In this document: in pieces, positions 1 to 64,000 of the stretch
How the letters are laid out: each line of letters opens with the position of its first letter
Position numbering within the stretch: position 1 is the first letter of the stretch
Origin: Owenia fusiformis
Lineage: Eukaryota > Annelida > Polychaeta > Sabellida > Oweniidae
Direction: 5' to 3'
Length of the DNA: 64,000 bases
Assembly (NCBI GenBank): GCA_903813345.2
Contig: CAIIXF020000005.1
Location: forward strand, 39,125,375 to 39,189,374
Translations under genes and position numbers: made by a program
Notes under the pieces: generated by a model
What the model was told of the DNA's origin: nothing
The model's database searches: none
The model's input: the letters and a program-made list of their open reading frames with translations, nothing else

Positions 1-760
1 ATACTATTAACCACCCCTGAAAATTTGAAATTGATCCGTCAAACAGTTAACCAGAAAACATGTAAACATGTAAACAAGACTTTACAGACAAGATTTTAGG
101 ATGGAAAATCCAAAATGGCTGCCTTGACATTTACCCAGAATGTCAAAAAACTAATCAGTTCTATATTTTCATTCTAAGAATCATCCCTGAAAATTTGAAA
201 TTGATCTACCAAACGGTTCACCTGAAAGCGCGTACACAAGACTTTACAGACAAGATTTTGGGACAGAAAATCCAAAAAATGGCTGCCTTGACATTTACGC
301 CGAATGCCAAAAAACTAATCAAATTTAGATTTTCATACTAAGAATCATCCCTGAAAATTCGAAATTGATCTACCAAACGGTTCACCTAAAAACGTGTAGA
401 CAAGACTTTACAGGCAAGATTTTAAGACGGAAAATCCAAAATGGCTGCCTTGACATTTATCCAGAATGCCAAAAAACTAATCAGATCTAGATTTTCATAC
501 TAAGAATCATCCCTGGAAATGTGAAATTGATCAACCAAACCGTTCACCTGGAATGCGTAGACAAGACTTTACAGACAAGATTTTAGGACGGAAAATCCAA
601 AGTGGCTGCCTTGACATTTACCCAGAACGCCAAGAAACTAATCAGATCTAGATTTTCATACTAAGAATCATCCCTGAAAATTTGAAATTGATCTACCTGA
701 AAACGCGTAGACAAGACTTTACAGACAAGATTTTAGGACGGAAAAATCCAAAATGGCCGA
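1..760. repeat. Satellite, ~162-bp units
   Basis: The motif ATCATCCCTGAAAATTTGAA recurs at about 11, 182, 345, 507 and 668, with spacings of 171, 163, 162 and 161 bp, and each unit also contains ACAAGACTTTACAGACAAG and AAAATGGCTGCCTTGACA. A diverged partial unit lies at about 960-1215. The array lies in what should be an intron of the thioester-protein gene, since no exon is visible below 1946. Confidence 0.85.
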
Positions 761-1225
761 CAATAAAATAAGTGCTGATGAGTTTTTGCTGATTTCCTTT
801 TACAAAATTATCACATATAGCTACTGTTAACAATAATATAGGCCTTTACAACAAAGTAAACCTGAAATGATTTATAAAGCTACTAAATAGTTAAAGTATG
901 AAAACATAAAAACACCATTCAATATGATACAAAGTATTATCGCGCGCTAACTTTTCTTAAGACATTCAAAATGGTTGACATGACTGAGCTAACAGGTCCA
1001 AAACCTAATCAGATGTAGAATGAAGTGAGCTGAACAAGATATTAAAGTGTTAAAAGCAACTGTGAAGCCGTTTTTCTTAAAGTTTGCAGACAAGGATTTT
1101 AGCATATGACTTCAAAATGGCCGACAGGAAGTAGGTATCGAGTTAATTTTTTTCATCCACATATCTGTATGCACTCATAAGTTATCCCTGAAAATTTGAA
1201 GGTGATATCTGTAGCGGTTTTGGAG

Positions 1226-1592
1226 AAAACTGCGGACGGACGGACGAACGGACGTACTCCCGCAGAGTCCTTTGTGCATTTTTTTCCTTGACGTGCTGTG
1301 CAATTAGATTAGCGGGTTGCACATTCTAGTACAGTCCACAGTGCCAAATCTGTCCAAGTTATAATGGACAATGTTAAGCATATCAAAATTGATACGGGGT
1401 GCGATTGTTCTTTATGAATGTGAGGTGCACTGGTTATGAAAACTGACCAACTTCTGGGTTGAACCACAGAAGTAGGTAAAAACCCCAGAAGGGTATATCT
1501 GAACGCATGGCGCACAGCACTAAGGACTCTGTGGGAGAGCGGACGGACGGACGGACAGACAGACAGACGGACAGACAGACGGACGGACGCGC
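1226..1592. repeat. GGAC/AGAC tetranucleotide arrays in inverted arrangement
   Basis: Two tracts (1226-1251 and 1540-1590) consist of GGAC and AGAC tetramers. The flank CCCGCAGAGTCCTTTGTGC at 1259 recurs in reverse complement near 1512-1535 (GCACTAAGGACTCTGTGGGA). Together they look like a small inverted-repeat element carrying microsatellites. Its 109-residue open frame (SVRLSVCPSVRP repeats) is a by-product of the tetramers. Confidence 0.6.
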
Positions 1593-1945
1593 CTAGGCCG
1601 ACAATATGGCCCCACACTATGTGGTGGGGACATGACAAAACTGTCTCAACAAATCTATTTTACACACACTTGAATCTTGTCGATTTACTCCAATGTTTCT
1701 CCATTCAGCTCCATTTATGACTCGATATATCATGATTAGTTGATTAGAACAATTTTTTTGATTACACAAATATCCTTAAAAATTCCATTATGTCTTTATA
1801 CTTAATCTGAATACGAATCGTTTATCTTTTAAATTGTTTACTTGATCATACCAAAATTAATAGAGCTTGATTAGGGAGGGCGACACAACCATACACAAGG
1901 GCTTGATAAAAGACCACGACATAATCAAAGCGTAAAAGTATGTAC

Positions 1946-2134
1946 CTGAATTCATAGTATTTAGAGCTTTTGTTTGTATTTCCCTGGTCAATTGATCTGT
2001 AGATTTCAAATATTTCATATACCAGAGATTCTGTGAAAATTCGAAGAAGTGTGACTCTAGTGTTCCACTGGGAATGTCTAGTAGATTGGTTGCTTCAAGG
2101 TTGTTTCCATAAAATGCAGGCCCAACAACATCAC
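1946..2134 (-). CDS. TEP-like gene exon 24: start of TED domain, thioester site lost
   Basis: The exon encodes GDVVGPAFYGNNLEATNLLD, then IPSGTLESHFFEFSQNLWYM and LKSTDQLTREIQTKAL. These align with the family block GD..GP.......L..MP.GCGEQNM......Y...YL..T.QLT.EI..KA. At the thioester position (residues 988-992) the sequence reads GTLES instead of GCGEQ, so the reactive Cys and Gln are both gone. The donor is gtacat. No further exon is visible from 1945 to 1; the gene continues past the window. Confidence 0.87.
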
Positions 2135-5100
2135 CTGCGAAATTGAAGGTTTTATTAACTTTTTAAAACAATTTTAGTCTTCTTTATATGCATCTATTAA
2201 TTATTGTGTACATATGATTTAGTTAAAACCTGTTAAAGTTTGATATGAAGTACATATTTTTTTGTAAAAATGTTGAACAATAAACTGCATAGAAAACCTA
2301 GTTTAATTGAGGAAAATACTCATATCCAGAAAGGACTGTTGATTCTTATATAATACATATTGATTATTGAAATCCCTGCATGTTCCTGTAATCGCTATGA
2401 TATCACCCCCAAAATGGTCATACCATGTCTCTTAGTTGAAAAGCTTGTTTTAAACATTTTAAGATCTGCATTGTAAAATTTGTGATACGCTAAAAATTCA
2501 AATAGTCACGAAAAACGTTATCAAATGGAGATATATGGCAAGATATATCTCCATAGTATTTATGAAGGGAGAGTAGCTTTTGTAGTGTTGTACTCTACTT
2601 GATATAAGAATAGTTTTGGACTCACCCACAACGGAAACCTTTGTGGATACCGACCCAGGCACATACAAATGATGCCTTTGCTCGGGCAAAACAAACCTCT
2701 CCGGTACTGGTATCCATAAATCTGGGATAATAATCTCACTAAATTTAACAAGATCCACAAAGTATGGAGTATGCCATGTGTTTGTAACACCATCCATCTA
2801 GAAGCAACAAATAACAAGCTACCATAATCATAAGTATTACAAAAAATGCATATTTGAATTTTTGTAATAAAGTTACATGGAATGTTTGAATAAAAAAGTA
2901 TGGGTTGAAAAGCTCATCCAAATACTTTAACTATAACATGAAATTAAAACAATTTCCCATAAGAATTACAACTTAATAATATACAATTATAAAATATTTG
3001 AGCTTTTGATAAGTCATACACCCCCTGCATGGGATGTCTTTATCATTATTATGTAAATATGTTTATATTTTAATAAATAAAAAATAAATAAATGAAATGC
3101 TTACAGAAATTTTAATTTCTCCAGAACATCCCTCTCCATTGCCAAAATCCTGTGCGTCAATGCTGAATCTGGTAACACCAATTTTTCGTGGAAGTATTGG
3201 GATATGCACAAAACGCCGTTCACCCGGTGGGAGCTTGAGCCAGGAATATTAAAATGACACAATATATTAGTACCTTTTATTGTCTGTTATTAATTTTTAA
3301 TATGATCATGAGAAATTACTGTAACTAGATAAACGGAAATTAGTTCAACAAGTTTACCATTTTATTAAAATATTTAAATTGTTTTATTCTTAGTACTATT
3401 TTACTATACTATTTTGTACTTACATATACAAGCGTCTGGACATCTTTATCAATCAAATCTGGCGAATAGTTATTTGGAAGACCATTTCCAACAGACACAA
3501 ACTTGTAATCTTCAGAAGAAGGTAAAGTAACCAAAACCTAAATAAGAAGTATATGTATATACATATTCTGTATATTCTAAACAACAGATGAGCTTCTATT
3601 TTTTGCTCTCTGTAAGGGACATATCTTTATCGCTGATTGGTCGAAATACTTTGTTTTCCACATGACTGACATAAAGAAAATGGCGGTTCAAAATTTCATA
3701 AACACGCTGCATTCTATTGTAAGTAAACAATATGCAATATATTCTACATCTAGATAAAGAAAACATGTAAGGAATATTAGAAGAAATGAGTTCTACTATG
3801 AACTACATGTATGGCGTCTTTTGAACCAAGGTATAGAACATCTCCTTACGTGTAGTTATGAAAGTAACTTACCTCTGTAGCAATATCTGAAAAACTACTC
3901 AACCATAATAGAATACCAATTTGTTCTCCCATCCTTGCAGTTTTGGGAAACTCGCATTTACTATACATACCACGTGTGACATCAACCTAAAATGGCATAA
4001 ATGAGTGACTCTATTATAATTGTTACTAAATGGTGGGCCGGGCTGTAAGAAGGGGGAGGGGTGCGTTTTGAGTACGTCTTTTGTAGGTTCAATAATATGT
4101 ATTTCAATTTCAATTTTCTTCCGTGTTTTCAATACTTTTTTGGGTTTCCATTTTTGAACTTACGTAAAAAATAACCTGTTAGCATTTTTGACAAATATTC
4201 ATAAAAACTATTTGTTTGTAATGGATGTTTACCGGATTTGTATTTAAACTACTGATTATAAATTATAAGCCACACAAACCAAGTTAATAGGTGTTTGAGT
4301 TACACCAAGTCCCTTGTCTCTGCTGACTGACAATGCAGATAGTACATATGTAAATGGCTGCATTGGTGGCGGAGCCAACGAGAAGCTTTGACCACTTGGC
4401 CTGGAAAAAATAATATAACTTTGTGCTATTTCTTTATAATATAATATTTGTGTACAAAGAAGTAAAGTAAGAAATTCTTAATAAATCGATAATAACCTAA
4501 GTAAAAGATGGCCCTTTACCAATCGGCTTGATCACTGGTACCCACCTGGTTATAAAGAAGTTACGTCTTTATAACAAAACGGATAAACTTCCGTCGAAGA
4601 CATTTTTATTTTCATCATTTTTTCCACCAAGGAGGTCGATTTGTATCCAAATATTTTATGCGTATGTTAATAGTAACATCCGGTTAATGAAAATCTAGGC
4701 AGTCACGAGCAAATATATCAATCAGCTCCAAATAATCAAATGAGTTTTCCTCACTTCAGCAACCAGAACGTTATCTGGTGAATTTCATAACGTCTTGGTT
4801 GCTTCATGTTATGGCCTATTAACGTCCTGGTTGCTGAAATGAGGAATTCTCACTTATTATTGGAGCCCTTGGATATATACTTGTAACTGATTCGCTCATC
4901 AGTGACCGGATGCTACTATTAACAAAAGGGTGAAATATTTTTATACAAATTGACCTACTTCTAGGTGAAAATGACGAAAACAAAAGTGTCCTCTGACGGA
5001 AGTTTATCCATTTTGTTAGAAAGACGTAACCAGTGTTGATTATTAGGGAGTTTAAGCTTGCATATGAAATCGAAAAGCCAACCTATACGTATTACCAATC

Positions 5101-8100
5101 GCCCATGCAAATACATCGTTTAAATATTTTCCGTTCACGTTTAGGTTGTGAAAAACATCGCAAGCTTAAAAACTCCCTGTTAAAATAACACTCCGACGGC
5201 AAAACTCATTCACGCTGTTTGAACTTGAGGATAATTATGGGAGCAGAATTGAGATGAAAAAATAGCTGCGTACTTTGTGTAGTCTGTGTTCCACATCCAT
5301 GATACATGTTCGTACTTCTCGTAGTAAGGTAAAGTCCAGTAATAGAAATCTTGTTGATGGTTCCATCTCCTCAATTCCAAGTCTGTACTTTTACCTATTG
5401 GTCCAACAAAGCAACGTGTATGTCAATACATGCATCGTGCTTTAAAATGATTCACATTTAAGATACGTGGTTTGTGATGTTTTACAAATGCTACCAACTC
5501 ATGTGTTTTTTTCTATTCATCATGAATAGAACCCGAAGCACAATTTTCTATTCATCATGAATATAACCTGAAGCACAATCCCAGAGGCACAATTTTCCAT
5601 TCATCATGAATATAACCTGAAGCACAATAGCCAATACCACAAGAGTAACAGTTACACTCTTACAACAACACAACTTGACGATATCGTCTCATTAGAGCTA
5701 TTTCGAAAAATATTGCTTGATCCTTTCGGGGTTTTTTCCTATCTCTAAAACACTTCTAATAGAATCATTTCTAATATAGATACATACATCCACTTTCATC
5801 AGCGCCATCTTTACAATCAACCTGTTTATCGCACCTTTTCTCTACCCTGTAGCAGCTTCCGTCGTAGCAAGTTAGCCAACCATTGGTAGCGTTGCATTCA
5901 CCTCGAAAACCAACCAATGGGTGATCAGAAATCGTTGTATTTTAATGTATGAAGGATATGCAATGAGTATCCAGAGTAGTATATGTGGCAAAATATTAAA
6001 TGGATAAAATAAATTGCGGATATTCCCAATTGGTCAATGTGTCAATGAATGGTTTATTTATTACTTGCTTCTTATGGAACTTATGTCTTGCATTAGTTTC
6101 CGATTCCAGAGGTGGGGAATTTAGGGTTCAACGGGAATCAAAGCAAGACAAGATTTTTTAAGTCTCTGCGTAATAGTAATCGGCGGATTGGATTTTTAAT
6201 ATTCTTACTTGGTACTGTTGTTAAATTGGCATCGGTAAACACATGGAGGCCAGCAAACTTTAAAGTGAATACATATGATATTATAATAAGAAATAACGAT
6301 GGTTGTACATTTCGACAGCTTGAAATAATTACACTTATTCGAAAGATAACATATATAATCAAATTCAATGCTATACTTATATATACCAGATTTAGTACAT
6401 GTCAGTACCATTCTTACAGTCAAGTCAAATAGATGTTGCAGACAATAGTTTTGCTGCCAAAACCTAAATTACTGTGAAATGAAGGCATTTTAATTGCCAT
6501 GGGATATTATTGATCTAAGGATGCAACTTACTACAAAAGTTGTATTTGCATCAGCACCATACGTTTGTGTTGGAAAATATACGATATCCTTCTCCCAATT
6601 CTCGCCACGAAAACTAACACTAGCACTAATGTTGGTATGGCTGTCATACGTCAAAAGTTCATCAACGATCTATAACATTGAATTTAATGGAAAAGGAACT
6701 AATAACATACCGATTATTATGTACAGGGATGCAACAATGAAATGAACATCTAGCATACTATACTCTTCAGTATATGAAAAAAAGTACAATATCAAACAAT
6801 ATAATACATTATACAATGATGTTTATAAATCAGTGGTGTCACAAGTAAATCTCATTTTGCACGTGTGACTTTTAGGATGAAAGATGGCTATATCTACAGG
6901 GTGGGCCGAAAAAAACCACCCCCCTAGCCAATATTCCTGATAAATATTCAGTTTTTAACATGCACACCACCAATGATATTCCATTTGAAAGATAATTTAA
7001 TTTGCAACAAAATGATATATAATAGAACAATTTTCAACAACCATGGCCCGAGATATAACCATTTATGTGACATGGGGGTCAAAAAACACCTTTTCAATTT
7101 TCATCGATTTCCCGAACAATAGCCTATTTTTACCAAATTTTACTATTCAGTTAAAAATTGCAACATTGTCATAAGTCTTTCTTAATTGGGTATCATATAT
7201 TGTTTTCATTCAGTTTTTGAACCACACATGCTCAATATACATGTGTATGTTTATAAAACTAATTTATTTCTTCTTCAGTCTGTCCAAATATGGCTCAATA
7301 CACCCACCCCCGGACCCATCCTCTGATTGGATTATTCGCCTCAGACGCGGAAGCCATTGGTTGATGGCATAATTGAGGGATGTATGCGGAAGTACCATTC
7401 AACTGCTAGTTATTATTTCTTTTAGTTCCTCTACATCCCAGATAGGCAGAATATCTTTAAATACTAACTGTTCTAGATGCCCCCGGGTATGGTAATCAAC
7501 ATTATTGGCATCTGGACTGCCAGTAAGCCATTTGTCTGAGCTAGAGATGGTGACATTTTGAATTTCCAAAAACATAAGAACTGTGTGATGGAACACTGTC
7601 CTATCAGAAAATAAAATTTCTTTCAAGTGTTTTTATATCCTTGAGTAGTCCTTTTTAAAACATCATTTCATTAATATTCAGAGTATATTTTTGTTCCTGG
7701 TTCAACAAAAACAGGGCCTGTACGGTCTTTCCTTTTTGGAAACACCGAGTGGACATCATTATCCTTTCAGAAAAATGTCATCTCGATTTGAGTAGCCTTT
7801 TGTTGCAAATGTCACTATTCTTGCTTACTGATATATAGAGTATGTCCTGTTTATTACATGTATAGTACTTGGGGCATTTAGAACAGTTGGAGTATGAAGA
7901 TCCCTAGCCCATCAGGGGTGTAGACAAACATAAGGAATGAATAATTAGGAGTTGGATATGGTACTTCCGCAGAGATCTATCAATTATACCAGTGGCTTTT
8001 GCGTTTTAAGTGAATAATCTGATCAGAAGATGGATGGGGGGGTCTATTGAGCCATATTTGGACAGACTGAAGAAGAAATTACTTAGTTTTATAAGCATAC

Positions 8101-11100
8101 ACATGTATATTGAGCATGTGTGGTTCAGAAACTGAATGAAAACAATATATTATACCCAATTATGAAAGACTCATGAAAATGTTGCAATTTCTAACTGAAT
8201 AGTAAAATTTGGTAGAAATGGGCAATTGTTCGCAAAATCGATGAAAATTGAAAAGGTGTTTTTTTACCCCCATGTCACATAAATGGTTATATCTCGAGCC
8301 ACGGTTGTTGAAAATTGTTCTATTATATACCATTTTGTTGCAAATTAAATTATCTTTAAAATGGTATATCATTGGTGGTGTGCATGTTAAAAAATGAATA
8401 TTTATCAGGAATATTGGCTAGGGGGGGGTTTTTTTGGCCCACCCTGTATATAGCTGTCTCTTCGTTAGTGATATGAGAAAATACAATACAATACAAGACA
8501 AGCAATCAATACAATACAATACAATACATGATAAAAGAATTATTCTATACTGGAAGGTAATTAGAATTAGATTTCGGAATGTGTTGCGAATTTATCAAAG
8601 TTTTGGATATTAGGGCTTGTTTTCCTCATGACTGATTATGCTCAAAGTATGTTTCTTTTTGCAGTATTTTCTAATGCTCTTTGGTCTATTTGTAACATTT
8701 GAGCTTACATATGCATAAAGAATTGGTACCTGATTTTTTGCATATTGCATATTATTTATAGGTCAGAGTAACTCACATCTTGTTCCGTAATGAAGTTTCT
8801 CATCCCGAGATGGTACAGGTAGTAGTTCAATGAATTGAAGGCTATGAGAGTTCCGGGGTCAGCTTCCCCTATAACTTCCACGAACGAGGGACCAAAGTCT
8901 TTACCCCAATTTATTTCAAGGTCAACCTTAACAAAAACATGTACATTGATATGAATGTTTTAATTCATTTGAAATTAATGCAACACCATGTATAATTGTT
9001 CGTTGTTCGTTACTGTTATTTTAATATATATTTTTATAGGTTCCTTTATATATAGAAGTTGAAATTTAAAAAAGAACATTTCGTAATAACTCTTACCTCA
9101 TGAAGGGCTGTCGGATCAACGTAAAAGCTTAGAGCGTCCGCGATAACCTCGCCACGTTTAACAAAGTAGGCAACCAATCTCGCACTTGGCATCATATCTC
9201 GAGAAATGGCAACTGAGAATGTCTTTTGTAATGAAGACATATGAAGCTGGTTTGAAAGTACGATGTTTCCCATGCATACAATCTAAAATACGTAATAAAA
9301 AGGACGATTTCTACCAAAAGTCTATTAATGATACAAGTGCAATGACATTCGATAACAAGTTGCTACTACAGCCCATTTCTATATAACAAAATTGTTTGCC
9401 AATTTTGTATCAATTCCCGCTTATGTAATTGCAGTAATCATGGTTATTCTCGCTGCTCCATTTAATGATTTCCAGAAATAAATGGAGAGACAATATCAAA
9501 GTATTTATTTGTTTACTTACATGGTAGAATATAGTATCTACAAAAGTGTTTGTTTTCACTGTGAAGATCATGTATGAATTCACCTACAAAATAAATTATT
9601 TTCGGTCAAGAACCAGTTTACTACTATCACAAAATGAAAGCTCCCTTCATCCTCTGTGAGACAAATAGTTGCCACGTCATTAACTGTTAACATTTCAGAA
9701 AATGAGAACCCTACATCATGAGAAATTATATGGCCTTCTATTAGCTTCACTCTAGTATGTTGAAGACAGAAAGATGTAATGAGTATCAGAATGAGTACCC
9801 TACATCGTTTTTATAAGAATGCTACAATTTTTTGAGATTTGGGTATCGGAATGAATTTGTTTAATTTGCGGCAGGATTCTCACATATGCTCTCTTATATC
9901 ACAAAATACTATATTACAATATATTTCTCATTATGTCTATATATATATATTAAAATATTTTTTCGTAATCGCCACGTGTATACATTACTTACCCTTGGTT
10001 TAGATGTAGATGACTGAACCTGGATATAGAAATTGTGCATGGAGAAAACCCTGTAAGAAGTCATCCTGATCTGTGGCAGTACCATATCATTCCCCCTATA
10101 TGTTACCTTAAACGAAACAGCATTCGAGTACAAAGTACTTTAAAGTATTGTGAAACGTGCACCGGCAAAATAATAAACTATTCTTCATATGGAGCTTGTA
10201 GTGTGACTAATGACTGATTTATTCTACCTAGGTATCATATTTTGTATTTAAACAAAAATAATACCATAATCTTACAATGAAATTAATAAGCTGATCATTT
10301 GCTCTAGGAATGACAGTAAGTGTGACAATGTTATCATCTGGAAAGGGAAGACGTTCAGTCTGTTTCCTTGAAGCGCCTCCTTCTGTTTGATAGTTCATTT
10401 GTATTTCAACATATCCAACTATTGACTGTTCTGGACGAGTACCATCTATTTGCCTTATAGCAATCTATAAAACAAAACACATAGAAAATTAAATGTAGTT
10501 GATGGAAATAAATATTGAATGAAAAACAAAGCATAATTTCAATAAAATATGGCGGATGTGGAGCGTTTATCAAATTTTAGTAATCCTATTTTCTTTTTGT
10601 ATGAGGATTATACAAATAGTGACTGCCATTGAGGGCAATAGTGTAAATTATTTCCCCGAGGGAATATCCTCTACGATGTACTATTCCCGAAGCCGCAGGC
10701 TGAGGGAATAGTACATTGTAGAGGATATTCCCAAGGGGAAATCATTTACACTATTGCTCGAAATTAGGCAGTCACTATTTGTTTTATTATATACCCTATA
10801 CTGACTCTTGTCCCGTTTCCTCGAAGGCCAAAAAGGCTTAGAAAGCCCCCTCCCCGGATCCATTGTTAGCATTATAAGCCGTGACGTCATCAGATGCTCA
10901 ACAGAAATTTTTGCCTCTGAGACTCTCACTTGACAAATTTAATCGCGTTTAACACTCGGAATAGATTATCATAACACTTGAAATTACACAGACGTATTGA
11001 GCTTTGGGAACTTTATACACGTTGCTTATATTGTATCGTTCACGCACGTCTGCCATGGTGAACGGAGTTGATTTGTGTTTGTGCTCATCCTCCATTTTTC

Positions 11101-14100
11101 TGTTTTTCGTCTGCGCAGTGATGATGCGCAGACGTTTCCAAGGGTAATAGAAGCTGTAATCGTGACGTCAGCGGGCAATAGTTCAAATGTATATTCCCGC
11201 TGACGTCACATTTGAGGGAATATAACTTTCCGAGGGAAATAGTAAATCTATTTCGGAACACGTGACTAGGTATTGACCAATCAGGATTAGTGTTACATAT
11301 TGGGTATATAATAAAATATGATATTGCCTCTTCTTGATATGTTAAGTAATTGTAATTTGAGCCAGGCCACAGGAAAAGGGGTCTTATCACAGATTTTTTC
11401 AATATTCTGATTTTTTGTTAATCTTAGAAAGCACAAAAAGACCTTTCAAATGAGCCATAGCTTATGTCTAAACAATTTTTCCTTGCATATACAGACCAAA
11501 AAGTCGGATTTGAATTTAGCACATTTTCCTCTTAATCTTGGGCACATTTTTGGCTCTGTAGCACAATTCTATTTTTGTGGTAAGACCGGTTTTCCTATGG
11601 CCAGACTCATTTATTAATATTTATCAAAATGCTAGTATAACTGGATTTTTAACTATTCTTGTGTGGTGATTATTTTTGGGGGTCTGTGATTCATATCGGC
11701 ATGTACTTACATGAACGTCAAATGGCATCTTTGGCTTGAACGTCCTGACCGTATCTTCTACGAAGAACATCTCCAAGCCATGGTTATACATGATTGTAGT
11801 GGCCTCACCCCATCTAGTCTCGTAGTAATGGTAATCATATAGCCAGGCTTTAGCCCTTAGTGCCTTTCCAGAAAGATCTACCACACCTGTTTTTCTGCTA
11901 AGCTCATCCATCGTGATCATAAAATGATATTGGTATTCGAACTGGAAAATATTTACATCATATTTGTCAAAACAGGAAAAGGATGGGTATCGATATGGCG
12001 AACTTTTTGAACACAAATTTCTCTAAAACCATTTATCAAAAATTTCTGAAAATTGTACACACTGTCAATTTAATGGTGATCTTTTAGATGGTAACAATAT
12101 AATTTGAAATATATATATATAATTTCATCTATATTGTTTTAGAAAACACATCAAACACTTGTTTTGTTCTTGGTATCACGTTTCCAGAGTGAAATGAAAC
12201 ATCTTTCCGAACCTCATTGGAACAAAACGACATAAACACAACTTGTTTAGGTATCTCAATATTGTAATTGTACAAAGGAAATTTTGGTTGATTTTAATAA
12301 AGTATCTTGTTAATGAAATAAAAGGTTTATCTTGATTTTTATCTATTATGGGGGATTTTGTTTTAATTTTTTGAATAATTTTTTTAAATCAACCAAAAAT
12401 TCCTTTGTATAACTATAATATTGAGAGGTCTAAAAACATATTGTATATGCTATTTTGTTCCAACAAGGTTCGGAAAGACATTTTATTTCATTCTCAAGAA
12501 TTGGAAGAAAGGAGCAAAAACAGTTGCACTAAAAAAGCAAAAAAATGTTAACAAAAACAGTTAAATAAAATATTTCTAAATAATTATCGCATTAAATTGT
12601 TGTCAATCAGTCAACATTACATAAAATACCGTGTTGTTTTTACAGAATGTTTTCAATGATTGGTTAAAGAGAAAACATTGTTTCTTTCAGTTCTCCATAT
12701 CGATACCACTTCTTTGTTTATATATTTAAATCAAAGTGCCGTATTGATAGATATAATTGATCAAAAACTTGATTGTCAAAAAGCATTTGGTCAATATTTT
12801 GCAGTTATTCCAACTTATATACAGTGATGTTTGAGTTAAAGGAGTAAGATACCTTTTCATATTCGTTTTGAAACATTGAAAGAATATTGCCTTTTTGAGA
12901 AAATGCAATAAGCTGTCTTATTTCTATGGGTATTCAATAAAGAAGTTAGAATTGTCACATCTAACTTACAAAGTCGTCATCCATACATGTATGACGTCAC
13001 TATAAATTATGGCTTGATTAATATACTGAAATTTTCAAACTTACATAAGGTATGGGAATGCTGAAGCCTGAATTGTCAAAGCCCTCTACTTTGAAATCAA
13101 TCGTCCCGTTTCCTTTCAAAGAAATCCAGCTTGGGTAGTAGCTATAAACATAATTAAAATCATTGACACAACAGGGAATCCAATCACATACATCCCAAAA
13201 TAAATTGCTTTTCTAGTGAAACTATAATTAGGGAAGAGAGTGACATTCAGCTTTTTTCTTTTCTTTCTTCTCCTTGGATCATGCGTTGGAATGTTGTTAG
13301 TTTTTGTTTCTTTCATATTTATGGTACACTAACTTAATCATATGTATCAAAACATTCACCTATTTGTATTTTTCTTTTTTTGATTATGATTGAATACTTC
13401 CCATGGTCATTATTGACAAATCAAGCAACCAGAATTGATTATAAGATATTGTCTTCGATGACATAGACACGAGGCAAAATGGATACATTTAAAATAATGT
13501 TTACTCACAATCCTGTAACTACTCCGGCAAGGCCATAGTCTGATGTTTTGATTGTTTGAGGCATAGTAACATTCACCACTACTCTTTCTGGCCCTTTTCA
13601 TAAAATTGAGAATCAGATTAAACGTGTTCAATAATTTTATCCTAATAAATGTGCATTGTAATTTCATTGAAGGTTCACTAATTACATGCTCATTTTAACT
13701 CATTTCTTCCTGACTGTGCTCTTTATGGTATTCAATAGGACTACCAGACAGCCACTAAAATATTATAAATAGTAACTTTTTAAAATTTGTTTCTTGAATG
13801 ATAAAGAATAATATTCTAAATTATGGAGAAAATTTACAATCAGTAATTCTCTGTTCAGAATGAGCTACAGACTATTTAAATGGCTATCCGGGGTACTAAC
13901 TATATATGTTACTTACAGGCTTCAACTGCGTATATATTTTTTGTGTAGACATGTCCCTAAAAATACAAATACATAATAAGTAGTAATGCAAACTAGATAT
14001 AGATGACCACCTCTGCACTAAGGTTCAAATATACGATTGGAAAGCTTAGATTGTCCGTTTTAAGAATCTGACCTCCATTTGAATTTTTAGTGAACGCAAA

Positions 14101-17100
14101 ATTGGATATCAACCCTTTCATCGCCAAGGGGTCGTTTATTAATTTTATGAAAATCAATTTCAAAATGGAAAATACCCCACCGCCAGAATGGCCATGGTCA
14201 GAATGGATTATTTTTAGGTTTACAATGTCAAATTATACTTTGGAGATTATTTAAGAGTTTGGACCTAGATAGTCTGAGATAGGGGCCATTAAGTGCAGTG
14301 ACCCCATTATGCTACAAAATGCGTCAGAATTTTTGTTTTCGGAAGAAAAGAGATTTGATATTTGAAAACAGTGCATTTAGGAATGTGGAGAACAAATAAC
14401 TAATTTTCTCCTGAGAATTTGCTGCAAGTGTGTATTGACTTAACATTGAGTATCATATCCTGTTTGACCTTATTATCTTGTTAAATACCCCTAATAAGTA
14501 CAATTATACCAATACTATAATTCTTTTTGAAATATTTGACATTTGGCCTCAATTGCCTCGCCTATTTTCTCACACAGCATTTTACTTCACTTTATGTCAA
14601 TTTGACCATATTCTATATAGATTGAAAAATAGATGGCATCGTGGGTGTTGGTATGCCACATAATTTCTTGATCTATCAAGTAATTCCATTTGGATCAACT
14701 TAAGAACACCACTGAAATGTAACGCTATGAACTCATTGACACGTGGATAATGATTTCATATCAAAATTGTAGATGATTTTGAAAAAAAAATTAACTGGTC
14801 AATTTGAAGCAAGTTGAAAAGAGACCTTTTTGACCATGAGAAGGTCATTGAAGATGAAAACTCAAATCTAAAGTCAGATTTGAATTTCTCAGAACTTGTA
14901 GATGGTTTTGAAAAAAACTGGTCAATTTGAAGCAAGATGAAAAAAGACCTTTTTGACCTTGAGAATGTCATTGAAGGTCAAATCTATAGTCAGATTTGAA
15001 CTATTGAGAACTTGTAGATCATGGAAAAAATGGGTCAATTTAAAGCAAGTTGAAAAAAAAACTTTTTGACCTTGAGAAGGTCATTGAGGGTCAGATCTCA
15101 AATCTAAAGTCAGATTTGAACTTCTGAAAACATGTACCCTCTGTAAAGAAAAAAGGTGCATGGTCCTTTATCAGTCATAACATTTTCAAAATTTTGTATA
15201 ATATTACTAAACTTTTGGAGGCACATGGCGTAGATATTGTGAATAACTGGTGGAAAGGAGTGGTATCGATAAGGAGAACTGAATTCAACAATGTTTTTCT
15301 CTTAAACCAATCATTGAAAACATTCTGTAAAAAAACACGGTATTTTATGTAATGTTGACTGATTGACAACAGTTTAATGCGAAAATTATTTAGAAATATT
15401 TTATATAACTGTTTTTGTTAAAAAATTTTGGTTGACTTTAAAAAAAAGTATTCAAAAAATTAAAACAAAATCCCCCCAAAATAGATAAAAATCAAGATAA
15501 ACCTTTTATTTCATTAACAAGATACTTTTTTAAAATCAACCCCTTTGTACAATTACAATATTGAGAGACCTAAATATGTTGTGTTAATGTCGTTTTGTTC
15601 CAATGGGGTTCGGAAAGATGTTTCATTTCACTCTGGAAACATGATACCAAGAATAAAACAAGTGTTTGATGTGTTTTTTGAAACAATATAGATGAAAGTA
15701 TATATATATTTTTCAAATTACATTGTTACCATTCAAAAGATGACCATTAAATTGACGATGTGTTAAATTTTTAGATTTTTTTGTGACAGGTTTAAGAGAA
15801 ACGTGTGTTCAAAAGGTTCTCCATATCGATGCCACTCATTTTAAGAAATTAGATGAAAAATTTAAAAAGTTTTCAATGGTTAAAATCCTTGTGTCACAAA
15901 CTCACTAATGTGACTTTTTCCTCTAAATTGCGTCAAAAATCATAATTTGCTGTAGTGTTATTCATTTCATCTAAGCCTAGGACATCATTTTCTATATGTC
16001 ATATTCTTCATACCATTGTAAAGCCCGTTCCAAACTAGTCATAACTGACAAGTTCGAAAAATAAACATTGACGCACTGACAGAAAATTATGGAAGTGCCA
16101 AAAGCGGTCTATACATGATTTTTAGACAATTTTACGCCTTAAATAGTAGTGAAATAAGGGATAGGATGCAACCATTTTGCTCAATAAACACATTAATAAA
16201 TTACATCTGACATAAACGTTGGTATGCATTAGCTAAGTATAGGATATATAACATATGTATGGGTCATTGAGAAAGATTAATGGTTATAATTACCTTACAA
16301 TTTCAAGTTTATTATAATATAGGTTACCCCTACCCCTAATTTTGAACTGAGAAGAGACCTCTGAATCTGAAGGATATTACCTCAAATTCTATCACAAAAT
16401 GGTTGTAATTAATAAGACTCATTCTATAACTGATATTTTACACAAAGTTTTATTGGATGGAAGACTTTTTTATGTCTCAGAAGATCCCCTTCTTGAGCAA
16501 ATTGCTGGGTATAGAATTTCTCAAATTTATGACGTCAATTTATGGTAAAAATCCACACTTTCGATTTTGGGAGTTGTTGTATTCAATCCTTTCTAATGTT
16601 TTACCATATTTACGAAATTCTTTGAAAGTTTCTCCATTTGGTCAAAGTATTCATACATTATACTGAATGTTTGGTATGATAACAACGCAAAATAAAAAAG
16701 ATGTGAATGGTAAAGGACAGTGCACCTTTTTTTCTTTACAGAGGGTAGATGGTTTTGAAAAAAATTGAAGTCATTCTAAATATTATTTGTTAAGTTATTG
16801 AAAGTTGTCAACCACCAACTGCCAACCATCAACCGCCAAACACCAACCGCCGTCAGAAAAAACGGAGACCATATCAATATGTCACCACTTTTTGGTGGTA
16901 ATAATGAACTTGTTCAACTTTGTTTTAATGGGGATTTAGCCCGAACTTTTTCAGAAAATTTGATAATCTTCAGAATTTGAATCAATGTTGCAAATCATTG
17001 CAATCATTTCATTTGTGAAAAAACTAGCATCTTCCAACCGATAAATGTCGTGGGTAGATTTAGTACGAGAAAAATCGAGCACTGCTAGAGAATCTGTTAA

Positions 17101-20100
17101 CGTTGTCAGAAAGCTAAAAGTCTTTCCAAGCGAATACACACGAAGTTAAACATAATAGGCTATCCTTTATGTAAAACCTACATCAAACCTACATCATAGA
17201 TTTTGTTTCAAATCAGTTAATTGTGACACCGTACATCTAAAGTGTACGTTGTCGATGGTAAGGCATGAGAGAGTGACAAAATTCTTCTTTTTGCAATTGA
17301 AGTACATCCTTCTGTTTTATATGGAAATCAATGAAAATGGTGTATAAAAGAGAAACTTGGCATTGTTTTCATGGATACATGGGTTTTCAAAGAGAAAATG
17401 TAAACATAACCACGAAGTTGAAACATCATAATCATGTACAGTTATCACGGTGGTTATGTTGCTTAGACCATAAACTTGTTGTTATGGACTTTTAGATTGA
17501 GAATAGAAAAATATTTTATAGATTAATGAAGTTACGGATTATAAACCTCTTTGAAGTTGGGTGAACATTTTGAATTAGACTCTGTGCTATCGTATGCTCT
17601 TCGTCTGTTCGTGAAGCTCCGGGGTTGAACTGACTCGTACAGTCATCGAAAGGTCGAGTGAAAAACAAATGTCAGACTGACTCTTAGAACCATTGAAAGG
17701 TCTTTAAATGTAATAATATTAACCAAATAAACGGGGAAATTATATTTACAATATGTAACTAAAGAACTTACAAATGCATGTATCTCAATAGTCCATACAG
17801 CTCTTGTGGCTAGACGTCCTGCTATGTTGAATGTCTTTTCAATAATTCCTTTGAGAAGAAAAAAATACAAAAAAGAATACATTGATGAATAATTTCAATA
17901 CTAGCTATTTATACATCATCACACTATACTGAAGTTGATTTAAGAATAATTTGAATTTTGACAACTATCGGGTCGATCGATAGTCCTTGAAATAAACAGT
18001 CGCAAAGACCAAATGATATACGCTGCTGCTCTTAAGTATGCAATATTAGACTTCACAAAAATTTGTATGATTTGAGAACAAATTTCATTTTCCAGGTATG
18101 CAAAATTATCGAACTATAACGAATATCCAGTTGGAGGATACACTAGTGTATTTCTATTTCACCATGAACGAAATATCCATGGATTGGCTCAGGATTTGTA
18201 TTGCCTTTAATCAATACTGCATCAAATATTCAAATTTTCCCATTTCGCGCGTCAAAAGAGAGTTGGATTCTAGATTTCCTCACCATTGTTAATAGCTTGA
18301 GCGAGCCATCTTCTTACGATGACGTCACTGTTTTCTCTGATGAAAATGTCCACTGTTCCGTGTGCAGGCATGAGATTTGGCATGACTGGGATCACTCGGA
18401 ATGTTGCTAAAATATTGAATATGCGTGTTCAGAACTCAAAGTAATAAAAGTATACATATATGTGTTACACTCTCCTTAGGTTTTGTAACCGGAAGTTTTC
18501 ATGGGATATGTATCACAGCATGTCAATATCTGAATATTAATTTTATTCCTTAGTTACAACTTTTATTTTTCAAAAGGATTGGTATCGATATGGAGAACTG
18601 AATTCAACAATGTTTTTCTCTTAAACCAATCATTGAAAACATTCTTTAAAAAACACGGTATTTTATGTAATGTTGACTGATTGACAACAATTTAATGCGA
18701 AAATTATTTAGAAATGTTTTATATAACTGTTTTTGTTAACATTTTTTGTTTTTTTAGTGCAATTGTTTTTGCTCCTTTCTACCAATTCTTGAGAATGAAA
18801 TAAAATGTCTTTCCGAACCTTGTTGGAACAAAATAGCATATACAACATGTTTTTAGACCTCTCAATATTATAGTTATACAAAGGAATTTTGGGTTGATTT
18901 TATATTTTTCAAATTATATTGTTACAATTCAAAAGATGACCATTAAATTGACACTGTGTACAATTTTCAGAATTTTTTGATGACTGGTTTAAGAGAAACG
19001 TGTGTTCGCCATATCGATACCCATCCTTTGTTTACAAAGTAGAGGCACTTCACATTACATTTGTATGTCGTCTTACCTGTATTCCCAAAATTGTAAATCA
19101 TCTTATCAGTTTCAATGAACACAGATATCTGCTTTGTGTCGAATATTAAAGATGTTTCGTTGTGAAATATAGTTCCCCCCACGCCATCTTTGTGCTTGCC
19201 CTCAACATACAGAGAATAATTCCCGGGGACTAGAAATTCAGGCACCTAACATAGGATAAGGGGATAAGTGGTGTAAACATGGCGTAAGGTCAATATTATC
19301 ATATTTTGATTCAGATCTGTCACCAGCAAAAAGAGGTTTCTTCCGGCTGGGCTGGATCTCCAGAAGTTATGTTTGATCTAAGACTACATACATGAGTCGT
19401 ACTGAAAAAAGGGGGAACCCCCAGAGTTAAGAGATCACCTACAAGAGAATTTGAAAATTTTCTTCTTCCCAAGAGACAATCTACAGAAGGATATGTTTCC
19501 ACGTTAAATCGTTTACCTTTATTTCTAAATCTCGACCTCCTAGTCTATCAAAGTGTTCGCTGACACTACCGACCTCCATGCGTTGGTCAACGTTGCGGAT
19601 AACAGCGTGGAAATGAATGTCAAAGTGTTCAAGCTTCAACAGCACAACGTGCAACCTGTAGACCTGGTTCGGTCGGAACCGTCTGGGCGCAACAATCATG
19701 TAGGTTCTGAAAGAAATGTAAAAGGAGATTAAACATTTACAAAAATTGTTGGTCGCTACCGTGCCAAACTAATGTAAAAAAAATACATATTCAAGAAGTT
19801 TTACGAGACAACAGTTATTTGAATTACAAAATGTTCCTCATCTCGAAAATGTGACCATGGGATGTTAGCTTCCAACCTCTTGATCATTTGACGTCTGTAC
19901 GTTGTATACCGTTATCATTATTATGGTAAAAAGATGGATTTTATTCCAAGGGAAATACGTCATTGACCTCGGTAAATATAATATTGACACTCACTCGCTA
20001 CGCTCGTTCGGTCAATATCATATTACCCTGGAATAAAATTCATTTTGAACATCAAGCATGAAATGACCTATATTTATTTCATGAATATTCGGAGATATAT

Positions 20101-22296
20101 ATAATGTTATGTGCGAGCATGGCGCTATTGAAATGGGGTTTCTAAATTATCAAGATTCGTCATATAATATTGTACCTGTGTTCCGCTTTTTTATTTTCAT
20201 TACGTCGAATCGTAAATTTACTACAGGTAAATAGGTGTCCTAGAAATATACGGGAAAATCTGAACTTTTCCGTATCGTAAATTCAATTGTTAATTTACGG
20301 ATTTGTCGTAAATTTACGATAAAGCCAACTCTGAACTTTTCCGTATGTTTTTAAAACGCCGTAAATTTACGATTTTTCGTATATTTCTAGGACACCTATT
20401 TACCTGTAATATGATTTGACGTAATCAAAATAAGATAGCGGAACAAAGGTACAATATTATCATATAATGATATTATGACGAATCTTGATGATTTAGAAAC
20501 CCGATTTCAATAGCTCCATGCTCGTATACCATTTTATGTATCTCCCAATATTCATAAAATAAGAAGTAATTTTGTCAAGGGTGCTACAATTTATCTAGAA
20601 TCCAAGGATACGCGCGAGGTTATCAATTCACACCTTCGTGGCAAGATCATCGTCCAAATCGCTCTAGTTTGCGACGTTACACATGAGACGACGTCCCCTA
20701 TTAGGACAAGTCTAGGGAATAATATTAGTTGTCCTATCGAAAATCATTTACGGCAGAGAGTTACGGAAAAGTTCATAATCGGACTCCAGAAACTTTTAAA
20801 CACATCTTTTTCAACTGTCCCTTAAGAAAACAAAATAATGAACGATTTATCCATGAAGTAGAACTTATAGGTTTAGACATATCAACATACAAAACTCATT
20901 TTTCATAGACAACGGTTGACTTGCAAATATACATCAAACCCTTCTTTTACCCACCCCCACCCTATGATTAGCAGCAGCAACCCCATCCCTTTTCTTTAAC
21001 AGAATTATTGTTTTCAGCAGATCTTTATTTTATATTTGTCCAAATTTTAGCTTATTGAATTTACCATACATGCTATCTATTGTAAATTTTTATATGGTGA
21101 CATGAAATGCCGGAAGGCGATTTGCCCAAACCCTGTCTATTCATTGTATATTTGTTTGTATTTATGAAATAAACCTATTGATTAAAAAAAAAATTAAAAC
21201 CTACATCATAGTTTTCGCTTCAATCAGTTAATGGTGAGACCGTACATCTAAAGTGTACGACAGTATATTTTGTCACTGTACGTTTTCGATGGTTAGGCGT
21301 GATTTAACAGCATAGTATACCGTATACAGTGACAAAATGCAACCCGCCCACGTAATGTTGCATAACTTTTTTGGCTGTGTGAATTTTGACTTGTTCTTTA
21401 GCAGGGCAAAACCATACTTTATGGAGCTGCTCCACGAGAAGTTTCAGATCGATGACTAACTCAACTAGAATCACCTATGAGCATTCTTAGATGTGTTGTT
21501 TATTCCTATGCAGGCATACCTGGGTTATACACAAAAATAACACCCACCTTCTGTTACACTTTTAACACTTTTTGAATTTGTCATAAATACATTTTGTAAA
21601 TAAGTTATCATGACTTATCATGTTCGATTTGGATAGATAAAAGGTTACCATCGCAATACTGTGGCTTGCTCCTTAAAAGATAGTTTGTCTCATTGATTAA
21701 CCATATATTCCAGGATAATAAAAGAGTCTATATCCATCAATTAAACTGATTGTTGTGTTACAGACGCAAAAGGTTCCATCTCCAAAAGTGTTATTTCAAA
21801 AAGCAACCTTTGAACAATGGTATTTCTTGCCACCCTGATCAAGAATGATTCTTCTGTAATTATTTGATCATCTCTATGGGTGCTTTTTCTCTAAGTAATG
21901 ATTTGACCTAACATATGCACATTTTTAAATCCTCGGAAAATAGCCACAATCCAACATATGTCTGTCTAAAATCTGTTGCGATACCATCCGTGTTTTTACA
22001 CGAAAAAGTCGATACTGAGCAAGTTATGGGAAACTTTAATGGAGAAATAACCATTGCATCGCCCCAATCCATGATCGGTGGCTGCGTATAACAAGGGTAA
22101 AATGGAAATATTTAAATCTTGTGGTGGAAAAGTCAATTAAATCTCAGTGTTTAAAAATCTTCAAAATCAATACTTACGCTTCATTCCGTCTTGGCTCCCT
22201 ATAAGTAACTAAAATGTCTTGTTCTCCTTGTCCGTCGACATTAGCTATTACTATCCATATTCCTAATAATACTAGAAGCAGTTTTTGGAAATACAT
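1946..22296 (-). CDS. Thioester-protein/alpha-2-macroglobulin family gene, Mcr-like, 5' part (24 exons)
   Basis: Secreted protein of the A2M/C3/TEP superfamily, cut by the left window edge. Exons, 5' to 3' on the minus strand: 22178-22296, 19517-19706, 19077-19245, 18284-18406, 17772-17848, 13917-13956, 13509-13593, 13045-13141, 11711-11941, 10276-10464, 9993-10106, 9521-9583, 9097-9282, 8777-8926, 6532-6669, 6209-6257, 5788-5901, 5274-5382, 4280-4400, 3873-3986, 3424-3537, 3105-3233, 2626-2797, 1946-2134. Every boundary has GT/AG and the phases chain without conflict over 3082 nt (about 1027 residues). The order is signal peptide, MG domains, an LDLa module at about residues 674-711, MG/CUB-like segments, then the start of the TED domain. 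Family members act in opsonisation, protease trapping or, for the insect Mcr type, septate-junction and barrier functions. The TED remainder and receptor-binding domain are not in the window. The superfamily is secure; the Mcr-like assignment rests on the LDLa module and the missing thioester. Confidence 0.9.
2626..4400 (-). CDS. TEP-like gene exons 19-23: MG7/CUB region
   Basis: Exons at 4280-4400, 3873-3986, 3424-3537, 3105-3233 and 2626-2797. Landmarks: TYVLSALSVSRDKGLGVTQT (family 'GLG' block), VDVTRGMYSKCEFPKTARMG (the 'PYSV-RGE' position), RRFVHIPILPRKIGVTRFSI (family 'P...G' strand), and the last exon with FVLPEQRHHLYVPGSVSTKV (the 'PGS' strand before TED). All acceptors and donors are standard. 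Introns are 200-500 bp and hold nothing else recognisable. Confidence 0.86.
4550..5036. mobile_element. Foldback element, ~490 bp
   Basis: The left arm (4556-4690: TTACGTCTTTATAACAAAAC, GGATAAACTTCCGTC, TAATAGTAACATCCGG) recurs in reverse complement at about 4900-5033. The centre contains a shorter inverted pair (CAGCAACCAGAACGTTA against TAACGTCCTGGTTGCTG). No coding capacity. It sits in the intron between the exons at 5274 and 4400. Confidence 0.75.
5043..5183. mobile_element. Small TIR element (~140 bp)
   Basis: It begins TTAGGGAGTTTAAGCTTGC and ends in its near reverse complement (GCAAGCTTAAAAACTCCCTG). The interior is non-coding. It adjoins the foldback at 4550-5036. Confidence 0.6.
5274..5382 (-). 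CDS. TEP-like gene exon 18: segment after the LDLa module
   Basis: The exon encodes LELRRWNHQQDFYYWTLPYY and a following Trp-rich stretch ending NTDYTK. It sits where family members have the 'R.W...W.W.D' strand before the MG7 block. The acceptor at 5383 and the donor gtacgc give 109 nt, which joins phase 1 upstream to phase 2 downstream. The next exon then continues with PSGQSFSLAPPP. The donor is not a strong consensus, so the 3' end is inferred from phase. Confidence 0.72.
5510..5632. repeat. Short tandem repeat around ATTCATCATGAAT
   Basis: Three copies of CTATTCATCATGAATA plus AACCTGAAGCACAAT, at 5512, 5548 and 5599 with small changes. ATTCATGATGAAT is itself nearly palindromic. It lies in the intron between the LDLa exon and exon 18. 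Confidence 0.7.
5788..5901 (-). CDS. TEP-like gene exon 17: LDL-receptor class A module
   Basis: The exon encodes an LDLa module at about residues 674-711. The first five cysteines are present in order (EC, LTC, GSC, KRC, VDC), followed by the calcium-binding acidic block DCKDGADE. The donor gtatgt cuts after the first base of the last codon. Joined to the best downstream acceptor (5382), the expected sixth Cys becomes Tyr; reading through the donor would give Cys instead. LDLa modules are absent from most A2M-family proteins but occur in the insect Mcr/TEP6 type. Confidence 0.85.
6209..6669 (-). CDS. TEP-like gene exons 15-16: bait-side region
   Basis: Exon 15 (6532-6669) encodes IVDELLTYDSHTNISASVSF and ends near YFPTQTYGADANTTFV. 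Exon 16 (6209-6257) is only 49 nt and encodes FAGLHVFTDANLTTVP plus one base. The small exon was found because the LDLa exon downstream needs a phase-1 partner. It has an acceptor (ctttaaag) and a gtaag donor, and 'AGL-V-TDA' resembles a block that precedes the bait region in many thioester proteins. The small exon is less certain than its neighbours. Confidence 0.68.
6895..8449. mobile_element. Long-TIR foldback element, ~1.55 kb
   Basis: The ends read ACAGGGTGGGCC and GGCCCACCCTGT. The arms are about 440 bp (6897-7340 and about 8010-8448), near-identical in inverted orientation, and share AATATTCCTGATAAATATTC and ACACATGCTCAATATACATG. The 670-bp centre contains GTACTTCCGCA inverted pairs and a 75-codon minus-strand frame (7399-7626) that I cannot assign. 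Located in the intron between the exons at 8777 and 6669. Confidence 0.8.
8490..8528. repeat. (ATACA)n microsatellite
   Basis: ATACAATACAATACAA-type pentamer repeats with two interruptions, beside the foldback element. Confidence 0.7.
8777..11941 (-). CDS. TEP-like gene exons 9-14: middle macroglobulin domains
   Basis: Six exons, all starting and ending in phase 0, encode about residues 301-611. They include a long MG3/MG4 segment (11711-11941), an exon ending FPDDNIVTLTVIPRAND (10276-10464), the segment VNSYMIFTVKTNTFVD, and PSARLVAYFVKRGEVIAD followed by EADPGTLIAFNSLNYYLY. The last two match the family blocks 'PSARLLVYYV' and 'APGSLCAVRAVDKSVLLL'. Phase-0 introns throughout this stretch make exon skipping frame-neutral. 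Confidence 0.88.
10613..11312. mobile_element. Compound hairpin element
   Basis: A 170-bp hairpin (10613-10784) pairs AATAGTGACTGCC with GGCAGTCACTATT, with inner arms AGGATATTCCC and GGGAATATCCT. Next to it TTTTATTATATACCC (10786) faces GGGTATATAATAAAA at 11302-11316, enclosing a GTGACGTCAGCGGG palindrome (11162-11210). No recognisable transposase. It lies in the intron between the exons at 11711 and 10464. Confidence 0.6.
11984..12716. mobile_element. ATCGAT-end MITE family, copy 1
   Basis: The left end is GGTATCGATATGGCGAACTT and the right end AGTTCTCCATATCGATACCA. The interior has blocks shared by all copies: TTCCGAACCTCATTGGAAC, AAAATTTTGGTTGATTT and AGTCAACATTACATAAAATA. The interior is itself partly symmetric: the blocks containing TTCCGAACCT and AGGTTCGGAAAGA face each other. 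No coding capacity. Confidence 0.8.
13045..19706 (-). CDS. TEP-like gene exons 2-8: first macroglobulin domains
   Basis: Seven exons encode about residues 40-300. Landmarks match the family: YMIVAPRRFRPNQVYRL (MG1), VFIETDKMIYNFG (the family's 'TDKP-Y-PG' element, with the usual Pro replaced), TFRVIPVMPNLMPAHGTV (MG2), ATRAVWTIEI (family 'LGTWTI') and VVVNVTMPQTIKTSDYGL (MG3). The 40-nt exon at 13917-13956 and the 77-nt exon at 17772-17848 were accepted because they restore phase exactly between their neighbours and carry the expected motif. Introns here are long and filled with repeats (13957-17771 and 17849-19076). Confidence 0.87.
14762..15130. repeat. Minisatellite, ~116-129-bp units
   Basis: Three units share GTCAATTTGAAGCAAG, GACCTTTTTGACC, AGAAGGTCATTGA and TCTAAAGTCAGATTTGAA. 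The start of a fourth unit (GTAGATGGTTTTGAAAAAAA) lies beyond the TIR element at 16746. Located in the long intron 5 of the thioester-protein gene. Confidence 0.75.
15135..16748. mobile_element. TIR element flanked by TA, ~1.6 kb
   Basis: The left terminus CCCTCTGTAAAGAAAAAAGG (15137) faces CTTTTTTTCTTTACAGAGGG at the right, and each end is bordered by TA, as for Tc1/mariner-type insertions. The inner TIR has GTGCATGGTCCTTTA against TAAAGGACAGTGCAC. Apart from the nested MITE copy the interior is AT-rich and I see no transposase. It interrupts the GGTAGATGGTTTTGA minisatellite, which resumes at 16745. Confidence 0.72.
15254..15846. mobile_element. ATCGAT-end MITE family, copy 2 (inside another TIR element)
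   Basis: It begins GGAGTGGTATCGATAAGGAG and ends CTCCATATCGATGCCACTC. It contains the family blocks GGTTCGGAAAGATGTTTCAT and CAATCATTGAAAACATTCTG. It is nested in the element at 15136-16746. Confidence 0.75.
17176..17292. repeat. Dispersed repeat, copy 1 (second copy 21196-21345)
   Basis: The sequence CCTACATCATAG, CAGTTAAT, ACCGTACATCTAAAGTGTAC, GATGGT and GTGACAAAAT occurs here and again at 21196-21345 with an insertion. The short palindrome GTACATCTAAAGTGTAC is common to both. Function unknown. Confidence 0.6.
18575..19030. mobile_element. ATCGAT-end MITE family, copy 3 (internally deleted)
   Basis: It starts GGTATCGATATGGAGAACTG and ends CGCCATATCGATACCCATCC. It lacks one internal block compared with copy 1. 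It lies between exons 3 and 4 of the thioester-protein gene; its right end is 47 bp from the exon at 19077. Confidence 0.78.
19934..20045. repeat. Short inverted repeat with GCTACGCTCGTTC motif
   Basis: TTTTATTCCAAGGGAAATA faces TATTACCCTGGAATAAAAT around ACTCGCTACGCTCGTTCGGT. It resembles the end structure of many small inverted-repeat elements. No coding potential. Confidence 0.5.
20072..20574. mobile_element. Foldback element, ~500 bp, rich in CGTAAATTTACG
   Basis: The outer arms pair CATGAATATTCGGAGATA with TCTCCCAATATTCATAAAAT, and AAGATTCGTCATATAATAT with its complement near 20465. The inner part pairs GGTAAATAGGTGTCCTAGAA with its complement and contains several CGTAAATTTACG palindromes. 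It is in intron 1 of the thioester-protein gene. Confidence 0.75.
20740..21196 (+). mobile_element. Non-LTR retrotransposon 3' end
   Basis: A plus-strand frame encodes TPETFKHIFFNCPLRKQNNE, which resembles the C-terminal 'H.LF.CP' zinc-binding tail of LINE reverse transcriptases, followed by a stop, about 300 bp of UTR with AATAAA, and a terminal A-rich tract (ATTAAAAAAAAAATTAAAA). The 5' part is missing. Confidence 0.65.
22178..22296 (-). CDS. TEP-like gene exon 1: start codon and signal peptide
   Basis: The ATG is at 22296-22294. The first 22 residues form a classical signal peptide: a short polar start with Lys5, a hydrophobic core (LLLVLLGIWIVIA) and a small-residue cleavage region near NVDG-Q. 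The exon ends with a gtaagta donor in phase 2. The next exon supplies one base and continues with YMIVAPRRFRPNQVYRL, the usual N-terminal MG1 motif of thioester proteins, which supports this start. No clear core promoter was identified upstream. Confidence 0.88.
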
Positions 22297-23585
22297 TTTG
22301 GTAATCCGTTACGCCGAGTATAACTCGTTGTACCTCGTTCTTCGCTTCGCTTTGTTGTTCAAATATTCATCGTCGCAAAGTGTTTCTACATACAGACGTG
22401 TTTCCTTCTAATAAAAGTTACAAATACACTTTGCTTTTGTTATAACTGTATAGTGCATTTCAATTGGGTTACATTGCGTCAATAAAACCTAAAAATAAGC
22501 AGTCAAAAGACACTGAGTAGATATGTGTTGAAAAAATACATTCATATTTTACACGCAAGACGTTTGTATATCTTGGATTACTTTAGGTTAGGCTAATAAA
22601 ATTTGGAATTTTCAAAATAATCAACATGGCTGAAACTTCCTCAATTACAAAAGGCCACTAACATTTTTATTGCATTATACAAACGTTTTGTGTGAAATAT
22701 ATGAATTTATTTCTCCATGAAATGATGAACTGTGGTCTTTTGATTGCTCATTTTTAGTTTTGCTTGATATAATTCAACATTTCTGTTATATTTCAAAGTT
22801 ATGTTTATTATTTTTATTTTTTGAACGCACTATCCATATAGGATATAAAGAGATTGAGTCATAATAACCGCATTTTTCTTTAAATGACTTCGTATGCTCA
22901 AATTCATATTTATATAAAATACTACATACCCTTGTTGCAAGGATGTAATAACCGGTTAACTGAGGGTTTTAACCGGTTAAATTCGGTAAACCGACTGGAA
23001 CTTAATTTCAAAATATATAAAAATATGAAAAAAGATATATCGGTGTTTGTTTTTCACATTCATCAAGCTTTACCGTCGTGGTTTCGCAGCTTCACTACAT
23101 TTAAATCATACTATACTTAATAAAAATATAAATATGAAAAAAAGATATATTGGTGTTTATTTTTCACATTCGTCAAGCTTTACCGCCGTGTTTTCGCAGC
23201 TTCACTACATTTAAATCATACTACTTTGGTTTACTCTTTGAATCAGCATAAGTGCATATTAATAACAGAGAAAATTCCACTCAAGTTTTGTTTATTTCCA
23301 CTTTTCTTCTCAGTTAGATTCCATTCCTATGTTAAGAAAATGCATTCCATATACTGAAATGGGTGTCCAATTTAATTCCTATTGAAGATTGATATAATTT
23401 TTGAATAAACACTTAAATGGAGATTAAAGGAAGCATTTATTTTAATTTCCCTTTATTATAACAATTGTCAAAACATATCGGGAATTACACAGTACCTTAT
23501 TTTAGACGCCCGATAGGACATTAATTTTGTGATAAAAACGTCGCTTATATATATTTTTACAGGTCGTGTAGACAATTTGTTGTTT
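22297..23585. other. Intergenic DNA upstream of the thioester-protein gene
   Basis: This stretch holds the presumed promoter (minus strand, upstream of 22296), but no TATA/Inr pair could be picked with confidence. At 22945-22995 there is an imperfect inverted motif AACCGGTTAA occurring twice. A 115-bp direct tandem duplication follows (23000-23222). No gene is supported. Confidence 0.6.
23000..23222. repeat. Direct duplication, ~113-bp units
   Basis: The two units share AAAAATATGAAAAAAGATAT, CATCAAGCTTTACCG and CGCAGCTTCACTACATTTAA, with a few substitutions between them. Confidence 0.75.
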
Positions 23586-24239
23586 GATTTATAGCAAAAA
23601 AATTGACAAAAAAATCCTAGAAGACCCTAACACATTTCCCGTGTACTGCGCCTTCATTTAGCAATTCAATTGTAAACTTTCTCTTGAAAAAATAAATCAT
23701 TCAGATCAGATCAGATTTTTCTAGCGAAAATAAGCTACTCCCCCCTCAGTTCATTTCTTCTGATCACGGGGCATGTCTATAGTGAGACTCTGTTTTGGTC
23801 TTTTATCGCACTATTTTTTTTTGTGAACGTTTGAAAAAGAAAATTGCCTTGACGTTGACACGCACTCAGAAAGTGTATCACGTTTCTTTAACTCACTATA
23901 AAGACGTGGTAGAATCTGGCTAGTTACATGCAAGCACCACCTCTCGCAAACGGGGTGACCAAACGGGGTGACCGCACAAAAACGTTACCCTCTAATTTTG
24001 GAATAACTTAATATTATACTATCTTTATGTGTTTTTATGTGGAGTGTTCAAATGGAAAGGAGAAAACAGTGGTTTACTTATATCGAGTGATTTTTAGATT
24101 AAGAGTAATCACACTTTAATCGACTAAAACTAAACAAAAGTAGTTTTCTGAAATTACGCGATTTCTGTCTTTGCCAGTATTTGAGTCATTTCCGGATTGC
24201 GCTCATACATGTATCAGTATTATGTCATATATATACCCG

Positions 24240-25195
24240 TTTCCTCAAATTTAAATATGATGAATCTAATTGACTTACTCATTACACCCATATCACACCA
24301 AACTAGTTCTTACCCGTTCTTGCCAGTCCTACGAAAACGTTGTAAAACGGGCTCAATCTGGCTGTGGTCGGGAAATATGTCTAAAATAATTAGCTACTTA
24401 GTTCATAAACAGTCTTCAATAGTCAATACGTCCATCTCATTCGCAGTTCGTTCAGGTCGCACCACGTCGGTGTGCGACGTCGTATAACGCGTTCTTTAGT
24501 CTAGAAGGTCATCTGACCTCATTACAGAACGGTATGGTCGCCATCGAATTTTGAATCGATTCAAAATTCTAAATCACATTCCCGACCGGGAAAGTCCATG
24601 AAGTTCGTAAACAGACCGTAGAACGTTGTAGGTACGTTCATTCAGTTCGCACACAGTTTAAAACCGATTCGGCAACATTTTGAAGAACGCATTGACAACT
24701 GGTTCTGGTGTGATAGCTATTTTTGCTAATTCGTTCATAAGCAGTTTTTAATACGTTCATCTCGTCTCTTTATTCCGTCTGCAGTACGTTGGTATCAAGT
24801 TTAGATTGGGTTAGATAGTGCGTTCGTCTCGTCTACACAACGTATCCAAGCAGTTCAATTAAGTCCTTAATCAGTTTAAACCAGTTGACAATTAGTTCTC
24901 AATACGTCCTAATATGTTACTGCAATTATCCACCAAATTTTCATACGGTTGAACTCGTTCTAAAATAGTAAACATCGTGTCCCTAATCCGTGCAGAACGC
25001 ATTTATAATCCCCTATTTTCCTGATTGGCGTACTCGCGGCTGCAATTTACGCCTGGCTATAGTCAAAACAGTAATGTTTGTGAATACTTTGAATTTACAA
25101 AATAAGCAATCAAATGACCATATTGAAACAGTTTATGTTAAAATAGAAACATTTATATTTATCCTAACTATTTTAGATAGTAATGTATAATGTGC
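24240..25195. other. Insertion present only in array unit A, CGTTC-rich, unassigned
   Basis: Units B and C pass from the ATGTATCAGTATTATGT block directly into an ATCGAT-end MITE (33638, 41823). Unit A has about 950 bp of different DNA instead, with many CGTTC, ACGT and GTTC words and a GTCGCACCACGTCGGTGTGC inverted motif near 24455. No reading frame is recognisable. Confidence 0.5.
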
Positions 25196-25209
25196 AGCAA
25201 AGCTGTAGC

Positions 25210-26640
25210 CTTTTGTTCTTGGTATCATATGTTCGGAATGAAATGAAACACATTTCCGAACCTCATTGGAACAAAATGACATAAACATAACGTGTTTAGG
25301 TCTCTAAATATTGCAACTGTACAAAGGTTGATTTAAAAAGGTATCTTGTTAATGAAATAAAAGGTTTATCTTAATTCTTATCTATTTTGGGGGGGTTTGT
25401 TTTAATTTTGAGCACTTTTTGTTAAATCAACCAAAATTTCCTTTATATAACTTTAATATTAAGAGGTCTAAAAATGTTGTATATGCTATTTTGTTCCAAC
25501 AAAAAGGTTCGGAAAGATATTTTATTTCATTCTCAAGAATTGGTAGAAAGGAACAAAAAAACAATTGCATTAAAAAAATGTTATCAAAAACAGTAATATA
25601 TAATATAATTAATAATATATATAATATAAATAATTATTAAATCCGGTTTCAGATCGTGGTATAAGCGAGCTCAAAAAAATTTAAAGTTGCAACAATTAGT
25701 GCAGAGGACCAGTGTCAAAATACATTTAAGTTTGGATATTTCATCAAGATTTACATCTATTTTTATTATCTACAAAGAAACCCCCTAGATAAACATTATT
25801 TCAGCTGATACTCCTCTTGAAACATGGTGGATCTTAAAAATATAAAATTGGATTTCCCCTGTTTGAAGCTTTGGACTGAATTTACACTTCTTAATGCTGA
25901 AATTGATAGTTTATCAATACATTTTAAGAAAATAGGTATGTCAAAGAAGATGTTAAGCCAAATGTTGCCTTGATACCTCAGAAAAAGTTAAAAGGATAAA
26001 CACGGTCCTTTATGTAATGTTGACTGATTGGCAACAATTTAATGCAAAAATTATTTATATATATTCTATATAACTGTTTTGTTAACATTTTTTTGTTTTT
26101 TAGCGCAATTGTTTATAGTTCCTTTCTACCAATTCTTGAGAATGAAATAAAATGTCTCCGAACCTTTGTTGGAACAAAATAGCATATGCAACATTTTCTT
26201 AGACCTCTCAATATTATAGTTATACAAGGGAAATTTTGGTTGATTTAACAAAAATTATGCAAAAAATAGATAAAAATGAAGATAAGCCTTTTATTTTATT
26301 AACAAGATGCTTTTTTTAAATCAACCAAACTTTTCTTTGTACAATTACAATATTAAGAGACCTAAACACGTTGTGTTTATGACGTTTTGTTCCAATGAGA
26401 TTCGGATAGATGTTTCATTTCATTCCGAAAATATGATACCAAGAACGAAAGAAGTGTCTGATGTGTTTTCTAAAACAATATAGAGAAAAGTATATATATA
26501 TATATAATTCAAATTATAATGTTACCATTCACAAGATGACCATTAAATTGACGATGTGTGAAATTTTCAGAATATCTTGATAACTGGTTAAAGAGAAACG
26601 CGTGTTCAAAAAGTTCACCATATCGATACCACTCCTTTTC
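25210..26640. mobile_element. ATCGAT-end MITE family, copy 4 (split and rearranged)
   Basis: Part of the family is at 25210-25600 (TTCCGAACCTCATTGGAAC, GGTTCGGAAAGATATTTTAT) and more at 25995-26640, ending CACCATATCGATACCACTCC. Between them lies sequence (25640-25980) that units B/C have elsewhere, including the empty site of the MITE found at 43638-44010. Confidence 0.6.
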
Positions 26641-27343
26641 CTATTTTTTCTCTACAGGCCTTTTGCCCCTTTATGATTTATTTTGAATTTTACAAAAAAT
26701 GATATAACTTCCTTCAAAATTCAACTAGAATCTTCAAATAAAAAGCTTCTTCAATTCATGGTACTATTTTTATTGGATACACCTAAATGCGTGATGTTGA
26801 CACCGAGAATGTCCATACAAATTGTATTCCTGGGGGGGGGTAAAATTGCTGATGTCTGTGATAAAATAGCAAAATCAGACTCGACTTAGGATAACTTATT
26901 CATTTATTCTCATACCTTCGGAGTCTTCCCTTCGGCCTTGCCAGAACCCATAAAACCACGTACACGTATCTTTGAGTTCTGGAGTTTTGATATTATGTTG
27001 ACTGATGTTACCTTATCGTATGTCATTTTTCATGATCGCGAGGTTTTTATAATCTTTGAAATAATACCATATTTGGAATTTTTAGAGTGAAAGTGGTTGG
27101 ATCACACGGTTTACATTAAAGAATATTGAGAAGTGATTTCTTGATAGGTTATATCAACCATGTCAACTACTTTAGTAATCTTTCATTTATTCAAAGAATA
27201 TAAGCTATGAAATTGTTGTATAAAACATCTATATAATTGTGTAGAACACATTGGTTTTTTTAATTATTTAAACAATACAATACATAAACAGTACAAAAAG
27301 TGAATAAGCACCGTCCCCATTAGTTTTTGTTCAAAACCATAAG

Positions 27344-28672
27344 GATACGACGTCAGATACTGTACATCGCGGCATTTTACTGCATTTTTACATGCGTACT
27401 TACTTTTAAAACCGCAATATCTCGACAGCAAAGTCATATTTTTCTACAATTTTTCGTCATCAGTTGAACACGTATGTCCATGAAATATTTTGCCTATCAG
27501 AATTCCAAATAACTGATTTGGGACTTTTTAAATGAGAATCACGCAAGCCGTACTATGCGACTTTCTATGCTAAAACCGGGTGTCGACTGTAACATTTTGA
27601 AGAAAAGTGATTTTAATTTTAAACGAAAAATGAAGATAACTTTTTCATTTCCCAACGGATCTTTCTCAAATTTTCACAATATTTAAATTCACCATTTTGA
27701 AAAAGACAAACAGATTCTGTGTGATGACGTCATAACATAACAATGCTAACTTAACGCTTATATTATATGCAAAAAAGTGTCGACAGGCAGAATTTCGTAC
27801 CAACAAGATACATATTTTGATCAATTAAACATTAAATCGCTTGAAAGGTGAAATATTCTTTTTTGATTCCCGAAAGGTATATCATATTCTATATTTTTAT
27901 CAAAAAACTATATCATTTCGATTAAAATTCAGTCTGTAAGAAGTATAAATTGAAAGAAATATGAAGTGAAGCCATGTGAAAAATTCACAAAATTACGTTT
28001 CACTTTTTGAGTTCAAATATTTCTAATTAAGGGATAAACATTCAAAACTTTCCAATGTTTCAGCATGTTCTTTTAAATATACCCCTTACTACATACAATT
28101 AATTTCATTAAATTTGAACCAGTATATATTGAGATAGACATCGTTTTATCACCGCAACCCCAAGTGAAGCCTTTACAAAATAAGACGTTACGCCGTTAGC
28201 GTATTATATGTTCTCCTTTATTATTCATTGCTTTAAATAAATAAAACTAAATATTCGAGTTAAAATAAATTACAAATAATGCATTTAACAATCCTTAATA
28301 TCTTCCCGTCTGTGTTTATCAGTTGAATATGACAAGGGGCATTGTGAAAGAGTCTAGAAAGACGGTGCGACAACGAGAGCGCAGGGCCGAAAAGCGCGAC
28401 AAAGAAGAAAACGGGTAGGGTTTGAAATGTCTACTTTCTGGTGATTCTAATTCTGTATATCGTGACACAACCTTTTTGAATATAGAATTGTATTGAAGCA
28501 CACATTAATCTGAACAAAACTTGAAGTTTTTAAGAAGATTCCACGAATACTAAAACGTTTGCAATTACTTGGAGGAGCATTGCGCATATTTATCGCGTAA
28601 ATCTTTGCATTTTGTCGGTAAAATGAACAATTACACTGTTACGCCGTGATGTACAGTATCTGACGTCGTATC
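27344..28672. mobile_element. TIR element in array unit A, ~1.33 kb
   Basis: The ends are GATACGACGTCAGATACTGT and ACAGTATCTGACGTCGTATC; TIRs of about 30 bp continue through ACATCGCGGC / GCCGTGATGT. Units B and C have other sequence at this place (36340-37240 and 45055-45960). The interior is AT-rich with no recognisable protein. Confidence 0.75.
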
Positions 28673-30044
28673 AAGATCAATTTCAATGGCAAATGATTCC
28701 AGTTTATAAAATTGGTCATCGAGGGTAACAGTGTCATCTCTCAGATTTGGGAAATATACTCCTCTTGCATATGAAGGCATTTATTTTATACTACATTCCC
28801 TGATGGAGAAGACTGTACTTCATTTCCATTCAATTCATGTCCATTTTGTGTTACTTGTCGAGGGGTTTTCTTGTCTTTTGACTCGGATATTTCCTTGAGC
28901 AAACTATTTATTGGAGAAATCAAGCCAGATGAGTCACTAGAATGCGGGTTCCTCTTGGCAAATAACATCTGAAAATATATGAATCTATTCATTGTTATGC
29001 AACAACGGTTGGCACAAATCGTATGTTCTAGATCCCACATCTTACCATATTTTAGCTTACATGGTTGGCTATTGTTCAAGCATGTGATCAGTTATTAGAC
29101 AATGGGAGAGATAGTGAGAACCATCCTAAGTAATGTACAGAGGGATCTGGTCCAAGGCTAAATGTGACAGGTATGCCGATTACTGCAGCCAGAACGGTCA
29201 CATAGATACAGATGCCAAGATAGTGGGCAGTCACGGATCCCTTCCCATGGGCTGCAAGCCTGAAATAATTGGCCAATGTATTCAATTTAAACATACAAAA
29301 ATACAAGTATAAATGGGATCAAATTGCCAAGACACAAATTAAGTGTTGCTGCTTTGAATTCATCAAATAGTTAAAATATTCTTGCCACTATTTATTCACT
29401 AGTATTTAGCATTTTAGGTAATTACCATGCCGGCCACGTGATAAAGGCAGCAAAAAGAAGTATAATTGCTTTATATACAAGCATAACGATCCGCCACACA
29501 GTCACAGTATTACAGTCACAGACTACACGTAATGTCTGATATATTGTATCTCGTTCCACATCATACTAAAACACAAATGTGAGCAATTTATAATTTATGG
29601 ATTTGTTGAAATTCACAAAACTAAATATTCATGTTGTAAGACTGGTGTTTGAAGCAACCAATTCTTTCCTTACCCTTAAATGGTTAGGGGTTTGATAACT
29701 TTTTTCGAAGTTAATCTTTTGACCTGATTTTCTGGCTTTTCTAAAAACTGGATAAGGCATGTCACTCTAACCCCCTATGAGGAAAGTAAGACTTACTTCT
29801 CTCTGAAGATATTCCGTTCTGATATTAAGAGGATCTATGGACTGCCATAATACCAAAAGTAAAACATCTAGTAGAAAACATGGGGCTAAGATGATGCAGT
29901 ATTTCAACTCCTGTTGTACCTTAAGAGAGAAAACATGAAAGACATGACGTAATTGTTGCTATAGTGACAAAGATGTAACTAACACTCAGTACGACGGCAC
30001 ATTGAAGAAACTACTTTATAAATACTTTCAATTCTATAACGTGT

Positions 30045-31030
30045 CCTGAAAGTATAGGGGCCCCCTAGACAGACATATACCAATGTCTCCATAGTATGTG
30101 TCATATATATTGCCAAGTATTTACTTCGGTCCAAAGCCTTCTCTATATTCCGGCTTTGAGGAGGAAGATTGAGCTGCCTTAGTATTATAAATATTGTAAA
30201 TCATTGTGTCACACGCACAGTAAATATGGCATAATAATATGAAATATACCTTTATGTATAGATTTGAAGAACATCAGCTCACATCCCCGTCTGAATCTAT
30301 TGTTATATTTGATTTCTTTAAGCGAGAATAATTTCAAATGTTATTCACGTCCAGAACCGGAAGCCATTTTTAGCTACAGCGAGGAAATTTCATCATGTGT
30401 CAAACTCCGAAATGAAATTTTGAAATATCTAAATCCAGACAAGCAACGCTTCATCCTAAATATTATTAATATTCTTAAAAATATTTATAAAATTTATTAA
30501 AAATGAGTTCTAGGTGCGTGTAGGTGCGTGTAGCACAGTACATACGAAATCAATGAAGTTTCGTCTAGCTGTAAGCTAGAGACTCGAGTAACCAAGTATC
30601 ATGGTTCAACTCACAAATGGTAAAAAGTTATAGTTATAGGCATTTCAAAACTTGGTGTTTGGCCAAAAATATAGTTTATTTCAGTATCCTGGAAACAGCC
30701 CTGACCTGAAGATATATGATGGATATTGAGTTCTAAAAAGAGGATCCCTATTTGAAGCACGTTTAATGTCATATATGGAAAATATTGCTGCTGTTAATAT
30801 GGACTATGGAGACACACCAACTATTATTTTGGTGTAAAACTGACCTTAATTTTGGCCAAACACTAAATTTTGAAATGCCAGTAACTTTTTCCCATTTGTG
30901 AGTTAAACTATCGACACTTGGCAAATCAATGTAACTTTGGATAAGCGTTAAAATGATATATGACACATACTATGGAGACATTGGTATATGTCTGCCTATG
31001 GGGACCCCATACTTTCGGGACACCCTGCAT
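30045..31030. mobile_element. Foldback element in the helix 3-4 intron, in all three cassettes
   Basis: The left arm GACAGACATATACCAATGTC followed by TCCATAGTATGTGTCATATA faces its complement about 0.4-0.5 kb away. The right end reads GGGGACCCCATACTTTCGGG ACACCCTG. Copies: unit A here (enlarged by the 471-bp insertion), unit B about 38700-39208, unit C about 48008-48550. It was in place before the array formed. Confidence 0.72.
30121..30591. mobile_element. 471-bp insertion with 8-bp target duplication (unit A only)
   Basis: Unit B reads through CCAAGTATCATGG at 38773. Unit A has CCAAGTAT (30113-30120), 471 bp, then CCAAGTAT again (30592-30599). The insert begins TTACT and ends AGTAA. An 8-bp duplication is typical of hAT-type elements. 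The insert contains a direct TAGGTGCGTG doublet but no transposase. Confidence 0.75.
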
Positions 31031-33637
31031 TTGTATCAAATCCATCACAATTAAATCTGGACTTCTTTTATTGAGTTTAAAGAAATACTTACTGATTTTG
31101 TAAGACCTTTGGTATGAAAGTGGTACATGGCAAATGAATTAACTAGCATCCCACCAACTGATAAAGTAAAGCCAAACACAAGCAGCCACGAGGCAACCTA
31201 GAAATTCAGAAGATCGGTCATTTTAAAGGCAAACATCAATTTCTAAATAATGTATGAATACAATTTGACAGTCATAGTTTTTCATTAATTTCAGATAGTT
31301 TCTCTCATTTTCAAGCCCAATAACTGCTGTCTATCAAAATCATATGGACTCATAATTTTACAAAATCATCTCATATCATGGTTTGCCCTGGTTTGATGTA
31401 ACGGTTAACGAGTAATCATTCTTTCAAATACTATCAAGTACTACTTTTTCAAAAGTAGTCGATTAAATAAAAGAATACAATATTCCAACGTTAAATGTGT
31501 AATAATGTGTATGCATCTGTATGTATGAATGTATATTGTGTATTATGTCTGTGTAAGAAAGATGCAATAAATAAAAAAAGCAATTTAAAAAAGATGAAAA
31601 AAAAGTTTAAAAATGAAGGTGAAAAAATGAATAAAATATTAGTAGTTGTTAGGGCAGACTAACCTTAATGCAGTTTATCTTTCAATTATCAATGATCAAC
31701 ATGATAATTGTTAATCTGTATACATACCTGACAAGCACTTTGATGGTTCTCTGCAGTAGCATTATGTTCATCAATTCCCATAAGGATAACAGCTATATTG
31801 AGGATCAGGCACCCAATACACACCATTGCCCTAATGATCGGCCATCCATATGTGTTGGCACTGTATGAAACACAATGTACCATGTTAGATGTACAGATAA
31901 ATCAAACAAAAAAGTAAACATTTTTCAAAATCAGGATAGAAATACTATTGCTCTAATAATGATTGGCCACCCAAATGTGATGGCACTGCAAGATACATGT
32001 ATCGATCAAGAATCCAACAAAAAAGTAACAAATTTCAAAATCTAAAATAGAAAACCTTAATCAGTAGAGACAGCCACAAGAATCAAAATAACTCACCTGT
32101 GATCTCTGTAAATGAACATAACTAGAAGAATAGCAAAGCATATGACAATACCAGCACAGGCAATAACAGAGTAGATCGCAAATAAGACTGCAGAAACTTG
32201 TAACTGTGTATATTCTAGACGAGGTTCGGTATTTGGTATAGTGTTACCATATGGCTCCCACATATATTCAGTACTCTTTCTAAAGTCCATAGTTTGAGTA
32301 GATCTGTCATAATATGCTATTGCTTCGGCTTTGCCACCTGGAATTGGAAGACAAGTATCAGTTCAGTTATGCTTATATATGTTTACGCTTTATAAAATTA
32401 AGGTAATGAAACATTGTGATAATGTAGAATTCCTCATTTCACGTTTGTGATTCTTTTTCTATACTTGGTGCTTTGTGAATTCGTATTGCACCGTTGTACT
32501 TACTTCTAATTTGCTGGAAGCTAAGGTCTTCTACCCTCGTTCTTTTTTCAGTAAACGACACGGGTCCCTATAATAATAGAATAATCACTTATGGTACAAA
32601 ATGCGTTTGGAGGGTAATCAAACTGAATATGAATAGCACTGCATTGGTACATTATTCGATTTCTCATGAAAGAATTACATGCATAACTTTACAAATATAT
32701 TGGAAATCGCAAAGGAGATGAAGAATTTGAAGAACAAAACTCAACAGTCTTTTATCAAATGAAAATTAACACCCATAATTAGAAATGTCGAAAATGAATT
32801 ATCATCCAAAGGGGATCAAGACTCAAGAGAATTTACAGTTGCACCAGGAAAGGACAATTGTTTCATTGCTTGATTTATATAGCAAAAACATTGATAAAAA
32901 ATCCTGAAAGACCTAACACATTTCCCCGTGTACTGCGCCTATTCATTTAGCAATTCAATTGTAAACTTTCTCTTGAAAAAATACATCGATCACATCAGAT
33001 CAGATTTTTCTAGCAAAAATAAGCTACTCCCCCCCCCCCCTCCGTTCATTTCTTAGCTTCTGATCACCGGACATGTCTATGGTGAGACTCTGTTTTGGTC
33101 TTTTATCGCACTATTTTATCGGTGAACGTTTGAAAAGGAAAATTGCCTTGACACGCATCCAGAAAGTATGTCACGTTTCTTTAACTCACTATGTGGTAGA
33201 ATCTGGTTAGTTACATGCAAGCACCACCTCTCGCAAACGGGGTGACCAAATGGGGTGGCCGCACAAAAACTTTACCTTCTAATTTTGGAATAACTTAATA
33301 TGATACAATCTTTATATGTTTTTGTGTGGATAGAGTGTTCAAATGGATAGGAGAAAAAATGGTTTACGTATATTGAGTGATTTTTTGATTAAGAGTATCA
33401 CATTTTAATCTACTAAAACAATAAACAAAAGTAGTTTTGTGAAATTATGCGATTTCTGGCTTTGCCAGTATCTGAGTCATTTCCGGATTGCACTCATACA
33501 TGCATTCTGATACTCATGGCATCTTTCTGTTTCACCTTTCTGTTTCATCAACTCAGGGCTGAGAAGAAATGAGATGTCTTGGTCTATCATGATGGCATAC
33601 ATGTATCAGTATTATGTGTATTATACCCATTTTCCTC

Positions 33638-34236
33638 AAAGGAGTGGTATCGATATGGCGAACTTTTTGAACAAACATTTCTCTTTCAGTCATCAAAAAT
33701 TCTGAAAATTTTACACATCGTCAATTTAATGGTCATCTTTTGGATGGTAACATTATAATATGAAACACATATACTTTTCTCTGTATTGTTTTAGAAAATA
33801 CATCAGACACTTCTTTTGTTCTTGTAGTTCGGAATGAAATAAAACATCTATCCGAACCTCATTGGAACAAAACGACATAAACACAACGTGTTTAGGTCTC
33901 TCAATATTGTAATTGTACAAAGGAAAGTTTGGTTGATTTTAAAAAAGTATCTTGTTCATGAAATAAAAGGTTTATCTTAATTTTAACTATTTTGTTTTAT
34001 TTTTTGCATACTTTTTGTTAAATCAACCAAAATTTCCTTTGTATAACTATATAATATTGAGAAGTCTAGGAAAATGTTGTATATGCTATTTTGTTCCAAC
34101 AAGGTTCGGAAAGACATTTTATTTCATTCTGAAGAATTGTTAGAAAGGAACAAAAAACAATTGCACTTTAAAACAAAAGGACCATGTTTTTACAGAATGT
34201 TTTCAATAATTGGTTAAAGAGAAAAACATTATTGTA
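33638..34236. mobile_element. ATCGAT-end MITE family, copy 5 (unit B)
   Basis: It starts AGGAGTGGTATCGATATGGC and contains the family blocks TTGATTTTAAAAAAGTATCTTG and GGTTCGGAAAGACA. The right end is truncated at about 34236. The same truncated copy lies at 41823-42424 in unit C, so the truncation predates the B/C duplication. Confidence 0.78.
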
Positions 34237-37200
34237 TTCATAATAAAATAAATTGACTACGTATAAAGAATCATAAATTAATATTAAATAAATTAAATAA
34301 AACATAAATTGCGTTCTTTGACAAATACTGTGCAAGACGATCGCGAAGTTTTATTTACTTGATGTCAATAAACTAAAAAAAAGGTGATTGTCTGTGTTTG
34401 CGTTTCAAATTGTTGCCCCGGATTTCAATGCATTGAATAAGATTCACTTTTAAAATGCTATTGTAAGCTAGTATTGAAAATAAATGCAAATAGTTCAGTG
34501 GTTTAAGGTTAAGTTCGTGGTTTATGTAGGATATAAGACTTGACGAGATGCCAAAAAGCACGTAGCGATGTGAAGGTCATAAAGAACATTGAAATAAGAA
34601 CTGTTTCTAATTCAATGATCTTTTCAAATGAAGATGAAAGAAGATTTTTCTTGATGCTGAATAAGTTTTTCGTCATGTTATTTGTCATAATACACTTCTA
34701 ATGTCCCATTATTTGTTTGGAAATAAAATCTGTATTCATACCCTATGTGTCTCTCCGACAGACGATAAGAGATGACTTCATTAGTGCAAAATTGTCGTTT
34801 TGAATATTAACCTGACTGTATATGTCGTCATTTAGAACCCGTATTGTTTGCTCACCCTCGAAGATTTATTAATCCTATTTGGGAACCATTGCAAACGTGG
34901 TTTCTGCATCTACATTGAAAAATTAAGTTCATTCAAAAATAAAAAAATTCTTGATAATAAAATGGATATGTTTTGGCCCACCGAGTATACTAAAGTAGTT
35001 GTAACGGCACTATAAAACCTAGCGCATGTCGTCGAGAGCTAATTCGCTACCGGGTAGGACACATAAAATTATCGGGTATTCCTCCTGTTTTCATCGGAGC
35101 CAATAAAATTTATTTAATGATGTAATACGTTCCTTGGAGTTACTTGTGCTTTAATGTTCTCTTCAATTCACATAAAATGTCAATTTAGGCACCCAAAAAC
35201 CCACATACAAGATCAAAACCCAAAAGGGGTGTCCTCGCATTGCTCATTCTCAACCACTTACATCTTAGAAAACAGCTCAACCTGTCAACTATAGATCCAG
35301 TGATAGCAAAGTGATTCCCAAATCAACTTCTGCCTCTAAAACTCTCCTTTTTTATGGATCATTGATCATACATGTACGTGTCATGGCCGTAGCCAGCTTC
35401 CAGTCAGGGTGGTGCGATCGCCAAAAATGTTGGTTTCAGATCGTGGCATACACAGGGAGATATGCCGATTACTTAGTTGCCTGGCCAGAACAAGTCATGC
35501 TTCTCTATTTTCTCAATAACTTTCTCAATTTTGAATATTTTTTCACGAAATATTCACAGTATAAACTTTAAAGAATTCCTAACATACAATTTTTTTATAT
35601 GGTAAATGCCTCATTAATTTCATCGTTACAACCTTTTAAAAAATAATGTCATATTCTGTTAATGGGTCATTTTTTTCTAAAAAGATACGAAAAATCTCCT
35701 ATTACGTTTTGTCCTAATATGGTCTACAAATTTGATTGCAGTCTTTGATAGGGGATCATTTATCTTTTTTAGTGTTCTAAATCCACCATACTATTTCGAG
35801 ACCACATGATCTCAAGCATACTGCTCGTCCCATAAAAGGCATTACTACTCGCCTATTGTCATACATGATGGAGATAAAAGATGCTTTCAAATGGCGACAA
35901 AAATGACCCATCATCAGAATCTTATGGTCCTGCCAGAAACCATAAAACCACGTACGCGTATTATGGAATTCTGGAGTTTTGATATTACGTTGACTGATGT
36001 TATGATTTGGTATATTCTTATCGTATGTCATTTTTCATAATCGCGAGGTTTTTATAATCTTTGAAATAATACCATATTTGGAATTGTAAGAGTGAAAGTG
36101 GTTGGATCACATGATTTACATTAAAGAATATTGAGTAGTGATTTCTTCATAATAATATACCAACCATATCAACTACTTTAGTAATCTTTCATTTATTCAA
36201 AGAATATAAGCTATGAAATTGTTGTATAAAACATCTATAGTGTTGAACACATTGATCTTTTTAATTATTTAAACAATACAATACATAAACAGTACAAAAT
36301 GTGAATAAGCACCGTCCTCATTAGTTTTTGTTCAAATCCATGATTCCTTGCAGGTCAAGTGACAGCTTCAGCACCTGCAATATAGTTGGCAAAATCTGGC
36401 CATACCTAAAGTTGCCAGTGGTCCTGTGGCCCAGTGGCCATTTCAGGCACTTCTTGCCAAATATCTTGCAAGTACATGGTCAGAATCAAGACTTCTTAAT
36501 CATTTAATTGATTCTAGACTACGCAATTATTTGATTCTTAAAGCTGACACTCTTGGCTTTCCAAATGTATATTGGTACCTTAGTGCAGATGGGGTCATTT
36601 ATTTGACCCTAATTTGTACTACAACATGGTTTTCAGTTTGATTGAAATTTGTAAACGATGAATCATTTTTGTTATAATTGTACCGCATAAAGTATATAAA
36701 AGAAGTGAGTAGCTCCCACAATAATTTGCCATTACTTGTCTTTCATCACCAATATACACATTACTCGATTTGTGTGATATGCATGCAATGATTGGCTCCC
36801 AGGATTCAATCTCGATATCATTTCGTTTCGTTTGGTACATACACTAAGTCACGGGAATTAACAAAGCCTCGAAGGATGTCGTGATTACGAAATTCAAAAT
36901 AAAACACTCGGCATCTTCATATTTTGAATAGCGATTTCTGGTCTCATATATTACACAAACATTTCAAAACACTCAAGAAGTGATCAAGATATTAACAAAA
37001 TCTTTTGGATTGCTGATTATGAATTCATAGCCAGTTTAATGTCAGACAATCGACATTTTCAATGGCAGTCATCCTTGACATGTTTGCCAGGAAACGCGCA
37101 TTCACAAAGTAAAATTTGAAATCGTGGAAATGGCGGCTAACTCAGTTGAACACCATCAATTCTAAATTACATTAATACTTTTACAGTTGAGCTTTCCAAA

Positions 37201-37351
37201 CTCTGTGAGGATATTCAGATTAAAACTATAGTGAAAATTCTGAGATCAATTTCAATGGCAAATGATTCCAGTTTATAAAACTGATCATCGAGGGTAACAG
37301 TGGTATCTCTCAGATTTGGGAAATCTACTCCTCTCGCATAAGGCATTTATT

Positions 37352-40300
37352 TTATACTACATTCCCTGATGGAGAAGACTGTACTTCATTTCCATTCAAT
37401 TCATGTCCATTTTGTGTTACTTGTCGAGGGTTTTTCTTGTCTTTTGACTCGGATATTTCCTTGAGCAAACTATTTATTGGAGAAATCAAGCCAGATGTGT
37501 CACTAGAATGCGGGTTCCTCTTGGCAAATAACATCTGAAAATATATATATGAATCTATTCATTGTTATGCAACAACGGTTGGCACAAATCGTATGTTCTA
37601 GATCCCACATCTTACCATATTTTAGCTCACATGGTAGGCTATTGTTTAAGCATGTTATCAGTTATTAGACAGTGGGAGAGATAGTGAGAACCATCCAATG
37701 ACATTTGACATATTACGATTACTTACAGTACAAAGAATTACGATTGATGTTGAAATAGTGCACAGTAGAATGAACCCTCCAGCCACACCATAATGTACAG
37801 AGGGATCTGGTCCAAGGCTAAATGTGACAGGTATGCCGATTACTGCAGCCAGAACGGTCACATAGATACAGATGCCAAGATAGTGGCCAGTCACGGATCC
37901 CTTCCCATGGGCTGCAAGCCTGAAATAATTTGCCAATGTATTCAAGTTAAACATACAAAAATACAAGTATAAATGGGATCAAATTGCCAAGACACAAATT
38001 AAGTGTTGCTGCTTTGAATTCATCAAATAGTTAAAATATTATTGCCACTATTTATTCACTAGTATTTAGCATTTTAGGTAATTACCATGCCGGCCACGTG
38101 ATAAAGGCAGCAAAAAGAAGTATAATTGCTTTATATACAAGCATAACGATCCGCCACACAGTCACAGTATTACAGTCACAGACTACACGTAATGTCTGAT
38201 ATATTGTATCTCGTTCCACATCATACTAAAACACAAATGTGAGCAATTTATAATTTATGGATTTGTTGAAATTCACAAAACTAAATATTCATGTTGTAAG
38301 ACTGGTGTTTGAAGCAACCAATTCTTTCCTTACCCTTAAATGGTTAGGGGTTTGATAACTTTTTTCGAAGTTAATCTTTTGACCTGATTTTCTGGCTTTT
38401 CTAAAAACTGGATAAGGCATGTCACTCTAACCCCCTATGAGGAAAGTAAGACTTACTTCTCTCTGAAGATATTCCGTTCTGATATTAAGAGGATCTATGG
38501 ACTGCCATAATACCAAAAGTAAAACATCTAGTAGAAAACATGGGGCTAAGATGATGCAGTATTTCAACTCCTGTTGTACCTTAAGAGAGAAAACATGAAA
38601 GACATGACGTAATTGTTGCTATAGTGACAAAGATGTAACTAACACTCAGTACGACGGCACATTGAAGAAACTACTTTATAAATACTTTCAATTCTATAAC
38701 GTGTCCTGAAAGTATAGGGGCCCCCTAGACAGACATATACCAATGTCTCCATAGTATGTGTCATATATATTGCCAAGTATCATGGTTCAACTCACAAATG
38801 GTAAAAAGCTATAGTTATAGGCATTTCAAAACTTGGTGTTTGGCCAAAAATATAGTTTATTTCAGTATCCTGGAAACAGCCCTGACCTGAAGATATATGA
38901 TGGATATTGAGTTCTAAAAAGAGGATCCCTATTTGAAGCACGTTTAATGTCATATATGGAAAATATTGCTGCTGTTAATATGGCCTATGGAGACACACCA
39001 ACTATTATTTTGGTGTAAAACTGACCTTAATTTTGGCCAAACACTAAATTTTGAAATGCCAGTACATTTTTCCCATTTGTGAGTTAAACTATCGACACTT
39101 GGCAAATCAATGTAACTTTGGATAAGCGTTAAAATGATATATGACACATACTATGGAGACATTGGTATATGTCTGCCTATGGGGACCCCATACTTTCGGG
39201 ACACCCTGCATTTGTATCAAATCCATCACAATTAAATCTGGAATTCTTTTATTGAGTTTAAAGAAATACTTACTGATTTTGTAAGACCTTTGGTATGAAA
39301 GTGGTACATGGCAAATGAATTAACTACCATCCCACCAACTGATAAAGTAAAGCCAAACACAAGCAGCCACGAGGCAACCTAGAAATTCAGAAGATCGGTC
39401 ATTTTAAAGGCAAACATCAATTTCTAAATAATGTATGAATACAATTTGACAGTCATAGTTTTTCATTAATTTCAGATAGTTTCTCTCATTTTCAAGCCCA
39501 ATAACTGCTGTCTATCAAAATCATATGGACTCATAATTTTACAAAATCATCTCATATCATGGTTTGCCCTGGTTTGATGTAACGGTTAACGAGTAATCAT
39601 TCTTTCAAATACTATCAAGTACTACTTTTTCAAAAGTAGTCGATTAAATAAAAGAATACAATATTCCAACGTTAAATATAAATGTGTAATAATGTGTATG
39701 CATCTGTTTGTATGAATGTATATTGTGTATTATGTCTGTGTAAGAAAGATGCAATAAATAAAAAAGCAATTTAAAAAAGATGAAAAAAAAGTTAAAAAAT
39801 GAAGGTGAAAAAATGAATAAAATATTAGTAGTTGTTAGGGCAGACTAACCTTAATGCAGTTTATCTTTATCTTCAATTATCAATGATCAACATGATAATT
39901 GTTAATCTGTATACATACCTGACAAGCACTTTGATGGTTCTCTGCAGTAGCATTATGTTCATCAATTCCCATAAGGATAACAGCTATATTGAGGATCAGG
40001 CACCCAATACACACCATTGCCCTAATGATCGGCCATCCATATGTGTTGGCACTGTATGAAACACAATGTACCATGTTAGATGTACAGATAAATCAAACAA
40101 AAAAGTAAACATTTTTCAAAATCAGGATAGAAATACTATTGCTCTAATAATGATTGGCCACCCAAATGTGATGGCACTGCAAGATACATGTATCGATCAA
40201 GAAATCCAACAAAAAGGTAACAAATTTCAAAATCTAAAATATAAAACCTTAATCAGTAGGGACAGCCACAAGAATCAAAATAACTCACCTGTGATCTCTG

Positions 40301-41058
40301 TAAATGAACATAACTAGAAGAATAGCGAAGCATATGACAATACCAGCACAGGCAATAACAGAGTAGATCGCAAATAAGACTGCAGAAACTTGTAACTGTG
40401 TATATTCTAGACGAGGTTCGGTATTTGGTATAGTGTTACCATATGGCTCCCACATATATTCAGAACTCTTTCTAAAGTCCATAGTTTGAGTAGATCTGTC
40501 ATAATATGCTATTGCTTCGGCTTTGCCACCTGGAATTGGAAGACAAGTATCAGTTCAGTTATGCTTATATATGTTTACGCTTTATAAAATTAAGGTAATG
40601 AAACATTGTGATAATGTAGAATTCCTCATTTCACGTTTGTGATTCTTTTTCTATACTTGGTGCTTTGTGAATTCGTATTGCACCGTTGTACTTACTTCTA
40701 ATTTGCTGGAAGCTAAGGTCTTCTACCCTCGTTCTTTTTTCAGTAAACGACACGGGTCCCTATAATAATAGAATAATCACTCATGGTACAAAATGCGTTT
40801 GGAGGGTAATCAAACTGAATATGAATAGCACTGCATTGGTACATTATTCGATTTCTCATGAAAGAATTACATGCATAACTTTACAAATATATTGGAAATC
40901 GCAAAGGAGATGAAGAATTTGAAGAACAAAACTCAACAGTCTTTTATCAAATGAAAATTAACACTCATAATTAGAAATGTCGAAAATGAATTATCATCCA
41001 AAGGGGATCAAGACTCAAGAGAACTTACAGTTGCACCAGGAAAGGACAATTGTTTCAT
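37352..41058 (-). CDS. 7TM cassette B: tandem copy, exons intact, ligand domain absent
   Basis: Second copy of the receptor's 3' half. Exons: 41029-41058 (remnant of exon 10, starting at an in-frame [13 protein letters not shown]), 40696-40759, 40289-40529, 39919-40051, 39274-39378, 38457-38579, 38086-38225, 37727-37919, 37352-37534. All splice sites, phases and the stop match cassette C. Differences I see are few and conservative (for example KSSEYMW for KSTEYMW, SANTYGW for SAITYGW, several synonymous changes). Read from the ATG it would be a receptor of about 403 residues with only linker, seven helices and tail. Alternatively exon 10 of the full gene could splice to exon 11 here. Whether it is expressed cannot be told from sequence. 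Confidence 0.75.
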
Positions 41059-41822
41059 TGCTTGATTTATATAGCAAAAACATTGATAAAAAATCCTGAA
41101 AGACCTAACACATTTCCCCGTGTACTGCGCCTATTCATTTAGCAATTCAATTGTAAACTTTCTCTTGAAAAAATACATCGATCAGATCAGATCAGATTTT
41201 TCTAGCGAAAATAAGCTACTCCCCCCTCCGTTCATTTCTTAGCTTCTGATCACCGGACATGTCTATGGTGAGACTCTGTTTTGGTCTTTTATCGCACTAT
41301 TTTATCGGTGAACGTTTGAAAAGGAAAATTGCCTTGACACGCATCCAGAAAGTATGTCACGTTTCTTTAACTCACTATGTGGTAGAATCTGGTTAGTTAC
41401 ATGCAAGCACCACCTCTCACAAACGGGGTGACCAAATGGGGTGGCCGCACAAAAACTTTACCTTCTAATTTTGGAATAACTTAATATGATACAATCTTTT
41501 TATGTTTTTGTGTGGATAGAGTGTTCAAATGGATAGGAGAAAAAAATGGTTTACGTATATTGAGTGATTTTTTGATTAAGAGTATCACATTTTAATCTAC
41601 TAAAACAATAAACAAAAGTAGTTTTGTGAAATTATGCGATTTCTGGCTTTGCCAGTATCTGAGTCATTTCCGGATTGCACTCATACATGCATTCTGATAC
41701 TCATGGCATCTTTCTGTTTCACCTTTCTGTTTCATCAACTCAGGGCTGAGAAGAAATGAGATGTCTTGGTTTATCATGATGGCATACATGTATCAGTATT
41801 ATGTGTATTATACCCATTTTCC

Positions 41823-42424
41823 TCAAAGGAGTGGTATCGATATGGCGAACTTTTTGAACAAACATTTCTCTTTCAGTCATCAAAAAATTCTGAAAATTTT
41901 ACACATCGTCAATTTAATGGTCATCTTTTGGATGGTAACATTATAATATGAAAACTACACATATACTTTTCTCTGTATTGTTTTAGAAAACACATCAGAC
42001 ACTTCTTTTGTTCTTGTAGTTTGGAATGAAATAAAACATCTATCCGAACCTCATTGGAACAAAACTACATAAACACAACGTGTTTAGGTCTCTCAATATT
42101 GTAATTGTACAAAGGAAAGTTTGGTTGATTTTAAAAAAGTATCTTGTTCATGAAATAAAAGGTTTATCTTAATTTTAACTATTTTGTTCTATTTTTTGCA
42201 TACTTTTTGTTAAATCAACCAAAATTTCCTTTGTATAACTATAATATTGAGAGGTCTAGGAAAATGTTGTATATGCTATTTTGTTCCAACAAGGTTCGGA
42301 AAGACATTTTATTTCATTCTGAAGAATTGTTAGAAAGGAACAAAAAACAATTGCACTTAAAAACAAAAAGACCATGTTTTTACAGAATGTTTTCAATAAT
42401 TGGTTAAAGAGAAAAACATTATTG
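41823..42424. mobile_element. ATCGAT-end MITE family, copy 6 (unit C)
   Basis: Near-identical to the unit B copy at 33638-34236, including the truncated right end at AGAGAAAAACATTATTG. Confidence 0.78.
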
Positions 42425-43637
42425 TATTCATAATAAAATAAATTGACTACGTATAAAGAATCATAAATTAATATTAAATAAATTAAATAAAATATAAATT
42501 GCGTTCTTTGACAAATACTGTGCAAGACGATCGCGAAGTTTTATTTACTTGATGTCAATAAACTAAAAAAGGTGATTGTCTGTGTTTGCGTTTCAAATTG
42601 TTGCCCCGGATTTCAATGCATTGAATAAGTTTCACTTTCAAAATGCTATTGTAAGCTAGTATTGAAAATAAATGCAAATAGTTCAGTGGTTTAAGGTTAA
42701 GTTCGTGGTTTATGTAGGATATAAGACTTGACGAGATGCCAAAAAGCACGTAGCGATGTGAAGGTCATAAAGAACATTGAAATAAGAACTGTTTCTAATT
42801 CAATGATCTTTTTAAATGAAGATGAAAAAAGATTTTTCTTGATGCTGAATAAGTTTTTCGTCATATTATTTGTCATAATACACTTCTAATGTCCCATTAT
42901 TTGTTTGGAAAAAAATCTGTATTCATACCCTATGTGTCTCTCCGACAGACGATAAGAGATGACTTCATTAGTGCAAAATTGTCGTTTTGAATATTAACCC
43001 GACTGTATGTGTCGTCATTTAGAACCCGTATTGTTTGCTCACCCTCGAAGATTTATTAATCCTATTTGGGAACCATTGCAAACGTGGTTTCTGCATCTAC
43101 ATTGAAAAATTAAGTTCATTCAAAAATAAAAAAAATTCTTGATAATAAAATGGATATGTTTTGGCCCACCGAGTATACTAAAGCAGTTGTAACGGCACTA
43201 TAAAAGCTAGCGCGTGTCGTCGAGAGCTAATTCGCTACCGGGTAGGACACATAAAATTATCGGGTATTCCTCCTGTTTTCATCGGAGCCAATAAAATTTA
43301 TTTAATGATGTAATACGTTCCTTGGAGTTACTTGTGCTTTAATGTTCTCTTCAATTCACATAAAATGTCAATTTAGGCACCCAAAAACCCACATACAAGA
43401 TCAAAACCCAAAAGGGGTGTCCTCGCATTGCTCATTCTCAACCACTTACATCTTAGAAAACAGCTCAACCTGTCAACTATAGATCCAGTGATAGCAAAGT
43501 GATTCCCAAATCAACTTCTGCCTCTAAAACTCTCCTTTTTTATGGATCATTGATCATACATGTACGTGTCATGCCGTAGCCAGCTTCCAGCCAGGGTGGT
43601 GCGATCGCCAAAAATGTTGGTTTCAGATCGTGGCATA

Positions 43638-44010
43638 CACAGGGAGATATGCCGATTACTTAATTTGTACAAAATTACTACTAAATTAGCACTCTGGCAA
43701 AAGTGCACTCATAGGCACACATGCCACGAGTGCTAATTCATGATATTAGTACTCATTTAGTGCTGAAAATCAATTTTATTAGTACTATTTTATCACTCAT
43801 GATATGAGTACTCTTTTAACGCTGAAAAATCAATGAAATTACTGCTATTTTATCACTCATAATATGAGTACACATTTACTACTAACACATGTAATAAATC
43901 AGTAGTCATGTCATAAGTGCTCATTTAGTACTAATATTAACTGAAATGAGTACTCAGTTAGCGCTAAAATGCCATGAGTACTATTTTAGTACTCGGCATA
44001 TCTCCCTGTG
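43638..44010. mobile_element. MITE with TA target duplication (unit C), empty site known
   Basis: The termini are CACAGGGAGATATGCCGA and TCGGCATATCTCCCTGTG. Inner sequence repeats motifs such as GAGTACT and TAGTACT. The flanks read GTGGCATA left and TAAGTGAGC right. Unit A at 25656-25668 reads GTGGTATAAGCGAGC, an uninterrupted site with one TA, so the insertion duplicated TA. Unit B keeps only the left end (35449-35475). Confidence 0.85.
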
Positions 44011-46060
44011 TAAGTGAGCTCAAAAAAAATTAAAGTTGCAACAATTAGTGCAGAGGGGCCATTCAACGATCAACGATATTTCATCAAGATTTACATCTAT
44101 TTTTATTTATATCATATATATGTACAAAGAAACCCCCTAGATAATATTATTTCAGCTGATATTCCTCTTCAAACATGGTGGATCTTAAAAATATAAAAGT
44201 GGATTTCCCCTTTTTGAAGCTTATAACTGAATTTACACTTCTTAATGCTGAAATTGATAGTTTATCTATACATTAAGAAAACAGGTATGTCAAAGAAGTT
44301 ATTAAGCCAAATGTTGAGTTGATAGCTCAGAAGTTAAAATTTTCCTATTTTCTCTCTACGGCCCTGTTGCCCCTTTAAGATTTATTTTGAATCTTACAAA
44401 AAATGATGTAACTTTTTTCAAAATTGAACTAGAATCTTCAAATAAAAAGCTTCTTCAATTCATGGTTCTATTTTTATTGGATACGCCTACATGCGTGATG
44501 TTGACACCGAGAATGTCCATACATAATGTATCCCTGGGAGTAAAATTGCTGATGTCTGTGCTAAAATAGCAAAATCAGACTCGACTTAGAATAACATTAT
44601 ATTCATTTATTCTCATACCTTCGGAGTCTTCCCTTCGGTCCTGCCAGAAACCATAAAACCACGTAAACGTATTATGGAGTTCTGGAGTTTTGAAATTACG
44701 TTGCCTGATGTTATGATTTGGTATATTCTTATCGTATGTCATTTTTCATAATCGCGAGGTTTTTATAATCTTTAAAATAATACCATATTTGGAATTGTAA
44801 GAGTGAAAGTGGTTGGATCACATGATTTACATTAAAGAATATTGAGTAGTGATTTCTTCATAATAATATACCAACCATATCAACTACTTTAGTAATCTTT
44901 CATTTATTCAAAGAATATAAGCTATGAAATTGTTGTATAAAACATCTATATAATTGTGTAGAACACATTGGTTTTTTTAATTATTTAAACAATACAATAC
45001 ATAAACAGTACAAAATGTGAATAAGCACCGTCCTCATTAGTTTTTGTTCAAATCCATGATTCCTTGCAGGTCAAGTGACAGCTTCAGCACCTGCAATATA
45101 GTTGGCAAAATCTGGCCATACCTAAAGTTGCCAGTGGTCCTGTGGCCCAGTGGCCATTTCAGGCACTTCTTGCCAAATATCTTGCAAGTGCATGGTCAGA
45201 ATCAAGACTTCTTAATCATTTAATTGATTCTAGACTACGCAATCATTTGATTCTTAAAGCTGACACTCTCGGCTTTCCAAATGTATATTGGTACCTTAGT
45301 GCAGATGGGGTCATTTATTTGACCCTAATTTGTACTACAACATGGTTTTCAGTTTGATTGAAATTTGTAAACGATGAATCATTTTTTTATAATTGTACCG
45401 CATAAAGTATATAAAAGAAGTGAGTAGCTCCCACAATAATTTGCCATTACTTGTCTTTCATCACCAATATACACATTACTCGATTTGTGTGATATGCATG
45501 CAATGATTGGCTCCCAGGATTCAATCTCGATATCATTTCGTTTCGTTTGGTACACACACTAAGTCACGGGAATTAACAAAGCCTCGAAGGATGTCGTGAT
45601 TACGAAATTCAAAATAAAACACTCGGCATCTTCATATTTTGAATAGCGATTTCTGGTCTCATATATTACACAAACATTTCAAAACACTCAAGAAGTGATC
45701 AAGATATTAACAAAATCTTTTGGATTGCTGATTATGAATTCATAGCCAGTTTAATGTCAGACAATCGACATTTTCAATGGCAGTCATCCTTGACATGTTT
45801 GCCAGGAAACGCGCATTCACAAAGTAAAATTTGAAATCGTGGAAATGGCGGCTAACTCAGTTGAACACCATCAATTCTAAATTACATTAATACTTTTACA
45901 GTTGAGCTTTGCAAACTCTATGAGGATATTCAGATTAAAACTATAGTGAAAATTCTGAGATCAATTTCAATGGCAAATGATTCCAGTTTATAAAACTGAT
46001 CATCGAGGGTAACAGTGGTATCTCTCAGATTTGGGAAATCTACTCCTCTTGCATAAGGCA

Positions 46061-46066
46061 TTTATT
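46061..46066 (-). promoter_or_regulatory. AATAAA directly after the receptor stop codon
   Basis: The stop codon TAA of cassette C is followed immediately by AATAAA on the minus strand. The same arrangement is kept in cassettes B (37346-37351) and A (28780-28785). If used as the polyadenylation signal, the 3' UTR would be only 10-30 nt. Other AT-rich signals further downstream are possible. Confidence 0.4.
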
Positions 46067-49000
46067 TTATACTACATTCCCTGATGGAGAAGACTGTACT
46101 TCATTTCCATTCAATTCATGTCCATTTTGTGTTACTTGTCGAGGGTTTTTCTTGTCTTTTGACTCGGATATTTCCTTGAGCAAACTATTTATTGGAGAAA
46201 TCAAGCCAGATGTGTCACTAGAATGCGGGTTCCTCTTGGCAAATAACATCTGAAAATATATGAATCTATTTATTGTTATGCAACTACGGTTGGCACAAAT
46301 CGTATGTTCTAGATCCCACATCTTACCATATTTTAGCTCACATGGTAGGCTATTGTTTAAGCATGTTATCAGTTATTAGACAGTGTGAGAGATAGTGAGA
46401 ACCATCCAATGACATTTGACATATTACGATTACTTACAGTACAAAGAATTACGATTGATGTTGAAATAGTGCACAGTAGAATGAACCCTCCAGCAACACC
46501 ATAATGTACAGAGGGATCTGGTCCAAGGCTAAATGTGACAGGTATGCCAATTACTGCAGCCAGAACGGTCACATAGATACAGATGCCAAGATAGTGGCCA
46601 GTCACAGATCCCTTCCCATGGGCTGCAAGCCTGAAATAATTTGCCAATGTATTCAAGTTAAACATACAAAAATAATGTATAAATTGGATCAAATTGCCCA
46701 GACACAAATTAAGTGTTGGTGCTTTAATTCATCAAATACTTAAAATATTCTTGCCACTATTTATTCACTTGTATTAAGCATTGTAGGTAATTACCATGCC
46801 GGCCACGTGATAAAGGCAGCAAAAAGAAGTATAATTGCTTTATATACAAGCATTACGATCCGCCACACAGTCACAGTATTACAGTCACAGACTACACGTA
46901 ATGTCTGATATATTGTATCTCGTTCCACATCATACTAAAACACAAATGTGAGCAATTTATAATTTATGGATTTGTTGAAATTCACAAACCTAAATATTCA
47001 TCTTGTAAGACTGGTGTTTGAAGCAACCAATTCATTCCTTACCCTTAAATGGTTAGGGGTTTGATAACTTTTTTCAAAGTAAATCTTTTGACCCGATTTT
47101 CTGGCTTTTCTAAAAACTGGATAAGGCATGTTTTAGCGAAGAAATGTCACAATGTCACTCTAACCCCCCTAGGAGGAAAGTAAGACTTACTTCTCTCTGA
47201 AGATATTCTGTTCTTATATTAAGAGGATCTATGGACTGCCATAATACCAAAAGTAAAACATCAAGTAGAAAACATGGGGCTAAGATGATGCAGTATTTCA
47301 ACTCCTGTTGTACCTAAAAGAGCATGAAAGACATGACGTAATTGTTGCTATAGTGACAAAGATGTAACTAACACTCAGTATGACGGCACATTGAAGAAAC
47401 TACTTTATAAATATCAGAAACAAGTCAAATTCTTTACTTCAGAGAATATTTTTAATTTATTGAGACTTTCGACTAATATCCTTTAGTCTTTTTCAAAATA
47501 TAACAGCATGTATACATTTATGTGACGTCATAAACAGACAATGGAAAATTTAATTATGTAACAAATGACCTAGTAACCTAAAAAATAACAACAACAAAAA
47601 ACATAGATACGAAAAAACGAATGACCAAATAATAACCTTAAGATAAATATATCATCGTTATGGTAACAATTAAACTCAAATATTACTATTGCATACTTTG
47701 CTATACCATTCTTAATTTACAATATTTAGGTTATTATTAGGTCATTCGTTTTTTCGTATCTATGTTTTTTGTTGTTGTTATTTTTTAGGTTACTAGGTCA
47801 TTTGTTACATTATTAAATTTTCCATTGTCTGTTTATGACGTCACATAAATGTATACATGCTGTTATATTTTGAAAAAGACTAAAGGATATTAGTCGAAAG
47901 TCTCAATAAATTAAAAATATTCTCTGAAGTAAAGAATTTGACTTGTTTCTGATATATTAACCAGAGAGATGAACTTACATAGAACTACTTTATAAATACT
48001 TTCAATTCTATAACTTGTCCTGAAAGTATAGGGGCCCCCTAGACAGACATATACCAATGTCTCCATAGTATGTGTCATATATCATTTTAACGCTTATCCA
48101 AAGTTACATTGATTTGCCAAGTATCATGGTTCAACTCACAAATGGTAAAAGGTTATAGTTATAGGCATTTCAAAACTTGGTGTTTGGCCAAAAATATAGT
48201 TTATTTCAGTATCCTGGAAACAGCCCTGACCTGAAGATAGGATCGATATTGAGTTCTAAAAAGAGGATCCCTATTTGAAGCACGTTTAATGTCATATATG
48301 GAAAATATTGCTGCTGTTAACATGGCCTAGGGAGACACACCAACTATTATTTTGGTGTAAAACTGACCTTAATTTTGGCCAAACACTTAATTTTGAAATG
48401 CCAGTAACTTTTTCCCATTTGTGATTTACTATGATACTTGGCAAATCAATGTAACTTTGGATAAGAGTTAAAATGATATATGACACATACTATGGAGACA
48501 TTGGTATATGTCTGCCTATGGGGGCCACCTTACTTTCGGGACACCCTGTATTTGTACCAAATGCATCAAAATTTAATCTGCTGGACTTCTTTTACTGAGT
48601 TTAAAGAAATACTTACTGATTTTGTAAGACCTTTGGTATGAAAGTGGTACATGGCAAATGAATTAACTAGCATCCCACCAACTGCTAAAGTAAAGCCAAA
48701 CACAAGCAGCCACGATGCAACCTAAAAATTCAGAAGAACGGTCATTTTAAAGGCAAAACATCAATTTCTAAATAATGTATAAATACAATTTGACAGTCAT
48801 AGTTTTCATTGATTTCAGATAGTGTCTCTGATTTGTAAACCCAATAGCTGCTGTCTATCAAAATCATATGGACCCATAATTTTGTATATGCATCTGTATG
48901 TACATGTATGTATGTATGTATTTATATTATGTATTATGTCTGTGTAAGAAAGATGCAATAAATAAAGAAAATTGAAAAAATATAAAAAAAAGTTTAAAAA

Positions 49001-50727
49001 TGTACAATGAAGGTGAAAAAATGAATAAAATATTAGAAGTTGTTAGGGCAGACTAATCTTATTGTAGTTTCAATTATCTTTCAAGTATTAATGATCTACA
49101 TGGTTGTTATTAATCTGTATACATACATACCTGACAAGCACTTTGATGGTTCTCTGCAGTAGCATTGTGTTCATCAATTCCCATAAGGATAACAGCTATA
49201 TTGAGGATCAGGCAGCCAATACATACTATTGCCCTAATGATCGGCCATCCATATGTGATGGCACTGTATGAAACACAATGTACCATGTTAGGTGTACAGA
49301 GAAAAAGAACAAAAAAGTAAACATTTTCCAAAAACCATATGGAATAACAGATTATTTCAATTAAAAGGCAAACCACTTTTCTTTAAATCTTGGATAGATA
49401 GTGGTATTATTTATGTCAAAGATCTTATCATTCGAAATGATTTTTTAAATGTAAACTATATTCTAGAAAAATTGAGGAATAAAATAAATTGGATTTCAGA
49501 ATATTTTCAAGTCTCAATTGCAATAAAATCAATAAAAAAAATCATTAACATAGAACAAGCAAACTTCACAAATATATCAAGAAAACTCAATTTCAAAGTA
49601 AAAAATGTTCAATTAGATTTTAGAGGCCAAAAATCCAATTTCTTTTATAACATATTGAAGAATAAAAAATCTGAAAAATGGTTTGTCTCAAAAAAATGGG
49701 AAAAAGATTTCTGTATAACAAATCAATGTAAAATAGATGAAATAAATTGGCAGAATTTTTTTGTTAGCAAGATCATCAAAATTAAAGACAAAAAAGTTGC
49801 CAATTTTAATTTCAAACTAATTAATAACATACTTCCTGGGTTAACTGACTTATTTATCTATGGTATAACAAATTATTATCATTGTAGTATTTGCAATCAC
49901 TTATGTGATTTGAAACATATTCTTTTTGAATGTTGTTTGTCAAAGAATATATGGAAATTTATATACAACACATGTGGTCTCAATATTTCGTATAGAAAAA
50001 TAATAATTGGTTATAATGGCCAAGACTCTCAAACTAATTTTCTGAATTATTTTACAAGTATAGTTGCTTACAGCATTTACAAATCCTACATTTTAGAACT
50101 GAATAGTAAAGAACAAAGAACATTTGAAAAGATACTTTTTATGTTAAAATATGAAATTAATTGTAGAAAAAATGTGTATTATTGTTCCAAATGGAATTTA
50201 TTATCCAAACTACTGCAATAAGATTATGTAAACCTGTTTTTATAAATCATGTACTGTCTATATATTTAGTAAATGAATGAAATAAAGACTATTTTAAAAG
50301 AAAAAAAAAACATTTTCCAAATTCAAGATAGAAATACTATTGTTCTTATGATTGGCCACCCAAATGTGATGGCACTGCAAGATACATGTATCGATCAAGA
50401 AATCCAACAAAAAAGTAACAAATTTCAAAATCTAAAATAGAAAACCTTAATCAGTAGAGACAGCCACAAGAATCAAAATAACTCACCTGTGATCTCTGTA
50501 AATGAACATAACTAGAAGAATAGCGAAGCATATGACAATACCAGCACAGGCAATAACAGAGTAGATCGCAAATAAGACTGCAGAAACTTGTAACTGTGTA
50601 TATTCTAGACGAGGTTCGGTATTTGGTATAGTGTTACCATATGGCTCCCACATATATTCAGTACTCTTTCTAAAGTCCATAGTTTGAGTAGATCTGTCAT
50701 AATATGCTATTGCCTCGGCTTTGCCAC
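46067..50727 (-). CDS. 7TM cassette C (exons 12-18), complete
   Basis: Exon 12 (50487-50727): stalk and helix 1 ([20 protein letters not shown]). Exon 13: helix 2 ([20 protein letters not shown]). Exon 14: helix 3, with the upstream ACQ cysteine and [18 protein letters not shown]. Exon 15: helix 4 ([20 protein letters not shown]). Exon 16: the extracellular VCDC cysteines and helix 5 ([20 protein letters not shown]). Exon 17: helices 6 and 7. Exon 18: tail with EISESKDKK. The ACQ and CDC cysteines are positioned for the conserved TM3-ECL2 disulfide. The intracellular end of helix 3 ([12 protein letters not shown]) departs from the GABA-B K..RVH pattern. One intron carries a snapback element (47414-47958) and another a LINE fragment (49331-50310). 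Confidence 0.92.
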
Positions 50728-53700
50728 CTGGAATTGGAAGACAAGTATCAGTTCAGTTATGCTTATATATGTTTACGCTTTATAAAAATTAAGGTAATGA
50801 AACATTGTGATAATGTAGAATTCCTCATTTCACGTTTGTGATTCTTTTTCTATACTTGGTGAATTTGTATTATACTTTGTGAATTCGTATTGCACCGTTG
50901 TACTTACTTCTAATTTGCTGGAAGCTAAGGTCTTCTTCCCTCGTTCTTTTTTCAGTAAACGACACGGGTCCCTATAATAATAGAATAATCACTTATGGTA
51001 CAAAATGCGTTTGGAGGGTAATCAAACTGAATATGAATAGCACTGCATTGGTACATTATTCGATTTCTCATGAAAGAATTACATGCATAACTTTACAAAT
51101 ATATTGGAAATCGCAAAGGAGATGAAGAATTTGAAGAACAAAACTCAACAGTCTTTTATCAAATGAAAATTAACACTCATAATTAGAAATGTCGAAAATG
51201 AATTATCATCCAAAGGGGATCAAGACTCAAGAGAACTTACAGTTGCACCAGGAAAGGACAATTGTTTCATTTCCTCAAGGAATAAATCTGTATAGTTTTT
51301 GTGTTTGTACGTGAACTCCTCTAGAGTGTTTGGTGCTATCCTCTTGATGGTGTTGCTCATAGCCAGGGCCATTGTCCATATCGAGTCATATCCATACAGG
51401 GACCAACCTGATTTATTTAGGTCACCTTCTAATCGGGCTTTCTCAAATACTCTGCTTATATTCTGTTAAACATAAAATGTAATTGAGATAATAATGAGTT
51501 ATAAGAAATAATTTGATATAATGAGGGTGATCAATGATCATTGGCAATGCACAGAAAAATGTGATACATATTAATGCTTAATAATTTACCTCTCCGCCTA
51601 TGGTTATGGTATCTGGGGACTGTTCAAGGAACGAAAAACTGCTAGTTCCAAACTGTCCTTCTACAGATTCTTCTATCTGACTCCAAGTACAGCTCACATT
51701 GCCATGTGTTGAATAATACGGTTCAAAATCATCCTATAAAAAGAAGGAACACAAAACAAATTGATATGAATCTTACTTATTTCATAGTCGAAAAGCAGGC
51801 ATTGGAAATACTGTCAGAAAATGAAGACGATGGTTTAAGAAAACTTGTTCTCGAACGTATACTATTTTGACCAAAGGGATAACTACATGTCCCTTTCAAT
51901 TTTTACCCTGGGACCTTATTACAAACATTTACCTTAAACCTGTTATACATGTACTCATTCGGGCAACAAGTGAATATTCAGAAGAAGAGAACTAAGTCCT
52001 CTCAAAAATAGTAGCTTAACCTTCCTAATATATAATAAGTTCAATTTGAATTCAATTCAATTTCAAAATAATTTATTTCATTTTTCATTACAAAATTTAC
52101 AACATTATACGGGCTATGACACCCCAGGGGGTGTATGACTGCCCATAATTAAATTTACAATAAACATGATAAACTGTGAACATTTAAAGTTGTACATAGG
52201 TCAATACAATAATATAATATAATATGAATACAATATACAAATACAATAATATGAGACAATAAAGAAATTAAATAAATGTTTTGGTTATTCTGTACTCAGG
52301 AGGTCAATTTTCAAACGAGATATGAGTGAATTTAAAGGTTTATTTCTAATATCTTCATTGAGGGAATTCCATATATATGAACCATGGACCTTAATAGAAT
52401 TTTCACCAATTCTGGTTCTATGTTTAGGAATATCTAAGTTATGACTAAATCGAGTTATACGTTGATGTATGTTTTCTCTAGTTTTAAAATAGTGATCGTA
52501 TAATTTTGAAGGGAACTTTATAGATTTGCTTATAACTTTTTTCATGAAAGAAACAGTTTGGATTGTGTGAATATGATAAATATTAAGTATTTTAAGATCT
52601 TAAAAATTGGGAATGTATGAGCTAATCTATCTGAATTTGTTATTAATCTAACAAATTTCTTTTGCAATATCAGTAGTTTATTTAATAGATTCTTACAAGC
52701 ATTTCCCCATAAAATATTAGAGAGAATATCAGAGAGTTATATATAATCATCTTTGATTTTAAAGTATGAGCACAATTTGTTCGATGTAACATTCCTATTA
52801 GGGGCTCATTTGGTAGCCAAAGGTGGGCCCGTCAGTGAGCAAATTTGAACCACATTATTTATCTCGGGAAACATGTCAGATTTAATGATTTGGAACTTTG
52901 ACGCCCAAAAAGCGACCATTATGGATAGCTTTTCTAGGTTTTATACCCCCCGAGGTTATTTTTGAGGGGGTCTCAACTCTTTCTTAATAACTTAAAAAAT
53001 ATTAAAGATATGTGTCTGAAACTTGCAGGGTACCTTCCTGGGGTCAACACATAGCTGTATTGAAAGTTGAGGATTATTTGGAATAACGGTTGCTATAGCA
53101 ACCAAGAAAATGTGTTTCTGAACTGGTAATTTACAGCAATTTTGGCCTGCAGCAACCTGGTTGAAGTTAGATATTTTTTCTATTGATGAATTTTCACATT
53201 GTTAATTGGTTTCAAAAACACACTACAACTGTATTCTTTCATTTTATTGCAGATTAGAATTGACACCATTAGTATTAGAGGTCCATAATCGTACATGAAT
53301 GAACCCACCCCCCAAAGTCTATAAAAAGTGGGCGTGGCACCAGACATGTTCCAGTTTGTAATTCATAAGTTTAAACACCCAATAAATAATGTTGATATCT
53401 ATGTTACCATGTTTCCAGTGGTAGTTGAAGAAGTTCTTTTAAAAAAACTATATATATTACCATGGAAACCATATATTTATGTTGCCATAGCAACAGAACT
53501 ATGGTAATGAAATAGCCAATAATTTGATCGAAGCCCTCATGCATGTGGTCCCATATATACAAAAATCAAATGTCCTGTATCTCTCAAAGATCGTAAAACC
53601 TTCCTGGGATCAACACAGAGCTGTATTGAAACTTTGGGATTATTTGGAGTAATGGTTGCTATAGCAACCAAGAAAATGTGTTTCCAAGCTGGACAATTTT

Positions 53701-56700
53701 GCCCCACTTCAACTTGGTTGGAGTTTGATATTTTTTCTAGTGATGAATTTTCACATTGATTATTGATTTTAAAAACACACTACAACTGTATTCTTTCATT
53801 TTATTGCAGATTAGAATGCCACCATTAGTATGAAAGGTCCATAATCATACATGAATGAACCCCCCCCCCCCCAAGTCTATAAGAAGTGGGCGTGCAACAT
53901 GACATGTTCCATTTTAGTAGTTGAAGAAGTTCTTCTAAAAATATAACCATGTAATAAAAAAAATATATATAATATCATATATAAATATATTATCATGGAA
54001 ACCTTACATTTATGTTGCCATAGAAACAACTTTGGTCTGTTAACGCAAGGCTTAATGAAATTAAGGCTGAATATATATCCTAGTAGTTTACATTCTTTGT
54101 AGTCCACATTTGTATGAGCTACTATTCTAGTATATCTGACACATCTCTATTCTATAGTGATACTTTTACATTTGCTTGTAGAACGTAATATGTGATAGGC
54201 CCCAGAGTGATGGCACTGAGAAGACTGCATATGATATCAAATGAAGCTTGTAAAAGAGATAATTAATACAGCATACTATGACCCTGTCATTTAACCAATA
54301 GATGAAGCGGTAAAGTTCTTAAACAAGTCTATTTCAGTTCTCCCCAGTCCTTTGTGAAAACTTCACCAATATAATTTTGAAGCTCATATGTGGGTTCTGA
54401 CTCTTACAGATCTGTCATAGCTGGCCTCATCACATCAACAAGATCTTGTCGTAATATATTTGATGTGCACCAGTCTAGTTCTAGTACACAAGATAAATTA
54501 TTTTTCAACTCATTGCCTCTGGGAGATGAGAGTTCAGGCTTACAGCCTGTGTAAGCCTGTGTTTCAGTTGTAATATTTGTAGATGACCCAATACATTAAT
54601 TTAATGCATTTTGGTATTTCTGGCTATTTCATAGCAGAGTTGGGGGCCTGGTTTTTCCTCGTTGAACAAATGCACTAACACAATAACAACCTGTGAGAAT
54701 GGTGTATCATCAAGACTAGAAAATCTGTGTCTGGGGAATGTACAATAATGTTCTTTGACTGATCAAAACGTCTTGACATGTACTCATCTTGGTGTCTGCT
54801 TCTTCTTGTGTTGACAGTAGATTGTTATCAACATATTCATAATAGGATTTTATTAGTACTGATGCCCTTTTAGGGCCAAACGTACATCCAATATACAATT
54901 TTCAATAACAGTAAATATAGGCAATAAAGTAAAGAAAATAGGATTACATTCTTCAAATGACATATAAAATGTTACTTTGATATAAGAATCCTGTCTCTAC
55001 CCATCATTAGATACTTTATCATGTCAGCAGATTCTTTTAATATGATCCCCTCACTCGTCAATAGAAAAATTGTCTTTTGGTGGTTATTCATGTTTTTAAA
55101 ATTACGACACAGGTTTTCAAGTTTTTCAATATGGGATTTTCTGATAAACTCCAATTTTTTACGTTTGAATAAAAAGTTTGAATGTCTGAATGTTTGAATG
55201 TCTCTTTACATATGATCGGACATTTAGACCATCACTAGTGAGAATTTTGCATGTAGTCCCACATGTAAAGCATATTTTTCTGTTCATCAGCTTGGCTGAG
55301 TACTTATCTGTTTGCCACTTGCAAAGAGTAAGACTGTTTAGTTGGGTTTAGTTTTGGCTGTTGCTCAAAAATTCTTACCAATTCTTAGGGATGTGGTCCT
55401 TGGATCATGAAGGATTTTGATGTTCCTCTTCTCATTCTCTCTGGTTCTTTTATTGAATCTATGTATTTGATAGCTGTCAGTTAAGAAATCTACCCTCTCT
55501 GACTTCAGTGGTAGCATGTCAAACACTTGCTCTGTCAGTTCGTCAAAGGTGGATAGACGCTGCACTAAGCTGTGATATATAGCATTACCATCATATATGT
55601 AGAATGATTCATCTTTTGCTGGTCTTGAAGGGTGATGTTGGAGATTCTCAAGAGCATTTAGGAGTGTTGCTTTTGCTGCCTTCGCTGGCAGACCATCAGG
55701 AGACCCTAGCGCCCATGACACTGGACTAAGCGGATACTCTATAACGTTCATGTTCTCTTGAGATATAAGAACTAACTGTCAAAAATATTCCTTTCAGCTC
55801 TAAACTTGTCAGATGTTTCCAGGATGTCCTTCTCGATTGTCACAAATGTCTTCATCTTTATTCTTTTCACTTGAAAACTCTTGAACAACATCTTGAAAAC
55901 TTTTGGTGTCACTATCAAGTCTTTTTTCAAATTCCACCTTGCCTCTGGACCTGACATGTAGTAGGTCTTGAGCTACATCTGGAACAGGCCGTATTCCTGA
56001 TGATAGACAGTAGAGTTGATTATAGCATCTGTCTCAAAGGGGTCTAAAAAAGTTACCTATTGCGGCCCTTGCTTTTGAAACACCTTCAAAGCCTGCTATG
56101 TTTGCACGGTAGTAGGCATTTGGATTGGTGATAAATCCAATTACCCACCCCCTCAGATTTCGCACTCTGATTGATAGTCTGTTCAGTGGTTTGATCAACT
56201 GGCAAATATAGTGCAGGTACTTGGGACCTGTTATCACTAAACCCAAGGTCTCTCAATAGCCTTTCTTTCCCTTGGTTTGTATGCTTGAGGTAAGCAAGTA
56301 TGACATAATGTGCTGTTAGATATATAGCATAGTTGGGCTGGTCCATTGTGAAAAATAGTGGACATAGGACTTGTAGACACTAGACAAAGTAAGTGGAGGT
56401 CACAATCATCCTCTGCTAGCTTGGATGAATCGTGATATTATATAACAATAACCTCTTGTGAGAGCATGGGAATTGGTAGCTGGCAAATAAACTTGTCTAA
56501 CAAATTCCTTTGTAGCAATTCCAGGAAGATTTTGGTCACTCTGATTGATCTGTTATAATGGTTTCCAGTTAGCACATCTTCAAGAGATCCACTAGAATAT
56601 ATGCCAGCTTCAATGATGATATCAGAGAAACAGTGAAAGCAAAGCCAATGAGTAGCCAGAAATGCCAAGATGCATTAAATTAATGTATTGGGTCATCTAC

Positions 56701-59700
56701 AAATATTACAACTGAAACACAGGCTGTAATTGAAGAGTTTGTGTGCAACACAAGCCTGAACTCTCATCTCCCAGAGGCAATGGGTTGAAAAATAATTTAT
56801 CTTGTGTACTAGAACTAGACTGGTGCACATCAAATATATTACGACAAGATCTTGTTGATGTGATGAGGCCAGCTATGACAGATCCGGAAGAGTCAGAACC
56901 CACATATGAGCTTCAAAATTATATAGGTGACGTTTTCACAAAAAACTGAGGAGAACTGAAATAGACTGGTTTAAGAACTTTACAGCTTCATCTGTTGGTT
57001 GAATGACAGAATCATAGTATGCTGTATTACTTATCTCTTTTTCAAGCTTCATTTGATATCAAAATGATATCTTCTGAGTGCCATCACTCTGGGGCCTATC
57101 ACATATCACTTTCTGCAAGCAAATGTAAAGGTATCACTATAGAATAGAGAGGTGCCAGATATACTAGAATAGTAGCTCATACCAATGTGAACTACAAAGA
57201 ATGTAAACTACTAGGGTATATATTCAGCCAATATAGTTTACTCATACATTTGTTGCTTTCTCTAAATGGCCAAATGAATAGTCAAATGAACAATAATTTC
57301 ATTAAACCTTGCGTTAACAGACCAAAGTTGTTTCTATGGCAACATAAATGTATGGTTTCCATGATAATATATTTATATATGATATTATATATATATATAT
57401 TTATTATATGATTATATATTTAGGAGAACTTCTTCAACTACCACTGGAAACATGGTAACATAAATATCAACATTATTTATTGGGTTGTTATACTCATGAA
57501 TTACAAAATGGTACATGTCTGGTGCCACGCCCACTTCTTATAGACTTTGGGGGGGGGGTTCATTCATGTATGATTATGGACCTTTCATAGTAATGGTGTC
57601 ATTCTAATCTGCAATAAAATGAAAGAATACAGTTGTAGTGTGTTTTTGAAACCAATGATCAATGTGAAAATTCATCACTAGAAAAAACATCAAGCTCCAA
57701 TCAAGTTGCAGTTGGGCAAAATGACCATAGATTGTCCAGCTCAGAAACACATTTTCCTGGTTGCTATAGCAACCATTACTCCAAATAATCCCAAAGTTTC
57801 AATACAGCTCTGTGTTGACCCAAGGAAGGTTTTAAGATCTTTGAGAGATACAGGACATTTGATTTTTGTATATATGGGATCACATGCATGAGGGCTTCGA
57901 TCAAATTATTGGCTATTTCATTACCATAGTTCTGTTGCTATGGCAACATAAATATATGGTTTCCATGGTAATATATATAGTTTTTTTAAAAGAACTTCTT
58001 CAACTACCACTGGAAACATGGTAACATAGATATCAACATTATTTATTGGGTGTTTAAACTTATGAATTACAAACTGGAACATGTCTGGTGCCACGCCCAC
58101 TTTTTATAGACTTTGGGGGGTGGGTTCATTCATGTACAATTATGGACCTCTAATACTAATGGTGTCAATTCTAATCTGCAATAAAATGAAAGAATACAGT
58201 TGTAGTGTGTTTTTGAAACCAATAAACAATGTGAAAATTCATCAATAGAAAACATATCTAACTTCAACCAGGTTGCTGCAGCCCAAAATTGCTGTAAATT
58301 GCCAGTTCGGAAACACATTTTCTTGGTTGCTATAGCAACCGTTATTCCAAATAATCCTCAACTTTCAATACAGCTATGTGTTGACCCCAGGAAGGTACCC
58401 TGTAAGTTTCAGACACATATCTTTAATATTTTTTAAGTTATTAGGAAAGAGTTGAGACCCCCTCGAAAATAACCTCGGGGGTATAAAACCTAGAAAAGCT
58501 ATCCATAATGGTCACTTTTTGGGCGTCAAAGTTCCAAATCATTAAATCTGACATGTTTCCCGAGATAAATAATGTGGTTCAAATTTGCTCACTGACGGGC
58601 CCACCTTTGGCTACCATATGAGCCCCTATATAACATTTGAAACTTTTCTATGAAGAGCATTGATATGGGGAGCCCAAGATAATTTTGAATCAATAATTAC
58701 TCCCAGTAATCCTATCTCATCTACTTTTTCTAGGTTGGAATTTGCAATTTTTATTTCATTGTTCACGGATATATTTCTTTTATTTCCAAAGACCATATAT
58801 TTTGTTTTCTTAACATTTAAAGTAAGTTTATTGGCCAACAACCAATCATTGATGTCACACAGTTCAGAATTTACAGTTGTGGTCAAATTATCAAGATTGT
58901 AATCACTCCATAATATATTAGTGTCATCTGCATAAATCACCAGTTTGAGTTTATCAGAAACTAGATAGAAATCATTTACAAATATGATAAATAAGAGGGG
59001 GCCTAGAACAGACCCTTGGGGTACTCCACAGTTAACGATTGCTTCTTCAGACAAATATTTCTCAGATAAACTTTTAGAGTATTCAGTTTTCATTTTTCGA
59101 TTTGATAAATAAGATGAAAACCATGAAAGTGCAATTCCTCTTATACCATAATGTTCCATTTTTTTAAGTAATATTGCATGATTAACAGTATCAAAAGTTT
59201 TGATAGATCCAAATATATTCCAATACAATATTCTTTATTATCTAATGAATGTCTGACATTTTCAATAAATTCTAGGAGTGCCATGTAAGTTGATCTATGT
59301 TTTCGAAAGCCATACTGGTGTAAATACAATAATTCATATTTCTCTAAAAAAAGTAGATACTTTGTCATGCATTATTTTTTCAAACATCTTAGCAAATACA
59401 CTTAAAATAGATATTGGCCTATAGTTTGTAAATTTATCATGTTCCCCTTTTTGAAAATTGGAGTATGACTGAAAAGTACGACTGAAAAATACAAAATGTC
59501 AATGTAGCACTTACGATGAGCATGTTGTTGGCTATCCACACATATCTTGGTGCATACATGTTCTGCTTATATGCCTAAATAATAAATAAACATAGTTATA
59601 TTTATATTTTTGTGACTATGTTTAGACATCATCTGACTGACGTTATTATAAGTTATATACATGTGCAGCGTACATATACCAGTGTACATAGTACTATACA

Positions 59701-62700
59701 TATACCATTACATAAATACATATACCTCTGGCATATAACATTGGTATCTAATAAGTTAGTTTGTAGTGATGCACCTTCTACTGACAGGTGCCTTTCTCCT
59801 ATACTAGAATAGCAGATCATTCGGTCCAAGTCCTCTTTACAGTGGAATGGACTAATTTTTTCTTTGCCACAATTGCAAGAAGAACTATTTAATGTTGAAT
59901 AATAATTATAAGCCAAATAGGCAATTTTATTGCTCACCTCACATAAGAGTTTGTAATGCATTTCTTGATAGACTTGAATAACTATTATATGCACCCCAGA
60001 CTCCTGAAACCAGAAAACAAACAAATGTTTCACACACCACATTTCACTGATGTAGCCAACTTTGAGGCACACGATTGAACTGTCTCGATAAAGGTTTACA
60101 GTAATTCATGTAACTGGCAATGAAAATCCAATTCTAGGAATTCAACTGGTTTCTCATCAATTTCACAGATGTAGCCAACCTTGAGGCACACGATTGAACT
60201 GTCTCGATAAAGGTTTACAGTAATTCATGTAACTGGCAATGAAAATCCAATTCTAGGAATTCAACTGGTTTCTCGTCTCGAGACACTCATCCATGAGAGC
60301 ACTTACTCCAAGATAAATCACCTCATTAAAATTTATCCCACATGATGTATGAAATGTATGAAACAAAGAGTTTTCGTTACAAAGGCTACCTTAATAGAAG
60401 CAACTATGTCTGCTGGGTCATCCTCGTCATCCACTAGGAATGTGTTAGGCACAGTTACATTCACTTTCTTAAGTTCATCTCCCAGAAGCTTCCCAAGCTG
60501 TAAAACATAACAACATCCATGTTTCGATTTGACTGTGTTTCATGCATAACACTGTTTTTTGTCAGATTTTAAAAACCTTTTCAGAGCACTTCCTATCTTT
60601 CATTTGATGTATAATGCATATCCTCGATATGGATTGATTCTCGTAGATGAAGCATGAAATTTGATAATAAATAAAACATAAAGTGTTCCACCTTGCAGGT
60701 TAAAGTGTATCATTTATATATTGCAACAACAACAATGGTGTGAATCTTTATGTAGATGTTCCTGAAGGAAGGGTGGGGTGTTAGTTATATTTATATATAC
60801 ATTAGTTCATTTTTGGAGATGGTGGGGAATTGATTTTATTAATTTTACCATATTCATACTTACTGCATCGAAAGCTAAATCAGTTATAATGCTGACTTTA
60901 GTCCATTTACTTTCTTTAATAAAGTGGGTGGTGAGATCATTAAGTAAAGAATCTTCTGCAAGAAGACTCACAAGGTACGGATATCTGGAGAATAAAAATA
61001 TGAAATTGAACATCAAACGACTCACTGATAACGGTAAAATAAGTCCAGAATTTCCTCTACAGTCCTTGTTGCCACTTTAAAAGACAAAAACATCTTGTGT
61101 TTTGGGGATTGTAAAAGTAGATCATTAAAGGTGAGAAAGGAATGTTAGATATTATCTCTTTCTAAAACAGGCAGAGAAAATGATGTGGTATAAATAGATC
61201 TCATAAATAACACAAAAAGTCAAATATAGGGTTAAGTTACATTACCTAACTTTATCAGATAGCTGCAATGCATTCGCCAGTGGGGTCACCTTAAAATGAT
61301 GCGAAAACATCTCTGTTAGTATATGCTACATATGCAGAGAGGCTGTTACATAAGAAGTGGTACTAAAACCCCAACATTTTTATGTAACCTTCACAAAATA
61401 TGTGACCATACGTGAACTTAGATTGAAATATATTTAATAATTATGACAGTTACCTGCACGACATTCCAAAGGCCTGTCAGGTATGCCGATGACTCGGTGT
61501 TAGAGGCAAATAGGTTCCCATATATCATGTGGACCATTGGATTTTCAGATATGTACTCCAACGTCTTTATGGTTGTGACACGGACAGAGTCGCCTCCAAT
61601 CGAGTGTCCATCTGGCTGCAATATTCACGATATTTCATAACTTGTATTTTGTAATTCAGAACATACAAGTAAATTAATTTGAAGTAAAGTATAATTTATT
61701 CATAATAGGGAGGTTAAACTACACGTTTTTAAGACAACTTGCATGTGATTTATTGTTCCCCTCTCAGTTGGTTTTTCCAGGGATCTCATTAAAACTACTT
61801 TCCTTAAACCAGCTCCAGACTCAACAAGGCAAGTAAATACCAGGAAGGGGAGAACTAATCCATAGAGGACCATAATTCTACACGCCCAAAAAGTAGAAGT
61901 TATCTTAACGTGTAGATCAACCTCCCTACTACTATTGACGAGGCACAGAACAATGACGGAGGCGTGCATGAATAATTTATGTGTGAAACAAACTGTGCAA
62001 ATCTTCATCACGCCAACAGATTATAAATAAAAACTTACAGATACATTCTTTATATGTAGAACTAGATTGTAGTCTCCGAGTACGTCTTTCCTCTTGTTTA
62101 TCTCATCTATCGCAACCTGGGCGGTCGCCTGTAGTCGCTTTCCAAATATGATATCCAAAGGAAGGAGGCCCCCTATGAGTATGTTGGTCTTATCTGCATC
62201 TAGCGCTGAAATCAATAGACTTATTTTAATCTTTATCCAATCTAGATGAACAAGTGATGAACCCCTGCTGTAAAACTGTTTTTATGTTAGAAACTGCTCG
62301 TTCGGTTTTATTCAAATTTATTTAGAATGCAAGAATAAATCGTTGTTTACATAGCCATGATGATGCCAAAGTACGAGAAAAATGGACTTATATAAGGTGC
62401 CGGTGTAAAAGGGTAGGAGGTCCGATCAAATTATGGTCCTACTCTCCGGGATATGGTGTTCACGAAGTAATGACACTAGGTTTCCCATTTCTACAGTTTT
62501 TAATCAATCTTAGGTAACATATTTTATTTTTCATCAAATGATAAATAAAGATTTGTGTGAAGGATGTCAACACCTTCAAGTATGACAAATTGTACCGTAG
62601 TTCTTTTACAACGGTGTTTTGAATAGCTTTGGTCTACAAGTGGTCTTTTCACGTGTGCTTCTATGTACATACTGTATCATAATTGAGAAATGTATGTGTC

Positions 62701-62982
62701 CCCGTAGAGGGTATAACTACATATATAAGGGTTATGTACTGGGAGGTTTTGGATACAGGGTTTATCCCAAGGGAAAAAGGTGTATCTCCCGGATGGGACC
62801 GCAGGGAGATACACATATTTCCCTTGGGATAAACCCTGTATCCAAAACCTCCCAGTACATAACCCTTATATATGTTTGTACTTACCTGAATCAGGAGGGT
62901 ATGTAACATCCTCAGCTAAAGTAAAAACCCAAAATGTCATCACGAAGAGACTTCTCATGTTGGTCTGGTATATTTGCCACAT
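46067..62982 (-). CDS. GABA-B-type class C GPCR, complete 18-exon reading frame (cassette C)
   Basis: Plasma-membrane receptor of the metabotropic GABA-B family, expected to couple ligand binding in a Venus-flytrap domain to G proteins. Exons (minus strand): 62886-62982, 62039-62205, 61454-61615, 61246-61289, 60864-60984, 60390-60497, 59938-60003, 59515-59574, 51590-51733, 51241-51462, 50908-50971, 50487-50727, 49131-49263, 48617-48721, 47191-47313, 46795-46934, 46438-46630, 46067-46249. They total 2373 nt, exactly 790 codons plus stop, with consistent phases and GT/AG ends. Signal peptide about 1-23, ligand domain about 30-415, seven helices about 465-730, tail of about 60 residues. There is no cysteine-rich domain, as in GABA-B receptors. 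Intron 8 is 7.9 kb because of nested transposons. Two extra 7TM cassettes lie downstream (37.4 and 28.8 kb). The native ligand cannot be inferred. Confidence 0.92.
47414..47958. mobile_element. Near-perfect snapback element (unit C only)
   Basis: The left arm starts TCAGAAACAAGTCAAATTCT and the right arm ends in its exact complement. Arms of about 235 bp are nearly identical, with a spacer of about 80 bp. Units A and B lack it. The sequence AACTACTTTATAAATA occurs on both sides (about 47398 and 47990), suggesting a flanking duplication with about 28 extra bases on the right. Confidence 0.82.
49331..50310 (+). mobile_element. 5'-truncated LINE, C-terminal reverse transcriptase part (unit C only)
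   Basis: A plus-strand frame ending at 50221 stays open over nearly 300 codons. It begins [20 protein letters not shown] and contains GIIYVKDLI, a pattern seen downstream of the RT core in L1/Tx1-type elements. It ends with the zinc-binding-like [20 protein letters not shown] 3' UTR with AATAAA and an A-tract follow. AAACATTTTCCAAA flanks both sides (about 49318-49331 and 50308-50321). The frame's apparent ATG (49292) lies in flanking host DNA, so it is not the element's start. Confidence 0.85.
50908..50971 (-). CDS. GABA-B-like receptor exon 11: linker exon
   Basis: The exon encodes [20 protein letters not shown], the 'G.SG.V.F....R......QI' strand that closes the flytrap domain in GABA-B receptors. 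It starts in phase 0, so exon 10 could join any of the three copies of this exon without changing frame. The copies at 40696-40759 and 32504-32567 have Val for the first Glu of the REED run (TRVEDL). Confidence 0.9.
51241..51733 (-). CDS. GABA-B-like receptor exons 9-10: ligand-binding domain, last part
   Basis: Exon 9 (51590-51733) encodes [20 protein letters not shown], matching the GABA-B 'C....M.EA.EG' segment. Exon 10 (51241-51462) encodes [20 protein letters not shown], the strongly conserved 'YAYDA.W..A.AL' block, and ends [10 protein letters not shown] in phase 0. Exon 10 is the exon in which both tandem-duplication junctions fall: only its last 30-31 bases recur, at 41029-41059 and 32837-32867. 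Confidence 0.92.
52036..52800 (-). mobile_element. LINE, 3' part (continues from 58627-59470)
   Basis: The minus-strand frame at 52285-52545 encodes [20 protein letters not shown] and [15 protein letters not shown], the usual C-terminal block ('R..........R.....S....G...WN.LP..I') of jockey/CR1-type elements. The 3' UTR runs to about 52036, where AATAAATT and an ATTGAATTGAATTC tail are seen. The element is split from its RT half by the insertion at 52801-58626. Confidence 0.78.
54716..56668 (-). pseudogene. Decayed protein of the TIR element ('EEADTK' / 'DGNAIY' type)
   Basis: Successive minus-strand fragments in different frames. 56438-56668 has [20 protein letters not shown]. 56034-56346 has [20 protein letters not shown] and a frameshifted neighbour. 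55772-55957 has [20 protein letters not shown]. 55365-55751 has [34 protein letters not shown] and [10 protein letters not shown]. 54716-54898 has [12 protein letters not shown] recognise this order from a protein group common in cnidarian and mollusc genomes that is usually annotated as hypothetical. The Asp and 'EEADT' blocks look like the acidic clusters of PIN/FEN-type nucleases, which is inference. Frameshifts show that this copy is dead. Confidence 0.6.
57360..57421. repeat. AT-rich dinucleotide tract
   Basis: A run of TATATAT/ATATTATA in the right arm of the large TIR element. The mirror tract lies at 53965-53995 in the left arm. Confidence 0.6.
58627..59470 (-). mobile_element. LINE, reverse transcriptase part
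   Basis: The minus-strand frame at 58626-59228 contains [40 protein letters not shown] and the catalytic IYADDTN, then [20 protein letters not shown] and [15 protein letters not shown], an ordered RT core of the jockey/CR1 group. Upstream frames (59141-59368 and to about 59470) contain [10 protein letters not shown] and [19 protein letters not shown] but are frameshifted. Endonuclease and ORF1 are missing (5' truncation). The element sits in intron 8 of the receptor, antisense to nothing. Confidence 0.85.
59515..62205 (-). CDS. GABA-B-like receptor exons 2-8: ligand-binding domain, first part
   Basis: Seven exons encode about residues 33-275. [18 protein letters not shown] plus [20 protein letters not shown] is the classic lobe-1 start of ANF-receptor-type domains. 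[20 protein letters not shown] and the following exon with [15 protein letters not shown] match the GABA-B 'LSD..R.P..FR......W.KV' block. [15 protein letters not shown] and [19 protein letters not shown] match the lobe-2 'I...F......LCEAYK..MYG..YVW' block. The GABA-B serine-rich loop (GCSSVS) is replaced by [10 protein letters not shown], so a canonical GABA contact is missing. Confidence 0.92.
60042..60276. repeat. Tandem duplication, 119-bp period
   Basis: GATGTAGCCAACTTTGAGGC starts at 60049 and recurs at 60168. Both copies run through GATTGAACTGTCTCGATAAA and AATTCAACTGGTTTCTC with almost no differences, so the duplication is recent. It lies in the receptor intron between the exons at 60390 and 60003. 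Confidence 0.85.
62718..62876. mobile_element. Hairpin element beside the exon 1 splice donor
   Basis: The left arm (62718-62778: ACATATATAAGGGTTATGTA, GGGAGGTTTTGGATACAGGG) faces its near-perfect complement at 62819-62876. The loop contains GTATCTCCC/GGGAGATAC. The right end lies within 10 bp of the donor of receptor exon 1 (62881-62885). Open frames on both strands here are mirror images of the arms, not genes. Confidence 0.82.
62886..62982 (-). CDS. GABA-B-like receptor exon 1: start and signal peptide
   Basis: The first ATG (62982-62980) gives [20 protein letters not shown] followed by [12 protein letters not shown], with a hydrophobic core after Arg10 and likely cleavage near TLA-ED. 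A second in-frame ATG eight codons later would give a shorter and more typical signal peptide. The exon ends in phase 1 at a gtaagt donor and joins the exon at 62039-62205. An AG 14 nt upstream of the ATG may mark a 5'-UTR splice acceptor. Confidence 0.8.
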
Positions 62983-64000
62983 TACAGACCTGATGATTCT
63001 AAAAAAAGAAAAAAGAAACTTTGTGTATGCTTCTGTAACCTTACGGTATGAAGGATGCTCAATAGCGTTCCTGACTTGAAAAATTTGAACTAACGCCCAT
63101 TATATCTGTTGTAAATTTATCTAAATAGCCTTTTGTCCCGCCTTTTGTGTATAGCATTTTAATGCGCCATAATAACCATAATATTTCTCAAAACTTAGCA
63201 AGCCACGCTTTTCCCAAATCTCTGTCCTGGACATCTCCGATATAACAGAAAAAATTCCATGAATGTAGGACTTCTAAAACGTATAAACCAGATGTCATCC
63301 GAGAGGGACTATGTTATAGTGAACGATGCCTATTTCATGTATTTGTTTTGGCTCAACAATGGGAATAACTATTAAGAAATATGTATGGACATTACAATTA
63401 AATTACAGGAATAACACATCTTTATAATTACATGTAATTCAATCTTAAATTAAATTTAAAATGCAATTTCTTAATTTCTTCTAAAATAAATAGGAAATAA
63501 TATTGGAAAACATGAAATATCTTGTTAGAAATTCTCAGAGCTTTAAAGATAATAATGAACCATTGTTAAAATGAATAAATAGTACCGTGGGTACTGGGCT
63601 CACATGGTGTTGCTCAAAAGTGAATGATGGCTAAAATGGCAGAAAATAAAAAAATTGATATAATTTTTGCCGATCTTTTGTAACAAAATTATTTCATACA
63701 ACTACTCTTTACAGTGACATGGCTTTTTACAATGCAGGACACCTGAAATTATTTGTAAAGCTAGAAGATGGGCCAAAGGTGAATTTCGCGAGAAAAATAC
63801 CGACCATTTTGAAAATAGGCGAGCTTTTGAACCAGAAGTCATGGGGGAGTTTTCTGTATTCTGTAACTCAAAACGGGAATCCTATCGACACAGGTTTTAA
63901 AGCAAATGGTCCAAAAGTAAATTTCGCGAGACAAAAATGGCGGCCATTTTGAAAATAGGCGAGCTTTTGAACCAGGAGTCATAGGGGGGGGGGGGGGGGG
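62983..64000. other. Upstream flank of the receptor gene with a degenerate tandem repeat
   Basis: The presumed 5' UTR and promoter of the minus-strand receptor lie here; no promoter could be defined. At 63766-63990 two units (about 139 bp apart) share AATTTCGCGAGA, CCATTTTGAAAATAGGCGAG and TTTTGAACCAG. The window ends in a run of G, which may be a sequencing or assembly artefact. Confidence 0.55.

What the first reader, a model, noticed from the sequence alone, without database searches (positions are those of the whole stretch)
28786..51462. One ligand domain followed by three tandem seven-helix cassettes
The GABA-B-like receptor has a single set of ligand-domain exons (62.2-51.2 kb) but three tandem copies of linker plus 7TM exons (C, B, A) in the same orientation. 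Exon 10 ends in phase 0 and every exon 11 copy starts in phase 0, so splicing from the shared ligand domain into any cassette would keep frame. That would be an alternative 3' cassette arrangement for a class C GPCR, which I have not seen described. The simpler readings are a partial tandem duplication giving dead copies, or a misassembly.
Basis: partly seen in the sequence, partly recalled or inferred. Interest (0 to 1): 0.85.

Follow-up and report, generated by a model that had tools for sequence, protein, structure and literature searches.

The report
Receptor gene with repeated membrane half
In an animal genome, the back half of a GABA-B-like receptor gene has been copied twice in a row; two copies look intact and the last is broken, and the pattern fits an ordinary partial gene duplication, although use of the second copy by alternative splicing cannot be excluded.

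Summary
The anatomy is real as sequence. A minus-strand GABA-B-like class C receptor gene has one ligand domain (exons 2-10) and three same-direction copies of the 7TM exons (11-18). Cassettes C and B are intact (393 aa each, 18 codon differences). Every unit starts 31 nt before the end of exon 10 and both junctions carry the same joint, so matching splice phases follow automatically and do not argue for use. B is a recombinant: A-like up to about exon 17, C-like from exon 18 through the 3' flank. Two ages emerge: about 7% divergence (C versus A) and about 1% (the event that made B). Best explanation: stepwise partial tandem duplication, C the working 3' end, B intact but unproven, A dead. Low amino-acid divergence between C and A (6 nonsynonymous, 10 synonymous) rejects a second cassette neutral since the split, but divergence before the duplication explains that equally well. 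An artefactual copy B (second haplotype) is not excluded. Alternative use needs cDNA. Multi-exon alternative 3' cassettes are already known elsewhere (GNAO).

The parts
62886..62958 (-). Candidate exon 1 (ATG, hydrophobic start, GTAAGT donor, ends in the phase exon 2 needs)
   Evidence: One of 6 mechanical candidates listed; not tested further
51241..62205 (-). Exons 2-10, single ligand-binding domain set: 62205-62039, 61615-61454, 61289-61246, 60984-60864, 60497-60390, 60003-59938, 59574-59515, 51733-51590, 51462-51241
   Evidence: Open frame with AG/GT borders; with a draft exon set, Pfam ANF_receptor E 1.1e-26 and PDB GABBR1 4mqe_A E 6e-21
46067..50971 (-). Cassette C, exons 11-18, intact: 50971-50908, 50727-50487, 49263-49131, 48721-48617, 47313-47191, 46934-46795, 46630-46438, 46249-46067
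   Evidence: Pfam 7tm_3 E 3.8e-29; PDB GABBR2 7ca3_B E 1.4e-32
37352..40759 (-). Cassette B, exons 11-18, intact: 40759-40696, 40529-40289, 40051-39919, 39378-39274, 38579-38457, 38225-38086, 37919-37727, 37534-37352
   Evidence: Pfam 7tm_3 E 1.8e-27
28786..32567 (-). Cassette A, broken: helix-7 end of exon 17 and its donor deleted (exon 17 remnant 29259-29131); the other 7 exons are present
41060..51271 (-). Repeat unit C (starts 31 nt before the end of exon 10)
32868..41059 (-). Repeat unit B; recombinant, A-like up to about 37970, C-like from about 37560 on
23580..32867 (-). Repeat unit A, with the original 3' flank
41029..41059 (-). Orphan 31-nt tail of exon 10 followed by its donor at junction C/B, without an exon 10 acceptor; the same at 32837-32867 for junction B/A
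49334..50322 (+). 989-nt insertion in intron 12 found only in unit C; overlaps a 309-aa plus-strand open frame 49292-50221 (stop to stop, no Pfam match)

Best explanation
A GABA-B-like receptor gene underwent a partial tandem duplication from 31 nt before the end of exon 10 into the 3' flank, giving an X-Y pair. Much later, unequal crossing-over between X and Y in or next to exon 17 gave X-(Y/X hybrid)-Y, today's C-B-A. The receptor is made by splicing exon 10 to cassette C, which ends in its own stop and poly(A) hexamer. B is an intact but probably unused copy, and A is a dead copy without helix 7. Shown: anatomy, intact frames of C and B, lesion in A, mosaic nature of B, two ages. Inferred: the order and kind of events, which cassette is transcribed, and that B is unused. 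(The confidences given here and for the rivals overlap: the rivals on origin and assembly can hold together with dead copies.)
For: Both junctions carry the same joint. Flank C-B differs by 1.0% (41 substitutions of 4,024 aligned bases, 2 of 2 local alignments), C-A by 7.1% (148 of 2,091, 5 of 6; the sixth, 25% different, pairs two members of a dispersed repeat and was dropped) and B-A by 6.8% (100 of 1,468, 4 of 5, same reason). Single-site patterns are mostly AB|C in exons 13-16 and BC|A in exon 18 and the flank. A lacks helix 7 and the exon 17 donor. AATAAA begins right after the stop codon in all three. B and A keep only 31 nt of exon 10 without an acceptor.
Against: C versus A outside the 5' tract: 6 nonsynonymous, 10 synonymous, omega 0.18. 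A Y cassette neutral since the split predicts 15-24 nonsynonymous changes (P 0.006 to 1.4e-5), so Y was under constraint for part of its history, which is odd for a copy dead on arrival unless X and Y diverged before the duplication. B is fully intact. No transcript or read data were available.
Confidence: 0.63

Rival explanations
1. Alternative 3' cassettes: exon 10 is spliced to exon 11 of C or B, giving one ligand domain with two slightly different 7TM halves, each ending in its own stop and poly(A) site. A would be a decayed third copy.
For: All splice sites, phases and frames of B are intact. Constraint between C and the other cassettes (omega 0.14 versus B; 0.18 versus A outside the 5' tract). 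Multi-exon 3' cassettes used this way are known in GNAO, exons 7-8 (passages of PMC5896119).
Against: No transcript evidence. Reaching B needs skipping of C and bypass of its poly(A) hexamers. Phase match and intact sites are expected for any copy about 1% old. C and B differ by only 6 residues. A is dead. Constraint may predate the duplication.
Confidence: 0.13
2. Partial assembly artefact: the true locus has two units (X-Y), and the middle unit B comes from mixing two haplotypes about 1% apart inside a near-identical repeat.
For: B switches between A-like and C-like sequence at about 1% from each on its matching side, which a haplotype switch in a repeat would also give. A carries an insertion of about 470 nt that B lacks, which could be allelic.
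Against: No N in the window. Unequal crossing-over gives the same pattern naturally. It would not explain away the 7% pair with its joint, which stays a two-copy duplication even then.
Confidence: 0.17
3. B (and once Y) is expressed from its own promoter as a receptor without ligand domain: the exon 10 tail retained at the junction holds an ATG in frame with exon 11.
For: The orphan tail reads ATG AAA CAA ... GCA ACT|GTAAGT at the C/B junction, in frame with exon 11. A GABABR2-like protein without Venus flytrap is reported in ascidians (passages of PMC9138782), and GPR156 matches the cassette (E 1.8e-08).
Against: No promoter or transcript evidence; I did not scan for promoters. The ATG is simply a codon of exon 10.
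Confidence: 0.05
4. Two full-length tandem receptor genes existed, and a deletion removed the second ligand domain, leaving the second 7TM half behind. Alternatively X and Y were strongly diverged alleles brought together by crossing-over.
For: Explains why X and Y diverged under constraint without alternative splicing. The first 920 nt of the three units differ by only 0.55-0.88%, so the junction itself may be much younger than the 7% divergence.
Against: Needs an extra event or very high allelic divergence. No second ligand domain showed among the repeats, which lists only alignments over 150 bases at E 1e-20 or better and could miss short or old remnants.
Confidence: 0.15

Closest known systems
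GABA-B receptor subunits (GABBR1/GABBR2) and the orphan GPR156
   Same: 7TM half best matches GABBR2 chains (7ca3_B E 1.4e-32); ligand half best matches GABBR1 (4mqe_A E 6e-21); GPR156 also matches the 7TM half (E 1.8e-08)
   Different: A single gene with three copies of the 7TM exons; GABA binding not shown
GNAO alternative exon pairs 7.1-8.1 / 7.2-8.2 (PMC5896119, passages read)
   Same: Tandem-duplicated multi-exon 3' cassette after shared 5' exons, chosen by mutually exclusive splicing
   Different: There two transcripts are described and both pairs are conserved across vertebrate clades; here no transcript data, 8 exons per cassette, one of three broken
Insect gustatory receptor genes with unique N-terminal and shared C-terminal exons (PMC6720082, passages read)
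   Same: Membrane receptor gene with repeated exon modules and a shared part
   Different: Mirror image: the 5' part varies and the 3' part is shared
Human tandem duplicated exon substitution events (PMC9741552, abstract and outline read)
   Same: Tandem copies of coding exons of which one is used
   Different: By the abstract most of those events are ancient and highly expressed; here copies are 1-7% diverged and expression is unknown
Ascidian GABABR2-like receptor without Venus flytrap (PMC9138782, passages read)
   Same: GABA-B-type 7TM without ligand domain, as an independently expressed B would be
   Different: B has no shown promoter or transcript

Membership tests
Class C GPCR, GABA-B type | 7TM domain of Pfam 7tm_3 | tested here: met
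   C E 3.8e-29 and B E 1.8e-27, above the curated cut-off; A was not scanned, its helix 7 is deleted
Class C GPCR, GABA-B type | Venus flytrap ligand domain | tested here: met
   ANF_receptor E 1.1e-26 with a draft exon set lacking exon 4 and the end of exon 8
Class C GPCR, GABA-B type | Closest solved relatives are GABBR1/2 | tested here: met
   15 of 17 matched distinct PDB sequences for cassette C are GABA-B subunits, the other 2 GPR156; 17 of 18 for the ligand half, the other a glutamate receptor 3.4
Class C GPCR, GABA-B type | No cysteine-rich domain between flytrap and 7TM (feature recalled) | tested here: met
   None seen by eye between exon 10 and helix 1 in the model; Pfam listed only ANF_receptor and 7tm_3 for the two halves
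Class C GPCR, GABA-B type | Binds GABA | not testable with these tools
   Ligand residues were not scored; needs an assay
Alternative 3' cassette gene (GNAO-like) | Shared 5' exons followed by two or more homologous 3' exon sets with matching phase | tested here: met
   C and B complete with phase 0 entry
Alternative 3' cassette gene (GNAO-like) | Transcripts using more than one cassette | not testable with these tools
   No cDNA held
Alternative 3' cassette gene (GNAO-like) | Cassettes kept by selection after the duplication | tested here: inconclusive
   C/A omega 0.18 rejects neutrality since the split; neutrality for the last half is not firmly rejected (P 0.2 to 0.013) and for the last quarter not at all (P 0.62 to 0.19); divergence before duplication is not excluded
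Partial tandem gene duplication with dead copies | Direct repeats with a breakpoint inside the gene and at least one disabled copy | tested here: met
   Breakpoint in exon 10; A disabled

The most novel reading that the evidence does not exclude
A class C receptor gene that shares one ligand domain between two interchangeable seven-helix halves chosen by splicing, so that one sensor can be wired to transducers differing at the linker and around helices 2 and 3 (helix places by the GABBR2 alignment and recall). Selection held the second half in place for a good part of the time since the copies diverged, and the array has since grown by unequal crossing-over, with the last copy decaying.
Probability: 0.12. 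Interest if true: 0.7.

Novelty: new member of a known kind. Interest (0 to 1): 0.36.

Why it matters
If the second cassette is used, it would be a class C receptor with a swappable transducer half, a natural domain-swap experiment at an early stage. No such case showed in the titles and abstract starts listed by the searches, which cover open-licence PubMed Central papers only. If it is not used, the locus is still a clean worked example of how internal tandem duplication and unequal exchange create, and then break, would-be alternative cassettes.

Tried and rejected
Phase compatibility as evidence for splicing: rejected, since it is automatic for copies that begin inside exon 10.

A missing exon between exons 14 and 15 (second intracellular loop): looked for in C and B. 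Not supported, because the GABBR2 alignment runs through that place with a one-residue gap.

Relaxed selection in A and B: a first Fisher test (P 0.046) was wrong. It counted two exon 18 changes as A-versus-B divergence after the split, although B's exon 18 groups with C. After re-scoring only 2 nonsynonymous (B) and 1 synonymous (A) are clearly later, plus 1 nonsynonymous in the crossover interval, so no claim is made.

Rows dropped: the 20 AB|C differences of the row 'pre' lie outside the repeat unit (51300-51272). A block of 47 BC|A sites in intron 14 (near C 48116-48011) is an effect of the insertion in A being aligned to unlike sequence, judged from the coordinates. The 3' flank row (40% for C-A) suffers likewise, so the flank was measured with local alignments instead.

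Relatives in other genomes: with 6 peptide patterns from cassette C, none in viral contigs; in genome contigs 23 stretches matched a pattern but none encoded a relative. No whole genome is held for this window. Rfam: 0 matches at the gathering threshold. The organism was not identified; a bivalve-like animal is only a guess from memory.

Papers: 20 listed; 0 papers; 3 listed; 6; 12 of 34 listed; 12 of 59 listed; 2. Three papers were read in passages (PMC5896119, PMC6720082, PMC9138782) and one in abstract and outline (PMC9741552).

Structure prediction and a promoter scan were not run: single-sequence models and consensus promoters would not bear on cassette use.
Full report
OBSERVATION. Self-comparison shows three direct copies of one block on the minus-strand gene. 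With AG/GT borders the gene reads as exons 2-10 (62205-51241, ligand half, single set) followed by three sets of eight exons, here called 11-18 (labelled e11, e12, e13, e14, e16, e17, e18, e19 in the scripts). Exon 11 starts at 50971 (C), 40759 (B) and 32567 (A), phase 0 after a phase 0 exon 10. A possible exon 1 with a hydrophobic start lies at 62958-62886, one of 6 candidates listed and untested.

WHAT IT ENCODES. The ligand half (draft exon set) matches Pfam ANF_receptor (E 1.1e-26) and the 7TM half 7tm_3 (C 3.8e-29, B 1.8e-27). For cassette C, 17 distinct PDB sequences match: 15 are GABA-B subunits and 2 GPR156. For the ligand half, 18 match: 17 GABA-B subunits and one glutamate receptor 3.4. 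So it is a GABA-B-like class C receptor; its ligand is unknown.

STATE OF THE CASSETTES. C and B each give 393 residues with all splice borders intact. They differ at 18 codons: 12 synonymous and 6 nonsynonymous, omega 0.14. Cassette A has a 90-nt net deletion in exon 17. It removes helix 7, as placed by the GABBR2 alignment, and the donor site; read on as it stands, the frame ends after ...PSVHYLGWFSLSLPLSNN. A cannot make a 7TM receptor, so the count of usable cassettes is two.

JUNCTIONS. Each unit begins 31 nt before the end of exon 10 (51271). In B and A this tail (AATGAAACAATTG...GCAACT, then the donor) follows directly on sequence homologous to the 3' flank ending near 23580. At the joint the two parents share only about two bases, with a similar stretch (AATTGTC in both) a few bases further on (by eye). 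No exon 10 acceptor was copied. The phase match into every exon 11 is a by-product of this.

HISTORY. Substitutions in the 3' flank: C-B 1.0% (41/4,024, 2 of 2 local alignments), C-A 7.1% (148/2,091, 5 of 6), B-A 6.8% (100/1,468, 4 of 5); the one dropped in each of the last two, 25% different, pairs members of a dispersed repeat. In the cassettes, sites mostly group A with B against C in exons 13-16. In exon 18 and the flank they group B with C against A, with the switch between about B 37970 and 37560, around exon 17. A block of 47 contrary sites in intron 14 was set aside as misalignment of A's insertion. B is therefore a Y/X mosaic, as unequal crossing-over between an older X-Y pair would make. 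In the first 920 nt of each unit the three differ by only 0.55-0.88%: 3 A-only, 5 B-only and 2 C-only sites, plus 14 nt of indels that set C apart. That stretch was homogenised late, or the junction is young. Copies also differ by insertions: 989 nt in C intron 12, about 470 nt in A with an 8-nt repeat at its ends, and about 570 nt in C intron 14.

SELECTION. Using A as the pure Y copy and leaving out the first 102 codons, C versus A shows 6 nonsynonymous and 10 synonymous differences over 269 codons, omega 0.18. If Y had been neutral since the split, 15-24 nonsynonymous differences are expected at 4.5-7% divergence (P 0.006 to 1.4e-5). Neutrality for the last half is not firmly rejected (P 0.2 to 0.013), and for the last quarter not at all (P 0.62 to 0.19). 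A simulation conditioned only on synonymous counts was weaker (P 0.03-0.10 for one neutral copy). So Y was under constraint for part of the X/Y divergence. This fits use of a second cassette, but equally divergence before the duplication (diverged alleles, or a former full-length second gene). Present use of B cannot be judged: a 1%-old copy is expected to be intact anyway.

MECHANISM. Most likely exon 10 is spliced to cassette C. C ends in a stop codon followed at once by AATAAA, with further hexamers downstream. B could be reached only by skipping C and its poly(A) sites. Nothing in the sequence shows that this happens.

ARTEFACT. The window has no N. Two haplotypes of a single-copy gene do not readily make three copies with the same joint twice, but a real X-Y pair plus a haplotype switch inside the repeat could make copy B. 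Reads are needed.

COMPARISON. Works-like precedent: GNAO, where the final exon pair 7-8 is duplicated and mutually exclusively spliced (PMC5896119, passages). Mirror image: insect gustatory receptors with unique N-terminal and shared C-terminal exons (PMC6720082, passages). A ligand-domain-free GABABR2-like receptor is reported in ascidians (PMC9138782, passages). No paper on a class C receptor with tandem 7TM cassettes showed in the listings (titles and abstract starts of the rows shown; open-licence papers only).

VERDICT. Real sequence feature and well observed, with one important correction (A is broken). Most likely a partial tandem duplication with a recombinant middle copy. The alternative-cassette idea is testable, not excluded and not supported by transcripts.

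Noticed in passing
window 18967-19768, minus strand: Two neighbouring open stretches resemble the N-terminal part of thioester-containing protein TEP1 (4lnv_A E 3e-05) and less so CD109 (E 0.0011); no Pfam match reached its cut-off. Possibly a TEP/alpha-2-macroglobulin-like gene downstream of the receptor.
   Followed up: partly
window 52799-58628 (inside intron 8): Large element with inverted arms (52799-54063 and 58628-57294, about 90% identical in inverse orientation) sits between a reverse transcriptase ORF (58626-59234, RVT_1 E 2.1e-19) and open frames near 52.3-52.7 kb that look by eye like its continuation (no Pfam match for one of them): apparently a mobile element nested in a retroelement.
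   Followed up: partly
window 40176-40148 and matching places in units A and C: A degenerate copy of the first 29 nt of exon 13 (86% identical in B; seen by eye in A and C) starts about 125 nt upstream of exon 13 in B; it looks like a fossil of an older, smaller exon duplication.
   Followed up: partly
window 11978-12543, 15423-15848, 25210-25616, 26090-26638, 33638-34178, 41825-42369: A dispersed repeat of about 400-560 nt present in both orientations, mostly 81-88% identical between copies; copies sit inside the 3' flank of the receptor units.
   Followed up: no
window 47411-47955: Hairpin-like inverted repeat (234-nt arms, 98% complementary, 77 nt apart) within an insertion of about 570 nt in intron 14 of unit C that B lacks.
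   Followed up: no
window 1-757: Tandem repeats with period about 165 nt, about 82-86% identical, at the window edge.
   Followed up: no
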